Position numbers and translations under genes: made by a program | In this document: positions 1-64,000 of the stretch, in pieces | Layout: the number at the start of each line of letters is the position of its first letter | Numbering within the stretch: the first letter of the stretch is position 1 | Source: an uncultured Lachnospiraceae bacterium | Lineage (GTDB): Bacteria > Bacillota > Clostridia > Lachnospirales > Lachnospiraceae | Direction of reading: 5' to 3' | Assembly: GCA_900318375.1 (NCBI GenBank) | Contig: ONKG01000033.1 | Span: forward strand, 1-64,000 | Length of the DNA stretch: 64,000 nucleotides | Notes under the pieces: model-generated | What the model was told of the DNA's origin: nothing | Database searches by the model: none | What the model saw: the letters and a program-made list of their open reading frames with translations, nothing else

Positions 1-1
1 C

Positions 2-3000
2 AACTGCAGCGGCCTGTCCGCCTATCATCCTTATTACAACAAGACCTATTATGAGAAAATGTGGCGCGATGTATATGACAGCTTCGCGTTTGCGCCCGAG
101 TATACGGATTATATCAAGAAATTCGCTCAGATCTGGCTGGGAGATGCCATGGGTGACTGGACCCAGATGAGTCAGGTACAGTCCGCGGGAACAGAAGGAG
201 AGACCCAGTATTTTTCCGTACAGCTGACGCCGGAACAGATGCAGTACTATGCCTCATCAGAGCTGCTGATCCTGGACCGGATCGGATCGGAGGATGATGC
301 ATCGGGCGGCACCGGATATGCCCAGGTATATGTGACAGATCAGGTGTCAATGGACGAAAACGGCCTGCTCACTGCGGCTTACAAAGGCAGGACCCTGTAT
401 GCCGTGGATGAAAACGGGGAGATCCTTGCAGGGCCTCTGGGATATTGGATCTCTGATGACGGGAATCTGCAGATCCTGGGCAATTATATCAATAATGAGA
501 GCGGGGCGGAAAGAACAGTCACACATGCCATGTTTGAGTGCGCGGACGCTCCTTCAGGGATCAATCTTCCTCTCCTGGAAAAGTATGTCTATGACGAGGA
601 TACCCAGACTTACAGCAACCGTATCGAGATCGATGAGGAGCATTCCCAGTCTCTGAACCTGATCTTTGATTATAAAAAAGTCACCCGCGACGGGGATGTG
701 GTCAGGCCTTTTTCCGAGTGGGAGGACAGCACATGGATGGGAGGGTATGAAGTATCGCTTCCCCAGGAATTCCATTTCCGCTTTTTTGACAATATCATGT
801 CAGGAGCAGCCTTATATGCCTGTTTCGAGATTGCGGACACACAGGCGAACCTCTACGGCACAGAGCTGATGGAAGTTAAAAATGCCAATATCACACCGAT
901 CAGCTTTGAGGAGGGTGAAAAGTATACATTTGAGAATGACTATCTGCGGATGACGGCATCCGGAAATCTGAACACTTCCATGGGCGGTGAGTCTCTGGAA
1001 CTGCATGTCCTGATAGAAAATCTATATGACAAAAACCTGAGCGGAAGACTGCATAACCAGGTGAAATTGGCGGATGAATCCCGTACATGCACATGTATAC
1101 CGTCCCGCGGCAGAATCATTTTTTATAATCTTGCCCCGGGTGAAAGTGAAGTGTGTGATATTTCGCTCAACAAAAACACTTTGGCAGGGCTTTCCAGCCT
1201 CAGAGAACTATCCTTTGTCATGGATTTGAATGTGGAAAAGCCGATTGGCGGCACAGAAGACGTAGACACTGCGGCAGCCGGAGAAGCGGCCGGTTCAGAC
1301 AGCACCGCAGATACTGCAGCGGCAGCAGATGGCGGGAACACAGAAGAACAGGAGATGAAGTTTGAGATGGTCCTGCGCCCGGTTGACCTGGATCTCAGCC
1401 CTGTTTCGGGAGCGAAAGAATATAATGAAAATCCGTCCGGTTTAGCAGAGTGTACACAGGGTGATCTTCTCTGGACACTTCGCGACGTGAATGTGAAAAG
1501 AGACGGAAATATCAGGTGTGCCGTGGGCTGTAAAAACAATGGAAAAGAGCCGGCTGTTCTGAATATTCCGAAAGAGATTGCAGTCAATGGTATAGTTATG
1601 GATACCTCTACAGGCTTCTTTCTCAATAATCTGACGATCGGTCCGGGAGAAGAATTCAGCGCAGTGTTTGAAGCGAGAAATATACAGTATTACTCGGGGC
1701 ATTTCAGCTGTCTTAGCGGCGGACATCATCTTACAATTTCAGATGTGCTTAAAGCAGAGGGGGAGAAAGATATCAATTCTGTTTCTCTTTATTTTGCGGA
1801 TATAAATGCCGTGCTTAATGATTCCGAGGAAGACCTTCAAAAACTTCCGGTGCGCTTTGACCTGTCAAAAGCATTATCTATTGATAAGAATAGTGCTGAT
1901 AAGGCAATGTCGGGTGACGCAGAGGGCGGAGAGTCACAGGAGGATTCTCCGGCAGATTCCGGAAGGGAAACAGGTTCTGATTCCGCTGGGCAGGATGAGA
2001 GCGGGGAAGACAAGCTGACAGAGGAGGAAATGACCAGGGCGCTGGACGTTGACGGAACAGCTCCTGTCCGTACATTGCTTTATTCGAAGAATGGCCTCAC
2101 AGTGTACGGTGAGCACATCCTCCTTGCGGACACTACGATCCTTGTGTCTTTTATTCTGGAAAATGAGTCCGATCAGGATATAATTCTGGATTTCGAAAAC
2201 TGGAGGCTGAATGAGGGCGGGAAGAGCAGTTTATTCAGCAAGAGTTACATAGCTTTTGCCAATACAAAAACAAGGGTTTATGTAGATCACGATTTCTATG
2301 ATGCAGAAGGCAGTGAGCCCGTAAAACAAATATCCATGACGATCAGGCAGGAAAAAAATGCAGCCGGTACAGCAGAGACAGCAGAGACTGAAAACGCAGG
2401 GGAAGATTCGGCCGGAGCGGGACAGGCAAGCTTGGGAGAAGAGCAGGCCGGAGCGGGACAGGCAAGCTTGGGAGAAGAGCAGAGGCAGACGGCCAAAGAA
2501 GAACTGCCGACCATATACAGCCTTGTATTTTCTTTCCCGGACGGAACCTTCTTTAATGCGGACGGCGGCCGATCGCTGTCGGTCGAAGAGGCAAATCCCG
2601 ATGTGAGCAGTCTTTTTGAATCCGGCGGAGACGGAGAATCCCTGCAAATATTTGATCCGGAAATCAAATATCCTGAAAACCCTGAACAGTACAAAAAAGA
2701 CTTTACATTTACACTCCCTGATGCCTTGACCGAAGAAGAACGTGCCGCGGTGAAGGGCGTAGTCTTAGAAGTGGACCGCGACTTCACCTCGGCTATTGAG
2801 GCAGAGGGCGAACAGTCCTTTAGGGAAGAGAATGATGTCCCGGAGGACTCGTCACTCCTGAGTCTGGAGACACTGGCCCTTAAAGCGATGCAGAAGAGTG
2901 AAGAAGAGAATACATTCACGTGTTCACTATCAGGGCTTATTTGTACAATGCAGGAAAACCCTGAAATCTTCTTTGCACTTATAGAATTCGAAGATGACCA

Positions 3001-3436
3001 GGGAGGGACAAGCTACAGTACGATCGGCAACGGCGGTATGTGCACCTGGTATTTGATGCCGAAAGAAGAAATATACAGTGGAAACTTCGGGCTGGCATAT
3101 TCATTCAATATAACGACACAGAACGGCAGAGCCAGCCTGTCCGGATTTGAAATCGACGACAGTAATAAAGAAGATGCTTTTTCCAGGTATCCGCTGGCTA
3201 TGTTTAAATCACTGGAGTATTCTTTCGGTGCTCCTGTTTATATCTGTCATCCAGATGGTTCCATGGATTATCATACTATGGGAATGGATGCCGGAACTTA
3301 TTCGGTTCCCCTGGAAGGCAGCACCAAAGCCCTTCAGATGGTCCCTTATTCGGACCTTGCTTCCGACCTTAGGGTCACCTATACAGTCCTGTTTGAAGAC
3401 GGTTCCTCCCGCACATTTGACGGCGGCACATATTAA
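2..3436 (+). CDS. Clostripain-like (peptidase C11) secreted protein, C-terminal part, truncated by window edge
   Basis: The frame is open from base 2 with no start, so the gene begins upstream. The first visible residues (NCSGLSAYHPYYNK, then a stretch ending in FAQIWLGD) resemble the end of the catalytic domain of clostripain-family C11 cysteine peptidases, where a Gly-Leu-Ser-x-Tyr-x-Pro-Tyr motif is common. The catalytic His and Cys would lie outside the window. About 1,100 more residues follow: beta-rich, Ig-like-looking segments separated by Ala/Glu/Asp-rich linkers (near 1255-1350, 1880-2030 and 2350-2500). No transmembrane anchor or sortase motif is visible at the C-terminus. It probably acts outside the cell, but the role of the tail is unknown. 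The family call rests on a short segment, so it could be a related non-peptidase surface protein. Confidence 0.65.
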   Translation, partial: NCSGLSAYHPYYNKTYYEKMWRDVYDSFAFAPEYTDYIKKFAQIWLGDAMGDWTQMSQVQSAGTEGETQYFSVQLTPEQMQYYASSELLILDRIGSEDDASGGTGYAQVYVTDQVSMDENGLLTAAYKGRTLYAVDENGEILAGPLGYWISDDGNLQILGNYINNESGAERTVTHAMFECADAPSGINLPLLEKYVYDEDTQTYSNRIEIDEEHSQSLNLIFDYKKVTRDGDVVRPFSEWEDSTWMGGYEVSLPQEFHFRFFDNIMSGAALYACFEIADTQANLYGTELMEVKNANITPISFEEGEKYTFENDYLRMTASGNLNTSMGGESLELHVLIENLYDKNLSGRLHNQVKLADESRTCTCIPSRGRIIFYNLAPGESEVCDISLNKNTLAGLSSLRELSFVMDLNVEKPIGGTEDVDTAAAGEAAGSDSTADTAAAADGGNTEEQEMKFEMVLRPVDLDLSPVSGAKEYNENPSGLAECTQGDLLWTLRDVNVKRDGNIRCAVGCKNNGKEPAVLNIPKEIAVNGIVMDTSTGFFLNNLTIGPGEEFSAVFEARNIQYYSGHFSCLSGGHHLTISDVLKAEGEKDINSVSLYFADINAVLNDSEEDLQKLPVRFDLSKALSIDKNSADKAMSGDAEGGESQEDSPADSGRETGSDSAGQDESGEDKLTEEEMTRALDVDGTAPVRTLLYSKNGLTVYGEHILLADTTILVSFILENESDQDIILDFENWRLNEGGKSSLFSKSYIAFANTKTRVYVDHDFYDAEGSEPVKQISMTIRQEKNAAGTAETAETENAGEDSAGAGQASLGEEQAGAGQASLGEEQRQTAKEELPTIYSLVFSFPDGTFFNADGGRSLSVEEANPDVSSLFESGGDGESLQIFDPEIKYPENPEQYKKDFTFTLPDALTEEERAAVKGVVLEVDRDFTSAIEAEGEQSFREENDVPEDSSLLSLETLALKAMQKSEEENTFTCSLSGLICTMQENPEIFFALIEFEDDQGGTSYSTIGNGGMCTWYLMPKEEIYSGNFGLAYSFNITTQNGRASLSGFEIDDSNKEDAFSRYPLAMFKSLEYSFGAPVYICHPDGSMDYHTMGMDAGTYSVPLEGSTKALQMVPYSDLASDLRVTYTVLFEDGSSRTFDGGTY
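2411..2482 (+). repeat. 36-bp perfect tandem duplication inside the C11-like gene
   Basis: Two identical 36-bp copies (2411-2446 and 2447-2482) encode a duplicated 12-residue segment, AGAGQASLGEEQ, in an Ala/Glu-rich linker. The length is a multiple of three, so the frame is kept. Perfect identity implies a recent duplication. Confidence 0.9.
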
Positions 3437-3598
3437 GGACCTGATTTTGTCACTGATTTGTACAGCTCTGCAGGATGACAGTTATTCATTGTGTTTCCGG
3501 CGCCCGCTGCAACTGGAAGCCGGACCTGCGGCAGAATCTGAAAAAAGCCGGAAAGAGACGCACGGAGAGAAAGGTTCAGAAAGAAAACACACTTTTTT

Positions 3599-3627
3599 GT
3601 GACACGGCTCGAAATAGCTGTTACAAT
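3599..3627 (+). promoter_or_regulatory. Possible sigma-A promoter for the secreted-protein gene at 3733
   Basis: GTGACA (3599-3604) and TACAAT (3622-3627) are 17 bp apart. The rest of the 296-bp gap between 3437 and 3732 shows no gene. The -35 match is fair only. Confidence 0.35.
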
Positions 3628-3732
3628 AGATGAGGTAATAAAAAGCCTGCTGTCATCGATATATAGTAGAATTTCTCTGATCTGCGGGATTCTGCCCGAT
3701 GAAGAAAAGACAGGTTTGGGAGGAATTGTGAA

Positions 3733-4881
3733 GTGAAAAAAGTTAAATGGCTGTTGGGGACGCTGCTTGCGGCGACTCTGGTCACAGGTTCTTTGCAGGG
3801 CACTGTTTTTGCTGCCCAGCAGCAGAATAATGCAGCGTCAGATGCCGCGAAGATCTTTGACGCCAGGGTAAAGGAACTGGAGAAACAATATGGTGTTCTG
3901 AAAGAGGGCGCTTCGGAGTTCAAGGCGGACCCCAAGAATTTTTATACCAGTTCGGAATCACCCATTGACGAGAAAAATGATTGCGGCATCCTGTTTACTG
4001 ATGTACGTGATTATGACAAGGATGGAGTGCAGGAGCTCTTGTCGCTTCGAAGAGTAAGGGGCAGCGTAGTCGTCAAAAGTGAAGAGATGGACCTGGAGAC
4101 CGAGAAGTATGACTACATTTTTGAAATGTATGAGGCTTCCGGCGGGAAATGCAATCTCGCGGCCAGCAAGACAGTCAGTGTATTTGATGTCCTCAACTGG
4201 TCCATTTACGGCAAGAACATTTCTGTCTTTATACATGAAACAGACGGGGCGGTCGATATCTGCACAGAGACCTTTATCAATCAGCAGGATCATCCTTCTG
4301 ATACTGCCCTCGTCCTCTTCAGATATGACGGAAAAGCTTTTTCGGCGGGTGACGGGATCCGTTTCGGAGACTGGTATCAGGAGCACGGAGTGCGCTGCAT
4401 GAAGCCTGTCTCGGAAGAGGCACTGGGTTATCTGTCGGATCTGTTTCCTTCCGAAGAGGGATGCTGGGAAGATGTTGTCAGTGCCGACTCCACAACAGAT
4501 GAGGCATATCTCAAGGCCAGGGATGGCGGTATGAAGGCTCTGGGATTTATTGATGTCAAGAGCCGGGACGAAATCATGGAAGCATCGGATCCCGATGAGG
4601 CCTATCAGACGATCGACGAATCTATTGTGGACGAACCGGGTATGGAAGCCATTGAGCTCAATGAGGCAGATACGGATGCCAGACAGGCAAAGATGATCGG
4701 AATCTCTGCTCTTGAATGCTATAAACCTGAAAAAGGAACGATGACACGACTGGTATTTGTGAGCGAATATGTCAAGATAGAAATGTCCGATGACGGAATG
4801 GTCCAGATTGAACGAAATGTCAGTAAAGAAAAAAAGACAGCTGACAAGGCGGCTGAGGCGCCGGCGAAGTCCTCAAAATAA
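3733..4881 (+). CDS. Secreted protein of unknown function with acidic D-x-D-x-D-G motif
   Basis: The 382-residue product starts at GTG 3733, with GGAGG about 9 bp upstream. The N-terminus is a classic signal peptide (MKKVKW, hydrophobic core, cleavage probably after VFA). Near residues 90-105 there is a DYDKDGVQELL motif, like calcium-binding or FG-GAP-type loops in exported proteins. The C-terminus ends in a short Lys/Ala-rich tail without a membrane anchor. No enzymatic domain is recognised. The lipoprotein at 22894 has a similar loop (NLDDDGVPEMILK), so both may belong to a loose group of exported proteins common in this lineage. It is monocistronic: a promoter-like sequence precedes it and a strong terminator follows. 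Confidence 0.75.
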   Translation: MKKVKWLLGTLLAATLVTGSLQGTVFAAQQQNNAASDAAKIFDARVKELEKQYGVLKEGASEFKADPKNFYTSSESPIDEKNDCGILFTDVRDYDKDGVQELLSLRRVRGSVVVKSEEMDLETEKYDYIFEMYEASGGKCNLAASKTVSVFDVLNWSIYGKNISVFIHETDGAVDICTETFINQQDHPSDTALVLFRYDGKAFSAGDGIRFGDWYQEHGVRCMKPVSEEALGYLSDLFPSEEGCWEDVVSADSTTDEAYLKARDGGMKALGFIDVKSRDEIMEASDPDEAYQTIDESIVDEPGMEAIELNEADTDARQAKMIGISALECYKPEKGTMTRLVFVSEYVKIEMSDDGMVQIERNVSKEKKTADKAAEAPAKSSK

Positions 4882-4925
4882 TATACATTGTCATATTCAC
4901 CAATGATGTTCGCGCAATGATTACA

Positions 4926-4972
4926 GCGGATATCATCTGCAGCAGAAAAGCTCGGATGATATCCGCTTTTTT
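4926..4972 (+). terminator. Rho-independent terminator
   Basis: A perfect 12-bp stem (4926-4937 with 4955-4966, GCGGATATCATC) is followed directly by six T. It ends the transcript of the 3733 gene. Confidence 0.9.
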
Positions 4973-5085
4973 GTATTATCGCAGGACTATTCTGCTCCTT
5001 ATCCACAGCCTTTTCCCAGGGTGACGGTCAGCAGGCAATACTCTCAGACGATCCTCCTCGACAACCACCGGCGGGCTACAACCGA

Positions 5086-5114
5086 ATGACAATATTGCGG
5101 ATTTACAGTATAAT
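5086..5114 (+). promoter_or_regulatory. Sigma-A-type promoter upstream of HAD phosphatase gene
   Basis: ATGACA (5086-5091), a 17-bp spacer and TATAAT (5109-5114). The start codon at 5204 lies about 85 bp downstream of the predicted transcription start. Confidence 0.6.
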
Positions 5115-5203
5115 AATAAGCGGAATATTTACCGGTCTATGCCTGAATCCCGGCCTGCTTCGGCATGTTCCGGAAGAAGGAAAGGAAAGAAAGATATATA
5201 TAT

Positions 5204-6001
5204 ATGATTCGCCTGATTGTAAGTGATATTGACGGCACTATGGTCCCTGACAGTTCAGATTATATTGATCCGCAGTATTATGACGCTGTCCGTGCTTTGA
5301 AAGAAAAAGGGATTTTTTTCTGCGCATGCAGCGGCCGGCAGTTTCACAGTATGCAGCAGCTTCTGCAACCTGTGGCGGATGACATTTATTTTATTACAGA
5401 AAACGGTACTTTGGTCCGTACAAAGAATGAGGTCCTGCATCGCTGGTCTATCGACCCCGCAGATTTTATTCCTCTGCTGGAGGATATTCGCTCGATCGAG
5501 GGCACCTGTGCGGTGGTCTCTTACCCGGAAGTTACTTATGTTGACAGCGGAGAAGACAGCAGTGTATTCAGATTACTGAGAGATAACTATCGCTACGCGA
5601 TTAAAAATGTACCGGATCTGGCGGCACTTCCCCACGAGGATATTCAGAAGGTCACCATTTACTGTGAGAACTGTGAAGCGGTCTGCGCGGATTTTCTGAA
5701 ATCCCATTGGAGCAGGGATCTGAAAGCAGCTTCTTCCGGTTCACTCTGGATCGATCTCTGCCCGCCCGATGCAGGCAAGGGGTCAGCGCTTGTCTGGCTG
5801 CAGGAGTATCTGGGAATCAAAAAAGAAGAAACCATGTATTTCGGTGATAACATGAACGACCTGCCGGCCTTTGATGCTGCTGGTATTGCAGTCACTGTGG
5901 AGAATGCCCGCCCTGAAGTGAAGGAGCATGCGGATCTGATCGTCGGTTCCTATAGTGACCTGGGAGTTTTAAGGGAATTAAAGCGGATCATTCATTCCTG
6001 A
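5204..6001 (+). CDS. HAD-superfamily hydrolase, Cof-type phosphatase
   Basis: The 265-residue product starts MIRLIVSDIDGTMV, the HAD motif I (DxDGT) where the first Asp is the phospho-acceptor. The motif IV region is GDNMNDLPAFDAAG, typical of Cof-type (IIB) phosphatases. These are soluble cytoplasmic enzymes that act on sugar phosphates, nucleotides or flavin phosphates; the substrate here cannot be told. An ATG at 5165 is also in frame, but 5204 fits the family N-terminus and has GGAAAG-type purine-rich sequence upstream. The last codons (Ile-His-Ser-stop) overlap the first unit of a tandem repeat array. Confidence 0.85.
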   Translation: MIRLIVSDIDGTMVPDSSDYIDPQYYDAVRALKEKGIFFCACSGRQFHSMQQLLQPVADDIYFITENGTLVRTKNEVLHRWSIDPADFIPLLEDIRSIEGTCAVVSYPEVTYVDSGEDSSVFRLLRDNYRYAIKNVPDLAALPHEDIQKVTIYCENCEAVCADFLKSHWSRDLKAASSGSLWIDLCPPDAGKGSALVWLQEYLGIKKEETMYFGDNMNDLPAFDAAGIAVTVENARPEVKEHADLIVGSYSDLGVLRELKRIIHS

Positions 6002-6143
6002 GCGCGCAGTCAATTTGGTTCTGTATTTATCATTTCTGAGCGCACAGTCAATTTGGTTTTGAATCAATCATTTCTGAGCGCGCAGTCAATGTGGTTCTGA
6101 ATAAATCATTCCTGAACAAGCAGTCAGACCGGTTCTGAATCAA
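5992..6143 (+). repeat. Four 38-bp tandem repeats spanning the end of the HAD gene
   Basis: Units run 5992-6029, 6030-6067, 6068-6105 and 6106-6143. The first starts inside the last codons of the HAD gene and contains its stop. Units 1-3 are close to identical and unit 4 is more diverged. The unit length is not a multiple of three. There are no spacers, so this is not CRISPR. Confidence 0.9.
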
Positions 6144-6149
6144 TCAGGG

Positions 6150-6635
6150 ATGAGCAAAAGAGAACAAGGGTTAGAGATAATGCATCACAATGACAGTAAG
6201 ATTTTTTATGATGAGGTGGACAGGCTGCTGAATGATCCGAAGGTACGCGGCATGAGCAGCTTTTCACAGCACAAGGGAACAAATACCCTGAGACACAGTA
6301 TCAAGGTCGCGCAGGCTAGTTTTAAACTGGCCGAGCACCTGGGCTGGGATATCGATGAACGTGAACTGGCAAGAGGAGCGCTTCTGCATGACTATTATCA
6401 ATATGATATTCAAGAGCGAGGTCTGGGCCCCTATCGGCACGGCACCTCTCACCCGGGTATAGCGGCAAAGAATGCGGAGGCGGATTTCAGTCTCAACGAC
6501 AAGGAACTCAATATTATCAAATCCCATATGTGGCCGCTGACCCTTCTTACGCCGCCCCGCTCCAGAGAAGCGGTTCTTGTATGTATGGCGGATAAATACA
6601 TTGCCACGAAGGAAATGGTGTTTCACAGATTCTAA
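6150..6635 (+). CDS. HD-domain protein (predicted metal-dependent phosphohydrolase)
   Basis: The product has up to 161 residues and the HD-fold signature: a His in TLRHSIKVA (about residue 50), the His-Asp pair in GALLHDYY (about residue 80) and further His residues in YRHGTSHP. HD proteins hydrolyse phosphoesters such as nucleotides or cyclic nucleotides, using metal bound by the His/Asp residues. Substrate unknown. Two starts are possible: ATG 6150 (very short AGGG before it) and ATG 6180 (MHHNDSKIF, after an AAGGG about 10 bp upstream). It begins directly after the 38-bp repeat array and lies 40 bp before cardiolipin synthase. Confidence 0.75.
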   Translation: MSKREQGLEIMHHNDSKIFYDEVDRLLNDPKVRGMSSFSQHKGTNTLRHSIKVAQASFKLAEHLGWDIDERELARGALLHDYYQYDIQERGLGPYRHGTSHPGIAAKNAEADFSLNDKELNIIKSHMWPLTLLTPPRSREAVLVCMADKYIATKEMVFHRF

Positions 6636-6674
6636 ACGGTCTGCGGCCGGGTAAGCTGACAGGAGGTATGACTG

Positions 6675-8375
6675 ATGAAAAGCAATCATCTTCAAGAAGC
6701 GGACGGTAATACCAGGCATGATTCAAAGGGATATTCATTCGACACAAATGATACTGCGGCGGACAGTGAAAAAGACAGCGAAAAAGTCAGTGAAAAAATG
6801 ACAGACACTGCAGACAATGCGTCGGGAAGCACGATGGAAAAGAAAGCGGCCGTCAAAAACGGTGTTGTCCGTATGATCCTGGTCGTCTTGTCGATCCTGA
6901 TTGAAGTGGTCGTCATCTTCCTGCTCCTTCAATTTGCCGGATCGAAGGCAGGCTGGATCTATGTTGTGCTGCATATTCTTTCGATCATACTGGTGCTGAT
7001 GATCTATGGAAGCCACAAGACTGCGTCTATACGGATGACATGGATCATGCTTATTATGCTTGTCCCGGTTGTGGGAACAGTCCTGTTTTTTCTGATCGGC
7101 CTGAACGGTCACACGCTGAAGATGCGCAGGCGTTATATGGAGCTGGACAAAATACTTCTCCCCCTTCTGCCTGCCAATGAAGACGTGGATGATCATGTCA
7201 GACACTTCTCCCGCAGAGTCTCCGGTGTTGTGAGATACATCAAAAATAACGCGGGATATCCGGTCTATGAAAAGACACGGATCACCTATTACGATGACGC
7301 GGTCAAAGGTTTTGAGGCCCAGAAGAGAGAACTGGCCAAAGCGAAGAAGTTTATTTTCATGGAATATCATGCCATCGAGGACGCGGAATGCTGGCATGAG
7401 ATTCAGGCAATTCTGGTGGAACGGGCAAAGGCCGGTGTTGAGGTCCGCATTTTTTACGATGACATGGGAAGCCTTGGCTTTATCAACATGGACTTTGTAA
7501 AAAGAATGCAGGCCTGCGGTCTGCAGTGCCGTGTGTTCAATCCCTTTGTCCCCGGACTCAATATCTTTCTCAATAACCGTGACCACCGCAAGATCACTGT
7601 GGTTGACGGAAAAGTCGGTTTTACCGGCGGCTATAACCTGGCCAACGAATATTTTCACAGGACAGAGCCCTTCGGCTTCTGGAAGGACACCGGTGTCAGG
7701 CTGGAAGGAGACGCGGTCCAGAGTCTCACTGTCACTTTCCTGGAGATGTGGAATGCCATCAGTGACAAGGATGAAGACGACAGGGATTACAAAAAGTACC
7801 TGCCCGTCATACCTGTCCCGGAGTCAGAGGGATTTATCCAGCCCTATGCGGATTCTCCGATGGATGACATCGCGGTGGGAGAGGATGTTTATATCAGCAT
7901 CGCGGAGGGAGCGCATGATTATTGCTGGTTCATCACTCCCTATCTGATCATCACCGATGAAATGAACCATGCCCTGTCTCTGGCGGCCAGGCGCGGTGTT
8001 GACGTACGGATCATCACTCCCGGCATTCCGGATAAGAAGATGGTCTATAATCTGACACGTTCCTACTACAACGGACTGGCAAGACACGGCGTGCGCATCT
8101 TCGAATTCACCCCCGGCTTCTGTCACGCCAAGATGTGTGTCTCGGACGATATCATCGCTACCTGCGGCACCATCAATATGGACTACCGCAGCCTTTACCA
8201 CCACTTTGAAAACGGCTGTCTCTATGCGGGCTGCGAGGCTGTCATGGATACGAAACGTGACTTCGAAGAGACATTTGCCCAGTGCGAAGAAGTGACCGAC
8301 TACTACGTCAGCGGCCGGGGTGCCTTCATGCGCTTCGGGCACATGATCCTGCGCCTGGCGGCTCCTCTGATGTAG
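6675..8375 (+). CDS. cls: Cardiolipin synthase (phospholipase D superfamily)
   Basis: The 566-residue product condenses two phosphatidylglycerol molecules to cardiolipin at the membrane. After a hydrophilic, charge-rich N-terminal 50 residues come two or three transmembrane segments (about 60-145). Two HKD catalytic motifs follow: DHRKITVVDG with FTGGYN near residue 303, and CHAKMCVSDD with GTINMDYRS near residue 482. This is the usual order and length for Firmicutes Cls, apart from the longer polar N-terminus. AGGAGG (6661-6666) precedes ATG 6675 by 8 bp. Confidence 0.93.
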   Translation: MKSNHLQEADGNTRHDSKGYSFDTNDTAADSEKDSEKVSEKMTDTADNASGSTMEKKAAVKNGVVRMILVVLSILIEVVVIFLLLQFAGSKAGWIYVVLHILSIILVLMIYGSHKTASIRMTWIMLIMLVPVVGTVLFFLIGLNGHTLKMRRRYMELDKILLPLLPANEDVDDHVRHFSRRVSGVVRYIKNNAGYPVYEKTRITYYDDAVKGFEAQKRELAKAKKFIFMEYHAIEDAECWHEIQAILVERAKAGVEVRIFYDDMGSLGFINMDFVKRMQACGLQCRVFNPFVPGLNIFLNNRDHRKITVVDGKVGFTGGYNLANEYFHRTEPFGFWKDTGVRLEGDAVQSLTVTFLEMWNAISDKDEDDRDYKKYLPVIPVPESEGFIQPYADSPMDDIAVGEDVYISIAEGAHDYCWFITPYLIITDEMNHALSLAARRGVDVRIITPGIPDKKMVYNLTRSYYNGLARHGVRIFEFTPGFCHAKMCVSDDIIATCGTINMDYRSLYHHFENGCLYAGCEAVMDTKRDFEETFAQCEEVTDYYVSGRGAFMRFGHMILRLAAPLM

Positions 8376-8419
8376 TACTGCCTTTGTGTCATGCGACATG
8401 CATCGTGATGAAAATGTTG

Positions 8420-8433
8420 TGTACAATTGTACA
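8420..8433. promoter_or_regulatory. Perfect 14-bp palindrome upstream of preA, likely operator
   Basis: TGTACAATTGTACA is its own reverse complement and lies 23 bp before the preA-like start codon, in the 81-bp gap after cls. Its size and symmetry fit a dimeric repressor site, and TGTAC-type half sites are common for GntR-family regulators. No regulator gene is adjacent. Confidence 0.45.
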
Positions 8434-8456
8434 GTTTATTTGCGGGGGTGCGGGAG

Positions 8457-9959
8457 ATGTTTGAAAAAAAGATTTATCGGTCAGATATGGTAAGATGTGT
8501 CCTTTGCAGCGATGCGCCCTGTACGAAGGCATGTGGAAAAATCGATCCGGCAAGGCTGTTGAGGAGTATCTGGTTTGACAATGAGAATACGGCGGCCTGT
8601 CGTTTTCCTGCGGAAAACCCTTGTGCGGAATGTTCCGCCCCCTGCGAAGCAGCCTGTGTCCGCGCGGGACAAGTCCCGGTCCGCGCACTCATGATGCGTC
8701 TTCATGATGAAATAAAGCAGGAACTGGAGATCGAACTGCCGGCTTCTGAGGAGCGTCTCCGTACGCAGATGTGCGGCATTCCTCTGGAAAATCCTTTCCT
8801 GCTGTCTTCCTCGGTGGTAGCCAGTACTTATGACATGTGTGCCAGGGCTTTTGAGGCCGGCTGGGCGGGCGCCGCCTTCAAGACAATCTGCTCCATGGAT
8901 ATCCACGAGGCGTCTCCGCGCTTTTCCGCGATCACGGGAGCGGATGGGACTATGATCGGGTTCAAGAATATCGAGCAGCTCTCGGACCACAGTGTGGCGG
9001 AGAACATGGAGATTTTCCGACGCCTGAAAGAAAAATATCCCTCGAAATTTATCCTGGCATCGATCATGGGACAGGATGAGGCTGAGTGGGAGCAACTGTC
9101 CCGTCTGTGCGAGGAGAACGGGGCGGACGCCATCGAGCTTAATTTCTCATGTCCCAATATGGCCGAAGGCGGACTGGGGTCCGATATCGGACAGGTCCCC
9201 GAGCTCGTGGAGCGCTTTACTGCCGCCGCAAAGCGGGGGGCGAAGATTCCGGTCCTGGCCAAGCTGACTCCGAATGTGGCAAGGATGAGTCCTGCCGCCG
9301 AAGCAGCTATGCGCGGAGGTGCGGACGGGATTGCCGCCATCAACACGATCAAGAGTATCATTGATATTAACCGCCACACCTATGTGTCGGCTCCTGCAGT
9401 GCACGGCATGTCCGCGGTGGGCGGGTACAGCGGAAATGCAGTCAAACCCATTGCTCTGCGTTTTATCGCGGAGCTGGGGCAGAATCCTGCCCTTTCCGGA
9501 ATGCATGTCTCCGCCATGGGCGGAATCGAAAACTGGTCGGATGCTGTGGAGTATCTCATGCTGGGCGCCGGAAGCGTGCAGGTCACGACGGCTGTCATGC
9601 AGTACGGCTACCGGATCATTGAGGACCTGAAATCCGGACTTAATTATTATCTTGCGGAAAAAGGCTTTGACAGCGTGGAGCAGATCAGGGGGGTCGCTCT
9701 GGATACTGTCAGCGAAACGACAGACGTCCTCGAGCGCGACACTGTGATCTTCCCCAAATTCCACCGCGATAAGTGTATCGGCTGCGGCAGATGTTCCGTC
9801 TCCTGCGCGGACGGCGGCCACCAGGCGATCCGCATGTCGGAGGACAGAAGACCGGTTCTGGACGGAAAAAAATGTGTTGGATGCCATCTCTGTGTCCTTG
9901 TATGTCCTCAGCGTGCCATCACGTCAAGCCGTAAGAGGATTCTCAAAAAACAGATGTAA
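8457..9959 (+). CDS. preA: PreA-like NAD-dependent dihydropyrimidine dehydrogenase subunit with extra N-terminal Fe-S domain
   Basis: This 500-residue product belongs to the PreA/dihydropyrimidine dehydrogenase family, which reduces uracil and thymine. The FMN-binding barrel carries NFSCPNMAEGGLGSDIGQ (a loop close to that of bacterial PreA), INTIKSIIDI and GGYSGNAVKPIALRF. The C-terminus has two [4Fe-4S] motifs, CIGCGRCSVSC and CVGCHLCVLVC. The first ~95 residues hold a Cys-rich segment (CVLCSDAPCTKAC, then CAECSAPCEAAC) that resembles the N-terminal Fe-S domain of PreT and of the animal enzyme, yet no FAD/NADPH domain follows and no preT is in the window. ATG 8457 was chosen because GGGGGTG lies 8 bp upstream; an in-frame TTG at 8427 falls in the palindrome. 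The electron partner is unknown. Confidence 0.85.
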   Translation: MFEKKIYRSDMVRCVLCSDAPCTKACGKIDPARLLRSIWFDNENTAACRFPAENPCAECSAPCEAACVRAGQVPVRALMMRLHDEIKQELEIELPASEERLRTQMCGIPLENPFLLSSSVVASTYDMCARAFEAGWAGAAFKTICSMDIHEASPRFSAITGADGTMIGFKNIEQLSDHSVAENMEIFRRLKEKYPSKFILASIMGQDEAEWEQLSRLCEENGADAIELNFSCPNMAEGGLGSDIGQVPELVERFTAAAKRGAKIPVLAKLTPNVARMSPAAEAAMRGGADGIAAINTIKSIIDINRHTYVSAPAVHGMSAVGGYSGNAVKPIALRFIAELGQNPALSGMHVSAMGGIENWSDAVEYLMLGAGSVQVTTAVMQYGYRIIEDLKSGLNYYLAEKGFDSVEQIRGVALDTVSETTDVLERDTVIFPKFHRDKCIGCGRCSVSCADGGHQAIRMSEDRRPVLDGKKCVGCHLCVLVCPQRAITSSRKRILKKQM

Positions 9960-9983
9960 TGATTCTCAAAAAACAGATGTAAT
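9938..9983 (+). repeat. 23-bp perfect tandem duplication over the preA stop codon
   Basis: Copies 9938-9960 and 9961-9983 are identical. The first contains the last codons and the TAA of the gene, so the second copy is a non-coding echo of the gene end. Confidence 0.92.
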
Positions 9984-10048
9984 TAAACCCGGCTGCAGGG
10001 CCGGGAGATAACAGAAAACGGGATATAGAAAAAAGATAGCAGAAAAAA

Positions 10049-10140
10049 GTTGTTGAAAAAGAACCTGGAAAAAAGTGTAGAAAAAGGTTGTTGAAAAAGG
10101 ACCTGGAAAAAAGTATAGAAAAACGGGTCTGGAAAAAGGG
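10049..10140 (+). repeat. 38-bp tandem repeat upstream of radical SAM gene
   Basis: Two nearly identical 38-bp units (10049-10086, 10087-10124) and a partial third, rich in AAAAA runs, fill the gap before the gene at 10149. The last partial unit supplies the AAAGGGG that serves as its ribosome binding site. Confidence 0.8.
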
Positions 10141-10148
10141 GTTTCAAG

Positions 10149-11018
10149 ATGCAGTATGAGGGAGATGTCTACAGGCCGCCGAGTGAGGCGAGCAGCCTGA
10201 TCATACAGGTCACAATCGGATGTTCACATAATACCTGTACGTTTTGCCATATGTATACCGGCAAGCAGTTTCGTGTCAGAAAGCGAGAGGAGATTCTGGC
10301 GGATCTGGAGGAATGCAGTATAAAATACAGCAAGTATGTGCGCAGGGTGTTTTTCGCGGACGGAGATGCGCTGATCGTGAAGACGCCGCTTCTTCTGGAA
10401 CTTCTGGCCTATGTAAAAGAACATTTTCCCAACGTTGAGCGCGTGACAGCCTATGGCACCGCTTCGGACGTCCTGCGCAAGTCAAAAGAGGAACTGAAAG
10501 CCCTGGCACAGGCAGGTCTTGAGATGGTCTATCTGGGCGCTGAATCCGGAGATGATGATATTCTTGTGGAGATTCAAAAAGGACAGACAGCAGAGGAACT
10601 GATCGAGGCAGGACGGAAGCTGAAGCGCTGCGGGATCAAGACTTCTGTGACTCTGATTTCAGGCCTGGGCGGGCCGGAGGGCATGGAAAAACACGCGCTC
10701 GGAAGCGCCAGGCTGATCAACGGGATGAATCCGGAATATGCCGCGATCCTGTCTCTTCAGCTGAGAGCGGATTCACCAATGGCGCAGGAGGTTATGCGCG
10801 GTGAGCGAAAGCTTCTGACTGCTGATCAGACGGTGGAGGAGACTGAGATTTTCCTCCGGGCCATTGATTCCCCCGGCACCGTTTTCCGTTCCAACCACGC
10901 ATCCAATTATGTGTCTCTGGCCGGAGTTTTCAACGAAGATATTCCGGAAATGCTGGACCGGCTTGAGGAAGCAAAGAACAGGCAGGCTTACCGCCCTGAA
11001 TGGATGCGCGAACTGTAG
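10149..11018 (+). CDS. Radical SAM protein with CxxxxCxxC cluster motif
   Basis: The 289-residue product carries CSHNTCTFCHMY near residue 25, a radical SAM cluster motif with four rather than three residues between the first two Cys. This spacing marks a known but poorly characterised subgroup. Downstream are a GxE-type SAM-binding region (YLGAESGDDD, about residue 130) and VTLISGLGGPEG. No auxiliary Fe-S Cys cluster is obvious at the C-terminus. It is a soluble enzyme of unknown substrate. It stands alone, with repeats before it and a shared terminator after it. Confidence 0.82.
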   Translation: MQYEGDVYRPPSEASSLIIQVTIGCSHNTCTFCHMYTGKQFRVRKREEILADLEECSIKYSKYVRRVFFADGDALIVKTPLLLELLAYVKEHFPNVERVTAYGTASDVLRKSKEELKALAQAGLEMVYLGAESGDDDILVEIQKGQTAEELIEAGRKLKRCGIKTSVTLISGLGGPEGMEKHALGSARLINGMNPEYAAILSLQLRADSPMAQEVMRGERKLLTADQTVEETEIFLRAIDSPGTVFRSNHASNYVSLAGVFNEDIPEMLDRLEEAKNRQAYRPEWMREL

Positions 11019-11038
11019 CGAATTGATCCCGGATAATG

Positions 11039-11068
11039 GCGAATAATAGCGAATAATTGCGAATAATG
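11039..11068 (+). repeat. Three 10-bp tandem repeats after the radical SAM gene
   Basis: The GCGAATAAT-plus-one unit occurs three times in a row about 20 bp after the stop codon. It is too short for a function to be proposed. Confidence 0.7.
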
Positions 11069-11078
11069 AAATGAACTA

Positions 11079-11126
11079 AAAATACCCTCCGGACAAGCGG
11101 TATGTACCTTGTCCGGAGGGTATTTT
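11079..11126. terminator. Bidirectional terminator between radical SAM gene and trpB
   Basis: A perfect 19-bp stem (11079-11097 with 11108-11126) has an A run on the left and a T run on the right. It can therefore end the forward radical SAM transcript and the reverse trpB transcript. Confidence 0.92.
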
Positions 11127-11149
11127 ACGTTTCTGCCTTTATTTTTTGA

Positions 11150-12409
11150 TTATCTGGCGGCACGTTTTGCGGCGAGTTTCTCGAGAAATTCCTGTCCGTA
11201 GCCGTAGTTTTCGACAACGAAATCCAGGTCTTTGTCGCCGCGGCCTGAGAGATTGACGAGGATGGAGCCTGTGGCGCCTGTCCTTGCGACGCGGATGGCG
11301 TATGCAAGTGCGTGGGAGCTCTCGATGGCGGGGATGATGCCCTCATGTCTGGAGAGCAGGAAGAGCGCCTCGATGGCATCGTCATCGTCAACAGTGGTGT
11401 AACGCACACGGTCCATCTCGTGGAGCAGTGCGTGTTCGGGGCCGGCAGCGGGATAATCAAGGCCGCTGGCATTGGAGTAGACGGGAGCGGGATTGCCGTT
11501 CTCATCTGCCAGCATGATGCTCTTGAATCCGTGCATGATGCCCTCGCTTCCGTAGGTGATGGAAGCAGCGTGGTCGCCGAGCTTAGGGCCGCGGCCAAGA
11601 GGTTCCACACCGACCAGCTCTACAGGGTCGGCCAGGAAGGGAGTGAACATGCCGATGGAGTTGGAGCCGCCGCCCACACAGGCCGCAACCTGGTCCGGAA
11701 GGTGTCCGGTCTGCTCTATAAACTGGGCTCTTGCTTCTTCGCCGATACAGTACTGGAAGTCACGTACCATCAGAGGGAAGGGATGAGGACCTGCAGCAGT
11801 CCCGATGCAGTAGACTGCGTCCTTGTATTCTCTGGAATAGGCCATGAAGGCTGCATCGACAGCTTCCTTGAGGGTCTTGAGACCGAAACTGACAGGTACG
11901 ACATTGGCTCCGAGAAGTTTCATGCGGGTCACGTTGGGAGCCTGTTTGACTATGTCCACTTCGCCCATATAGATGTCGCACTCAAGCCCGAAATAAGCGG
12001 CTGCAGTTGCCAGAGCGACACCGTGCTGGCCGGCGCCTGTCTCGGCGATGAGTTTCTTTTTTCCCATGAACTTTGCCAGAAGACCCTCACCCATGCAGTG
12101 GTTGAGCTTGTGAGCACCGGTGTGGTTGAGGTCCTCACGCTTTAAATAAATCTGGGTCCTTCCGAGAAGATTGGACAGAGTCTGGCAGTGGTAGACCGGT
12201 GTGGGACGCCCCTGGAAATCCTTGCGGATCCGGCGGAGCTCTGCGATAAACTGCGCGGACTGCGCGATTGTATTATAAGCTTCCGCATACTCGTTGAAAG
12301 CCTTGATCAGCTCCGGATCTTCCAGATAATTTCCGCCGTATTTACCGAAATACCCGTCCTGGGTAGGATATTCCTTCAGATAGTTGTCAAAATCGCGGTA
12401 TTTATTCAT
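11150..12409 (-). CDS. trpB: Tryptophan synthase beta chain, solitary
   Basis: The 419-residue product has the TrpB landmarks: the PLP lysine in HTGAHK (about residue 100), the catalytic Glu in AETGAGQHG, the phosphate loop [10 protein letters not shown], then [13 protein letters not shown] and GRGDKD. It joins indole and serine to make tryptophan with PLP. Residues after the PLP lysine (LNHCMGE) and in the [14 protein letters not shown] segment differ from what I recall as canonical (INN.xGQ and KRQALNVFRM). No trpA or other trp gene is nearby, so it may use free indole or belong to a stand-alone TrpB subgroup. AAAGG lies about 9 bp before the start. Confidence 0.9.
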
Positions 12410-12444
12410 TTGTTATTGCCTTTCTGAATGGATATTTTTCGAAA

Positions 12445-12474
12445 ATTATACCATAGATTTTGCTATATGCCCAA
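12445..12474 (-). promoter_or_regulatory. Promoter of trpB
   Basis: On the reverse strand, TTGGGC (12474-12469) and TATAAT (12450-12445) are 18 bp apart. The predicted leader is only about 30 nt, so there is no room for a T-box or leader-peptide attenuator. Confidence 0.6.
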
Positions 12475-12602
12475 CGAAAGAAAAGAAATGTTTCCTGTGT
12501 GAGAATGAATCCAGCGTGATTATTTCGCCGCGCAGTTGTTTCCTGCGGGACTGTTTGCCTGATGGCTCAGACCCATGGTGTATCGAAAAAACCAAGAAAC
12601 TT

Positions 12603-12631
12603 TTGACTATACGTTTTAAATCAGTCATAAT
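12603..12631 (+). promoter_or_regulatory. Strong sigma-A-type promoter of the activase gene
   Basis: TTGACT (12603-12608), a 17-bp spacer and CATAAT (12626-12631). Transcription should start near 12638, about 110 bp before the start codon, upstream of the hairpin at 12677. Confidence 0.65.
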
Positions 12632-12676
12632 AGTATTACTTCAGAAAACGGATATACGGAGAAATATAGATTAATA

Positions 12677-12705
12677 AACAGGGACCGTCTGCGGTTCCTG
12701 TTTTT
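12677..12705 (+). terminator. Intrinsic terminator in the activase leader (possible attenuator)
   Basis: A 10-bp stem (12677-12686 with 12693-12702, one G-T pair) is followed by TTTTT. It lies between the promoter and the start codon at 12749, so it would end transcription early unless an alternative fold forms. No known riboswitch aptamer was recognised in the ~40 nt before it. Confidence 0.6.
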
Positions 12706-12748
12706 GGCGGATACAAATTGGCCTGACAGGGCAGGAAGGTATTCACAT

Positions 12749-15700
12749 ATGAATCAGAAACAGGAATATCTGATTGGAATAGATGTGGGGTCGACGACAA
12801 CCAAAATCGTCGTTCTGCAGAAAGAGGATGAGACAATCGTATACAGCGAATATGCCAGGCATCACGCGGAACTGGCAAGAAGTGTATGTGCGCTGCTGGA
12901 GCATGGAAAACAGCATATTCCGGCGGGGAGCAGTCTGCGCATGGCTTTTACAGGATCCGGCTCGAAGCCTCTGGCTGAAGCGGCCGGCGTGCCCTTTGTC
13001 CAGGAAGTTGTTGCCAACTCGCTGGCTGTCATGAAATATTATTCGTCCGCAAAGACTGCGATCGAACTGGGCGGTCAGGACGCCAAGGTTATTTTTTTCC
13101 GGCAGAATAAAAAGACGGGAAGGCTGGAAGTCTCGGATATGCGCATGAACGGCAGCTGCGCAGGCGGCACGGGTGCTTTCATCGATGAGATCGCGGCTCT
13201 TTTGCAGGTAAAGCCCGAGGACTACGAGTCACTGGCAGAGCAGGGAACGCAGCTCTATGACATTTCCGGGCGATGCGGCGTCTACGCAAAGACTGATATC
13301 CAGCCTCTGCTCAACCAGGGCGTGCGCAAAGAAGACATCGCTCTGTCGGCCCTCCATGCTATTTCCAAGCAGACCATCGGCGGTCTTGCCCAGGGACTCA
13401 CCATGGCTCCTCCTATTATTTTCGAGGGAGGCCCTCTGTGTTTCCATCCGACACTGGTGCAGGCATTCCGGGAGAAACTGGAGTTGAAGGATGAGGATAT
13501 CCTGATCCCCGAGCAGCCCGAGCTCATGGTCGCGCTCGGCGCGTCCCTCTATTCCGGAACTGCGGCATGCGCTCCTGAAAAAGAGGGCTCGCAGGAGATT
13601 GATCTGGACAGGTGTATCTACAGGGTCCGCGCTTTGATCGGGCGCAGTACTGCGCAGGAGAGCGGAAGCCTTTCAGGCCCTTTTTTTGAGACAGAGAAAG
13701 AGTACCGCGATTTCCTGATCCGCCACCCCTTATATGAAGACAAGCATATTTTCCGCCGGCTCGATACGGGTACGGACGCGGAGTGTTATCTGGGCGTCGA
13801 CTGCGGCAGCACCACGACCAAATTTGTCCTTGTGGATGAAAAACAGAGGATTCTGTATTCTTTCTATGCAAATAACGGAGGCGATCCCATCTCGGTCCTG
13901 AAAAAGGGCTTGATTGAGATGGAGAAAAAGTTTGCCGAAGAGGGTGTTACCCTGCATGTAAAGGGCATGGCGACCACGGGTTACGGAGAGCTTCTGGCGG
14001 CAAAAGCTTTCCGGGCCGACGCGCATATTGTCGAGACTGTGGCTCATGCCAGAGCCAGTGCCAAATATCTGGAGGACGCCACATTTATTCTGGATATCGG
14101 CGGCCAGGACATGAAGGCAATCTGGCTGGATGACGGTATCATCACGGATATCGTTGTCAATGAGGCCTGCTCTGCAGGCTGCGGTTCCTTCCTGGAGAAT
14201 TTCGCGAAAAACATGGGTGTTCCGGTGCCTGAGATCGCGGAGCGCGCCTTTGCGGCAAAGCATCCCGCGGAGCTGGGCAGCCGCTGCACCGTCTTTATGA
14301 ACAGCCGCATCATCACGGAACAGAAAAACGGAAGAGAAGTCAACGATATTCTGGCCGGACTGTGCCGTTCCATCATCGAAAATGTTTTTACCAAGGTCAT
14401 CCGCATCAGCAGCCTGGATTCACTGGGTGACAGGATCGTGGTACAGGGAGGAACCTTCTGCAATGATGCAGTCCTGTGCGCTATCGAACAGTATATAGGA
14501 CGTGAGGTCGTCCGCGCGCCATATCCCGGCCTTATGGGAGCCATCGGCGCCGCTCATACCGCTATGGAAAAAGCCGCCCGTACACAGGCGCCTTCCTCCT
14601 TTATCGGTTTTGAGGCTCTGCATGATTTTACCTTCACGCAGGTCAACGGACTGGTCTGCAGCGGATGCGGGAACCACTGCAGGCGAAGTGTGGTCACTTT
14701 CTCCACCGGCGACAACTGGATCACAGGCAACCGCTGCGACCGCGGCAGTGTCCTCAATCCGGGGGAGCTGGAGGCCTTCCTGGAATCGCAGAAAGAACAG
14801 CCCGGGGAAAAGCACATTCAGAAGATCACGCCCGCGCAAAGAAGCATTTCCCCGAAAGAAACTGCGTCTGAAGGAACTGATTCTGAAAAAACTGCTTCTG
14901 GAAAAGCTGTGCCTGAGGAAACTGCTTCCGGAAAAACTGTGTCTGGAAAGGATTCCTTCTCTGTGCAGAAAGACAGACAGGCTTCTGCGGAGTTTGTTGA
15001 ATCTGCTTGGGAGCTCCGGACAGCTGAAGAGAATCTGTCAGTTGTCGACAAAGTCTCTGCCACAATGAAGGATACAGCCGCAAACGCGGCGGATAAGGTG
15101 ACGACAGCGGTCAGAGATACGGCTATAAACGCGGCGGATAAGGTGACGACAGCGGTCAGAGATACGGCTATAAACGCGGCGGATAAGGTGACGACAGCGG
15201 TCAGAGATACGGCGACAGCGGTCAAAGATACGGCTGTAAATGCCGGCAGTTCAGTCGCGGCGGCTGTGATCGACACGGCGACAGGCGCGGCGGACAAGGT
15301 TTCTGTTGCCGTGAAAGATACCAGGGACAGCGCGGCAAGCGCGGCGGACAAAGTCTCGTCTGCGATGAAAGAAAAGGCAGCAAATGTTGCGGATAAGGTT
15401 CCTGCTATCGTCAAGGATACTGCAGTGTCTGCCGCTGACAGGGTCGCATCTACAGCGGCAAGCGCGGCGGACAAGGTCACGGCGACCGTAAAGAATACGG
15501 CGGCAGCGGCCTCGGATATTGTCAGCAGCCAGTCAAAGAAATCCAAAGCCGCCTCCGCGGAAAGGAATGGCGGAAATGCCGTTCCGGAAAGAAGGAAAAA
15601 GGGGACGGATCTTTTCAAGGTCCGCAAGGCCTTGCTTCATAGAAAGTATCCCTTCAAACAGGTTGACAGTAAAAAGAATGTGACGATCGGGCTTCCTTTT

Positions 15701-18049
15701 GTGCTCGCTTATTGGGAAACACTTCCTTTCTGGCGGACTTTCTGGAGCGCGCTGGGATTCGACGTCCTTGTCTCCCCCGAGAGCACCCGCCCCATCTATG
15801 AAAAGGGACTGCATGCGGTGACATCAGATACCGAGTGTTTTCCCGGAAAGCTGGTACACGGCCACATCCGCTGGCTGGAGCAGAACGGCGCGGACAGAAT
15901 CTTTTTCCCGTCTATTTCCACCCGGAAATCAGAGAACACAGAGAGTACCAGTGTGTCCATGTGCGGCATCGTCAAAGGCTTCCCCTTGGTCATCAAAAAC
16001 TCCGATAATCCGGAAGAACGCGGGGATGTCAAATACGATGTACCGATTTTTTTCTGGTATACCGATGTCGACAGGGAGCGCCAGCTGTCTAAATTTATGA
16101 AAGAGACCTTCGGGATTCCGGCAAAGCTTGTCCGCAGGGCCATCCATGAGGGACAGGCAGCCCAGGACAGCTATCGCGATCAGCTTCTTGCCCAGGGACA
16201 GAAGGTCCTCGACCGTATCAGGAAAGCACCGGCAGACAAGCCCGGAGCAGTCGTTCTGGCGGCCCGGCCTTACCAGAACGACGACCTGGTCAACCACAAT
16301 ATTCCCGAGATGTTTACAGATCAGGGGATCAATGTCCTCACAGCGGATTCGATTCCCGGTCTGGATAAGATCGATCTCTCGAAGAGCCGGCTGGATGTAG
16401 TCAACAACTATCATGCCAGGATGCTGGGCTCCGCGATTTACGCGGCGCAGCATCCCAACCTGGAATATGTCCAGATCGTCAGTTTCGGCTGCGGACATGA
16501 CGCCTACCTGTCGGATGAAATCATCCGCATGATGAAAGAGATCGCAGGCAAGACCCCGCTGATCCTCAAGGTGGACGAGAGTGACATCCGGGGACCGCTT
16601 TCCATCCGCATCCGCTCTTTTATTTCTTCTGTGAAAATGAAACGAAGAAAAGCCCTGCAGACGGAGATGCTGTCAAAGAAGATGCAGCAGGACAACCCTG
16701 ATGAAACCCCCGTTTTCCCTCCGCAGAAGCAGGATATTTCAGAGCTGAAAAAAGGAAGGCCGGCTCCCAGACGTTTCCGCCCCGGTGAGGTCAGGGAACT
16801 TTCGGATCCCTATCCGCAGAAATTCAACAAAGAAGATATTGCGGATACAGTTGTTTTTGTACCCAATACCTCACATGCCTTCAGCAGGCTGATGGCGGCT
16901 GTTTTCGCGGCTCAGAAGGTCCATACGGTCCCTCTTCCCATCGGCCGTGAGCGCGCGATTGAACTGGGCAAGCGATACGTCCACAACGATATCTGTTTTC
17001 CTGCCCAGGTGGTCATCGGAGAGGCATTGCAGGCTCTTGAGGATCCCAGATATGAAGGAAAAAAGAAGGCCGTCATGATGGGAAAATATATCGGCTGCTG
17101 CCGTCTTACCCACTACGGCGCCCTCCTCCGTAAGGCCCTCGACGATGCCGGCCACACCGATGTACCGATCATCACCAATGATGATGTGGATTACCACAAC
17201 CTTCATCCCGGCTTCAAGCTCAACATGCAGGCCATGATCAAGATCTCTTTCGCTCTGCCCATGATTGACGCGCTGGAGGATCTCCTGCGCAAGATGCGTC
17301 CTTATGAGACAGTAAAAGGTATTTCCAATAAGACCTTCGACAAGGCCATCGACGTGCTGATGGAATCCATAGAAAAGGGCGGCGTGGGCAGGATGAAGAA
17401 GGGCTTTGAGAAAGCCATTCACCTGATGAAGAAGGTTCCTTATGACCGCTCCAATCCCAGACCGACAGTATTGATCGTGGGAGAGTATCTGCTCAATTTC
17501 CATCCCGGTGCCAACCACGATATTGAGGATTATCTGGAGAAGAATGGTTTCGAGATCATTGAGGCAAAGATGGCGGACGTCATTCAGAAGACCTATTTTG
17601 TGCGCCGTGAGCAGGCAAAGGACTACGGTGTCAAAAAATCCATTGTGGAAAGAGGTTTTCTCGATGTCGTAGAGCAGGTTTTCAATACTTCTCACGACTT
17701 TGTGGAATCTGTCGCAAAACAGCACCCGCTCTTTGAGCCGGCTGCAAAACTGAAGGATGCTGCAAGAGCAAGTGATCCGATCATCCCGCGCGCCTATGAT
17801 TCCGGTGAGGGTATCCTGATCCCGGCTGAGATCATCGAACGTGCCCGCGAGGGATGCCGGGCATTTGTCATCCTGCAGCCCTTCGGCTGTATCCCCAACC
17901 ACGTAGTAGGACGCGGTATTTCCAGACGCCTCAAGGAGATGTTCCCGGACATCCAGCTGCTGCCTCTTGATTACGATCCGGATGTCAGCTTTGTCAATGT
18001 CGAGAACCGTCTGCAGATGCTGGTCATGAATATTCGCAGCGCCGTATAA
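12749..18049 (+). CDS. Giant 2-hydroxyacyl-CoA dehydratase activase (tandem BcrA/BadF ATPase plus DUF2229-like region) with repeat insertion
   Basis: The 1,766-residue product has two tandem BcrA/BadF-type ATPase domains. Domain one (about 8-280) has GIDVGSTTTK, NGSCAGGTGAF and DISGRCGVYAK; domain two (about 345-610) has GVDCGSTTTK, NEACSAGCGSF and GSRCTVF. The Cys residues in such positions hold a [4Fe-4S] cluster between subunits in activases of the HgdC type. From about residue 970 follows a DUF2229-like and dehydratase-like region (TIGLPFVLAYWETLPFW). Family members use ATP to push electrons at low potential into radical dehydratases; the substrate here is unknown. Between the parts (about 680-950) lies a low-complexity Thr/Ser/Glu segment, then Ala-rich helical repeats. 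ATG 12749 follows AGGAAGG; an in-frame TTG at 12704 sits in the terminator. No dehydratase subunits are adjacent. Confidence 0.88.
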   Translation: MNQKQEYLIGIDVGSTTTKIVVLQKEDETIVYSEYARHHAELARSVCALLEHGKQHIPAGSSLRMAFTGSGSKPLAEAAGVPFVQEVVANSLAVMKYYSSAKTAIELGGQDAKVIFFRQNKKTGRLEVSDMRMNGSCAGGTGAFIDEIAALLQVKPEDYESLAEQGTQLYDISGRCGVYAKTDIQPLLNQGVRKEDIALSALHAISKQTIGGLAQGLTMAPPIIFEGGPLCFHPTLVQAFREKLELKDEDILIPEQPELMVALGASLYSGTAACAPEKEGSQEIDLDRCIYRVRALIGRSTAQESGSLSGPFFETEKEYRDFLIRHPLYEDKHIFRRLDTGTDAECYLGVDCGSTTTKFVLVDEKQRILYSFYANNGGDPISVLKKGLIEMEKKFAEEGVTLHVKGMATTGYGELLAAKAFRADAHIVETVAHARASAKYLEDATFILDIGGQDMKAIWLDDGIITDIVVNEACSAGCGSFLENFAKNMGVPVPEIAERAFAAKHPAELGSRCTVFMNSRIITEQKNGREVNDILAGLCRSIIENVFTKVIRISSLDSLGDRIVVQGGTFCNDAVLCAIEQYIGREVVRAPYPGLMGAIGAAHTAMEKAARTQAPSSFIGFEALHDFTFTQVNGLVCSGCGNHCRRSVVTFSTGDNWITGNRCDRGSVLNPGELEAFLESQKEQPGEKHIQKITPAQRSISPKETASEGTDSEKTASGKAVPEETASGKTVSGKDSFSVQKDRQASAEFVESAWELRTAEENLSVVDKVSATMKDTAANAADKVTTAVRDTAINAADKVTTAVRDTAINAADKVTTAVRDTATAVKDTAVNAGSSVAAAVIDTATGAADKVSVAVKDTRDSAASAADKVSSAMKEKAANVADKVPAIVKDTAVSAADRVASTAASAADKVTATVKNTAAAASDIVSSQSKKSKAASAERNGGNAVPERRKKGTDLFKVRKALLHRKYPFKQVDSKKNVTIGLPFVLAYWETLPFWRTFWSALGFDVLVSPESTRPIYEKGLHAVTSDTECFPGKLVHGHIRWLEQNGADRIFFPSISTRKSENTESTSVSMCGIVKGFPLVIKNSDNPEERGDVKYDVPIFFWYTDVDRERQLSKFMKETFGIPAKLVRRAIHEGQAAQDSYRDQLLAQGQKVLDRIRKAPADKPGAVVLAARPYQNDDLVNHNIPEMFTDQGINVLTADSIPGLDKIDLSKSRLDVVNNYHARMLGSAIYAAQHPNLEYVQIVSFGCGHDAYLSDEIIRMMKEIAGKTPLILKVDESDIRGPLSIRIRSFISSVKMKRRKALQTEMLSKKMQQDNPDETPVFPPQKQDISELKKGRPAPRRFRPGEVRELSDPYPQKFNKEDIADTVVFVPNTSHAFSRLMAAVFAAQKVHTVPLPIGRERAIELGKRYVHNDICFPAQVVIGEALQALEDPRYEGKKKAVMMGKYIGCCRLTHYGALLRKALDDAGHTDVPIITNDDVDYHNLHPGFKLNMQAMIKISFALPMIDALEDLLRKMRPYETVKGISNKTFDKAIDVLMESIEKGGVGRMKKGFEKAIHLMKKVPYDRSNPRPTVLIVGEYLLNFHPGANHDIEDYLEKNGFEIIEAKMADVIQKTYFVRREQAKDYGVKKSIVERGFLDVVEQVFNTSHDFVESVAKQHPLFEPAAKLKDAARASDPIIPRAYDSGEGILIPAEIIERAREGCRAFVILQPFGCIPNHVVGRGISRRLKEMFPDIQLLPLDYDPDVSFVNVENRLQMLVMNIRSAV
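15082..15216 (+). repeat. Three 45-bp repeats coding 15-residue helical units inside the activase
   Basis: Units 15082-15126, 15127-15171 and 15172-15216 are almost identical and encode NAADKVTTAVRDTAI-type units. Degenerate versions continue to about 15530, as Ala-Asp-Lys-Val/Thr-Ala-Val-Lys-Asp-Thr motifs. The pattern resembles amphipathic helices of LEA-like or phasin-like proteins. Confidence 0.9.
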
Positions 18050-18067
18050 AAAGAGATTGACCGCTGG

Positions 18068-18106
18068 AAACAGGCAGCAGTTTTTTCACATGCTGCCTGT
18101 TTTCAT
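18068..18106 (+). terminator. Terminator after the activase gene
   Basis: A perfect 12-bp stem (18068-18079 with 18091-18102, AAACAGGCAGCA) leads into a T-rich tail. Confidence 0.85.
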
Positions 18107-18215
18107 TTTGGTCTGCATCTTATTGAGCGAATGTGATACAATGAAGAATAATGATTTTGCTTCCGGCAAATAAGGATACCCGGAGAGTGCCGGTAAAAGA
18201 GAGGTTGTGGATTTA

Positions 18216-19064
18216 ATGAGTTTCAGGATTGTTACAGACTCCGCAAGTGATATGCCGCAGGAGACTGCTGCGAAGCTGGGAGTGACGGTCATGCCCATTC
18301 ATACCCGGTTCGGTGATGAAGAATATCTGGACGGTGTCACATTAAAGCCCAGAGAGTTTTTTGAAAAACTGGTGGAGACGGATGAGATTCCGAGAACATC
18401 GCAGATCACGCCCTATGAGTTCGGACAGGAATTTGAAAAGTGGGTCTCTGCGGACTTTGGGGTGCTCTGTATCACCATGTCGTCGGGTGTCTCCGGAACC
18501 TATCAGAGCGCCTGCGCTGCAGCCGCAGAGTACGGGGACAGGGTCATCGTGATCGACAGCAGGCAGTTCTGCATCTCTCTGTACGTTCTGATCGAGTATG
18601 CCTGCCGGCTTCGTGATGAAGGGAAATCCCTCGAGGAGACTGCAGCCGCAGTGGAGGAAGCCAAAAAGCGTGTACATGTCATTTCCGTTTTCGCGACGCT
18701 GGAATACCTGAAGCTGGGGGGACGTATCTCGGCTGCTGCCGCCATGGCCGGAAACCTTCTCTCCATTAAGCCTGTGATCACGATCACAGACGGAGTGGTG
18801 GAGGTCATCGGCAAGGCAAGGGGATCCAAAAAAGCCAACAACATGCTTATGGAGTTTATCAGGAGTGTGGGAGGCGTGGATTACGAAATGCCTTACTGCC
18901 TGGGCTTTACAGGCTTTTCCGAAGAGGTGCTGACCAAATATATAGACGACCATGCGGCAAGATTCAAGGAAGCGATCAAGGATATCACTATCGTCCCTGT
19001 CGGCGCGACAGTAGGGACATATGCGGGACCCGGAGCAGTGGCGCTTGCATTTTTCAACAAATAG
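18216..19064 (+). CDS. DegV family fatty-acid-binding protein
   Basis: The 282-residue product begins MSFRIVTDSASDMP, the DegV signature, with the conserved TSQITPYEF and ITMSSGVSGTYQSA motifs (the latter near residue 90 lines the fatty-acid site). DegV/FakB proteins hold a fatty acid for phosphorylation by FakA; no fakA is in the window. The C-terminal half has the usual GGRIS and IKPVI elements. ATG 18216 has GAGGT 10 bp upstream; an in-frame GTG at 18207 is too close to that site. Confidence 0.9.
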   Translation: MSFRIVTDSASDMPQETAAKLGVTVMPIHTRFGDEEYLDGVTLKPREFFEKLVETDEIPRTSQITPYEFGQEFEKWVSADFGVLCITMSSGVSGTYQSACAAAAEYGDRVIVIDSRQFCISLYVLIEYACRLRDEGKSLEETAAAVEEAKKRVHVISVFATLEYLKLGGRISAAAAMAGNLLSIKPVITITDGVVEVIGKARGSKKANNMLMEFIRSVGGVDYEMPYCLGFTGFSEEVLTKYIDDHAARFKEAIKDITIVPVGATVGTYAGPGAVALAFFNK

Positions 19065-19118
19065 ATTATCATTTTAAAATACTTTATCTGCTGAGACGGA
19101 CATGCGGAGGAAAATATA

Positions 19119-19616
19119 ATGCTGAAAAAAACCGGAAGAATTCTGGCTGCGGCTATAGTATCGATCATGCTTATGGCATGCGCCAAACCTGTGGACAAAG
19201 TCCAGACACCTGCCGATAACAGGCTGGAACGCGGCAGAAACTACAAGGAAGTCATCGAGGATTTCGAGGACAAGGGATTTACAAATATCAGGACTGAACC
19301 GATCGCGGACCAGGTATACGGCCGGTCGATCCGGGACGGAGAAGTCGATCATATTTCGGTCGGCGGAGATATCAATTATGACTCCGGTGTCCTGGTCCCT
19401 GCGGATACAGAAGTCGTGATCTATTACCATACTTACAGCAAGAAGTCCATAGAAGAAGCTGCTGCAAAAGAAGCTGAAAAAGCTGAAAAAGCCAAGGAGA
19501 AGGAAGAGAATACTTCTGAAGATCAGGACAAGAGCAGCAAGGACGGGAGCAGCAAGGACAAGGACAGCAAAGACGGGAACAGCAAGGACAGCAAAGACAA
19601 GGACAGCAAAGAATAA
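19119..19616 (+). CDS. Small lipoprotein with PASTA-like segment and Ser-Lys-Asp tail
   Basis: The 165-residue product has a lipoprotein signal (hydrophobic stretch ending LMACAKP), so Cys about 22 should be lipidated. Residues ~40-110 (NYKEVIEDFEDKGFTNI, then a beta-rich part) look like one PASTA-type unit. The last 55 residues are a charged, repetitive Lys/Glu/Ser/Asp tail made from short DNA repeats. Function unknown; a cell-surface location is likely. There is no clear terminator between it and hydE, 35 bp downstream. Confidence 0.75.
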   Translation: MLKKTGRILAAAIVSIMLMACAKPVDKVQTPADNRLERGRNYKEVIEDFEDKGFTNIRTEPIADQVYGRSIRDGEVDHISVGGDINYDSGVLVPADTEVVIYYHTYSKKSIEEAAAKEAEKAEKAKEKEENTSEDQDKSSKDGSSKDKDSKDGNSKDSKDKDSKE

Positions 19617-19651
19617 TAAAAAACAAAGAATACTAATAAAGAAAATATTAT

Positions 19652-20707
19652 ATGGAAAAAAGAACAGAGAACATGGGCCTGATCGACAGGCTCCGTAAAG
19701 AGACCGCACTCTCCCGTGAAGAGCTCGGCATTCTTCTGTCGACGATGACTAAGGAGGATGCCGAATACCTGTACAGGAACGCGGATGAGGTGCGCAGAGA
19801 GCACTACGGCACAGATGTCTATATCCGCGGTCTGATCGAGTTTACCAATTATTGCAGAAACGACTGTCTGTACTGCGGGATCCGGCGTTCCAACACCAGG
19901 GCACAGCGGTACAGACTGACAACAGAAGAGATCCTCGACTGCTGTGACAAGGGATATTTGCTGGGATTTCGCACTTTTGTACTGCAGGGCGGCGAGGATC
20001 TTTTTTTCACGGATGAAAAAATCTGCGCGATCGTGTCAGAGATCAAAAAGAGACATCCCGACTGTGCAGTCACGCTGTCCATCGGCGAGAGGCAGAGGGA
20101 GAGTTATGAGGCTTTTTTCAAGGCCGGGGCGGATCGCTATCTTCTGCGGCACGAGACGATCAATCCCGCGCACTACAGGCTGCTCCACCCTAAGGAGCTG
20201 ACGATCGAAAACCGCCGGCAATGCCTCAATGATCTCAGGGAGATCGGTTTTCAGGTCGGCTGCGGCATGATGGTGGGGAGTCCTTATCAGACACTGGATT
20301 ATATTCTGGATGACCTTTATTTCATGAAGGATTTCCGTCCCCACATGATCGGAATAGGGCCTTTCATCCCCCATGCCGATACACCTTTTCATGACCGTGA
20401 GAGAGGGACGCTGGAGGATACACTCCGCCTGCTGGCAATCATCCGTCTGATGAACCCGCGTGTTCTGCTGCCTGCCACAACGGCGCTGGGCACAATCTAT
20501 CCGCTGGGCCGCGAGATGGGGATACAGGCAGGCGCCAATGTCGTCATGCCAAATCTTTCTCCCACAGGCGTCCGCGATAAATACATGCTCTACGACGGCA
20601 AGATCTGCACCGGTGACGAGGCCGCGGAATGCAGGCACTGTATGGAACTTCGAATGGAAAAGATCGGCTACCATGTTGTCTCTGCCAGAGGAGATTCAAA
20701 GGTGTGA
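19652..20707 (+). CDS. hydE: [FeFe]-hydrogenase maturase HydE (radical SAM)
   Basis: The 351-residue product has the radical SAM motif CRNDCLYCGIR near residue 70 within FTNYCRNDC, plus LQGGED, LRHETINPAHYRLLHP and GIGPFIPHADTPF, which are characteristic of HydE. HydE takes part in assembly of the dithiomethylamine ligand of the H-cluster. Its partners HydF and HydG and the hydrogenase are not in this window. Start 19652 lacks a strong ribosome binding site, and 19673 (MGLIDRLRK) is a possible alternative. Confidence 0.9.
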   Translation: MEKRTENMGLIDRLRKETALSREELGILLSTMTKEDAEYLYRNADEVRREHYGTDVYIRGLIEFTNYCRNDCLYCGIRRSNTRAQRYRLTTEEILDCCDKGYLLGFRTFVLQGGEDLFFTDEKICAIVSEIKKRHPDCAVTLSIGERQRESYEAFFKAGADRYLLRHETINPAHYRLLHPKELTIENRRQCLNDLREIGFQVGCGMMVGSPYQTLDYILDDLYFMKDFRPHMIGIGPFIPHADTPFHDRERGTLEDTLRLLAIIRLMNPRVLLPATTALGTIYPLGREMGIQAGANVVMPNLSPTGVRDKYMLYDGKICTGDEAAECRHCMELRMEKIGYHVVSARGDSKV

Positions 20708-20780
20708 TAAAACAGAGGACCTTGAATCATCATCGCGCAATACGCACGAGTGATTTTTGAACATATACGAGGTATCCTGC

Positions 20781-21269
20781 ATGAAAACTATCATTCTTTA
20801 TTATTCAAGCCATCATGGCAATACCAGGAAGATCGTTCAGGCGGCGGAAGCAGCCATTGATACGGATATTCTGGATATCACTTCCCCGATGGCGGAGAAA
20901 GCGGATCTCTCAGAGTATGACCGCATCGGGATTGCATCCGGTATTTACGCCGGAAGTTTTCACCCCGATCTGATCGAATATATCAAAAAGCATATGCCCC
21001 GGGGAAAAGAAGTTTTCCTGATGTACACATGCACAGCAGATATGCCGCATTATATAAACCGGATGCTTCGGGTCCTCGAAGGTGCGGACGCAAAGGTCAT
21101 CGGAAGATTCCGCTGCCGCGGTCTCAATACTTTCGGCCCTTTTGGTGTCCTGGGCGGCGCCGCGAAGGGACATCCCGATGTGCACGACCTTATGTCTGCA
21201 GCGGATTTTGTCCGGAATCTCAAATCGGACGGTTCAATACTTACCAGTCAGAAAAAACAGAAAAAGTAA
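20781..21269 (+). CDS. Flavodoxin-like protein
   Basis: The 162-residue product opens MKTIILYYSSHHGNTRKIV, the FMN phosphate-binding loop of flavodoxins. The later segments (DRIGIASGIYAGSFHPDL, then FLMYTCTAD) fit the flavin-binding loops of the flavodoxin/menaquinone-dependent oxidase fold. It probably carries electrons in the cytoplasm. ATG 20781 is preceded by GAGGT at good spacing. It lies 73 bp after hydE in the same orientation, so joint expression is possible. Confidence 0.85.
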   Translation: MKTIILYYSSHHGNTRKIVQAAEAAIDTDILDITSPMAEKADLSEYDRIGIASGIYAGSFHPDLIEYIKKHMPRGKEVFLMYTCTADMPHYINRMLRVLEGADAKVIGRFRCRGLNTFGPFGVLGGAAKGHPDVHDLMSAADFVRNLKSDGSILTSQKKQKK

Positions 21270-21370
21270 TAAAAAATAAAATAAAAGTAATATACACCTT
21301 TACGGCCTGAGATCAGAACGATCTTTTGATTCAGAATTGTGCCGTAATAAGACAGAAAAGAGGAGATAAA

Positions 21371-22456
21371 ATGTCCTGGGAAGACAAAATCCGCAGGGTG
21401 GAACCCTATGTGGCTGGCGAACAGCCTAAGGAGAAAAACATCATCAAGCTCAACACCAATGAATGCCCCTATCCGCCTGCACCGGGTGTAGAAGAGGCAG
21501 TCCGTCAGCTTGCCGGGGACAGCAGCGCCCTGCGTCTGTATCCGGATATGGATGCGACGCCTCTTGTGAATGCTCTGGCCGCGCAGTACAAAGTCGACCC
21601 GGATCAGATTTTTGTAGGTGTCGGTTCGGACGACGTGCTGGCCCTTTGCTTTCTGACTTTCTTTTCCGCGGGAAGCGAGGAGCAGCCGCTTCTCTTCCCG
21701 GACATCACCTATTCCTTCTACGATGTCTGGGCAAATCTCTACAGGATCCCTTTCCGCCAGGTGCCCCTGCGGGAGGACTTTTCCATCAATCCGGACGACT
21801 ACCTGCCGGCAGTGACCGGACAGGCCAACTGCGGTATTATTTTCCCCAATCCCAATGCGCCCACAGGCCTTGAGCTGGCGCAGGAGGATGTGGAGAAGAT
21901 CATCGCGGGCAATCCGGACAGCATCGTGATCGTGGACGAGGCTTATGTCGATTTCGGCGCGCAGACAGCCCTGCCCCTTCTGGAAAAATATGACAATCTC
22001 CTTGTCGTGCAGACTTTCTCCAAATCCCGCGCTATGGCCGGCGCGCGTGTGGGCTTTGCCATCGGCAGCAAAAAGCTGATCGGCTACCTCAAGGATGTCA
22101 AGTTTTCCTTCAACTCCTACACCATGAACCTGCCCTCCATCCGCATCGGCACAGCTTCCGCGGAAGACAGCGCATGGTTCAAGGAGACAACAGGCAGGAT
22201 CATGGCAACCCGCGAGCGATTTAAGCAGGAGCTGCGCTCCCTTGGCTTTGTCTTCCCGGATTCCAAGTCCAACTTTGTCTTCGCAAAACACCCGGATTTC
22301 TCCGGCGCGGATCTGCAGGCGGCCCTGCGCGCCCGCAAAATTATCGTCAGGCGCTTTAATAAGCCCGCCATCTGCGACTATCTGCGCATCACCATCGGAA
22401 CCGATGAGCAGATGGAGAAGGTCGCGGAGGCACTCAGAGAGATCCTCGGCAAATAA
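21371..22456 (+). CDS. hisC: Histidinol-phosphate aminotransferase
   Basis: This 361-residue PLP enzyme converts imidazole acetol phosphate to histidinol phosphate with glutamate. Family landmarks are KLNTNECPYPP near the start, FPNPNAPTG, VDEAYVDF, the PLP lysine in TFSKSRAMAGARVGFAIG (about residue 219) and YLRITIGT near the end. AGGAG lies 6 bp before ATG 21371. No other his gene is nearby, so it may also serve aromatic transamination, as some HisC paralogs do. A terminator follows. Confidence 0.92.
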   Translation: MSWEDKIRRVEPYVAGEQPKEKNIIKLNTNECPYPPAPGVEEAVRQLAGDSSALRLYPDMDATPLVNALAAQYKVDPDQIFVGVGSDDVLALCFLTFFSAGSEEQPLLFPDITYSFYDVWANLYRIPFRQVPLREDFSINPDDYLPAVTGQANCGIIFPNPNAPTGLELAQEDVEKIIAGNPDSIVIVDEAYVDFGAQTALPLLEKYDNLLVVQTFSKSRAMAGARVGFAIGSKKLIGYLKDVKFSFNSYTMNLPSIRIGTASAEDSAWFKETTGRIMATRERFKQELRSLGFVFPDSKSNFVFAKHPDFSGADLQAALRARKIIVRRFNKPAICDYLRITIGTDEQMEKVAEALREILGK

Positions 22457-22575
22457 GTCCGGAGACTGCAGCTGCTGCCCTGAGGAGCGGCATGTCGGAG
22501 ATCGGTCAATGACTGTAATGCTTTCATCACATACACCATCACATACACATACGTGCATTTGTCATCAAAGGCTTA

Positions 22576-22606
22576 AAAGGCAGGAGAGTTCAGCTCCTGC
22601 CTTTTT
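22576..22606 (+). terminator. Terminator after hisC
   Basis: An 11-bp stem (22576-22586 with 22594-22604, AAAGGCAGGAG) with a 7-nt loop and a T run. Confidence 0.9.
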
Positions 22607-22638
22607 GTCACTTTATGTAAGGTTTTTTCAGTTTGCTG

Positions 22639-22783
22639 TTAAAGTCCCTGCATCAGGTTTTCCAATTAAAGTCCCTGCATCAGGTTTTCCAGTTAAAGTC
22701 CCTGCTTCAGGTTTTCCGGCTAAAGTTCCTGTTTCAGGCTTTGCGGATGCATCAGATTTTATATTTAAAGTCCCTGCTACAGG
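22639..22783 (+). repeat. 27-bp tandem repeats between hisC and the DUF6273 gene
   Basis: Four units (22639-22665, 22666-22692, 22693-22719, 22720-22746) and, after 18 bp, a partial fifth (22765-22783). The unit has 27 bp and could read as KVPASGFP plus one residue, but no start codon with a ribosome binding site opens that frame after the hisC terminator. Confidence 0.9.
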
Positions 22784-22893
22784 AATGAAGAGTTGCCTGT
22801 TATACTGAATGACATGATAAGATAACTACCTGACTCAGGGTACCGCTCCGGCGGGCGGCAAAGCAGGAAAAGATGAAAGAAGGTGTGCCAATT

Positions 22894-25512
22894 ATGAAGA
22901 AATCAGCATGCAGAGTGAAGAAAACACTGTCCACTATGATCATTTTTATGCTGATCCTGTGCGGTTGTACCGGTCGTGTGGAAACCGTATCAGCATCGGA
23001 AAGTGGTGTGACGAGTCCTGCGGAATCCGCAGGTCAGGTGCGGGAGTTTACCGGTGAGAAGGAAACTTTTGCCATTCCGGAGGGTCTGACACCTGATGTG
23101 GCATCGGAGTATCTGGAGATCGTAAAGGAAATCTGCAGTGAGTACGGCCCTGAGCGGTTCTGCTGGAGAGACGGAGATCTATTGCCGCACAGAGTCGGAT
23201 TTTGCGGAGGTCTGTTTGCAAATCTGGATGACGACGGTGTGCCGGAGATGATTCTGAAGTACAGGGCGGAGGATCAGAACGATGAATATGAAAGCGATGC
23301 CGGAGAAGAACTCTGGACATGGCGGAACGGGAATCCTTACCAGTCCTTGAAAAGACAAGAGCCTTCCTCGACAGCTCATGGAATCGGATATGATTGTCTC
23401 CTGAAGGGAGAGGGCCGCGATTATATGAAACAGGGCGGGATCCTGGAAGGTGAAACCAGTAAATCTTATTTCAGCCTTGATGAAAACGGGGATTATTGTC
23501 TTGAAGAAGAGAATCTTCCGGATGAGAGTAAGTACGATGAAGTCAGGCTTTCGAAGGGGAATACGATTTTACTGGCTAACAGTGATTATTTTCTCTATAC
23601 ACTGGCCGGTGCCGCGGCAGAGGCGGACGGCTCTGATCCTCAGATGATCCTTGCTCAAATGGGCTATGCCGTGGATCCTTCTGCCATGAGAACGGAAACA
23701 GAGGAGTATGATCCCGCAGCTGCTGCGGTGGGAAAAGACGGGAAAGCGGACTGGTATGGAATTCTCCGATCCCTCTATGACAACAAGCCGGAAGCGTTTG
23801 CGGACATCTCCACCCTTACTTCCACAGTGAATACGGAAGGAGTAGACTATGGATGGTACACCCGGGACGGCATCATGGGAGCAGAAGTGCTTGATCTGAC
23901 AGGAGACAAGAAGGACGATCTGGTTCTGTACAGGATCAGACCTTCAAAGGATTCAATTCCTCACGAAGACGTGTATATGAGTATGTATACATGCAAAGAC
24001 GGTAAAGTGATCGGGTCCTGGGAGGAACGCGTCAATAATGATGAAATGGCCCCTTTTACAGGTGTGTCCTACGATTCAATCAGGATTGGTTCCGTGACCC
24101 TGGATCGCAGCCCTTATCTCTGGACAGAATATGCCCATGTCAGTCATGGCGCCAACGGCAGTACCTTTGTTGTAACCGTGTTCGGTTATGATGAATACGA
24201 CGGGGAGTGCCGCCTTCGCCGCTATTGGGTGAACGGTAAAACAACACCGGGGACAAACGGAGTCGTCTTTTCTCTGCAGACTTTCGGACATGGCAGCGAG
24301 GGCCTTGAACCCGACACTGACGAACTTTTGTGGACTGACAATTACGGAAACGGGGATCTGGGTCCCTGCGCAGATGCTGCTGCCGCTGTAGCAGAGGGCT
24401 ACAAAAGAATTGGTTTTCCGGATTCAGCAGTGTATGGGGGCGATCCTTCGACGGAGCCCGGAAACGGAGGAGACCTTTTCAGAGATCGGTTTCCCACCTA
24501 TTGGAATACATCTGCAGTAAAAAAATCCATTCAGCTCATTGATTCAGGCCAAGGGACAAATGAAAGCCGGGAGATGACTTCCAGGATCAATGATTTTACC
24601 GGGATGGAAAGCAATCTTCAAAAAAGCAGCAGTGTCTATTCGGAGTATATCGAATTTCTCGCCGCCATTGCTTCCGGAGATCCCGGGAAAGTGACTGCGG
24701 GAGGAGCAGAAAAGAAGTCTTCCTCTGACGGCGGGGATACAGCAAACACCGGAAAGACCGGGAAAGATGACAGAGAAAAGTCTGGAAAGACGAAGAATGT
24801 CTCCGGAGAAAAAACTGCAAAGACCGGGAAAGATGGTGGAGAAAAGACTGGAAAGGCAGAGAAAGAGACCAGCGGTACGACAGGAACCAAGGTTGTGAAT
24901 GTCTCTGACGAAAAAGGGATTGTCTCTGCGGAAGCAGTGCCCGGAGACACTGTGAAACTGGGTTCTTATGCAGCTTCTGCAGACGGCGCTGAATCTCCTG
25001 TTGAGTGGACAGTACTCGAGAACAGGAACGGTTACGCCCTTCTGATCAGCAAGGAAGCTGTGGACTGCCTTCCTTATCACGATTCCTGGGCTGACATGAC
25101 CTGGGAGAAATGTTCTCTGCGCGCCTGGCTCAACAACGATTTTCTGGAGGAGACATTTTCTCCTGAAGAGAGAAAGTGCATCGTCTCGAGTACAGTTGTG
25201 AACCGTGACAACAGCGGAAATTCCGGCGGGGCTGTCACCAATGATCAGGTTTTCATACTGGATATTTCAGAGCTGGAGCAGTATTTTGACTCTGATGAGG
25301 ACCGCAGGGCCGGTGCAACTCAATATGCACAGAGTCAGGGCGCTTTCGTGGATGAGAAACGGGACGCCTGCTGGTACTGGGTGAGAAATCCCGGAGACAG
25401 CCCCCGATATGCGGTATATGTCAACTGTCTGGGAGACATTCTCGAGCGGGGCTCTCTGGTATTCGGAAACACATTCGGGGTGCGCCCCGCGATCCGGGTC
25501 AGGACTTACTGA
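22894..25512 (+). CDS. Lipoprotein with C-terminal DUF6273 domain
   Basis: The product is 872 residues from ATG 22894 (AGAAGG 10 bp upstream); ATG 22873 is an alternative. The signal sequence ends in a lipobox (MLILCGC), so it is probably membrane-anchored outside the cell. The N-terminal half has a calcium-loop-like NLDDDGVPEMILK motif near residue 115 and many aromatic, beta-rich segments without a known domain. A Lys/Thr/Gly/Asp-rich linker (about 610-680) leads to a DUF6273-type domain: PVEWTVLENRNGYALLIS, SLRAWLNNDFL, WVRNPGDSPRYAVYV and the closing FGVRPAIRV. The role of DUF6273 is unknown; it resembles formylglycine-enzyme or lectin-like folds in exported proteins. Confidence 0.82.
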   Translation: MKKSACRVKKTLSTMIIFMLILCGCTGRVETVSASESGVTSPAESAGQVREFTGEKETFAIPEGLTPDVASEYLEIVKEICSEYGPERFCWRDGDLLPHRVGFCGGLFANLDDDGVPEMILKYRAEDQNDEYESDAGEELWTWRNGNPYQSLKRQEPSSTAHGIGYDCLLKGEGRDYMKQGGILEGETSKSYFSLDENGDYCLEEENLPDESKYDEVRLSKGNTILLANSDYFLYTLAGAAAEADGSDPQMILAQMGYAVDPSAMRTETEEYDPAAAAVGKDGKADWYGILRSLYDNKPEAFADISTLTSTVNTEGVDYGWYTRDGIMGAEVLDLTGDKKDDLVLYRIRPSKDSIPHEDVYMSMYTCKDGKVIGSWEERVNNDEMAPFTGVSYDSIRIGSVTLDRSPYLWTEYAHVSHGANGSTFVVTVFGYDEYDGECRLRRYWVNGKTTPGTNGVVFSLQTFGHGSEGLEPDTDELLWTDNYGNGDLGPCADAAAAVAEGYKRIGFPDSAVYGGDPSTEPGNGGDLFRDRFPTYWNTSAVKKSIQLIDSGQGTNESREMTSRINDFTGMESNLQKSSSVYSEYIEFLAAIASGDPGKVTAGGAEKKSSSDGGDTANTGKTGKDDREKSGKTKNVSGEKTAKTGKDGGEKTGKAEKETSGTTGTKVVNVSDEKGIVSAEAVPGDTVKLGSYAASADGAESPVEWTVLENRNGYALLISKEAVDCLPYHDSWADMTWEKCSLRAWLNNDFLEETFSPEERKCIVSSTVVNRDNSGNSGGAVTNDQVFILDISELEQYFDSDEDRRAGATQYAQSQGAFVDEKRDACWYWVRNPGDSPRYAVYVNCLGDILERGSLVFGNTFGVRPAIRVRTY

Positions 25513-25676
25513 CGGATTGCGTCCAGCCCGAAGCCGCAACACTTAGAAAAACTGGAATTGTCTATGACAGGCGAAACTGTTACAATAAACAGCAGTATGG
25601 CACAGGCGCCCGCAGCATCCGGCGACCTGTCCGAACATGCTATTGCTGACGCGAACAACAAAGGAGAGAAAAGACT

Positions 25677-26459
25677 TTGGACAGTTACACCAGTTTTTCC
25701 TATGTCTATGACACATTTATGGATCAGGAGCCCTATGACGAATGGGCGGACCGGGTGTGTGATTATCTGGAAAAATACGGCCTTCCGCGTTCGGAAAAAA
25801 GCGGGAGTGAAGAAAATATTGTTGTAGACCTGGGCTGCGGCACGGGTAAACTCACCCAGATCATGGCGGACAAGGGATTTGATATGATCGGCGTTGACCT
25901 GTCACCGGATATGCTCTCCATCGCCCAGGAGCGCAAAATCGAATCCGGCAGGGACATCCTCTATACTCTGCAGGATATGCGTGATTTCGAACTCTACGGC
26001 GCTGCGGGCGCAATGATCAGCGTAGGAGACAGTGTAAATTACCTGATCGGGGACGGGGACCTGGAAGATATGTTCCGGTGTGTGTACCGAGGACTTCTGC
26101 CGGGCGGCGTTTTTGTTTTCGATTTTAAGACCATTCACCTTTACAGGGATGTAATCGGAGACAGGACGATTGCCGAGGACCGCGGCGACTGCGCCTTTAT
26201 CTGGGACAACTATTATGATCCGGAGACCTGCATCAATGAATACGATCTCGCGGTTTTCGTACAGGAGGACGGCGGCGACGGGACGATCTACCGCCGCTTT
26301 GATGAAGTGCATCAGCAGAGGGGATACACGCCGGAGCAGCTGCGGGAGGCGGCAGAGAAGGCCGGTCTTGAGTGGACTGCCATGCAGGATGCGGACACCG
26401 CACGGGAAGCGGATGAGCAGACCGAGCGTGTCATGGCTGCAGTCCGTAGACCCCTGTAA
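25677..26459 (+). CDS. Class I SAM-dependent methyltransferase
   Basis: The 260-residue product shows motif I VVDLGCGTGKLTQIMADKG (about residue 50), motif post-I VDLSPDMLSIA, and LPGGVFVFDFKT, the standard Rossmann methyltransferase pattern. The substrate cannot be predicted. The start is TTG 25677, because AAGGAGAG lies about 9 bp upstream and the protein then begins DSYTSFSYVYDTFMD, as in related small-molecule methyltransferases. Confidence 0.85.
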   Translation: MDSYTSFSYVYDTFMDQEPYDEWADRVCDYLEKYGLPRSEKSGSEENIVVDLGCGTGKLTQIMADKGFDMIGVDLSPDMLSIAQERKIESGRDILYTLQDMRDFELYGAAGAMISVGDSVNYLIGDGDLEDMFRCVYRGLLPGGVFVFDFKTIHLYRDVIGDRTIAEDRGDCAFIWDNYYDPETCINEYDLAVFVQEDGGDGTIYRRFDEVHQQRGYTPEQLREAAEKAGLEWTAMQDADTAREADEQTERVMAAVRRPL

Positions 26460-26675
26460 ATTCTTTTCAATGTTTTCTTTTTTGCAGAATCTGTTTTGTC
26501 TTCTTTTTGAGGTCTTTTGTTATACAAAACCCGTTTAAATGCTTTTTAAAGCTTTCTGTCACACAGAATCTGTTTTTTGACTGCCGGTCCGGATCATGAT
26601 CAGCGGACGAGTCGCCTGTTTTACTATATCAATTACTATTTCAGTAATCACAGCCGGAAAGATGAGGATGGATGA

Positions 26676-27581
26676 ATGGATATTCGATTTACCAAAATGG
26701 AAGGGTGCGGAAACGACTACGTGTATATCAGTGGATTTGACTATCAGCCGGATCCGCAGCAGAAGCCTGAGATTGTGAAGAGGCTCAGTGACCGCCACTT
26801 CGGGATCGGCGGCGACGGCGTGATTTTCATCAACCCTTCCGAGATCGCGGATTTTGAGATGGAGATGTGGAATGCGGACGGCACACGCGGAGAGATGTGC
26901 GGCAACGGGATCCGCTGCGTCGGAAAATTCGTCTTTGACAAAGGTATGACCGATCAGAAAGAGATTACGGTCGAGAGCTTCGGAAAGATCAAATACCTGA
27001 CCCTTTTTACAGAAGAAATCGACGGCAGAGAGCTTGTTACATCGGTCCGTGTCAATATGGGTGAGCCGATCCTCGATGCACTGGAGATCCCTGTCCTTGC
27101 GGGCAGTTCCCCTGTTGTCTCGGATGAGATCAGGATTACCCCGGAGGGGTGTGCGGAGTCGAAAGAATCAGAGGACCTGGAAGGATCGGGGCAGATTTTT
27201 AAGATGACCTGTGTCTCCATGGGCAATCCCCACGCTGTGGTCTACATTGACAGCACCGACGATCTTGAAATTGAATCCATCGGTCCTCTTTTTGAGAATC
27301 ACACCCGTTTCCCCAACCGTACAAACACGGAATTTGTCGAGATTATCGACAGGGAGCACGTCAAAATGCGTGTCTGGGAGCGGGGTTCAGGGGAGACTCT
27401 GGCCTGCGGGACCGGCTGCTGCGCAGTCTGCGTGGCAGGTGTCCTGAACGGCTTCACCTCTCCTCAGCTGGAAGTCCGGGTCCTGGGCGGCGCCCTTTTC
27501 ATAGAGTGGGATCAGCAAGCAAACCTTGTCTGGATGACAGGACCTGCCACAACTGTTTTTGAAGGGACAATCTCTATCTGA
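26676..27581 (+). CDS. dapF: Diaminopimelate epimerase
   Basis: The 301-residue product interconverts LL- and meso-diaminopimelate for lysine and peptidoglycan synthesis without cofactor. Both catalytic Cys are present: MCGNGIRC near residue 75 and ACGTGCCA near residue 244, along with MEGCGNDYVY at the N-terminus. Length is slightly above the usual ~275, owing to a short acidic insertion (SKESEDLEGSG) near residue 160. A purine-rich GAGGATGG precedes the start. No other dap gene is adjacent. Confidence 0.95.
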   Translation: MDIRFTKMEGCGNDYVYISGFDYQPDPQQKPEIVKRLSDRHFGIGGDGVIFINPSEIADFEMEMWNADGTRGEMCGNGIRCVGKFVFDKGMTDQKEITVESFGKIKYLTLFTEEIDGRELVTSVRVNMGEPILDALEIPVLAGSSPVVSDEIRITPEGCAESKESEDLEGSGQIFKMTCVSMGNPHAVVYIDSTDDLEIESIGPLFENHTRFPNRTNTEFVEIIDREHVKMRVWERGSGETLACGTGCCAVCVAGVLNGFTSPQLEVRVLGGALFIEWDQQANLVWMTGPATTVFEGTISI

Positions 27582-27679
27582 TTATTTCAGGTTATTATTG
27601 ATCATTTCTGCTCGTTTCCTGCAGGAGATCATTTGCGGATAGGCAGATCGGCAGATCCGGCTGAAATCCAGACCAAAAG

Positions 27680-27745
27680 GCGCGCGGCGCCGGCAGAGCA
27701 TTGCGGTCATGTAAAGCTTTGCCGGCATCGCGCGCTAAGTTTTTT
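27680..27745 (+). terminator. GC-rich terminator after dapF
   Basis: A 16-bp stem with one mismatch and one G-T pair (27680-27695 with 27720-27735) is followed by TAAGTTTTTT. The loop is long (24 nt). Confidence 0.7.
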
Positions 27746-27874
27746 ACACGATGAAGAGTGTGTCCGGTAAGCTTCCGTTAAAAAGCGTCCGGCAAAAAGC
27801 CCTGTATAATGGGGCAAAAATATATTTCGAATACAGGACAGTTCATGGTAAAATATTCTTGGTATAAATATTAT

Positions 27875-28045
27875 GATGTTGAGGTCAAAAGGTGGTTAAG
27901 GGAACACCGTCTCGTCAAGTTGCACAAACGCCTTGGGCACGCTCTCGCTCTACCCTCGCTGGCAGGGCCGCTCGCCAAGGCCCTTCGGCTGTTTGTGCAA
28001 CTTGACGAGACTCAGAGCCATTGGATACCTTTTGACCTTTACATC
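27875..28045 (+). mobile_element. Miniature inverted-repeat element, copy A
   Basis: This 171-bp element starts GATGTTGAGGTCAAAAGGT and ends with the reverse complement of GATGTAAAGGTCAAAAGGT, giving imperfect terminal inverted repeats. Inside are long inverted arms (CTCGTCAAGTTGCACAAAC and its complement) around a GC-rich centre. Two further copies (34020-34209, 60601-60752) are in the opposite orientation. The 7-bp flanks match (ATATTAT on both sides), consistent with target duplication. It has no coding capacity and would need a transposase in trans. Confidence 0.8.
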
Positions 28046-28060
28046 ATATTATTACATAAT
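28032..28060 (+). promoter_or_regulatory. Hybrid promoter: -35 in element copy A, -10 in flank
   Basis: TTGACC (28032-28037) lies inside the right terminal repeat of the element. CATAAT (28055-28060) lies in the flanking DNA 17 bp away. The next gene (28208) would have a leader of about 140 nt. Confidence 0.5.
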
Positions 28061-28207
28061 AGTAATTGTTTCGTATCAAATATGCGTCTGCATGTTTTCC
28101 GGAAAGTTTTATGGCAGCAGTACTCAGTATCATGCTGAACAAACAGGTCAACATGATAATGAGTAATAAGAAAGGCACTAAGAACAGAAGTAATCAGGAG
28201 GTAATGT

Positions 28208-29230
28208 ATGTCTGATACGAAGATGGTTCCCAATGCAGTTCCGGGTACAGGCGGGGAAAAGTATATTCCCATGGAAGAGAGGACCGGTAATGAGTCCATC
28301 GTGTATTTTACACGCGACCTTTCTCCGGAAGGCCTGCAGAAGATTTACAACAAGGTAAACGGCAATATCGACGGCAAGGTGGCGATCAAGCTCCACACCG
28401 GTGAAAAAGACGGCCCCAATATCATTCCCAGGCCCTGGGTCAAATATCTGATCGAGAATCAGCCCGAGCTCAAGGATGCCGCGATCGTTGACACCAATAC
28501 CTTCTATCCGGGCGACCGCGACTCGACCGAGAAGCACCGCGAGACCATCGCCCACAACGGCTGGACTTTCTGCCCTGTTGATATCATGGATGAAGAAGGC
28601 ACAGCTATGCTTCCCGTTAAGGGGGCCAAGTGGATCCCTGAGATTTCTGTCGGCAGCCATATGCTGAACTATGACTCCATGTTTGTCCTGACCCACTTCA
28701 AGGGCCACGTCATGGGCGGCTTCGGCGGCTCCAACAAGAATATCGGCATCGGCTGCGCAGACGCAAATGTCGGCAAGGCGCAGATCCACACTAAGACCGG
28801 AAAATTCAATCACTGGGATATTGCCAAGGAAGAGCTGATGGAGCGCATGGCGGAATCCTCCAAGGGCACGGTCGATCACTTCGGGAAGAAGATCACCTTT
28901 GTCAACGTCCTGCGCAACATGTCTGTCTCCTGTGACTGCGAGGGCACCGCAGCACAGCCCGTCGTAACTCCCAACATCGGTATCGTGGCTTCCACAGATA
29001 TTCTGGCAGCAGATTCCGCATCCGTTGATCTGGTCTTTGCCCTCAATGACGAGGACCACGAGGATCTGGTCAAGCGCATGACCAGCCGCCACGGCCTGCG
29101 CCAACTCTCCTATATGAAGGAACTGGGCATGGGCAATGACCGCTATATCCTGATCGATGTCGACAATGACGATTGTCTGATCTGCCCCAAAGAAGCCGTC
29201 AAGGATGTTGTTCCTTTCGTCGCGGAATAA
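28208..29230 (+). CDS. DUF362-family protein
   Basis: The 340-residue product resembles DUF362 proteins: KVAIKLHTGEKDG near residue 55, FVLTHFKGHVMGGFGGSNKNIGIGCA near residue 160, and a conserved SASVDLVFAL region. Many relatives carry ferredoxin motifs; here only isolated Cys remain (CDCEG, CLICPK), so it is the non-ferredoxin form. Function unknown, presumably cytoplasmic. AGGAGG (28196-28201) precedes ATG 28208. Codons are strongly biased to C-ending forms, as in valS and radA, which suggests high expression. Confidence 0.8.
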   Translation: MSDTKMVPNAVPGTGGEKYIPMEERTGNESIVYFTRDLSPEGLQKIYNKVNGNIDGKVAIKLHTGEKDGPNIIPRPWVKYLIENQPELKDAAIVDTNTFYPGDRDSTEKHRETIAHNGWTFCPVDIMDEEGTAMLPVKGAKWIPEISVGSHMLNYDSMFVLTHFKGHVMGGFGGSNKNIGIGCADANVGKAQIHTKTGKFNHWDIAKEELMERMAESSKGTVDHFGKKITFVNVLRNMSVSCDCEGTAAQPVVTPNIGIVASTDILAADSASVDLVFALNDEDHEDLVKRMTSRHGLRQLSYMKELGMGNDRYILIDVDNDDCLICPKEAVKDVVPFVAE

Positions 29231-29316
29231 ATCACTTTAAAGATCCTGATCAAGGGGTAATGATTCTTTTGTTCATCTTTGTTGAGATGCAAGTCAGACA
29301 TTGATTGAAGAGGCAG

Positions 29317-29355
29317 GGGTATTGCATCGATATAAAATGATGCAATACCCTTTTT
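29317..29355 (+). terminator. Terminator after the DUF362 gene
   Basis: A perfect 12-bp stem (29317-29328 with 29339-29350, GGGTATTGCATC) followed by TTTTT. Confidence 0.92.
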
Positions 29356-29397
29356 AATGTGCAGCTTTTTAAAATTTATAGGGAGGCGTAGATAAGA

Positions 29398-30201
29398 TTG
29401 GCTATTGCCAGAGTGAGTTTTTTTTCAAATCAACTGCACCGCACGGTGCCGTTTATGGCCGTTCTGCCCAACGACGGCGAAGCATATCCGGGGCAGGTCC
29501 CTGATTTCGTGACGGGAAAAATGAAAACGCTTTACCTTCTGCATGGCTATTCGGGCGACGAAAATGATTATCTGTCCAATTCACTGATCAGGGAACTGAG
29601 TGCAAAATACAAGATTGCCGTGATCATGCCCGCGGGAGAAAATCTTTTCTATGTGGATTCCGAAGACGATGTGATCGGTTACGGCAGATATATCGGGGAG
29701 GAACTGGTCGAATATACCAGGAGGATCTTCCATCTGAGCGAGAAGAGGGAGGATACCTTTATCGGCGGCCTGTCCATGGGAGGATACGGGGCAATGCGCA
29801 ACGGTCTCGTCTACCATGACACCTTCTCCAAAATCTGTGCTTTCTCCGGTGCTTATATCATCTTCCGGATCATTGACGCAGGAGGAAAACCCTACACGGA
29901 TGAAGTCTCCGGACCAGCCTTTCAGAAAAGAGTGTTCGGCAATTTCAGGACACTCAAAAAGCGCGGCCTGGATCCCAGAGACCTGGTTTTGAAATTGAAG
30001 AAATCCTCCGGGCAGATCCCCGAAATCTTTATGACGATCGGTACCGATGATTTCCTGCTTGATCTGAATCGCGCTATGCGGGATACGCTCGTAAAGGCTG
30101 AGGTACCCTTTACCTATATTGAGGATGAAGGGATCCATGACTGGGCATTCTGGAACAAACACATGGAGGATGCTTTTGCCTGGCTGGCAGGAGAGAAGTA
30201 A
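29398..30201 (+). CDS. Alpha/beta-hydrolase esterase (esterase D / tributyrin esterase type)
   Basis: The 267-residue product has LYLLHGYSGDENDYL (oxyanion region), the nucleophile motif GGLSMGGYGAM near residue 125, an Asp in TIGTDDFLLD and a His in EGIHDWAFWNKHM, which complete a Ser-Asp-His triad. This is the order and length of acetyl/tributyrin esterases of Firmicutes. No signal peptide is visible. It starts with TTG 29398, with GGGAGG about 10 bp upstream. Confidence 0.88.
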   Translation: MAIARVSFFSNQLHRTVPFMAVLPNDGEAYPGQVPDFVTGKMKTLYLLHGYSGDENDYLSNSLIRELSAKYKIAVIMPAGENLFYVDSEDDVIGYGRYIGEELVEYTRRIFHLSEKREDTFIGGLSMGGYGAMRNGLVYHDTFSKICAFSGAYIIFRIIDAGGKPYTDEVSGPAFQKRVFGNFRTLKKRGLDPRDLVLKLKKSSGQIPEIFMTIGTDDFLLDLNRAMRDTLVKAEVPFTYIEDEGIHDWAFWNKHMEDAFAWLAGEK

Positions 30202-30297
30202 CAGGGTGCCGGTGACGAGGCCCTCATCTGCCTTCCCTGACCTGACCGACCTGCGTCCGCCGTAAGGCGGAAAAATATATTAGACGAGCCGTGTCAT

Positions 30298-30336
30298 AAA
30301 AAAAGACCTCCTGCAGTCTGCAGGGGGTCTTTTTTT
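30298..30336. terminator. Bidirectional terminator between esterase and ABC transporter operon
   Basis: An A7 run, a stem of AGACCTCCTGCA pairing with TGCAGGGGGTCT (two G-T pairs) and a T7 run. It serves convergent genes on both sides. Confidence 0.88.
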
Positions 30337-30372
30337 ACTCATTGGATATTCAGGATCTATAAATCCCGTGTT

Positions 30373-31236
30373 TTATTCTTCCGCAGCAACGGCATACTGG
30401 TCAGCAAGATTGGCAATGGTGCCGTCCCCAACCATTTTTTCGATTTCGGCATTGAGAGCATTGAGGAGCTCTGTGTTGCCCTTCTTGACAGCAATTCCAT
30501 ATTCTTCAGAGGCGAACTGGTCATTGTCCTCAACGATTACAAGGTTTGCGTCTTTGTTGTCGTTGACATATTTCTGGGCTGTAGCGGAATCGATGACGAC
30601 AACATCGGATTTTCCATTGATAAGATCCATGATGGCATCGGGTCCCTTCTTGAAGGAAACATACTCGAAGCCCAGTTCTTTCACGCAGGTCTCACCGGTG
30701 TAGCCCTGGATGACAGCGATATTCTTGCCCTCCATATCAGCGGCTTTCGCGATTTCAGTGCCTTCCTTGATGATCATGACCTGAGTCGCGTTGTAGTAAG
30801 GCATTGTAAAGTCAACAGACTCTTTGCGCTCTTCTGTGATGGTCATTCCTGCGATAATGGCATCGATCTGTCCATTCTGAAGGGCGATCAGGAGAGAGTC
30901 AAATTCGATGTTGTTGATGGAGACTTCAGCACCCAGATCATCACCGATCTGCTTGGCGATTGCCATGTCAATTCCGTCAAACTCACCGATTGCGCCGCCG
31001 GTAGAAGAGATGAACTCGAAGGGAGGGAACTCCGCATTGGTACCGAACACGATTTTGTCAATGCCTGCAGCACTTTCTGCAGCGCCGGCGGTTGAGCCGG
31101 TTTCAGTGGTCTCTTCCTTGTTTTCAGCAGGCTGGGAAGATGTGGAATTGGAGCCGCCGCAGGCTGCGAGCGAAACGACCATTCCGACGGTCAGAAACAG
31201 GGCAGCTGCTTTCTTCATCATTTTCATAACTTTCAT
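30373..31236 (-). CDS. Polar amino-acid ABC transporter substrate-binding lipoprotein
   Basis: The 287-residue product has a lipoprotein signal ending VVSLAACGGS, then a type-II periplasmic-binding fold of the SBP_bac_3 family: IVFGTNAEFPPFEFI, FDGIDMAIAKQIGDDLG, and ITEERKESVDFTMPYY, the usual sequence around the ligand pocket. It captures a polar amino acid (glutamine, arginine, cystine or similar) outside the membrane. AGAGGA precedes the start. It is the last gene of a permease/ATPase/binding-protein operon, separated from the ATPase by a 200-bp gap with a hairpin. Confidence 0.92.
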   Translation of the reverse strand: MKVMKMMKKAAALFLTVGMVVSLAACGGSNSTSSQPAENKEETTETGSTAGAAESAAGIDKIVFGTNAEFPPFEFISSTGGAIGEFDGIDMAIAKQIGDDLGAEVSINNIEFDSLLIALQNGQIDAIIAGMTITEERKESVDFTMPYYNATQVMIIKEGTEIAKAADMEGKNIAVIQGYTGETCVKELGFEYVSFKKGPDAIMDLINGKSDVVVIDSATAQKYVNDNKDANLVIVEDNDQFASEEYGIAVKKGNTELLNALNAEIEKMVGDGTIANLADQYAVAAEE

Positions 31237-31340
31237 AACTTTTCCTCTTTAGATGATTGATCCATTTTTTGTGACGTTGACAGTTGCATTTTCAGGCATA
31301 CATCAATATGCCGGACGATCCTTGCTTTTATCAGGCTTAT

Positions 31341-31365
31341 GGCAATATTCCGGATGGATATTGCC
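31341..31365. other. Intercistronic hairpin in the ABC transporter operon
   Basis: An 8-bp stem GGCAATAT/ATATTGCC (31341-31348 with 31358-31365) lies between the ATPase and binding-protein genes. In the direction of the operon no T run follows, so RNA stabilisation or processing is more likely than termination. Confidence 0.45.
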
Positions 31366-31436
31366 TTTTTCCGGTATACATCAAAGCTGCCAGATGGTTA
31401 TTATACTACGTTCGTCCTGCGATATCCATAAAAATA

Positions 31437-32159
31437 TCAAAGAACTTTGCTCAGGAAGCTCTGTGTTCTTTCGTTCTTGGCAGAAGTGAAGATCTGATCA
31501 GGAGTGCCTTCTTCAACAATCACACCGCCGTCCATAAAGATGACCCTGGTACCGACTTCGCGCGCGAAGCCCATTTCGTGTGTCACAACGACCATGGTCA
31601 TACCGGATTTTGCCAGATCCTTCATAAGATCCAGAACTTCTCCTACCATCTCGGGATCAAGTGCGGAAGTAGGCTCGTCAAAGAGCATGATCTCCGGGTG
31701 CATGGCAAGCGCTCTGGCGATTGCTATACGCTGCTTCTGACCGCCGGAGAGCTGAACGGGATAGTTCTCTGCCTTATCCAGCAGTCCGATTCTGGTGAGA
31801 AGCTCACGGGCAGTATTCTCCGCTTCGGCTTTATTGGCCTTGCCGAGCCTGATGGGAGCCAGTGTGATGTTTTCCATGACAGTCTTATGGGGAAACAGAT
31901 TAAAGTGCTGGAAAACCATCCCCATTTTCTGCCGCATCAGATCGATATTGGCCTTCGGGGCATTGATCATTTCCCCGTCGATATAGACCTCGCCATCAGT
32001 CGGAACTTCAAGCATATTGAGACACCGGATCAGAGTACTCTTTCCCGAGCCGGACGGACCGATGACGACAACGACTTCCCCCTGTTTGACCTCGAGATCG
32101 ATCCCCTTGAGGACTTCCAGGTCACCAAACGATTTATGCAGGTTTTTTACGCTGATCAT
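31437..32159 (-). CDS. Polar amino-acid ABC transporter ATP-binding protein
   Basis: The 240-residue ATPase has Walker [11 protein letters not shown]-loop [13 protein letters not shown], signature LSGGQKQR, Walker [13 protein letters not shown] and the H-loop in [10 protein letters not shown]. This matches the GlnQ/HisP-type ATPases of polar amino-acid importers. GGGGAG lies before the start. It works with the permease just upstream (18-bp gap) and the binding protein downstream. Confidence 0.95.
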
Positions 32160-32176
32160 AGGATTGCTCCCCTCTT

Positions 32177-32866
32177 TTATCTGATATCTGATTTTCTCAA
32201 ATTGGTTTCTACTCTGCTGAACAGAATGGTCAGGATCTTAATAAGTGTAAAATAGATCACGGCGGTCGCAATCAGAGGCAGGAAAGCCTCAAATGTCGCG
32301 CTCTTGATAAAGTCACCTGCTTTCTGCAGATCCATGAGTCCAACGTAACCCACGATGGCAGTCTCTTTGATCAGGACGATGAATTCATTGCAGAGAGAAG
32401 GAAAAATATTCTTGACCGCCTGCGGAATGACGATATCCTTCATTGTCTGCGAGGCACTCAGCCCCAGTGAACGTCCGGCCTCTGTCTGTCCCTTATCCAC
32501 AGAGAGGATGCCGCCCCTGATGATCTCGGAGACGTATGCGCCCGAATTGATACCGAAGGCAATAGATGCAATGATCCATTTGGGCAGAGGAACCGTCGCA
32601 AAGATGACAAAATAAATGATCATCAGCTGTGTGACGGAAGGTGTTCCGCGGATTATGTCCGTATAGATCTTTGCGATCATACGCAGGGCTTTGCTGTTGG
32701 ACAGTGCGAACAGAGCGATGATCATACCGATAATGACGCCAATGACTACAGCGAGCAGGGATGTCTCGATCGTGACACCAAATCCTTTTACAAGAAGCAT
32801 GTATCTGTCGTCGGTGATAAAACACATCTGAAATTTCGCGACGACAGATTCCCACCAGGTATTCAT
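32177..32866 (-). CDS. Polar amino-acid ABC transporter permease
   Basis: This 229-residue membrane protein has about five transmembrane segments and the permease EAA-type loop ([24 protein letters not shown]). YADDR-type N-terminal sequence and [20 protein letters not shown] fit the His/Glu/Gln/Arg permease family. Start 32866 (MNTWWESVV) is favoured by GGGGGT 9 bp upstream; an in-frame ATG at 32884 lacks a site. It is the first gene of the operon. Confidence 0.93.
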
Positions 32867-32917
32867 AAAATATACCCCCATCATTAATAAAATACAAAAT
32901 TCGCAAAAACATCTTTC

Positions 32918-32946
32918 ATTATAGGGGCTTGACTGTTTAAAAGCAA
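32918..32946 (-). promoter_or_regulatory. Promoter of the ABC transporter operon
   Basis: On the reverse strand, TTGCTT (32946-32941), a 17-bp spacer and TATAAT (32923-32918). The leader is about 45 nt, too short for a large riboswitch. Confidence 0.7.
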
Positions 32947-33129
32947 CTTAAATCCTCACGAAAAAGAATACAGATTGTGCATAGATTGAGTCAGAAAGCG
33001 AGAAGCAGAATAAAAATAAATGGACAAAGCGGGGACAAAATGATAATGTAAATACGTTTCCTATAGATACGATATACGTGGGCGGACATGTCTCATGAAA
33101 GCCCTGACCGGAAAGGTGGAATAGACATT

Positions 33130-33654
33130 ATGAGTTTACTGAAGCAGTGGCGCGACAAGGCCTATGACGAATCTGCAAATAAAGGTGACCTGCAGAGACT
33201 GTGGGCAGACTATTTTGAAAAGGAAAAGAACATTTATACAGTTCTTCTGAAGGACCCCGATGTAGAAGTAAAGGGAACCGTAAAGGAACTGGCAGAAAAA
33301 TACGGGATCGATCTGATGACCATGGTGGGATTCCTCGACGGAATCAATGATTCCCTGGTCACCCCCAACCCCATCGAAGAAATGGAAGAGGACACTGAAG
33401 TAAGCCTCGGCTTTGACAAAGAGAAACTCTTCAAGAATATGGTCGCTGCAGGCGCGGACTGGCTGTACGGCCTTCCCGAGTGGAATGACATCTTTGATGA
33501 AGAGACACAGAAGCGCCTCTACCAGGAGCAGAAACAGTCCGGCACCGTCAAGAAGGGCAAGAAGATCTATCCCAACGACCCTTGCCCCTGCGGCTCCGGC
33601 AAAAAATACAAAAAGTGCCACGGCAGAAACGGCGCTAACCGCTTCGAGAACTGA
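33130..33654 (+). CDS. SEC-C motif protein
   Basis: The 174-residue product has an acidic helical body and ends with a SEC-C zinc-binding motif, [17 protein letters not shown] (CxCx8CH). The motif is the one found at the C-terminus of SecA and in many small proteins of unknown role. Start 33130 (MSLLKQW) follows AAAGGTGG; in-frame 33088 has no such site. It is monocistronic and divergent from the ABC operon. Confidence 0.85.
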
Positions 33655-33656
33655 TC

Positions 33657-33747
33657 GGGACACGTGGGACGGTACCTTTGACAACATATAACTTCCTATG
33701 ATGAGGCTGTCATTGTTGGGACACGAGGGACGGTTCTGACTGTCCCA
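33657..33747 (+). repeat. Two GGGACACG-type short repeats after the SEC-C gene
   Basis: GGGACACGTGGGACGGT (33657-33673) and GGGACACGAGGGACGGT (33718-33734) differ by one base. The second forms a small hairpin GGGACA/TGTCCC (33718-33723 with 33741-33746). A third, shorter GGGACGG occurs at about 33789 and can pair with CCGTCC near 33836 before a T run, giving a likely terminator. No gene is seen between 33655 and 34019. Confidence 0.65.
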
Positions 33748-34019
33748 ATCATCCAATGAAGAATTAATAGGATATTATTGCAGTATCAGGGACGGTTCAG
33801 TCCGACTCATCCTGAACGGATGGATCAGACAGAGCCGTCCTTTTTTGGTTCTGTTTTTACACACAGGTTAGTCTTATCGCTTTTTAGGGAATGCGTGACC
33901 TTTCCCATTTTGGCCGTCTCAGTCGCTTCACTTTTTCAAAGCGAGAGTGACTTTTTCTTTTTTAAGCATCTCCGTCGCTATGTTTTTTTCAAGGCAAGAG
34001 TGATTAAGGACATCTTTAT

Positions 34020-34209
34020 GATGTAAAGGTCAAAATGTATCCAATGGCTCTGAGTCTCGTCAAGTTGCACAAACAGCCGAAGGGCCTTGGCGAGCGGCCG
34101 GTACTTGGCCGCTGATTTTTAGCGGCCTTAGCACCGCGAGAGCGTGCCCAAGGCGTTTGTGCAACTTGACGAGACGGTGTTCCCTTAACCACCTTTTGAC
34201 CTCAACATC
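34020..34209 (-). mobile_element. Miniature inverted-repeat element, copy B
   Basis: This 190-bp copy, the longest of the three, is in opposite orientation to copy A. Ends are GATGTAAAGGTCAAAA and the complement of GATGTTGAGGTCAAAAGGT. The 8-bp flanks ATCTTTAT are identical on both sides, a clean target-duplication pattern. The centre carries 38 bp absent from copy C, including an inner GGCCGCTGATTTTTAGCGGCC-like hairpin region. Confidence 0.85.
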
Positions 34210-34404
34210 ATCTTTATGTGAAATGTCGCTTTTCTTTTTTGCTGGAAGAGTGATCCTGGGTTTCCTGATTGGAAATATCGCTGAGAGAGGGACATAGCAT
34301 GTTGGCAGGAATCGAAAATGTTTGTTAAAGTGAGAAAAATGGCAGCAAAAAAAGAGGGATGGCGGCGATTGCCGGCATCCTGCCCCAAAAAAAGGCATGT
34401 TTTA

Positions 34405-34453
34405 AGGGCTGTTGATCAGCTGAAGAAACTTTTTCAGCTGAGGCAACAGCCCT
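34405..34453. other. Strong hairpin downstream of the J-domain gene
   Basis: AGGGCTGTTG (34405-34414) pairs with CAACAGCCCT (34444-34453), and CAGCTGAA pairs inside with TTCAGCTG. It lies past the end of the reverse-strand operon, but no T run follows in that direction, so terminator function is uncertain. Confidence 0.5.
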
Positions 34454-34464
34454 GATTGTTAATA

Positions 34465-34533
34465 GGACATACTGTCTTAAAAGGACATACTGTCTTAAAA
34501 GGATATACTGTCTTAAAAGGATATTCTGTCTTA
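34465..34533. repeat. Four 18-bp tandem repeats downstream of the J-domain gene
   Basis: The unit GGACATACTGTCTTAAAA occurs at 34465, 34483 and 34501 (with C-to-T change) and partly at 34519. It sits 37 bp past the stop codon of the reverse-strand gene. Confidence 0.88.
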
Positions 34534-34569
34534 TATTTAGCGGAAAAATCGAACCATTAAGGTAAGGGG

Positions 34570-35370
34570 TCAGCAGCTTCTGCCGTTTCCGCAGCAGCAG
34601 ATATTGCACAGGGCATTCAGGCAGATGTAAGTCGCGCAGATACGCATGCACTGGCCGCCTGCATCGACGGGAGCCCCATATGACTGCTGCCTTGAGGAAT
34701 ACCATTTGCTGCCGGACTGAATCTGCTGCAGCATGTTCTGGAAAATCTGATTGTCCGGTTCCATGGAAACAGCCTGCTGGGCGTGTTCGAGAGCGACGGC
34801 ATCATTGCCTATGCCGCTGTTTGCGGCGGCGCTGTAGTAGTACCACTGGGCGCTGCGCTCCTCCATGGCATCGAGAACGTTGAGGGCCTCCTGGAACATT
34901 CCATGGTTGATATAGCTTGCGGCAGCGCGGAGATGGATGGCCTCTTCGCTGTTATCCTGCGTGTAGGCTCCCTGCGTGCCGAAACCGAAGCTGCTGAAAA
35001 ACTCGTTCCAGAATTCGGAGAAATCCTCAAAGTTGCCGTAATAGGTGTAGGTGGTGCCGTCTTCATCCTGCCAGGTCTGTCCGGAGCTTTGCTGGGAACT
35101 GTAGGGACTGCTGCCCGGACGGGAGCTGCCCTGAGGCCTGCCGTAGCCTGAAGTACCGAAACCGGAACTTGAATATGGATGCTGGCGCTCATACATGACC
35201 TGCTGATAGGCCTGCTGCACGAGTTTGAACATTTCCTCTGCTTTGTCCTTGTCAGGATTGTTGACATTGGCATCCGGATGATATTTCCGGCTCAGCTGCC
35301 GATATGCCTTTTTGACTTCGTCGTCGGTTGCGTCCCGGGAAATACCGAGAATCTTATATGGATCTGACAT
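34570..35370 (-). CDS. J-domain (DnaJ-like) protein with TPR and Cys-rich end
   Basis: The 266-residue product starts with a J domain ([22 protein letters not shown] tripeptide in RKYHPDAN), which stimulates DnaK-type chaperones. A Gly/Ser/Gln-rich linker follows (about 70-110), then a helical TPR-like region (about 150-220) and a C-terminus rich in Cys ([20 protein letters not shown]). It lacks the zinc domain of classical DnaJ, so it is a specialised co-chaperone. It forms an operon with the DUF5685 and zinc-ribbon genes. Confidence 0.85.
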
Positions 35371-35413
35371 GATCTTTATCTTTCTCTGTCTTGTATGAAT
35401 GACGGCCTGTTAT

Positions 35414-36295
35414 TCAGGCCGGGTCCTGGTGCTGGCTGACGTTATCGTCAGGGCATGCGCCGGTGCGTTTTGCATAGATTTCTTCAAATTTTGTCCAGAC
35501 GCCTGCATAAAGTATATTCCGAAGTATATCAACATTTTTTACGATGGGCAATATCTCAAATGCGCGTGTGCATGAGGCCATGAGCATGGTCAGAAGAGTG
35601 CGCATATAGCCGTTGAAGTCGGCGCCGTTTTCCTGCATCCTTGCCCGGACAGGCAGGAGAGGATTAAAGCTCCCGGAAACCGCATCGTCTTCCAGATCGT
35701 CGTAGGCGTCGAGGAGATAGATGAATTTGCCCAGATAATAGCCCATTCGGCGAAGAGGCTCTTCCCACTCGTCATGCCGGAAGGCAAAGAGCTCCGCCAT
35801 CAGATCACCGAAGCAGGCGCCGGCCTGGTCGGGCGAAACCTCCTGCTTTTCCATCGTGTGCAGGCGCTCGAGACAGTCAGCGATGACCTGTGCTTTTTCA
35901 GGGTAGAGCTCTTTTGCTCTTTTAAACCCGCCGTGAAGAATGCCCGACATGGCAAGCCCCCGGATCTGCTGCTCGTCCTCCCAATTGTCACGCATGGAGT
36001 ACCAGGAGAGGAGAATAGTGACATGCGCCGCGTACTGTGTGTATTTGTTCCTGCGCCTGGGCCGTTTGCTGAAGGGATGGGCGATACAGGAAGCCTTTTC
36101 AAAGGTTTCATCTTCAGGCTCATACAGACAGGTCAGCAGAAGCCCCAGAAAAGCGGTGTCATAATTGAGTGTGAGCTGACCGAACCTGCCGTAGTGTTCA
36201 TGCAGCTCCTCACACAGCCCACAATAATAGCTGCGGTACAGGTCAAACTCCCGTATCCGCAGCTCCGGTTCATTGATCACAACATATCCAAACAT
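35414..36295 (-). CDS. DUF5685-family protein
   Basis: The 293-residue product (MFGYVVINEPELRIREFDLYRSYYCGLC) matches DUF5685 as I recall it. It is mostly helical with conserved Cys near the N-terminus (YYCGLC) and near residue 70. A DAYDDLEDD motif near residue 195 recalls the metal-binding aspartates of isoprenoid synthase folds, and LNYDTAFLGLLL is the other conserved part. No function is known. It lies 43 bp upstream of the J-domain gene, so the two probably act together. Confidence 0.75.
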   Translation of the reverse strand: MFGYVVINEPELRIREFDLYRSYYCGLCEELHEHYGRFGQLTLNYDTAFLGLLLTCLYEPEDETFEKASCIAHPFSKRPRRRNKYTQYAAHVTILLSWYSMRDNWEDEQQIRGLAMSGILHGGFKRAKELYPEKAQVIADCLERLHTMEKQEVSPDQAGACFGDLMAELFAFRHDEWEEPLRRMGYYLGKFIYLLDAYDDLEDDAVSGSFNPLLPVRARMQENGADFNGYMRTLLTMLMASCTRAFEILPIVKNVDILRNILYAGVWTKFEEIYAKRTGACPDDNVSQHQDPA

Positions 36296-36337
36296 AAAAC
36301 CTGCTCTGTTTCCAAAAAATATAAACCAGTTTCAAAA

Positions 36338-36778
36338 TCAGCTTTGTTCCATAAATTCCGTGCCGCACTTGGGGCAGCGCACCATGATCCGGCCCTTCCC
36401 GCGGGGAATACGGATTTTCTGCCTGCATTTGGGGCATTTATAAATATGGTATTCGATCCGCTGGGAGGCGCTGTGCTTTGATTTCCCGAAAAACGAAGAA
36501 ATCTTCCCCTTGATCGAAAGGTATTTCTGATTCTCTGCATACCGCCTCGGGATATTGCGGGAAAAAGTGCGGAAATAAATAATGAAAAGAAGTACCGCGT
36601 AAACGATGCCCGAAACGCGCACAAAGAAATGCACGCCGGGAAAAGCCAGAAAGGCATTGGCCAGCATATCCAGTGCGATGAGAACGATTACAACGAGGGA
36701 GAGAAAACGGGAAAGCTGATCTGTGCCGTATCTGCCCTGCATAAATATTGCCAGACGGTATCGAAGATTTTTAAGCAT
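36338..36778 (-). CDS. Membrane protein with C-terminal zinc ribbon
   Basis: The 146-residue product has two transmembrane segments (about 28-45 and 53-68), a basic stretch, then a zinc ribbon (CPKCRQKIRIPRGKGRIMV followed by CPKCGTEF) facing the cytoplasm. Function unknown. It is the first gene of the operon with DUF5685 and J-domain genes. Its start is 16 bp from a strongly structured segment (36795-36940) that would be its leader. Confidence 0.78.
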   Translation of the reverse strand: MLKNLRYRLAIFMQGRYGTDQLSRFLSLVVIVLIALDMLANAFLAFPGVHFFVRVSGIVYAVLLFIIYFRTFSRNIPRRYAENQKYLSIKGKISSFFGKSKHSASQRIEYHIYKCPKCRQKIRIPRGKGRIMVRCPKCGTEFMEQS

Positions 36779-36794
36779 ACTTCAGCTCCATGGA

Positions 36795-36940
36795 GTGGTG
36801 ACACAAACCGCGTGAGATCAAATCTACGCGCTGATTTGTCCGTTCGGTGCGCAAAAGGCGTTTCGGATGGGCAGGCAAAGTGATGGTCTGCCTGATCGAT
36901 CCGGTGAATTGGACCGGGTACCGCAAATATGCGTCACCAC
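36795..36940. ncRNA. Candidate structured RNA or cis-regulatory leader (multi-helix)
   Basis: The segment is closed by GTGGTGAC (36795-36802) pairing with GTCACCAC (36933-36940). Inside are four hairpins: ACAAA/TTTGT around CGCGT(g)AGAT/ATCTACGCG (36803-36839); TCCG/CGGA (36839-36867); GGCAG/CTGCC (36870-36892); and CCGGT/ACCGG (36901-36917). Together they would form a multi-branch junction. Orientation is unclear: on the reverse strand it would be the 5' leader of the zinc-ribbon operon; on the forward strand it would be free-standing. It matches no riboswitch class I know. Confidence 0.45.
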
Positions 36941-37066
36941 ATAAATTTAAGGGTATTACACATCAAATACAATGAACTGGAAGCAAAAAATCATTAAAAA
37001 TCTATGAATAGTCAAAATCCATGAGTGGAGCATCTTAATAATACGGAATCAGCTCACGGAATCAAC

Positions 37067-37372
37067 TCAAAAGAAGAAGCCGGTCAGAAAAACTGTCGCG
37101 CAGCAGCTGATGGCGACAACGAACAGATCTCCGTTGACCCAGGCGACGATCAGTCCCACTAGGAGAGCGGCGACACCCGACCATACCTTGTCCGTGGCCG
37201 TGACGATCGCGGGGAAGGTCATGACTGCGAGAGTGACATAAGGCACATAAAATAGGAAAGAACGGATAAAGCGGTTGGTGATCGGCTTTCTGAGGAAGAG
37301 GAGCGGCAGCAGGCGGATCATATAGACAGTCAGGCACATGATCAGCAGTGAAATATAAATATTGTCGGTCAT
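37067..37372 (-). CDS. azlD: AzlD-family branched-chain amino acid exporter subunit
   Basis: This 101-residue membrane protein has about four hydrophobic segments and the AzlD pattern (YMIRLLPLLFLRK, FLFYVPYVTLAVMTFP). With AzlC it forms a branched-chain amino-acid or related exporter. GAGG precedes the start. It follows azlC by 142 bp in the same direction. Confidence 0.88.
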   Translation of the reverse strand: MTDNIYISLLIMCLTVYMIRLLPLLFLRKPITNRFIRSFLFYVPYVTLAVMTFPAIVTATDKVWSGVAALLVGLIVAWVNGDLFVVAISCCATVFLTGFFF

Positions 37373-37513
37373 GGATCAAACCTCATAGCTGAAAAATAGT
37401 TGCGGGAATCGCTCCGGTCAGGGATGACCAGGAAGCGGATGAGACAAAAAACAGAAATAAAAGCGCCGGTCTTTCGAGCTGCAGTTGATTGGGGCTGCAG
37501 GCAATGTGCCGGA

Positions 37514-38293
37514 TTATGTATTTTCTTGAGGCTCTTCCTCAACAGGATTGATGGCAGCGGCCGCACCGGCGATGAGCAGTGTAAGGATGATCACCTTGAA
37601 ACCGGAGGAGATGCCTTTGGTGAGGGGGAGCACGCTGAAGATCCAGCTGACCGCCATGGATACAGCAACCAGAATACCGATAAAGCGGTTCTTTTTTGCG
37701 GGCGGGATGATGATGGCCAGGAACATACCGTAGAGGGAGACGCTCAGCGCGTTGACTGCGGCGGCAGGGAGGATGTTTCCGACCAGAACACCCATGACCG
37801 TCCCGCCGGACCAGCCGGCGACCGAGATAAAGGTGATCGCGTAGCTGTAGAAGGGTTCGAGGTATCCCGGCACTGCGCTGGACAGACCGAAGATCTCATC
37901 CGTGATACAGTAGGCGACCCCGAAGCGGTGGATCAGGGGGAGCGACGGTCTGAGTTTCTGTGAGAGCGAGCAGCTCATGAGAAAATATCGGAGATTCACG
38001 ATCACACAGGTTGTGATCATCTCGATCACACCTGCGTGGGACTCGATGAGCATGAGGGCGGCAAACTCACCTGCGGAAGCCACCATTCCCGTCGACATAA
38101 GGAAGGACTGGAAAGCGGAAAGGCCGATCCGCCTTGCTTCGATGCCCAGCGCGAAGGCGACCGCGAAATAGCCCATGCAGATCGGGAAACCGTCCCTGAG
38201 CCCCCGCAGGACCCAGCCTTTCCTTGCGGAAGGGTATCCGTGGGTGATTGTATTATTATTTGATGAACTGTTTTCCATAAGTGCAGTACCCAT
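37514..38293 (-). CDS. azlC: AzlC-family branched-chain amino acid exporter subunit
   Basis: The 259-residue product has multiple transmembrane segments and the AzlC signature: GLRDGFPICMGYFAVAFALGI, the following SAFQSFLMSTGMVASAGEFA, and LRYFLMSCSLSQKL. It is the large subunit of the AzlCD exporter. Start 38293 or 38278 (MENSSSNN) is possible; neither has a strong ribosome binding site. The N-terminal Asn/Ser stretch is not conserved in the family. Confidence 0.88.
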   Translation of the reverse strand: MGTALMENSSSNNNTITHGYPSARKGWVLRGLRDGFPICMGYFAVAFALGIEARRIGLSAFQSFLMSTGMVASAGEFAALMLIESHAGVIEMITTCVIVNLRYFLMSCSLSQKLRPSLPLIHRFGVAYCITDEIFGLSSAVPGYLEPFYSYAITFISVAGWSGGTVMGVLVGNILPAAAVNALSVSLYGMFLAIIIPPAKKNRFIGILVAVSMAVSWIFSVLPLTKGISSGFKVIILTLLIAGAAAAINPVEEEPQENT

Positions 38294-38355
38294 TTTGAAT
38301 TATTTATGGTAAAATAGCTAATTGTGCAGCGTTACGACATAGCTGACAAGAACAC

Positions 38356-38364
38356 ATTATAACA
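38356..38364 (-). promoter_or_regulatory. Extended -10 promoter for azlCD
   Basis: On the reverse strand TGTTATAAT (38364-38356) is a perfect extended -10. The -35 region is poor. Confidence 0.4.
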
Positions 38365-38389
38365 CATAGATTCCAAAGGGGGAAAAGAA

Positions 38390-38563
38390 ATGTTGCCGAA
38401 AGATCCTCATATGCTGGCAAGTTTTCTGAATCTGAAGCTCCGTGACTTTTATCCGTCACTTGACGCGCTGTGCGATGACCTCGGCCTGGATAAAGAGGAA
38501 ATCGTACAAAAGCTCGAGGCCGAGGAATATTCCTACGATCCCGAGCGCAATCAGTTTATATAA
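38390..38563 (+). CDS. DUF4250 small protein
   Basis: This 57-residue protein (MLPKDPHMLASFLNLKLRDF at the start, DPERNQFI at the end) matches the DUF4250 family of tiny cytoplasmic proteins in Firmicutes as I recall it: conserved LPKDP, NxKLRD and LCDDLG. AAAGGGGG lies 7 bp before the ATG. It is divergent from azlC and 160 bp before valS. Function unknown. GC-rich inverted repeats follow its stop, without a T run. Confidence 0.85.
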   Translation: MLPKDPHMLASFLNLKLRDFYPSLDALCDDLGLDKEEIVQKLEAEEYSYDPERNQFI

Positions 38564-38723
38564 AAAGCGCCCGCTCAATGCCCGGGCGCAAATGCCCGCA
38601 TAATACCCGGGCGCGCGCGTCTTGAAAAGACATCATATCATTATTATTTACATCATTATTTACATCTACTTACATTATTAATTACATCCTTTATCAGAAG
38701 GGATTAGAAGGAGATTTTTTTAT

Positions 38724-41393
38724 ATGCGAAGAGAACTTGCAAAGACCTACGATCCTCAGGGAATCGAGGACCGGATCTACAAAAACTGGGAAGAGAAGAA
38801 ATACTTCCATGCGGAAGTGGATTATTCGAAGACTCCTTTTACTATCGTGATTCCGCCGCCCAATATCACCGGCCAGCTTCACATGGGGCACGCTCTGGAC
38901 AATACTTTGCAGGATATCCTGATCCGCTATAAGAGGATGCAGGGCTACAATGCTCTCTGGCAGCCCGGAACAGACCATGCCAGCATTGCTACCGAAGTCA
39001 AGGTCATCGACGCTTTGCGCGAGCAGGGAATTTTGAAGGCAGACCTGGGCCGTGAGGGATTCCTGGAGAAATGCTGGGACTGGCGCAAAGAGTACGGCGG
39101 CCGCATTGTGAACCAGCTCAAGAAGCTCGGCTCCTCCTGTGACTGGGACCGTGAGCGCTTCACCATGGACGAGGGCTGCAACAAGGCCGTCACGGAAGTC
39201 TTCTGCAAGATGCACAAGAAGGGCTGGATCTATAAGGGAAGCCGCATCATCAACTGGTGCCCGATCTGCAAGACCTCCATTTCCGACGCGGAAGTGCAGT
39301 ACGAAGAGCAGAACGGCCATTTCTGGCATATCAAATATCCTCTGATCGAAGACGACGGCAGCATCTCCACGACCCGTTTCCTGGAGTTTGCGACGACACG
39401 TCCCGAGACTATGCTGGGCGATACCGCTGTGGCTGTTCACCCCGAGGATGAGCGTTATGCGGATTTGATCGGTAAAAAGGTCTGGCTTCCTTTCGTTGAC
39501 CGCCAGATCCCGATCGTCGCGGATACCTATGTCGACCGTGAGTTCGGTACCGGTGTGGTCAAGATCACTCCCGCCCACGACCCCAACGACTTTGAGGTCG
39601 GAAAGCGCCATGGCCTGCCCGAGATCAATATCATGAACGACGACGCCACCATCAACAAAAACGGCGCCAAGTTCGAAGGCATGGACCGCTATGAGGCCAG
39701 AAAGCAGATCGTCAAAGAACTGGAAGAGATGGGCCTTCTGGTCCGTATCGAGGACTATACCCACAATGTCGGAACCCATGACCGCTGCGGCACGACCGTC
39801 GAGCCCCTGATCAAAAAACAGTGGTTCGTCAAGATGGACGAGCTGATCAAGCCCGCCGTCAAGGCTGTCAAAGAGGGTGATATCCAGCTCATCCCCAAGA
39901 GGATGGAGAAGATCTATTTCAACTGGACCGACAATATCCGCGACTGGTGCATCAGCCGCCAGCTCTGGTGGGGCCACCGTATCCCCGCCTATTACTGCGA
40001 CAAGTGCGGAGAAGTTGTCGTTGCGCCCGCCATGCCCGAAAAGTGCCCTGTCTGCGGCGAGACCCACTTCACCCAGGATCCCGATACTCTGGACACCTGG
40101 TTCTCCTCCGCCCTCTGGCCTTTCTCCACACTGGGCTGGCCCGAGCAGACCGAGGATCTGAAGTATTTCTATCCCACGGACGTTCTGGTCACAGGCTATG
40201 ACATTATTTTCTTCTGGGTCATCCGCATGATCTTCTCCGGTTTCGAGCAGATGGGCGAAAAGCCCTTTAAGACCGTGCTTTTCCACGGACTGGTCCGCGA
40301 CGAGCTGGGCAGGAAGATGTCCAAGTCCCTGGGCAACGGCATCGATCCCCTGGAGGTCATCAAAAACTACGGCGCAGACGCCCTTCGTCTGACCCTGGTC
40401 ACCGGCAATGCGCCCGGCAACGACATGCGCTTCTCCAACAGCCGTGTCGAAGCCAGCCGCAATTTTGCCAACAAGGTCTGGAACGCCAGCCGCTTCATCA
40501 TGATGAATATGCCCGAGGACGGGGAGATCCCTGCGGAAATGCCTGCAGGCCTGCTGCCCGAGGACAAGTGGATCCTCTCCGGATTCAATAATGTTGTCAG
40601 GGATGTCACGGATAACATGGACCGCTTCGAGCTGGGCATTGCCGTCCAGAAGGTCCACGACTTCATCTGGGACGAGTTCTGCGACTGGTACATTGAGATG
40701 GTCAAGCCCAGACTCTATGAGACTGAGGATGAGCAGAGCCATATGGCAGCGCTGTGGACACTGCAGACAGTCCTTCAGGGCAGCCTCAAGCTCCTTCATC
40801 CCTTCATGCCTTTCGTCACAGAAGAAATCTTCTGCACCATCCAGGAAAGAGAAGCTTCCATTATGGTTTCCGACTGGCCTGTCTGGAGAGGGGAATATGA
40901 CTTCCCGGCTGAGGAGCAGGCAATCGAGACCATCAAGGAGGCAGTCCGCGCCATCCGTACTGCCAGAAACGAGCGCGGTGTCGCACCTTCCCGCAAGGCA
41001 AAAGTCATCATCGTGTCCGAAGACGAAAAGGTCCGTCAGATTTTCGAAGAGGACAGGCTCTTCTTCGAGCGTCTGGCTTCCGCGTCAGAACTTGTCCTGC
41101 AGGCTGATAAGGAAGGCATCGGTGAAGGAACGGTCTCCATCGTTCTTCCTTTTGCGACCGCTTTCATCCCGCTGGCAGACCTTCTGGATGTCCAGGCCGA
41201 GATCGCAAGACTCACGAAAGAGAAAAAACGCCTCGAGGGCGAGCTGAAGAGAAGCGCGGGCATGCTGCGCAATGAAAAATTCCTCTCCAAGGCTCCCGCT
41301 GACAAGATTGCGGCGGAAAAAGAGAAACAGCAGAAATACGAGCAGCAGATGGCCGGCGTCATCCGCGAACTGGAGGAGCTCTCTGCACTCTGA
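38724..41393 (+). CDS. valS: Valyl-tRNA synthetase
   Basis: The 889-residue class I synthetase attaches valine to tRNA-Val. The HIGH-like signature is in [17 protein letters not shown] (about residues 44-60), KMSKS in [11 protein letters not shown] (about residue 530), and an editing domain lies between ([17 protein letters not shown]). The anticodon-binding domain and a C-terminal coiled coil (about 810-885) complete the normal architecture. AAGGAG lies before ATG 38724. The 160-bp leader contains no T-box motif. Confidence 0.97.
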
Positions 41394-41459
41394 TCCCTCG
41401 TTGTTCACTATAAAACACATAAAACGCAGATGCAGATACGGTACAGTACGGAGTAAGGC

Positions 41460-42851
41460 ATGATTAACTTTTCGGGGCTGGAATTCATTTTCCGTTTCCT
41501 GCCCGTATTCATGATCATTTACTGGATCATCCCATCCACCTATAGAGATGCCTTTTTGTTTGTCGGAAGCCTTGTTTTTTACGCTTCAGGCGCCAAATGG
41601 TTTACCCTGCTCCTCCTGGGGCTTGTTTTCGTAAATTATTTGTTCGGTGAACTGGTCTGGGTGATGCCGGGGCGAAGGAGAAAGACACAGCAGCGTCAGA
41701 TGCTGATTGCGATCGTCGTGATCGATGCGGTCGTTCTCATAGTATTCAAGGTCCTCGCTTTGAAAGTGAAGTCCACGCTCCTTCCCCTGGGACTGAGCTT
41801 TTATATCTTCAAAATGATTTCCTATCAGGCGGATCTTTACCTCGAAAAGATGCACAAAAGACCTTCCTTTATGCAGGCTGCGGCATATTTTACGATGTTT
41901 CCGCAGATCGCGCAGGGGCCGATCATGCGCTTCACCCAGGGATGGATCGAAAAACCGACCAATATACGGCGGCGGACGGTGTACATGGAGCGGGCGGTCT
42001 CGCTTCAGAAAATCGAGGACGGTCTGAGCTTTTTTGTTATCGGTCTTGGAATGAAAGTTCTGATCGCCGACAGGCTCGGAATTCTGTGGAATGAAATTGT
42101 CAAGATCGGCTTTGAGAGTATTTCCACCCCTCTGGCATGGCTGGGGGCGGTGGGCTATTCTCTCGAGCTCTATTTTGATTTCTGGGGATATTCCCTGATG
42201 GCGGGCGGCATCGGCCTGATGCTGGGCTTCCGCTTTATACAGAACTTTATACACCCCTACGCGGCGTGCGGGATCGCGGATTTCTACAGGCGCTGGCATG
42301 CGACACTCGGAAGCTGGTTCCGCGACTATGTGTACATTCCCCTGGGCGGAAGCCGGTGCAGCTCCGCCGCGGTCATACGCAACCTGATGATCGTGTGGCT
42401 CCTGACAGGTTTCTGGCACGGGGGTACGCTCAACTTTATCATCTGGGGTCTTGCCCTTGGGCTGATGATCGTCTGGGAAAAATTCGTCGTGAAGGATCTG
42501 ATCAGGAGAGTGCCCCTGATCGGCCATCTCCATGTGATCATCCTGATCCCCCTGACCTGGGTGATCTTTGCGATCACCGATTTGAAGGAACTGGGAATGT
42601 ACTTCACCCGGCTGTTTCCTTTTTTCGGAACAGGTGTGGCAGTCAACCGGGGTGATTTTGGCAAGTACATCGGCATTTACTGGCCTTTTCTGGCCGCGGG
42701 AGTTCTGCTCTGTGTGCCGGTTTTTTACAACCTGCTGGTGTGGAAACGCAAAAACCCTCTGGTCATCGCCCTCCTCCTGGTTATATTCTGGGTGAGCGTG
42801 TACTTTGCGTCGATTTCCGCCGGCAATCCCTTTATGTATTTCAGCTTCTGA
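41460..42851 (+). CDS. MBOAT-family membrane O-acyltransferase (AlgI/DltB-like)
   Basis: The 463-residue product has about ten transmembrane segments. Core motifs are FYRRWHATLGSWFRDYVYIPLGG (about residue 280) and TGFWHGGTLNFIIWG with the catalytic His (about residue 320). These proteins move acyl groups, usually acetyl, across the membrane onto polysaccharide or teichoic acid. The next gene encodes an anchored SGNH protein, which fits the AlgI plus SGNH/AlgJ-type pairing. The acceptor is unknown. It starts 67 bp after valS. Confidence 0.9.
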   Translation: MINFSGLEFIFRFLPVFMIIYWIIPSTYRDAFLFVGSLVFYASGAKWFTLLLLGLVFVNYLFGELVWVMPGRRRKTQQRQMLIAIVVIDAVVLIVFKVLALKVKSTLLPLGLSFYIFKMISYQADLYLEKMHKRPSFMQAAAYFTMFPQIAQGPIMRFTQGWIEKPTNIRRRTVYMERAVSLQKIEDGLSFFVIGLGMKVLIADRLGILWNEIVKIGFESISTPLAWLGAVGYSLELYFDFWGYSLMAGGIGLMLGFRFIQNFIHPYAACGIADFYRRWHATLGSWFRDYVYIPLGGSRCSSAAVIRNLMIVWLLTGFWHGGTLNFIIWGLALGLMIVWEKFVVKDLIRRVPLIGHLHVIILIPLTWVIFAITDLKELGMYFTRLFPFFGTGVAVNRGDFGKYIGIYWPFLAAGVLLCVPVFYNLLVWKRKNPLVIALLLVIFWVSVYFASISAGNPFMYFSF

Positions 42852-42973
42852 AATTCGGGGATTTCCCGTCCGGAACCTGCTTTTTTCATATTTGCGGCCT
42901 GGAGACCATGACCGCAAGTATGCGGTTTCAGATTAGCGGTTGTTTTGTGTTCTGATTTATCAGGGAAAAAAGA

Positions 42974-44176
42974 ATGTTACAAATATTGCGCAGGATCATT
43001 CAGAAGGCGCCTCTTCTGGTTTTGATCGTTTTCATCTCGCTTGTACTCACCGTTCTTGCGCTGGTCGGACGAAGCGGGCCATATAAAGAGTATTCTACAC
43101 AACACGGCCGGATCCCCGTGATCTCTGTAGTCATGCGCGGAATCCATGACCATGTATATCCCTGGTCCGAAGGACCTGACGATAAGACGCAGAAGGACGG
43201 AAAAGACAAAAAAGAGGATCCGGCATCTTCAGGCAAAGAGCAGGATACGGAAGCCGCAGACGCCGCTGATCAGGATAGCAAAGACCAGGGCGGGGATGCC
43301 CGTGATCAGGCTGAAGGCGGAGCGGCGGACAAGGCAGACGACGGCAAAGAGAAAGAGGGAGACCAGGCCGAAAAGCCGGAACAGAAGGGCTCGGATCCCA
43401 TGAAGGTCCCGGAGACTTCCTGCAGCAAGGTCGTGGACGCAAAGGATTACGGTGTGGCGGACAAATCATATCTGTCTCCCGATGATACGGTGTACAATAC
43501 GGACAAAGAGGGACTTTTTGCTCCCAACGGGACTTATTACAGCCTGCAGGAAGTGGATGACAGCTACTTCTCGGATGCCCTCATGATCGGAGATTCCCGT
43601 ACGGTGGGTCTCTATGAATACGGCGAAATGGCGGATCTGACCTCCTTCCTCGCCCGTGAATCGACTACGGTCTATGATCTGTTTGACGATGACGAGAAGA
43701 TGGAGTATACGCCGAAAGGGAAAGAGTCAAAGGAGCGCACGCTCAAAGATCTTCTGAGCAAGGCGAAATTCGGGAAAATATATATTTCTGTCGGTGTCAA
43801 TGAGCTGGGTGTGCCCGATACCAAAGATTATTATGATGAATTCCGCAAGGTTGTCGAAAAGATCCATAAGCTGCAGCCGGATGCAATCATCTATATCCAG
43901 GGTATTATGCATGTCTCCAAGAAGATGAGCAGCACCGACCCTGTCTACAACAATAAGGCGGTCGTACAGCGCAACAAGGCGATCTCGACGCTGGCCAACG
44001 GACGCAATATTTTTTATATTGACATGAATGCCGATCTGTGCGACGCGAACGGCGACCTCAAGGAGGAACTCACCGGTGACGGAATCCACCTCAAGGCGTC
44101 CGCCTGTGAGCTGTGGCACAAGTTTCTGCTCAAAAATGCCATCGTGATCCCGGGGACAGCATCCCCGGACCAGTGA
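42974..44176 (+). CDS. Membrane-anchored SGNH/GDSL hydrolase-fold protein, MBOAT partner
   Basis: The 400-residue product has one N-terminal transmembrane segment (about 12-32), then a long Asp/Lys/Glu/Ala-rich linker (about 60-140) and an extracellular SGNH domain: MIGDSRTVGL (block I Ser, about residue 207), VGVNELG (block III) and GDGIHLKASA (block V Asp-x-x-His, near residue 375). In MBOAT pairs such domains transfer or remove acyl groups on cell-surface glycans. AGGGAAAA lies before ATG. Confidence 0.85.
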   Translation: MLQILRRIIQKAPLLVLIVFISLVLTVLALVGRSGPYKEYSTQHGRIPVISVVMRGIHDHVYPWSEGPDDKTQKDGKDKKEDPASSGKEQDTEAADAADQDSKDQGGDARDQAEGGAADKADDGKEKEGDQAEKPEQKGSDPMKVPETSCSKVVDAKDYGVADKSYLSPDDTVYNTDKEGLFAPNGTYYSLQEVDDSYFSDALMIGDSRTVGLYEYGEMADLTSFLARESTTVYDLFDDDEKMEYTPKGKESKERTLKDLLSKAKFGKIYISVGVNELGVPDTKDYYDEFRKVVEKIHKLQPDAIIYIQGIMHVSKKMSSTDPVYNNKAVVQRNKAISTLANGRNIFYIDMNADLCDANGDLKEELTGDGIHLKASACELWHKFLLKNAIVIPGTASPDQ

Positions 44177-44209
44177 CCGATGGATGATCGGCGGCACAGG
44201 GAGAATGTC

Positions 44210-44443
44210 ATGCGGGAAATGGAATTTAAGATGGAGCGCCAAGGGCTCCTGAAAGAGGGGCAGAGGGTCAGGATCACAGAAGGGGTCCTGCCCAGCAATT
44301 ATTACTATACGATCGATCCCTCGCTTGCCATGAGCGGGAATTTTCCCTTTAATCAAAGGCTCCTTGCGCGGGAGGGCCTTGTGACGGCCATCCGTGAACT
44401 GGAGCGGGGTTTTTATGTCACCGTCCGCTTTGACGAAGACTAA
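44210..44443 (+). CDS. Small conserved-looking protein in the MBOAT operon
   Basis: This 77-residue soluble protein (from ATG 44210; AGGGAG 6 bp upstream; ATG 44180 is in frame but has no site) consists of a short helix and a beta-rich part (GQRVRITEGV, then GLVTAIRELERGFYVTVRFDED) that looks like a small SH3-like barrel. I do not recognise the family. It lies between the SGNH and TPR genes with short gaps, so it is probably part of the same transcript. Confidence 0.6.
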   Translation: MREMEFKMERQGLLKEGQRVRITEGVLPSNYYYTIDPSLAMSGNFPFNQRLLAREGLVTAIRELERGFYVTVRFDED

Positions 44444-44493
44444 AGGCCTTCAGTACGGTTTTACAGTTATGATACAGGAGTGTAATATCGCTT

Positions 44494-45477
44494 ATGCGTT
44501 TTATCAGAAACTTACTGATTACAATTATCTGCATAGCAGCCATAGGGGCTGCGGCGATCTTCGGTTATTACCGCTTCCGGGGAAAACAGGAGACCGGGCT
44601 TTTATCGGAGGGACTTGCCCTGATTGAGCAGGGCAACTACCGCCTTGCCCGCGAAAAGTTTGCCCAGGCCCAGCAGTACGAAGACAAGATCACAAGATAT
44701 TTTTCCTCTGATTCTCTCGAGGAGGATCTGTATAAATACACTGCGATCTGTGATTTCCGCATCGGAGAGATCGATGCGGCCGCATCGATCTACGATATGC
44801 TCCTCAGGATCCATCCCAAAGATCCATCCCTGATGGAGTCCCGCGCGACAGTTTATGCCGCCCAGGGACAGCTCGAGGAGGCGGCGGAGATGTTTGATAT
44901 GGCGATCGACATTGATCCCAAGGACTATACACGTGTCTATACGGCTGCCATGACGCTGCGCGAATATGGAGACAGCGAGACAGGCACCAGATATTTTGAG
45001 GAGCTTCTGACGGAGCACGCGGATGAGATCGATGATCTGACGCGCGGACAGGCTCTGTGCTTTTTGGGAAAATATAAAGAGGCGGCCGATATTCTGGACT
45101 CCGTTGAGGAGCCTGATATGCAGATGTCCTTCCTTCTTGCCGGTGCCAGAGAGTATTCCGGTCAGCATGAGGAGGCACTGGCCCTTCTGGAACAATATAC
45201 AGAGGAGATCGGGACCAGTCCCGAGATGCTGAATCTCAAGGGAAATGCCCTCTGCGGACTGGGAAAGTACAAGGAGGCCCTGGCCTGCTTTGAGCAGGCA
45301 CTCCCGCTCTCCCAGGACGGGACCGCTCTCCGGCAGAGTCTTTTGTTCAACAGGATCGCCGCCGTTGAGAACATGCGCGACTTTAAGCGGGCAAAAGAGC
45401 TTGCTGCGGAATACGCGGAACTTTATCCCAAAGACACCAGGATGGAGAGGGAGAACCTCTTCCTGCAGACACGATAA
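44494..45477 (+). CDS. Membrane-anchored TPR protein
   Basis: The 327-residue product has an N-terminal transmembrane segment (about 5-27) and at least six TPR-like helical pairs (for example ALIEQGNYRLAREKFAQAQ, AAEMFDMAIDIDPKDY, and GNALCGLGKYKEALACFEQA). TPR domains hold protein complexes together; here it may organise the MBOAT/SGNH system at the cell surface. AGGAGTG lies about 13 bp before the start. A terminator with TTCG loop follows. Confidence 0.85.
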   Translation: MRFIRNLLITIICIAAIGAAAIFGYYRFRGKQETGLLSEGLALIEQGNYRLAREKFAQAQQYEDKITRYFSSDSLEEDLYKYTAICDFRIGEIDAAASIYDMLLRIHPKDPSLMESRATVYAAQGQLEEAAEMFDMAIDIDPKDYTRVYTAAMTLREYGDSETGTRYFEELLTEHADEIDDLTRGQALCFLGKYKEAADILDSVEEPDMQMSFLLAGAREYSGQHEEALALLEQYTEEIGTSPEMLNLKGNALCGLGKYKEALACFEQALPLSQDGTALRQSLLFNRIAAVENMRDFKRAKELAAEYAELYPKDTRMERENLFLQTR

Positions 45478-45580
45478 CAGGAGCTTTCTCTGCACGGGCA
45501 AAGTGTTTTTCTTCCGCAGGGAAGTGATGATCTATGGAAATCTGACATCCGTCGGACAGGAATACATGTGTAATGAGATA

Positions 45581-45607
45581 AAATATCGCCTTCGGGCGAT
45601 ATTTTTT
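45581..45607 (+). terminator. Terminator of the MBOAT operon
   Basis: A 10-bp stem AAATATCGCC/GGCGATATTT with a stable TTCG loop and T run. Confidence 0.92.
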
Positions 45608-45617
45608 CATTTTTAGC

Positions 45618-45646
45618 TTGACGAAAGCGGTCTTTATCATTATGTT
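45618..45646 (+). promoter_or_regulatory. Promoter of pyrF
   Basis: TTGACG (45618-45623), a 17-bp spacer and TATGTT (45641-45646). The leader would be about 165 nt. No PyrR-type binding loop was recognised. Confidence 0.5.
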
Positions 45647-45818
45647 TAAAAAGACCTTTATAGCAATGCATTTCCCTGTGCAATATGACGGATTTTTCGC
45701 GAGGCGTTTAAACAGGGCGGAAGAGCACTGCGGACAGCGCGGAAGGAAAAATCGTCTGCCGGAAAATGACAGAGCGTTATGGAGACAGTTTAAGGCTGAT
45801 GGAAAATGGAGTTTACGT

Positions 45819-46772
45819 ATGATTCAAAAACTGATTGATGAGATCAAAATCAAAGACGCGCCTGTTGTCGTAGGTCTGGATCCCAACCTTTCTTTCGTGC
45901 CCGGGCATCTGATGGATGCTGCATGGGAGACGGTGTCGGGAGAGGGCTGCAGTGATGATGAGCTTGCGTTGAAGGCGGCTGCGGAAGCTGTCTGGCAGTT
46001 CAACAAGGGCATTGTGGACGCGGTGTATGACCTTGTTCCTGCGGTGAAGCCGCAGATTGCCATGTATGAGCAGTTCGGCCTGCCCGGCCTGGCGGCTTAT
46101 GACAAGACGGTGAAGTACTGCCGGGAGAAGGGTCTTATCATAATCGGTGATGTGAAGCGGGGTGATATCGGTTCAACATCCGCCTCTTATGCCAAAGCGC
46201 ATCTGGGACGGATCGGCATTGCCGGCAGGGAAATCCCTGTATTTGATGTCGACTTCGCGACTGTGAATCCTTACCTGGGATCCGACGGTGTAGAGCCCTT
46301 TGTGGATGTCTGCAATGCCTGTGACAAGGGAATCTTCGTGCTTGTCAAGACATCCAATCCGTCAAGCGGCGAATTCCAGGACATCCTCACACAGAGCGGC
46401 GTTCCCATGTACGAGCTGGTCGGACAGAAGGTACGTGAATGGGGAGAGCGCTCCATGGACGGACGCTACAGCAACGTCGGCGCAGTGGTCGGTGCCACTT
46501 ATCCGGAGCAGGGCGAGCAGCTGCGTAAACTTATGCCGACAACCTTTATCCTGGCACCGGGCTACGGCGCCCAGGGAGCTTCCGCAAAGGATCTGAGTGC
46601 TTTCTTTGATGAGGAGGGTACCGGCGCTATCGTCAATTCCTCCCGCGGCATCATCGCCGCCCACACCAAAGACGCCTACCGCGACTTCGGCCCCGAGGGA
46701 TTCGCCCAGGCGGCGCGCGCAGCCTCCATCGATATGATCGAGGATCTGCGGCAGGCCATCGCGGACCGCTGA
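45819..46772 (+). CDS. pyrF: Orotidine 5'-phosphate decarboxylase
   Basis: This 317-residue enzyme makes UMP from OMP. Landmarks are VVVGLDPNLSFVPG, FNKGIVDAVYDLVPAVKPQIAMYE (split across conserved strands), GDVKRGDIGSTSASYA (catalytic Lys-x-x-Asp) and NSSRGIIAAH. It is the long type of PyrF (~310 residues). Start 45819 (MIQKLIDEI) has GGAG 8 bp upstream; the frame is open further but that part does not fit the family. It is followed by pyrE after 173 bp. Confidence 0.93.
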   Translation: MIQKLIDEIKIKDAPVVVGLDPNLSFVPGHLMDAAWETVSGEGCSDDELALKAAAEAVWQFNKGIVDAVYDLVPAVKPQIAMYEQFGLPGLAAYDKTVKYCREKGLIIIGDVKRGDIGSTSASYAKAHLGRIGIAGREIPVFDVDFATVNPYLGSDGVEPFVDVCNACDKGIFVLVKTSNPSSGEFQDILTQSGVPMYELVGQKVREWGERSMDGRYSNVGAVVGATYPEQGEQLRKLMPTTFILAPGYGAQGASAKDLSAFFDEEGTGAIVNSSRGIIAAHTKDAYRDFGPEGFAQAARAASIDMIEDLRQAIADR

Positions 46773-46945
46773 GTATTTATAAATACGCTGGCAGCTGATG
46801 AATGAACAGTCTAATGAAAGAACAGACTGATGAATGGATAAAAAAGAGAAACAGATCAACAGATAACAGATAACAGAAAACCCCGGTCTGTTAATAGGCC
46901 TGGACCTGAACTATGAAAAGGAATGTTACCGGAGAGGGATTGGAG

Positions 46946-47623
46946 ATGGAAGAATACAAGAAAGAGTTTATTGAATTTATGGTTGATTCACACGTGCTGA
47001 AGTTCGGTGAGTTCACACTCAAGAGCGGACGTAAGTCCCCTTTCTTTATGAACGCCGGCGCTTACAAGAGCGGTTCTCAGCTGATCAAACTGGGCGAGTT
47101 CTACGCCAGGGCCATTCACGACCACTATGGTCTTGACTTCGATGTCCTGTTCGGACCTGCCTACAAGGGGATCCCGCTCACAGTAGCTACTGTTATGGGA
47201 ATCAGCAAACTCTATGGCCGTGACATCCGCTACTGCGCAAACCGCAAGGAGATCAAGGATCACGGCGACAAGGGCATTCTTCTGGGCTCCAAGATCTGCG
47301 AGGATGACCGCGTCATGATCATCGAGGATGTCACTACATCCGGCGCGTCCATAGCGGAGACTGTTCCGATCATCAAGGCACAGGCGGATTGTGATATCGT
47401 CGGCCTCATGGTCTCTCTGGACCGCATGGAAGTCGGTCAGGAGGGTACCATCAGCGCACTGCAGGAAATCAAGCGCAAATACGGTTTCCCGACACATGCC
47501 ATCGTCTCCATGAAGGAGGTGACCGAGTACCTCTACAACCGCCCGGTCGATGGAAAGATTGTCATTGATGACAAGATCAAAAGCGCGCTGGACAAATATT
47601 ACGATGAATATGGTGTGAAATAA
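46946..47623 (+). CDS. pyrE: Orotate phosphoribosyltransferase
   Basis: The 225-residue product converts orotate and PRPP to OMP, the step before PyrF. It shows FTLKSGRKSPFFMNAGAYKSG at the N-terminus and the PRPP-binding motif VMIIEDVTTSGASI near residue 130. Start 46946 (MEEYKKEF) follows GAGAGGG; in-frame 46913 does not. Short AACAG-rich direct repeats fill part of the gap after pyrF. Confidence 0.94.
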   Translation: MEEYKKEFIEFMVDSHVLKFGEFTLKSGRKSPFFMNAGAYKSGSQLIKLGEFYARAIHDHYGLDFDVLFGPAYKGIPLTVATVMGISKLYGRDIRYCANRKEIKDHGDKGILLGSKICEDDRVMIIEDVTTSGASIAETVPIIKAQADCDIVGLMVSLDRMEVGQEGTISALQEIKRKYGFPTHAIVSMKEVTEYLYNRPVDGKIVIDDKIKSALDKYYDEYGVK

Positions 47624-47637
47624 TCGAGAGATCGGCT

Positions 47638-47670
47638 GCCCGGCTGCGCAGATGCGGCCGGGCGCTTTTT
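47638..47670 (+). terminator. Terminator after pyrE
   Basis: Stem GCCCGGC (47638-47644) with GCCGGGC (47657-47663), then GCTTTTT. It ends 22 bp before the next start codon. Confidence 0.75.
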
Positions 47671-47691
47671 CGTTTGACGGAGTGATTTTGG

Positions 47692-49896
47692 ATGGGTATG
47701 AATTTTTTGATCGATGAGGGTGATGGAGCCCTGATCTGCAGCGAGTCGCTGGCAGGGGAGAGGTTCAGGCTGTCGCTCGAGCGGATCCGGATGATGGCGG
47801 CTGAGGACTGTGTGGATCCTGCCTGTGTTCCGTTTTTCAGGTATGCGGCTGAGTGGATCCTTATACTGCTGGATCAGCGGAGGATGCTGGAGGACGGGTC
47901 TTTTGATACTGTGCCGCTTGAGGAGCTGCAGGAGAAAAACCGTGCTCTGTATGAGGATATTCTGCCGGATCATTACCAGAACAGCTGGGCAAACCCTGGG
48001 TATGCGATCAGCCGGACCGGAGGAGAGCTTGGCCCTGTTCTGGCCGCCCTCATGATGGAACTGCGGAGTATGATCTCTCTTGTCTATGAGGGGGACGCGG
48101 AGCGATTCCTGATCAGGATGGAACTTCTTCTGGAGGTCTACTTTGCTTTTGTGACGGCATACAGGGAAAAGAAGGAAGATGCGGATCCCGCAAAGAGGGA
48201 CGCTGATGGTGCTTTTGGCAACAGAAGCGGGCAGGCCGAAGGGATGCCGCCGGCGGGACATATACGGGAGAAGATCAGGCAGTTTCTGGAGGACTACGCG
48301 GCGGATGAGACCCTGGTCCGTGTGCAGAGGAGCCTGGTGGGCGGCAGCCTCCCGGAGCGGATTATAGGGGAGTGGTATACTCCCGGGGACGAGCGCTGCC
48401 TGTATCGTTACGGGGCCTATGTCTCTGACAATGAGAGAGGTGTTTTTTCTTATCTGGAGAGTCTGGATGAGGAGACCGTTTGCAGGATGGCGGATACCTG
48501 GACAGAAGGGTTCCGGATCGGCTTCGAGGTGACTGGAAAAGACCTGTCCATCCGGCGGCGCGCGGGAATCCTGTATCCTGTCGGTTTCGAGCGCGTAGTC
48601 AGGCGGACGGTCCGGAATCTGAAGAAGATCGGTCTGGAGTCTGTGATCCCGGGGATGCAGGGAAATCTTTTCACTCAGCATCTGGGACGCGGCGGAGGCG
48701 GCTTTTCGACGACACCGGCGAATCCCCAGTACGGGTATGACCACAGAGAAGATCTGGCGCTGTTTTTCAACGATGTACTGCGGAGCAGGCGCATGCAGGC
48801 CCTGCAGCAGGCTTACGCGGAACTGGAGGACGAGACAGCCTTGTATGCAGGCCCCCTTGTCATGGAGACTTTCGGGGAGAAGCCTTTTTCACCTGTCATG
48901 CATGAGGGCTATGCGCGTTTTTCCGGGTCCCAGCAGAAAAAGATCGCCCGCTGCAGGCAGGAGGCCGATCTTCTCTATGACCAGGCTGTGATCGGGCGTC
49001 AGAGGAGCTTTACGATCATCGCGTTTCCGATCCCGGAGATCACAACAGGCTATGAGGACGGCGATTTGAAAGCGTCGTTTGATGAGATTTTCCATGCGGT
49101 GATCGATATAAATACACTGGATTACATGACTTACCGCCATGTGCAGGCAAAGATCATCGATGTGCTGGACACGGCGCAGAGCATTCATGTCCTGGGCCGC
49201 GGGGATAACAGGACGGACCTGACTGTGCGTCTGCAGACGCCTCAAGACCCCGCAAGGCAGACCATTTTTGAAAACTGCGTGGCAGATGTCAATATTCCGG
49301 TGGGGGAGGTGTTTACGACGCCTGAACTTTCAGGGACGGAAGGCCTGCTGCATGTGACCCGTGTTTATCTCAACGGACTTCTCTTCGAAGACCTGGCAGT
49401 GCGCTTTGAGAACGGGCGGATCGCGGACTACAGCTGCGGCGGATTTCCGACGGCGGAGGAAGGACGTAAGTATATTGAGGACAACATCCTTTTCCATCAT
49501 GAGACACTTCCCATGGGAGAGTGTGCCATCGGCACCAATACCACTGCCTGCGCAGAGTCGCAAAGGCTGGGGATCCTCGAGCGCCTGCCGATCCTGATCG
49601 CGGAAAAGACAGGTCCTCACTTTGCCGTGGGCGATACCTGCTACAGTCATGAAGAGGAAAACAGTGTCTTTAATCCCGACGGGAAGGAAATCTTCGCCAA
49701 GGAAAACGAGTATTCCCTCCTGAGGGATACAGAACCGGAAAAAGCGTATTTCGGCTGCCATACGGATATCACGATCCCCTATGAGGAAGTCGGCCTGCTG
49801 GCGGCTGTCCGCCCGGACGGCAGTGAGATCCCGGTGATCCGTGACGGAAGGTTCGTCCTGGAGGGCACGCAATTTCTGAACAGGCCTTTTGAGTAA
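47692..49896 (+). CDS. M29-type aminopeptidase with large N-terminal extension
   Basis: The 734-residue product carries in its C-terminal ~300 residues the pattern of M29 metallo-aminopeptidases: DLTVRLQ, NIPVGEVFTTPE (Glu), MGECAIGTN (Glu), KTGPHFAVGDTC (His) and CHTDITIP (His-x-Asp), which together bind two metal ions. It would release N-terminal amino acids from peptides in the cytoplasm. Typical M29 enzymes have about 400 residues; here roughly the first 400 form an extra helical region without recognised domain. The start lacks a strong ribosome binding site. Confidence 0.8.
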   Translation: MGMNFLIDEGDGALICSESLAGERFRLSLERIRMMAAEDCVDPACVPFFRYAAEWILILLDQRRMLEDGSFDTVPLEELQEKNRALYEDILPDHYQNSWANPGYAISRTGGELGPVLAALMMELRSMISLVYEGDAERFLIRMELLLEVYFAFVTAYREKKEDADPAKRDADGAFGNRSGQAEGMPPAGHIREKIRQFLEDYAADETLVRVQRSLVGGSLPERIIGEWYTPGDERCLYRYGAYVSDNERGVFSYLESLDEETVCRMADTWTEGFRIGFEVTGKDLSIRRRAGILYPVGFERVVRRTVRNLKKIGLESVIPGMQGNLFTQHLGRGGGGFSTTPANPQYGYDHREDLALFFNDVLRSRRMQALQQAYAELEDETALYAGPLVMETFGEKPFSPVMHEGYARFSGSQQKKIARCRQEADLLYDQAVIGRQRSFTIIAFPIPEITTGYEDGDLKASFDEIFHAVIDINTLDYMTYRHVQAKIIDVLDTAQSIHVLGRGDNRTDLTVRLQTPQDPARQTIFENCVADVNIPVGEVFTTPELSGTEGLLHVTRVYLNGLLFEDLAVRFENGRIADYSCGGFPTAEEGRKYIEDNILFHHETLPMGECAIGTNTTACAESQRLGILERLPILIAEKTGPHFAVGDTCYSHEEENSVFNPDGKEIFAKENEYSLLRDTEPEKAYFGCHTDITIPYEEVGLLAAVRPDGSEIPVIRDGRFVLEGTQFLNRPFE

Positions 49897-50376
49897 TAAG
49901 GTTTGGCAAAAAACAAAGACACTGCAGTCATGCATGCGGAGGGAAGACTCGTCAGCGGATCCTGAATCCTTCCCACTCATTACCTGCGGCTTTGGGCCGC
50001 GAGATGTGTGCGGAAGGGATATCATGTCCGGAGAGGTGGCAGAGAGAGCGGTTTTTCCCGCAGTCTGTGTCGTCAAACTTTTACAAATAAGTTCCGTCAA
50101 AAACAAGCACTACAGTGCTTTTCACACAAAAATGCCTTCGTACGCGGCTTAAGGAGGAATCATTACTTGCACAGGATGGCTTTTTTGATTAAACTACAGG
50201 CAGTGCCCGTGTGTTATTATCCTGATTCAATCGGGCTCTCTAAACTGTTTTTGCATAGAATCGGATAAAATGAACCGATAACAGGCTTAAAAATGCCGGC
50301 GGATATCTGCAATCGTTATATCAGGTAATGTATTTATGTTTTTTTGCATTTATCCAGAAAGGAAAGGTAACACAAA
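49897..50376. other. 480-bp gap before purE
   Basis: No gene is supported here. A small hairpin AAGCAC/GTGCTT with TTTT (50105-50122) could end the aminopeptidase transcript. No purine riboswitch core was found in the leader of purE, and no clear promoter stands out. Confidence 0.4.
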
Positions 50377-50877
50377 ATGGCACTGGTAGGAATTGTAATG
50401 GGCAGTGATTCTGATCTGTCCGTAATGAAAAAAGCAGCAGAAGTTCTCGATGAGCTGGGAGTCAGCTATGATATGCGGATCATCTCCGCACACCGCGAGC
50501 CCGATGTATTCTTTGAATACGCCAAGGGCGCCGAGGCGGCCGGCATGAAGGTCATTATCGCCGGCGCAGGTATGGCGGCGCATCTGCCCGGCATGTGCGC
50601 GGCAATGTTCCCGCTCCCTGTCATCGGCGTTCCCATGCACACCACCTCCCTGGGCGGCCGTGATTCCCTGTACTCGATCGTACAGATGCCCAGCGGAATC
50701 CCCGTGGCGACTGTCGCCATCGGCGGCGCCAAGAACGCAGGCATCCTGGCAGCCAAGATGCTTGCTATCTCGGATGAGGCACTTCTGCAGAGACTCAAGG
50801 ATTTCTCACAGCGTCAGCTTGAGGAAGTCCAGAAGAAGGATGCGCACCTGCAGGAAGCAGGCTTCCGGAATTATTAA
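50377..50877 (+). CDS. purE: N5-carboxyaminoimidazole ribonucleotide mutase
   Basis: The 166-residue PurE (class I) has [13 protein letters not shown], the ISAHREPD active-site loop (about residue 38) and [12 protein letters not shown]. It makes CAIR from N5-CAIR in purine synthesis. GAAAGGAAAGG precedes the start. It leads a cluster with purM, purN and purD. Confidence 0.97.
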
Positions 50878-50890
50878 TAAAAAACAGCAG

Positions 50891-50921
50891 CCCGGCGGAA
50901 GGAGAATCTCCCTTCGCCGGG
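50891..50921 (+). other. Strong hairpin between purE and purM
   Basis: CCCGGCGGAAGGA pairs with TCCCTTCGCCGGG (one mismatch, one G-T). No T run follows, so it more likely affects RNA stability or partial termination. Confidence 0.55.
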
Positions 50922-50997
50922 AATTGTGCGAAATAACAAATTGTTGCAAATAACATAATCATTACTTTTCAAGAGCATATAAGGAGACCCGCAGAAC

Positions 50998-52026
50998 ATG
51001 ATGGATTACAAGAGTGCCGGCGTTGATATCGAAGCCGGGTATCGCAGCGTAGAACTGATGAAAGCGTATGTCGCAAAGACTATGCGGCCGGAAGTGATGG
51101 GAGGACTCGGCGGCTTCTCCGGTGCCTTCTCTCTGGCAAAGATCAAAGAGATGGAAGAGCCTGTTCTGCTGTCCGGAACGGATGGTGTCGGGACCAAGCT
51201 CAAACTCGCCTTCCTGATGGACAGGCATGACACTGTCGGCATTGACTGTGTCGCCATGTGCGTCAATGATGTCGCATGTGCGGGCGGCGAACCGCTCTTT
51301 TTCCTCGATTATATTGCCTGCGGCAAGAACGTTCCCGAGAAGATCGCGCAGATCGTCAAGGGTGTATGCGACGGATGCGAGCAGGCCGGCGCTGCCCTGA
51401 TCGGCGGCGAGACGGCGGAGATGCCCGGTTTCTATCCTGTGGATGAATATGACCTGGCGGGCTTTGCGGTAGGCGCTGCTGACAAAAAGAATCTGATCAC
51501 GGGTGCTGAGATCTGTGACGGTGATGCTCTGGTCGGCATTGCCTCTTCCGGTGTTCACTCAAACGGTTTTTCACTTGTCCGCAAGGTATTTGATGTCAAT
51601 GAAGAGAATCTGAAAGAGTTTTATCCGGAGCTGGGTGAGACACTGGGTGATGCTCTTCTCCGTCCCACGAAGATCTATGTCCGCGCTCTGCGCAGCGTGC
51701 GCGAGGCAGGCGTGCAGATCAAGGGCTGCAGCCATGTGACCGGCGGCGGTTTCTATGAGAATATTCCCAGAATGCTCCCCGACGGCGTTCGTGCCTGCGT
51801 GAAGAAAGACAGCTATGAGGTGCCCGCCATCTTTAAGCTGCTGCAGAAGCGCGGCGGAATCGAAGAGCATATGATGTACAACACCTTCAACATGGGCATC
51901 GGCATGGTGCTGGCTGTAAAGGCAGAGGACGCGGACAAGGCAATCGCCGCCCTCGAGGCGATCGGAGAGAAAGCTTACCTGATCGGCAGCATTGCCGCGG
52001 GAGAAAAAGGAGTCGACGTATGCTGA
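50998..52026 (+). CDS. purM: Phosphoribosylformylglycinamidine cyclo-ligase
   Basis: The 342-residue product makes AIR from FGAM with ATP. Landmarks: [11 protein letters not shown] at the N-terminus, [27 protein letters not shown] and [22 protein letters not shown] lies before the start. Its end overlaps purN by 7 bp, which points to translational coupling. Confidence 0.97.
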
Positions 52027-52643
52027 GAGTGACTGTCTGTGTATCCGGCGGAGGAACCAATCTCCAGGCGATCATCGACCGCATTCAGGATGGCACGATC
52101 CGCAATGCGCAGATCGTCCAGGTGATCAGCAATAATGCCGGAGCCTACGCGCTGGAGCGCGCCGCAAAGGCGGGTATTCCCGGAATCTGTGTGTCCCCGA
52201 AGGATTATCCGGACCGGGAGACCTTCAATGAGGCGCTTCTGGCAAAGATCAACGAAGTTTCCCCGGATCTCATCGTGCTGGCGGGCTTTATGGTCGCCGT
52301 CCCGAGACAGATCTGTGCCGCCTACGCCGGGAAGATCATCAATATTCATCCGGCTCTGATCCCTTCCTTCTGCGGCAAGGGATATTACGGCCTTCACGTC
52401 CATGAGAGAGCTCTTGAGAGGGGGGTCAAGGTCACCGGCGCCACAGTGCACTTTGTGGATGAGAATCTCGACACGGGACCGATCATCCTGCAGAAGGCGG
52501 TCGAGATCATGGAAGATGATACACCTGAGACGCTGCAGCGCCGTGTCATGGAGCAGGCGGAGTGGATCATCCTGCCCCGCGCTATTGACCTGATCGCAGC
52601 GGGAAGGGTCAAAATCGAGGGCCGCAGGACCAGGATTTCCTGA
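52020..52643 (+). CDS. purN: Phosphoribosylglycinamide formyltransferase
   Basis: The 207-residue product transfers a formyl group from 10-formyl-THF to GAR. It shows [14 protein letters not shown], the catalytic [11 protein letters not shown] (Asn and His) and [13 protein letters not shown] (Asp). The start codon lies inside the last codons of purM. Confidence 0.96.
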
Positions 52644-52842
52644 TTTTCTGCAGAGCAAACACTTTATGTTTTGCGGGGAATGCTGATCCTATAGAACAGG
52701 TCCTATCTGGTCCTATATAGAAAGATTGAGACATGGAGAGCGGAGGGCGCAGCAGAGGCTGCTGTCTCCGCTGTCCGTGGTTTATACGAAAACACAGTTG
52801 GTCCGGCCGTCTTCTTGGCGGAGATGGGCAGTGATTTGACAA

Positions 52843-52882
52843 GCAGGTCTCGGACAAGCAGGTTTCGGACAAGCAGATTTCG
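52843..52882 (+). repeat. 15-bp tandem repeats before purD
   Basis: GCAGGTCTCGGACAA (52843), GCAGGTTTCGGACAA (52858) and a partial copy (52873-52882) end at the in-frame ATG 52883. Confidence 0.8.
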
Positions 52883-52897
52883 ATGGAGGAAAAAGAC

Positions 52898-54193
52898 TTG
52901 GCAGAGAAGAAAATGAACATGAAAGTGCTGTTGGTAGGCGGCGGCGGAAGAGAACACGCCATCGCGGACGCGATCCTGCGCAGCGAACGCGTTGCGAAGC
53001 TGTACTGCGCTCCCGGAAATGCCGGCATTGCGCGCATCGCCGAGTGTGTCCCGATCGGGACCATGGATTTTGCGGCTCTGACCGCTTTTGCGAAGGAGAA
53101 GGAGATCGACCTCACTGTCTGCAGCATGGATGATCCGCTCTGCGCGGGCATCGTGGACGCTTTCGAGGCAGAGGGACTGCGGATCTTCGGCACACCCGCC
53201 AATGCGGCTATTATCGAGGGCAGCAAGGCCTTCTCGAAAGACCTGATGAAAAAATACGGCATCCCCACAGCTGCCTATGAGACTTTTGAAGATGCGGACA
53301 AGGCACTGGCTTATCTTGAGACAGCCTCTTTCCCCATCGTTCTGAAGGCGTCCGGACTGGCTCTGGGCAAGGGCGTCCTGATCTGCGGGGACCTGGCTTC
53401 CGCAAAGGACGGAATCCGCGAGCTGATGATGGACAAGAAATTCGGCGACGCCGGAAACAGCGTAGTCATCGAACAGTTTATGACAGGCCGTGAGGTCTCC
53501 GTACTGGCATTTGTAGACGGCACCCACTATCAGCTGATGACTTCCTCCCAGGACCACAAGCGCCAGGGAGACGGCGACACCGGCCTCAACACCGGCGGTA
53601 TGGGAACCTTCTCTCCCAGCCCCTTCTACACACCCGAGATTGATGCCTGGTGCCGTGAGAATATCTACGACAAGACCGTGGCAGCCATGGCAGCAGAGGG
53701 ACGTCCTTTCCGCGGTGTCCTCTATTTCGGCCTCATGATGACCCCCGACGGCCCCCGAGTCCTCGAGTACAACACCCGCTTCGGCGATCCCGAGACCCAG
53801 GTTGTCCTGCCCCGCATGAAGACGGATATCATTGATGTGATGGATGCCTGCATCGACGGCACCCTGGATCAGATCAATCTGGAGTTCTATGACAACGCGG
53901 CAGTATGCGTCGTCATTGCCTCCGGCGGCTACCCTGAAAGCTACGAGAAGGGCAAAGTCATCACCGGTCTGGACAAGTTCGACGGACAGACGCAGTATCG
54001 CTGCTATCACGCCGGCACATCCTTTGATAAGGACGGAAATACTGTGACCAGCGGCGGAAGAGTCCTGGGCGTCGTAGCCATCGGCGATACACTCAAAGAG
54101 GCCCGCGCCAATGCCTATGAGGCCGCGAAGTATGTGCATTTTGACAAGATGTATATGCGCAGCGACATCGGCAAGGCAATTGATGCTGTGTAA
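52898..54193 (+). CDS. purD: Phosphoribosylamine-glycine ligase
   Basis: This 431-residue ATP-grasp enzyme makes GAR. Landmarks: KVLLVGGGGREHAIADA, the ATP-grasp loop VLKASGLALGKGVLI, DHKRQGDGDTGLNTGGMG and YNTRFGDPETQ. TTG 52898 has GGAGGA 7 bp upstream; ATG 52883 (no site) and ATG 52919 (directly before KVLLVG) are alternatives. It is separated from purN by 254 bp with repeats, but has the same direction and pathway. Confidence 0.93.
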   Translation: MAEKKMNMKVLLVGGGGREHAIADAILRSERVAKLYCAPGNAGIARIAECVPIGTMDFAALTAFAKEKEIDLTVCSMDDPLCAGIVDAFEAEGLRIFGTPANAAIIEGSKAFSKDLMKKYGIPTAAYETFEDADKALAYLETASFPIVLKASGLALGKGVLICGDLASAKDGIRELMMDKKFGDAGNSVVIEQFMTGREVSVLAFVDGTHYQLMTSSQDHKRQGDGDTGLNTGGMGTFSPSPFYTPEIDAWCRENIYDKTVAAMAAEGRPFRGVLYFGLMMTPDGPRVLEYNTRFGDPETQVVLPRMKTDIIDVMDACIDGTLDQINLEFYDNAAVCVVIASGGYPESYEKGKVITGLDKFDGQTQYRCYHAGTSFDKDGNTVTSGGRVLGVVAIGDTLKEARANAYEAAKYVHFDKMYMRSDIGKAIDAV

Positions 54194-54259
54194 TGGAAAA
54201 TGATGGATCAATTCCGCAGGCCATGTCTTTTTCAGGGGGAGTTTTTTCGGAGAGTGTAA

Positions 54260-55273
54260 ATGAATAATACAGGACGACCGCAAAGAACTATGATCAGGCT
54301 GACTGCCCTGGCTGCTGCTATCACCGTAATCCTTTTGATGACTGTTATATCGGTTTCGGCAGCCACAATCAACGCTACGGATGTCGCGATCCGGAATAGC
54401 GCTGAGGATAAATCCGATTATTCCAATGCCATCGGTGTTCTGCAGCAGGGAGACCGGGTGAAAGTATTATTCTGGACGACTGACTCCTCCGGGAACGAGT
54501 GGTATTATGTAGAGCTTGAGAACGGAAACAGGGGATATGTAAAGGCCCGGTGGGTCGATCTCGGCGATGAGGAAGCTGTAGAGGAAGAGTCAGCCGCGCA
54601 GGAGAATGGTGTTCCGGTGACTGATGACGAAGACACCGCCGGCAGGGAAGAGGATGTTGGCCGGAAAGAAGACGGCCGCACGATAGAGGATGCCGGCCAG
54701 GAAGAAGCCGGCGGACAGGATAACGCTGTTCCTGATGATGGCAGGACCCGGAATGACGAAGAGAAGACGTCGGGAACTCCCGCCTCCGCTGATGAGACGG
54801 CCGAGTCAGTCTCCGATGAGGAGAAAACGGCTGACTCACAGGACGCTCCTCATGTAGACAATGGTCAGGAATACGATCCCTATACAGATCCCAACGCACA
54901 GTATGGCATCAATTTCGCCACAGAAGATGATGGGACCGGACACTGGTACATCTACAATTACGATACTGACAAGCGGATCAGGATCGACGATCTGGGGAGA
55001 CTCAGTGACGCAGAGGCCGCGGCACAGAAGAGTACGGCTGCTGCCGGAAGGTGGCGTGCGATCGCCTGTATTCTGATAGTCACTCAGATTTTTACGATCG
55101 TACTTCTGCTGATGCTGAAAAGATCTCTGGATTCAGCCTTGAAAAAGCAGAATAAGCCGCAGATCACCGGGCGGACAAACCCGAAAGGACACCGCAGACA
55201 GGGAAGTCTGGCTCCTCAGGATGATCCTGCCGGGAACCTTACCATCACCCGGGACGAGGATTTGGACCTGTAA
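54260..55273 (+). CDS. SH3b-domain membrane protein, short paralog
   Basis: The 337-residue product has a signal peptide or first membrane segment (about 12-34), an extracellular bacterial SH3 domain (about 37-100: ATINATDVAIRNSAED, GVLQQGDRVKV, ENGNRGYVKARWVD), an acidic linker, a conserved YGINFATEDDGTGHWYIYNY segment and a C-terminal transmembrane helix (about 270-290) with a basic tail. SH3b domains often bind peptidoglycan. It is a tandem paralog of the next gene. CGGAGAG precedes ATG. Confidence 0.85.
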   Translation: MNNTGRPQRTMIRLTALAAAITVILLMTVISVSAATINATDVAIRNSAEDKSDYSNAIGVLQQGDRVKVLFWTTDSSGNEWYYVELENGNRGYVKARWVDLGDEEAVEEESAAQENGVPVTDDEDTAGREEDVGRKEDGRTIEDAGQEEAGGQDNAVPDDGRTRNDEEKTSGTPASADETAESVSDEEKTADSQDAPHVDNGQEYDPYTDPNAQYGINFATEDDGTGHWYIYNYDTDKRIRIDDLGRLSDAEAAAQKSTAAAGRWRAIACILIVTQIFTIVLLLMLKRSLDSALKKQNKPQITGRTNPKGHRRQGSLAPQDDPAGNLTITRDEDLDL

Positions 55274-55588
55274 AACCAAAAAAGGGCGGATATCTGCCTT
55301 GAGAGATTTTTCTTCAACTAATAAATTCAGCATATATTTATTTACACCGAGTAACTCAAGAATTTTTCCCACAAAAGCATATCCGGTGTTATAATGATAG
55401 ATGGCATTACTGCCGGGAGCTGATTTGTTCCGGAAACAGTAGTGTACAGAAGCGGAAACTGCCGGATTTGATTATTGCAGCGTGGGAAGTAAAGTGACCG
55501 GTGCTGCGGACGGAAGTTTCCTGTCATCAGGAGAACGATACTTTGAACAGCACTGCCGGAGTCAGCGGCTCCGGCCTCGGAGGGAGAA
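55274..55588 (+). promoter_or_regulatory. Gap between SH3b paralogs with extended -10 promoter
   Basis: TGTTATAAT (55387-55395) is a perfect extended -10 on the forward strand; the -35 is weak. The second paralog can thus be transcribed on its own, with a leader of about 185 nt. Nothing else was seen. Confidence 0.4.
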
Positions 55589-57442
55589 ATGAAAAACACA
55601 AGACTGGGACGCAGAAGTGCCGTCAGGCTTGCAGCAGCGGCTGTTGCGATCACAGCGGCATTTATACTGGCAGTGATGCCTGCCGCCGCCGCTACGATCA
55701 ACGCTACGGATGTCACGATCCGCAATACCGCTGAGGATAAACCCGATTTTTCCAATTCCATCGGTGTTCTGCAGCAGGGAGACAAGGTGGAAGTAATATC
55801 CAAGACGACTGACTCCGCCGGGAACGAGTGGTATTATGTAGAGCTCGAGAACGGAAACAAGGGTTATGTAAAAGCCCAGTGGGTCGATAACGGCGACGCG
55901 GATGTTGCGGAGGAGGAATCTGCCGGACAGGAAGAAGATACCCAGGAGGCCGGTGGCGAAGATGCAGGCGGTCAGGAAGAAACCGGCGGTCAGGAGGCCG
56001 GCGTTGAGGAAGAGACTGCAGCTGATGATGCCTGGACTCAGGATGACGAAGATCAGACGGCGGGAACTCCCGCTTCCGGTGACGAGACGGCAACATCTGT
56101 TTCCGATGAGGATGAAGCTTCTGATTCACAGGATGCTCCTGATGTTGACAATGGTCAGGAATACGATCCCTATACAGATCCCAACGCACAGTATGGTATC
56201 AATTTCGCTACAGAAGAAGATGGAACCGGACACTGGTACATCTACAATTACGATACTGACAAGCGGATCAGGATCGGTGATCTTGAGAAACTCAGTGACG
56301 CGGAAGCCGCGGCACAGAAGAATGCAGCCGCTGCCGGAATGTGGCGCACGATCGCCTGCATTCTGATTCTCCTTCTTGTGGCTCTGATCATCTTCCTCTA
56401 TGTTGTTCTTCACAGAAACGGATTCGGAGGTCCCGCTCCTTCCAGAAGAAGCCGCAGACAGAGAAGCCTGCCTGCTGACGACGAAGAGGATGAAGATGAC
56501 GAAGATTCTCTCTCCTGGGACGGAGAAGATCAGGATGAAGATACTGAGGCAGACACTGAAGAAGATGAAGATGATGCCGAGATAGGTAACGACGAAGCCT
56601 ATGATGAGGGTGAGGATGATTTCTCTGAAGAGGAGGAGGAACCCGCTCCCCGTCAAAAGAAAGGCGGCCTGTTCGGAGGTTTCAAGGCAGGCGGAAGAAA
56701 GAGCGCTCTGTTCTCACGCGATGACGTGGATGAAGAAGATGAAGAGGAAGAGGAAGAAGATGATGAAGACGCTGATTCCTCTGATGACGATGACCTCTAT
56801 GATGAAGAATCCTACGACGATGATTCCTATGATGAAGAGGAAGATGAGGAAGAGGATTACGATGATGAGGAGGAAGACGAAGCTCCCCGTAAAGGCGGAA
56901 TCCTGGGCTTTCTGAAAAATATCTTTTCTTCCGGTGATGAAGAAGAGGATTTTGACGACGAAGACGAGGAAGACGAGGATTACGACTACGAGGACGAAGA
57001 AGACGAGGAAGAAGACTACGACGATGAGACGGAAGAAGAGGAAGAAGAGGAAGAGCTTCCCCCCGTCAGAAAACAGCGCAGTCAGAACCGCCGTTCTTCC
57101 GGAAAATCCGAGTCTGTCCCCCGTCCCAGACCCCGTCAGGCCCGCAAGATCGAGTTTGATGAGGAGACGGATTATCCTGAAGATGCTGAACTGCTGTCCT
57201 CTCTTTCCTCCATTACCGCTTCTGCTGACGAAGACACAGTCACAGAGGTCATTGAGGAAGCAGCCGCCGAAACTGCAGACAATGTGAAGACAGCCAGGGC
57301 GGCAGCACAGAGTGCCGCGCGCAGGCAGCCTGCACAGCCGATCATCGAAGAGGACGACGATGAAGAGTTCTTCGCGGACGACGATGATGATATGGAGTAT
57401 TCCTTCCTCAACAGTTCTTCCAAACGCGGATCCCGCAGATAG
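55589..57442 (+). CDS. SH3b-domain membrane protein with very acidic cytoplasmic tail
   Basis: The 617-residue product has the same first 280 residues as its neighbour (signal, SH3 domain, acidic linker, YGINFATEEDGTGHWYIYNY, transmembrane helix about 258-280). The remaining ~330 residues are predicted cytoplasmic: Asp/Glu blocks with Tyr (DDDSYDEEEDEEE-type), broken by basic-aromatic islands such as KKGGLFGGFKAGGRK and RKGGILGFLKNIF. Such tails are intrinsically disordered and may bind cations or basic proteins; the function is unknown. GGAGGGAG precedes ATG. Confidence 0.85.
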   Translation: MKNTRLGRRSAVRLAAAAVAITAAFILAVMPAAAATINATDVTIRNTAEDKPDFSNSIGVLQQGDKVEVISKTTDSAGNEWYYVELENGNKGYVKAQWVDNGDADVAEEESAGQEEDTQEAGGEDAGGQEETGGQEAGVEEETAADDAWTQDDEDQTAGTPASGDETATSVSDEDEASDSQDAPDVDNGQEYDPYTDPNAQYGINFATEEDGTGHWYIYNYDTDKRIRIGDLEKLSDAEAAAQKNAAAAGMWRTIACILILLLVALIIFLYVVLHRNGFGGPAPSRRSRRQRSLPADDEEDEDDEDSLSWDGEDQDEDTEADTEEDEDDAEIGNDEAYDEGEDDFSEEEEEPAPRQKKGGLFGGFKAGGRKSALFSRDDVDEEDEEEEEEDDEDADSSDDDDLYDEESYDDDSYDEEEDEEEDYDDEEEDEAPRKGGILGFLKNIFSSGDEEEDFDDEDEEDEDYDYEDEEDEEEDYDDETEEEEEEEELPPVRKQRSQNRRSSGKSESVPRPRPRQARKIEFDEETDYPEDAELLSSLSSITASADEDTVTEVIEEAAAETADNVKTARAAAQSAARRQPAQPIIEEDDDEEFFADDDDDMEYSFLNSSSKRGSRR

Positions 57443-57489
57443 CATATCATCCCCTGCAGCCGGTATGTAAAGGCTTTGGGCAGATTATC

Positions 57490-57527
57490 TTGACAGAGCA
57501 TGTCACGTGTTATATTATACATATAAC
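57490..57527 (+). promoter_or_regulatory. Consensus promoter with overlapping palindromic operator for the GntR gene
   Basis: TTGACA (57490-57495), a 17-bp spacer and TATTAT (57513-57518). Over the -10 lies GTTATATTATACATATAAC (57509-57527), a 7-bp inverted repeat with 5-bp centre. An outer pair GAGCATGTC/GACGTGCTC encloses it and a T run follows, so the same DNA can form a terminator for the SH3b gene. Self-repression by the GntR product is a natural reading. Confidence 0.7.
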
Positions 57528-57602
57528 AAGACGTGCTCTGCTTTTTTATGTCTTTTTATGTCTTTCCGGCAGGGCATGTGGAAGGAAATGGAGGGATATG
57601 CT

Positions 57603-57971
57603 ATGCTAATCAAGATCGACTTTAGCAGTGATGAAGCGATTTACCAGCAGCTGTGCAATCAGATCATTCTGGGTATTGCGACCGCAGCTCTGGAGGAAGG
57701 TCAGGCGCTTCCCTCGGTACGCCAGATGGCGGATGACATCGGCATCAACATGCATACAGTCAACAAGGCCTACTCGATCCTGAGGCAGGAGGGCTTTGTA
57801 AAGATGGACCGCAGGCGCGGAGCAGTAATATGTGTTGACGTGGATGCGATGCGTGCAAGGGCGCAGCTGGAAAAAGACCTTCGTAAACTGCTGGCACAGG
57901 CCAGATGCCGCAACATGACGCGGCTGGAACTTCATCGTATGGTGGATAGTATTTACGATGATTATGAATGA
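57603..57971 (+). CDS. GntR-family regulator, YtrA/YhcF type
   Basis: The 122-residue product is a winged-helix repressor: IYQQLCNQIILGIATAALEEGQALPSVRQMADDIGINMHTVNKAYSILRQEGFV is the GntR DNA-binding domain (cut here to family landmarks LPSVRQMA and TVNKAY), followed by a short ~45-residue helical tail typical of the YtrA group. Such regulators usually control adjacent membrane-protein or ABC genes. Start 57603 has GGAGGG 7 bp upstream. It sits 87 bp before clpC. Confidence 0.9.
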   Translation: MLIKIDFSSDEAIYQQLCNQIILGIATAALEEGQALPSVRQMADDIGINMHTVNKAYSILRQEGFVKMDRRRGAVICVDVDAMRARAQLEKDLRKLLAQARCRNMTRLELHRMVDSIYDDYE

Positions 57972-58058
57972 TCTTCCGTGAACGGACGAAAATAACAGGC
58001 TGCCGGATATACCGGATAGGAAAACAATCAGGCTAATAAAGAGAAAGAAATCGATTTC

Positions 58059-60542
58059 ATGAAGGATAATTACACCAAAAATGCCCTTGCTGCCCTCAGG
58101 GCGGCCAAGAGTGCTTCCCAAAAGGCGAATCAGAATTATATAGGAACAGAGCATCTGATTCTGGGACTTGCCCAGGAACCGGACGGTGTTGCTTCCAGAA
58201 TCCTCTCTGAGAACGGGGTGACGAAGGAACGTCTGGAGGAGATGATCACCCAGCTCAACATTCATCCCGGAAGTCTTGCGCTTCTTGACCACGAGGGGTA
58301 TTCTCCGCGCTGCCAGAAGGTTCTCCATATGGCACAGATCCAGGCAAAGAAATACCGCTCTGACCAGACCGGCACGGAACATATCCTGCTGGCGGTCATC
58401 CTGGAGAAGGAAAATGTCGCGCTCAAGATCCTGGAGGCCATGGGGATCAACATTCCCAAGATTTACTTTGAGCTTCTGGCTGCTATGGGTGAGGACCCCG
58501 CAGCACATCGCAGTGACCTGCAGGGTGAAGGAAACGGGCCGGAGCAGCGCGGGATTCTGGATCAGTACAGCCGGGATCTGACACAGATGGCCTATGACGG
58601 CAGGCTTGATCCTGTCATCGGACGTGAGGATGAAATACGCCGTGTGATCCAGATCCTGAGCAGGCGGACGAAAAACAATCCGGTCCTAATCGGTGAGCCC
58701 GGTGTCGGCAAGACAGCTGTCGTCGAGGGACTGGCGCGCAGGATCGTGTCCGGTGATGTACCGGCATCCGTGCGGGACAAACGCCTTTTGACCCTGGATC
58801 TTTCAGGCATGGTCGCAGGGACCAAGTACCGCGGCGAGTTCGAAGAGAGGATCAAGAGGGTCATCGAGGAAGTGACCGCGGACAAGAATATCATTCTCTT
58901 CATCGATGAGCTGCACACCCTGATCGGGGCCGGCGGCGCCGAGGGATCCCTGGATGCCTCCAATATTCTCAAACCCTCGCTCTCCCGCGGCGAAGTACAG
59001 CTGATCGGTGCGACGACGATCACTGAGTACCGAAAATATGTCGAAAAGGATGCTGCTCTGGAGCGGCGTTTCCAGCCGGTCCAGATCGAGGAACCGACTC
59101 CGGAACAGACCATCGAGATTTTGAAGGGCATTGTTCACATCTACGAAGAGCACCACGGAGTAAAGGTGGAGGAAGAGGCGCTGAAAATGGCAGTTGACCT
59201 CTCTGTCCGCTATATTAATGACCGCAATCTTCCCGATAAGGCCATCGATGTCATTGATGAGGCCTGTGCGGCCGTGCGTCTCAGTTCGGGCGACAGCGGC
59301 AATAAAGCCCTTGCCCTTGAAGAAAGGATCAGGGATACGGATGCCCGGCTGGCCCGGGCTTTCATGGAGGGAGACCTCAACGAGGCACGCGCCCTGCGCA
59401 AAGAGCAGGATATTCTGGTCAAAAAACTGGAGAACCTCAACAACCGGAAAGAGCGCGCAAAGGGAGGCAAAGCAGTTCCGGTTACTTCCGAGGACGTTGC
59501 ATCAGTGATCTCTATCTGGGCCAAGGTGCCTGTCACCCGCCTGACGGAACGTGAGAGCGCCCGGCTTCTTCGCCTGGAAGATGAGCTCCATAAGCGCGTC
59601 ATAGGCCAGGAGGATGCAGTGGACGCGGTCTCCCGGGCCATCCGCCGCGGCCGCGTCGGCCTGCAGAACCCCGACCGCCCGATCGGCTCTTTCCTCTTCC
59701 TGGGACCTACCGGTGTCGGCAAGACCGAGCTGTCCAAAGCACTTGCCGAGGTCATGTTCGGCTCCGACAAGGATTTGATCAGAATCGATATGTCGGAATA
59801 CATGGAACAGTATGCGGTTTCCAAGATCATCGGTTCCGCGCCCGGCTACGTGGGATACGAAGAGGGCGGTCAGCTCTCGGAAAAGGTCCGCCGCCATCCC
59901 TATTCCGTCGTGCTGTTCGATGAGATCGAAAAGGCGCATCCGGATGTTTTCAACATCCTGTTGCAGATTCTGGATGAAGGTCATATAACGGATTCCCAGG
60001 GCCACAAGGTCAATTTCAAGAACACCGTGATCATCATGACCTCCAATGTCGGCGCTCAGAAGATCATCGCGCCCAAGACCCTTGGATTTGCGGACAAGCC
60101 GACCAAAGAGCAGGACTATGAGCGCATGAAAAAGGGCGTTATGGACGAGGTCAAGAAAATCTTCCGTCCGGAATTCATCAACCGTATCGATGAGATCCGG
60201 GTCTTCCACGCGCTCAGCCGTGAGGAGATGGGAGAGATTACCATGCTCCTGGCTTCCGATCTGATCAAGCGCGCCAAAACACAGCTGGGGATCGATCTTA
60301 AGATCACTGCAGCCCTGCGCAATCATATTGTCGACGAGTATGCGGATGACAAGATGGGAGCCCGCCCCCTCAAGCGCGCGATCCAGTCTGTGATCGAAGA
60401 CCCTCTTTCCGAGAAGATCCTTGCGGAGGAATTCACTGCAGGCTGCACTGTGACCGCCGGCTTCCGCGGAGGCGAAGTGACCTTTACCGGAACGAAAAAA
60501 GGTGTAAAAAAAGAGGCTCTGAAGGAAGCTTTGACTGATTAA
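58059..60542 (+). CDS. clpC: ATP-dependent Clp protease ATPase subunit ClpC
   Basis: The 827-residue product has a double Clp-N domain (about 1-145), NBD1 with [13 protein letters not shown] (about residue 212) and FIDELHT, a middle coiled-coil (about 405-455), and NBD2 with [14 protein letters not shown] (about residue 549) and [16 protein letters not shown]. It unfolds proteins for ClpP. The usual ctsR-mcsA-mcsB genes are absent; a GntR gene precedes it instead. Confidence 0.95.
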
Positions 60543-60600
60543 TGAGGCTATCCGGCTTCCTGAAGATTTTTACAGTAATACAGTGTGCTCAGCATATAAT

Positions 60601-60752
60601 GATGTAAAGGTCAAAAGGTATCCAATGGCTCTGAGTCTCGTCAAGTTGCACAAACAGCCGAAGGGCCTTGGCGAGCGGCCGGTACTTGGCCGAAGGCGTT
60701 TGTGCAACTTGACGAGACGGTGTTCCCTTAACCACCTTTTGACCTCAACATC
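60601..60752 (-). mobile_element. Miniature inverted-repeat element, copy C
   Basis: This 152-bp copy equals copy B minus 38 central bp and has the same orientation. Flanks are ATATAAT and ATATATT, a near match. It lies between clpC and radA and ends 14 bp before the radA start codon. Confidence 0.85.
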
Positions 60753-60766
60753 ATATATTTTTTAAT

Positions 60767-62143
60767 ATGGCAAAAAAGATCAGGACAGTTTTTTTCTGCA
60801 GCAGCTGTGGACATGAATCGGCAAAATGGCTGGGTCAGTGTCCGGCCTGCAAGGAATGGAATACAATGGTGGAAGCCCCCGTGCCGGCTAAGGCGGCGGG
60901 GACTTCCGCGGCAGCAATGTCTGCGGCCCATCCCGGAATCCGGCAAAAGCCTGTTCCGCTCTCCGCAGTTGAGGAGACGGGAGAGGAGAGGTTTTCTACC
61001 GGATTCGCCGAGCTGGACAGAGTATTGGGCGGCGGTGTGGTCGCCGGATCCATGATCCTCCTGGGAGGTGATCCTGGAATCGGAAAATCGACGATCCTGC
61101 TGCAGGCCGCACGCAATATGGCGGCTTCCGGCATTGATATTGTGTATATATCGGGAGAGGAATCCCTGCGCCAGATCAAGATGCGGGGGAGACGGATCGG
61201 AAGTATTTCGGATAAGCTCCGCTTTTTGTGCGAGACGGATCTGGAATCGATCACAGCAACTCTTCAGGAGGAGAAGCCCAGGCTGGCCATTATTGATTCT
61301 ATCCAGACAATGTACAGCGCCCAGGTACAGGCTTCCCCGGGAAGTATTGCCCAGATCCGCGAGGCGACGGGCATCCTGCTGCGTCTCGCCAAGGAGACCG
61401 GCATCACCTTTTTCCTGGTGGGACATGTCACAAAGGACGGCAATGTCGCAGGCCCCCGTGTTCTGGAACACATGGTGGATGCGGTTCTGTATTTTGAAGG
61501 CGACCGCTATGCGTCATACAGAATCCTGCGCAGTGTCAAAAACCGTTTCGGCTCCACTAATGAAATCGGGATCTTCGAGATGCGCGGAGACGGTCTTTCG
61601 GAAGTCCTCAATCCGTCCGAGTTTCTTTTGAGCGGACGTCCGCACGATGTGGGCGGAAGTGTCGTCACATGCTCCATGGAGGGGACAAGACCCCTTCTGC
61701 TGGAAGTCCAGGCGCTGGTCTGCCATACCAGCTACGGCTACCCAAAACGCCAGTCCACCGGAACGGACATCAACCGTGTGAGCCTTCTGATGGCTGTAAT
61801 TGAAAAACGTCTGGGCGTACCAATGTCGCAATTCGATGCCTATATTAACCTGGCGGGCGGAATCAGGCAGACAGAACCTGCCCTGGACCTTGGAATCGTA
61901 ATGGCGATCCTGTCCAGCTACCGGAATGTTCCCGTGGATGATCATATGATCGTCTTCGGAGAGGTGGGGCTGAGCGGAGAGGTCCGCGCTGTGTCCATGG
62001 CCCAGATGCGTGTGCAGGAGGCCGCCAAGATGGGATTTACAGTCTGTGTGCTTCCTAAAAGCAATATGCGCAGACTTCAGGCTCCGGAAGGCATGCGCCT
62101 GGTTCCTGTCAGTTCTCTGGCGGAACTGATCGATGTTTTGTGA
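60767..62143 (+). CDS. radA: DNA repair protein RadA
   Basis: The 458-residue product has the zinc finger CSSCGHESAKWLGQCPAC (about residues 11-28), RecA-like core with Walker A GDPGIGKST (about 101), the RadA KNRFGSTNEIG motif (about 260) and a Lon-like C-terminal domain. It promotes branch migration in recombination. The N-terminus MAKKIRTVFFCSSCG is the normal family start, yet the upstream 14 bp (AT-only) and the end of the element hold no ribosome binding site. Confidence 0.96.
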   Translation: MAKKIRTVFFCSSCGHESAKWLGQCPACKEWNTMVEAPVPAKAAGTSAAAMSAAHPGIRQKPVPLSAVEETGEERFSTGFAELDRVLGGGVVAGSMILLGGDPGIGKSTILLQAARNMAASGIDIVYISGEESLRQIKMRGRRIGSISDKLRFLCETDLESITATLQEEKPRLAIIDSIQTMYSAQVQASPGSIAQIREATGILLRLAKETGITFFLVGHVTKDGNVAGPRVLEHMVDAVLYFEGDRYASYRILRSVKNRFGSTNEIGIFEMRGDGLSEVLNPSEFLLSGRPHDVGGSVVTCSMEGTRPLLLEVQALVCHTSYGYPKRQSTGTDINRVSLLMAVIEKRLGVPMSQFDAYINLAGGIRQTEPALDLGIVMAILSSYRNVPVDDHMIVFGEVGLSGEVRAVSMAQMRVQEAAKMGFTVCVLPKSNMRRLQAPEGMRLVPVSSLAELIDVL

Positions 62144-62312
62144 TAAATACTGGTGTATATTCTGAGGACTTACTGCTGTACGGAGAGGGAAATGTCTCGA
62201 ATTAATTATTTTTATATAAGTAATTTCAAGACAAGATATGTAATTTCAAAATGCCCTGCATTCAAGTATTTAGGTAAAACACACAAAGAATTTTTTCGAA
62301 AGGAAGGATACA

Positions 62313-62546
62313 ATGGCAGTTAATCCCTTACAGATCATGAAGATCAAAACGCAGCTCAATAATTTCAGGAAAAGGCATCCCGGATTCACAGCCTTTATCC
62401 GTGCGGTCCGCAGGAAAGGGCTGCCTGAAGGCTCTGTTGTAGATCTGAAGGTCACTTCTCCCGACGGCGAGACTGTGACGACCAATTTCCGTGTAACCCA
62501 GGAAGATCTTGATTTTATCAGCATGATCAGCGAACTGGGTTCATGA
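62313..62546 (+). CDS. Small conserved-looking protein of unknown function
   Basis: This 77-residue basic, soluble protein (MAVNPLQIMKIKTQLNNF, later GSVVDLKVTSPDGETVTTNF) has a helical first half and beta-rich second half. AAGGAAGG lies before the ATG. I do not recognise a family. Its last codons (ISELGS-stop) form the start of a 40-bp tandem repeat array. Confidence 0.7.
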   Translation: MAVNPLQIMKIKTQLNNFRKRHPGFTAFIRAVRRKGLPEGSVVDLKVTSPDGETVTTNFRVTQEDLDFISMISELGS

Positions 62547-62715
62547 ATGGGTAAAATACAAGCTGATCAGCGAACCGGGTTCATGATTGGGTAAAATACA
62601 AGCTGATCAGCGAACCGGGTCCATGAATGGGTAAAATACAAGCTGATCAGCGAACCGGGGCAATGAACAGGCAAAAACAGCCTGACCAGCGAACCGGGTT
62701 CATGAACAGGTAAAG
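62525..62715 (+). repeat. Five 40-bp tandem repeats spanning the end of the 77-residue gene
   Basis: Units start at 62525, 62565, 62605, 62645 (39 bp) and 62684 (partial). The first holds the last seven codons and the stop of the gene. Units 2 and 3 are close to identical; divergence rises towards the end. Confidence 0.93.
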
Positions 62716-62723
62716 AAAAAAGA

Positions 62724-62778
62724 AAACACCCCTGCGGTGCATCTGTCGGATTTGAAACAGATGACCGCAGGGGTGTTT
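62724..62778. terminator. Bidirectional terminator between the small gene and rubrerythrin
   Basis: A 15-bp stem AAACACCCCTGCGGT/ACCGCAGGGGTGTTT (62724-62738 with 62764-62778) continues inward with ATCTGT/ACAGAT. Confidence 0.85.
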
Positions 62779-62831
62779 GATCATTCAGAACAGACCGCAG
62801 AGCCGGTTTGCTCTTGTAAAAAAGTGAAAAA

Positions 62832-63395
62832 TCAGAAGTTGTCGGCGTGAAGCTCGAAGTAAGCCTGAGGATGATTGCAGACAGGACATACATCAGGAGC
62901 AGCGGGTCCGACTACGATGTGGCCGCAGTTGCCGCACTCCCAGATACGGTCGCCGTCTCTGGAGAATACAAGGCCGCCCTGGATGTTCTCGATCAGCTTG
63001 CGATAGCGCGCTTCATGCTCTTTCTCAATGGCTGCGACCATTTCGAAAAGATCGGCGATCTCGTTGAAGCCTTCTTCGCGTGCGTCTTTTGCGAAGCCGG
63101 GATACATCTCGGTCCACTCTTCGTGCTCACCTTCTGCAGCGATCTCGAGGTTTTCTACGGTGCCGTGCACGCCTTCAAGAATCTTGTACCAGATCTTGGC
63201 GTGTTCTTTTTCGTTTGCGGCAGTCTGCAGGAAGATCTTGGCGATCTGCTCATAGCCGTCCTTTTTGGCCTTGGAAGCAAAATAAGTATATTTGTTTCTG
63301 GCCTGGGATTCACCGGCAAATGCTGCCATCAGGTTATCAAAAGTTTTTGTCCCGATCAGGTTTTTTCCGAGAGATGCATAATAATCAGTTGCCAT
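62832..63395 (-). CDS. Rubrerythrin
   Basis: The 187-residue product has an N-terminal diiron ferritin-like domain (AGESQARNKYTYFA, ANEKEHAKIWY and IEKEHEARY give the Glu/His ligands) and a C-terminal rubredoxin site (CGNCGHIV and CPVCNHPQAYF). It reduces hydrogen peroxide in anaerobes. GGAGG lies 8 bp before the start. Its upstream region shows no clear promoter. Confidence 0.97.
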   Translation of the reverse strand: MATDYYASLGKNLIGTKTFDNLMAAFAGESQARNKYTYFASKAKKDGYEQIAKIFLQTAANEKEHAKIWYKILEGVHGTVENLEIAAEGEHEEWTEMYPGFAKDAREEGFNEIADLFEMVAAIEKEHEARYRKLIENIQGGLVFSRDGDRIWECGNCGHIVVGPAAPDVCPVCNHPQAYFELHADNF

Positions 63396-63749
63396 AAAAA
63401 GCCTCCTTCAATAAGAAAACGGTGGAAAACAGGTATCCGTATACGGAGCGAGTATTGAATGACTGTGCCTACAGACCACCTGAGGTTACAAATCAATGAT
63501 AACACTTTTGAGACGGATAATAAAGAGCATCCACAGTTGTTTTTATGCATGTTTTTATACTTGCGGTCATGATTTCGGGTTCATAAAAATGCATGGATCA
63601 GCCGCACTGGCTGCCGCGCATAAACTTTTTCGGCCTGCCTCAGACATCGGGAATACGCCCCTCCCGCGCACAACGATCCGCTTTTTGGGGTGAGTCTGCA
63701 TTGCTTCTCTGTAACTGTTTATTACAAGCCGCTCCACTCTGCTCGAGGT

Positions 63750-63872
63750 GTTTTTGAGCGCTGAAGCGCTCAAAAACCGGAGTTTTACGGCGTTCGACGT
63801 TTGGCGCAGCCAAACTGGAATCGTCGAACGCATCGTTACCCTCACGCCGCTGGTCAGGGTGTGACGAGTAAC
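63750..63872. repeat. Cluster of three nested hairpins
   Basis: Hairpin one: GTTTTTGAGCGC/GCGCTCAAAAAC with loop TGAA (63750-63777). Hairpin two: CGTTCGAC/GTCGAACG (63791-63830) around GTTTGGC/GCCAAAC. Hairpin three: GTTAC/GTAAC (63835-63872) around ACCCT/AGGGT. The 592-bp gap 63396-63987 holds no supported gene otherwise. Confidence 0.7.
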
Positions 63873-63987
63873 AACTGCTGTATATTCTCTGAAAAAAAGA
63901 AAAGACTTTTCCGTAATGGAAAATAGATGTATGATAGTAGTGATTGTTTTTTCGTCCCAGTACAGATTACCACAGGAGGATTAGAGA

Positions 63988-64000
63988 ATGGTCAAAGAAA
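63988..64000 (+). CDS. Start of a gene cut by the window edge
   Basis: AGGAGGA (63974-63980) lies 7 bp before ATG 63988, and four codons (MVKE) are visible. The product cannot be identified. Confidence 0.6.

Follow-up and report, generated by a model that had tools for sequence, protein, structure and literature searches.

The window, by which we mean the whole 64,000-nucleotide stretch analyzed here, from an uncultured Lachnospiraceae bacterium, contains three short repeats (copies A, B, and C; Table 1) that have the terminal inverted repeats GATGTNNAGGTCAAAAGG in common, with one change at one end of B, and whose inner arms correspond to inverted repeats I1 to I9 of the window. Copy A lies between genes that Pfam matches identify as a diaminopimelate epimerase (positions 26676 to 27581) and a DUF362 protein (28208 to 29230). 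Copy B has a SEC-C protein gene on one side (33088 to 33654; Pfam) and, on the other side, encoded on the opposite strand, a frame that no Pfam family matches (34325 to 34705) and a DnaJ protein gene (34570 to 35370; Pfam). Copy C is located between a Clp ATPase gene (58059 to 60542; Pfam) and a gene at 60767 to 62143; read from their domains, these two genes appear to be clpC and radA. Copy A is oriented one way and copies B and C the opposite way, and the bounds of all three are given without the flanking AT. Re-inspection of the window sequence bore out the coordinates that an earlier note had given for the copies, together with the common terminal inverted repeats and long inner arms it had described and its account of the flanks as identical at A (7 bp) and B (8 bp) and near-identical at C. 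A search of the window against Rfam at the gathering score returned 0 matches.

Table 1. Positions of the three element copies and their flanks in the window
Feature	Position	Strand	Remark
Left target-site duplication of copy A, ATATTAT	27868..27874		Exact match to 28046-28052
MITE copy A, GATGT...ACATC, 171 bp as assembled	27875..28045	+	Type 2 full length ~208 bp
Right target-site duplication of copy A, ATATTAT	28046..28052		7 bp
Left target-site duplication of copy B, ATCTTTAT	34012..34019		8 bp
MITE copy B, 190 bp as assembled	34020..34209	-	18 bp short of type 2
Right target-site duplication of copy B, ATCTTTAT	34210..34217		Exact 8 bp
Left flank of copy C, ATATAAT	60594..60600		One mismatch in 7 to 60753-60759
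MITE copy C, 152 bp as assembled	60601..60752	-	Between clpC-like and radA-like genes
Right flank of copy C, ATATATT	60753..60759		One mismatch in 7 to left flank

Copy number and target-site duplications

The host assembly of the window (3.93 Mb in 193 contigs, 82% complete) was searched with the terminus pattern ATGATGTNNAGGTCAAAAGG, allowing up to three mismatches, which gave 84 matches versus 1 for a reversed-pattern control. Seven of these ends were left out of the pairing scan (three on contig C93, which carries the insertion sequence [IS] described below, and four three-mismatch hits); the other 77 comprised 60 that paired into 30 elements and 17 that remained unpaired, three of them located at contig ends. 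Full-length forms measure ~208 bp (type 2) or 227 bp (type 1), and the element starts with GATGT-NN-AGGTCAAAAGG and ends with the complement of that start.

Exact flank duplications of 7 or 8 bp were found at 25 of the 30 elements (19 of 7 bp and 6 of 8 bp) and, in two relatives represented by one genome each, at 28 of 32 copies (G010) and 5 of 8 copies (G008); two further G008 copies, outside this count, have flanks that match over 9 bp. Overall, such a duplication flanks 58 of the 70 paired copies from the three species, whereas shuffling of the right flanks (n = 2,000) left 1.9 on average and 7 at most. Taken with the 84 terminus matches against 1 in the control, this shows that the family is not a product of chance, and the many genomic copies that the earlier note had foreseen are indeed there. 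AT stands at both the start and the end of 49 of the 58 exact duplications. At two copies (C126:7299 and C115:58861), CT or AC adjoins GATGT and the changed dinucleotide recurs in the other duplication; the AT is therefore target and the element proper is GATGT...ACATC. The preferred target takes the form AT-N3/4-AT within AT-rich sites. Insertion sites are mostly intergenic: once rejoined, the site was spanned by an ORF of 150 aa or more in 7 of 28 cases, versus 219 of 280 control positions.

The copies in the window are thus short elements (152 to 190 bp) without a transposase gene, they have terminal inverted repeats, target-site duplications, and multiple dispersed copies, and an autonomous partner with equal ends exists (L046 in this assembly, L098 and L099 in the relative G028; see below). 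The earlier note had spoken of an active or recently active MITE family: copies, terminal inverted repeats, and duplications sustain the MITE part, and the wording "recently active" is a fitting one, zero mismatches to the consensus being seen in 8 of the 21 shortened copies of the window's genome that were taken into the fit below.

Distribution and orthologous gaps

A match to the element was found in 8 of 61 genomes, all within the window's genus (its own genome and 7 of 36 others), and in 0 of 24 genomes of other genera; two of the seven relatives (G017 and G023) gave single weak partial matches. Among these 61 genomes, the family so far appears only in this genus. In named records, the inner-arm pattern was matched by 29 stretches, of which 24 come from uncultured Lachnospiraceae bins (20 of these from RUG12566) and the rest from one Acetatifactor muris, three Eisenbacteria, and one Burkholderiales; the A. 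muris stretch (L124) contains no palindrome or terminal inverted repeat and was set aside, as it looks like chance. A literature search on MITEs in Lachnospiraceae found no paper.

A radA match was present in 53 of the 61 genomes, the window's own included. The earlier note had proposed looking for empty sites in orthologous gaps, and such a gap exists for copy C: the clpC-radA spacer was aligned for the 10 closest of the 52 relatives with a radA match, and in these it is free of the element as judged by eye, although the spacer beyond the coding ends is not conserved and the comparison shows an element-free gap rather than the exact pre-insertion site. G008 has one element copy on the opposite side of its radA gene. 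We make no claim of an empty site for copy A, as the spacers of relatives do not align base by base and, in G018, a short palindrome like the element ends (L174) lies in the spacer before the same DUF362 gene; given this palindrome, insertion at the copy A locus may have recurred.

The centre of the element

In alignments the arms are near-identical, yet nearly every copy has a private central deletion. Each copy was fitted as a prefix plus a suffix of the full-length consensus, and the test that follows excludes 18 of the 70 copies (six of full length, five with N, one over consensus length [C143], and six poor single-deletion fits [C115:24292, C169, L201, L217, L222, and L224]). Among the 52 shortened copies, junction homology was 0 to 2 nt in 50, and one arm was 91 to 99 nt long in 42, irrespective of side and centre type; the length of the kept arm plus the flank common to another copy came to 99 to 106 in most copies. 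We therefore predicted that an arm would end 99 nt past the last position where the copy differs from any of the others. This rule held on one side or the other in 40 of the 52 copies (15 of 21 own, 21 of 25 in G010, and 4 of 6 in G008), a count that gives each copy two chances (left or right arm) and scores junction ambiguity as a fit. In the same test, a length of 98 gave 14 fits and a length of 100 gave 9, and the remaining printed lengths, from 70 to 130, gave at most 4. With a smaller set of comparison copies and looser inclusion, a previous run had given 39 of 55 (14 of 21 own, 21 of 28 in G010, and 4 of 6 in G008); copy A missed the rule in that run, which did not include C84, a copy with a flank in common with A.

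Within the window, the left arm of copy A stops after 91 nt and the right arm of copy C is kept for 92 nt, both as predicted; the right arm of copy B is kept for 116 to 118 nt, against a prediction of 116, shifted there by a point difference. Four copies with N-gaps break at 94 to 96 nt on the left side (sums of 99, 100, 102, and 103). Diverged copies C115:58861, C168, and C85 are of full length (227 nt, with 6 to 16 differences from the consensus), C112 and C137:5387, with 2 to 3 differences, are intact at 208 nt, and L118, a diverged copy from a bin named separately, has a complete type 2 centre, as judged by eye. Twelve of the 52 copies miss the rule: five by 1 to 2 nt (C137:3844, C177, L209, C126:7299, and C78), which unassembled copies could explain; two by 5 to 7 nt (L228 and C145:355); and five widely (C156, L225, L202, L232, and L196), which may be true deletions.

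By default, IDBA-UD goes up to k = 100, and its scaffolding clips the second contig by an estimated overlap. Contigs built at k = 100 would stop 99 nt (k - 1) after the sequence becomes common to another copy, and the joining step would then presumably clip the other arm; we infer that the ragged second arm is due to this clip. The fit of 15 of 21 own copies suggests that the window's genome, too, was probably assembled at k = 100. As far as the available parts of the reports go, IDBA-UD was used for single-sample rumen-genome assemblies in three studies, which are possible sources of the bins used here (PMC6785717, PMC7820578, and PMC7469290), and MEGAHIT co-assemblies are also reported, with k up to 87 (PMC7820578) or 81 (PMC7469290). 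A literature search on assembler artefacts with MITEs brought nothing like the present case to our notice.

The central size differences among copies would, on this account, be mostly a product of assembly, and the size difference between A, B, and C is present in the letters but probably absent from the organism. Two statements of the earlier note have to give way here. The variable centre that it ascribed to the family is best explained by short-read assembly at k = 100, and so is the description of copy C as copy B minus 38 bp, which is better not taken for evolution of the element; the stops of B and C both fit the 99-nt rule.

A candidate partner element

Contig C93 carries, at L046, a gene for a 536-aa transposase (1051 to 2661, minus strand) that is bounded by the ends GATGTTGAGGTCAAAA at 893 and GATGCTGGGGTCAAAAGG at 2833 and 2860; it is the only full-length match to this transposase in the assembly. 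The locus has no exact target duplication, and its right end is doubled. The protein contains DUF772 and two DDE domains (Pfam), and its best NCBI model is that of the IS1182 family (NF033551; E = 1.7e-39), which it resembles in having a single long ORF with these domains; it differs in scoring 136 bits against a cut-off of 270 and in the partner's 7- or 8-bp duplications of the form AT-N3/4-AT. Two IS copies in G028 (L098 and L099), one with an internal stop in its gene, encode proteins 64 to 65% identical to the L046 transposase; they have the ends GATGTAAGGGTCAAAA / GATGTTGGGGTCAAAAG and, as judged by eye, the duplications ATGATTAT and ATATTAT. Such matching ends and duplications link IS of this kind to the form of the duplication. 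Residues D158, D351, and E478 are identical in the two sequences L046 and L099, and their catalytic assignment was made by eye. An insertion sequence with ends matching the MITE, which the earlier note had proposed to look for, is thus present in the window's own assembly and, in two copies, in G028.

The resemblance between MITE and IS is limited to the terminal ~16 to 20 bp, which means that none of the IS copies seen would give the MITE by mere loss of its interior. In G008, G010, G011, and G014, all of which carry the MITE, hits below E 1e-20 cover the N-terminal part of the transposase alone, as with the LacZ fusion described below, and the two of these assemblies that are rich in the MITE, G008 and G010, yielded no intact relative of the L046 protein. 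Solo 28-bp palindromes of the IS right end, considered as a possible general target or footprint, occur in 2 of 61 genomes only.

The available part of PMC5678879 places IS1272 in the IS1182 family, the broad family whose model the partner matches best, and describes it as replacing a stem-loop instead of generating a canonical duplication. The present elements differ from IS1272 so described in duplicating 7 or 8 bp: stem-loop replacement was not encountered at either G028 IS copy or at the 58 of 70 MITE copies, all of which have duplications; L046 is without any. MITEAba12, as far as described in the available part of PMC6382973, is likewise a non-autonomous IS-derived element with inverted repeats; it is set apart from the present family in its host and, presumably, its sequence.

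Beta-galactosidases carrying an N-terminal domain of the L046 transposase type recur in the genus, and a literature search on transposase-domain beta-galactosidases found no paper on such fusions. In the transposase, this domain probably reads the GATGT...GGTCAAAAGG ends. That it was adopted by the host in beta-galactosidase, with the intergenic MITEs as docking sites for the enzyme or a regulator, strikes us as very improbable; if true, scattered MITE copies could dock a metabolic enzyme or its regulator.

Discussion

The consensus single strand folds strongly (z = -10.9), as would be expected under two accounts that compete with a mobile element and assembly-made centres. According to one, the size differences are real, the central hairpin of the palindrome having been cut or slipped over after insertion to leave private central deletions. 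Nearly every shortened copy does have its own junction, and 12 of 52 copies miss the assembly rule, 5 of them widely; from the alignments we had favoured such hairpin processing, and we dropped it once the 99-nt rule emerged. Sharing of flanks sets the stop of one arm, to the base, in 40 of 52 copies, and the rule applies to both types of centre and across the three species despite different stop sequences; moreover, N-gaps break near the same point, and it is near-identical copies that are "deleted" while diverged copies are intact. Real deletions as the source of the size differences are therefore quite unlikely. The other account, that of a family of fixed, structured regulatory RNAs or terminators, could also draw on the mostly intergenic sites and on the related short palindrome in the copy A spacer of G018, but it is largely refuted by the target duplications at 58 of 70 copies. 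That 10 relatives lack the element in the gap orthologous to that of copy C, that its presence is patchy (8 of 61 genomes), and that the window has no Rfam match also speak against a regulatory RNA, to which we give practically no credence. The repeats are a real MITE family, one more to be added to the known MITEs, in an element that is otherwise ordinary, noncoding and palindromic. We hold it very likely that this identification and the assembly origin of the centre differences are jointly correct, a judgment that does not extend to the partner.

As for what moves the MITE, a transposase of the IS1182-like kind is the likely agent, judging from the termini and duplications, and L046 is a plausible candidate mobilizer. 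The DDE transposase of such an IS would recognize the termini common to IS and MITE, cut the element out or copy it, and insert it at an AT-rich AT-N3/4-AT site with duplication of 7 or 8 bp, presumably in that order. The MITE might instead be moved by another, unassembled transposase with similar ends, the L046 element being only a cousin. The MITE-rich assemblies G008 and G010, with no intact relative of the L046 transposase, and the resemblance that ends after ~16 to 20 bp would suit this reading; the G028 IS copies, with equal termini and an equal form of duplication, argue against it, and short-read bins often lack multi-copy IS. We consider another transposase possible but rather unlikely.

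In short-read assemblies, repeats near 200 bp can look like a family of private central deletions, and checking whether the kept arm plus the shared flank equals k - 1 tells this assembly effect from real variation, which matters for surveys of MITEs and palindromes in metagenome-assembled genomes. For the organisms themselves, the family has apparently spread lately within its genus, and our analysis adds one MITE family, together with its likely partner IS, to what is known of a genus whose members are mostly uncultured Lachnospiraceae.

Transposase-like domains and solitary ends of the IS1182-like element

Matches to the N terminus of the IS1182-like transposase extend beyond transposases: GH2 beta-galactosidases carry an N-terminal domain (DUF772) related to it, with 38-52% identity between the two, and Pfam found both the GH2 part and the transposase-like N-terminal domain in 7/7 of the proteins tested. 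Matches to the transposase N terminus in frames of >600 aa were present in 27/61 same-genus genomes, own included (row count), among them genomes free of the MITE, such as G012, G016, and G020.

Solo 28-bp palindromes consisting of the IS right end only were seen in 2/61 genomes, and at L046, the locus of the IS1182-like candidate mobilizer, the right end is doubled next to the IS (L046:2816-2862); these are perhaps footprints or stem-loop targets.

Features of the loci and the window
Feature	Position	Strand
GH2 beta-galactosidase with transposase-like N terminus	L097:3278-7903 (G000:C130)	minus
Further beta-galactosidases with such an N-terminal domain	L102, L103, L104, L076, L082, L091	
Solo 28-bp IS right-end palindrome	L254 (G018:C123:27730-27761)	
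Solo 28-bp IS right-end palindrome	L255 (G028:C62:801-832)	
Short tandem repeat, 38-bp units	window 5987-6138	
Short tandem repeat, 45-bp units, within long ORF 12704-18049	window 15071-15501	
Short tandem repeat, 27-bp units	window 22605-22784	
Similar blocks of two adjacent ORFs	window 54258-54985 and 55587-56275	
Short tandem repeat, 40-bp units	window 62514-62714	

Other repeats in the window

Besides short tandem repeats, the window holds two adjacent ORFs (54260-55273 and 55589-57442) that have 300-nt blocks in common at 78-84% identity, the latter ORF also having a highly acidic Asp/Glu-rich repeat stretch.

Surroundings of MITE copies A and C

Upstream of the DUF362 gene in the relative G018 (contig C47, L174) lies a short palindrome similar to the element ends; it occupies the spacer equivalent to that of copy A in the window and may be an independent insertion or a remnant. 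Between the end of copy C and the radA-like start codon there are 14 bp (window 60752-60767), in which no obvious ribosome-binding site remains by eye. Since copy C stops this close to the start codon, the leader of the radA-like gene is largely derived from the element.
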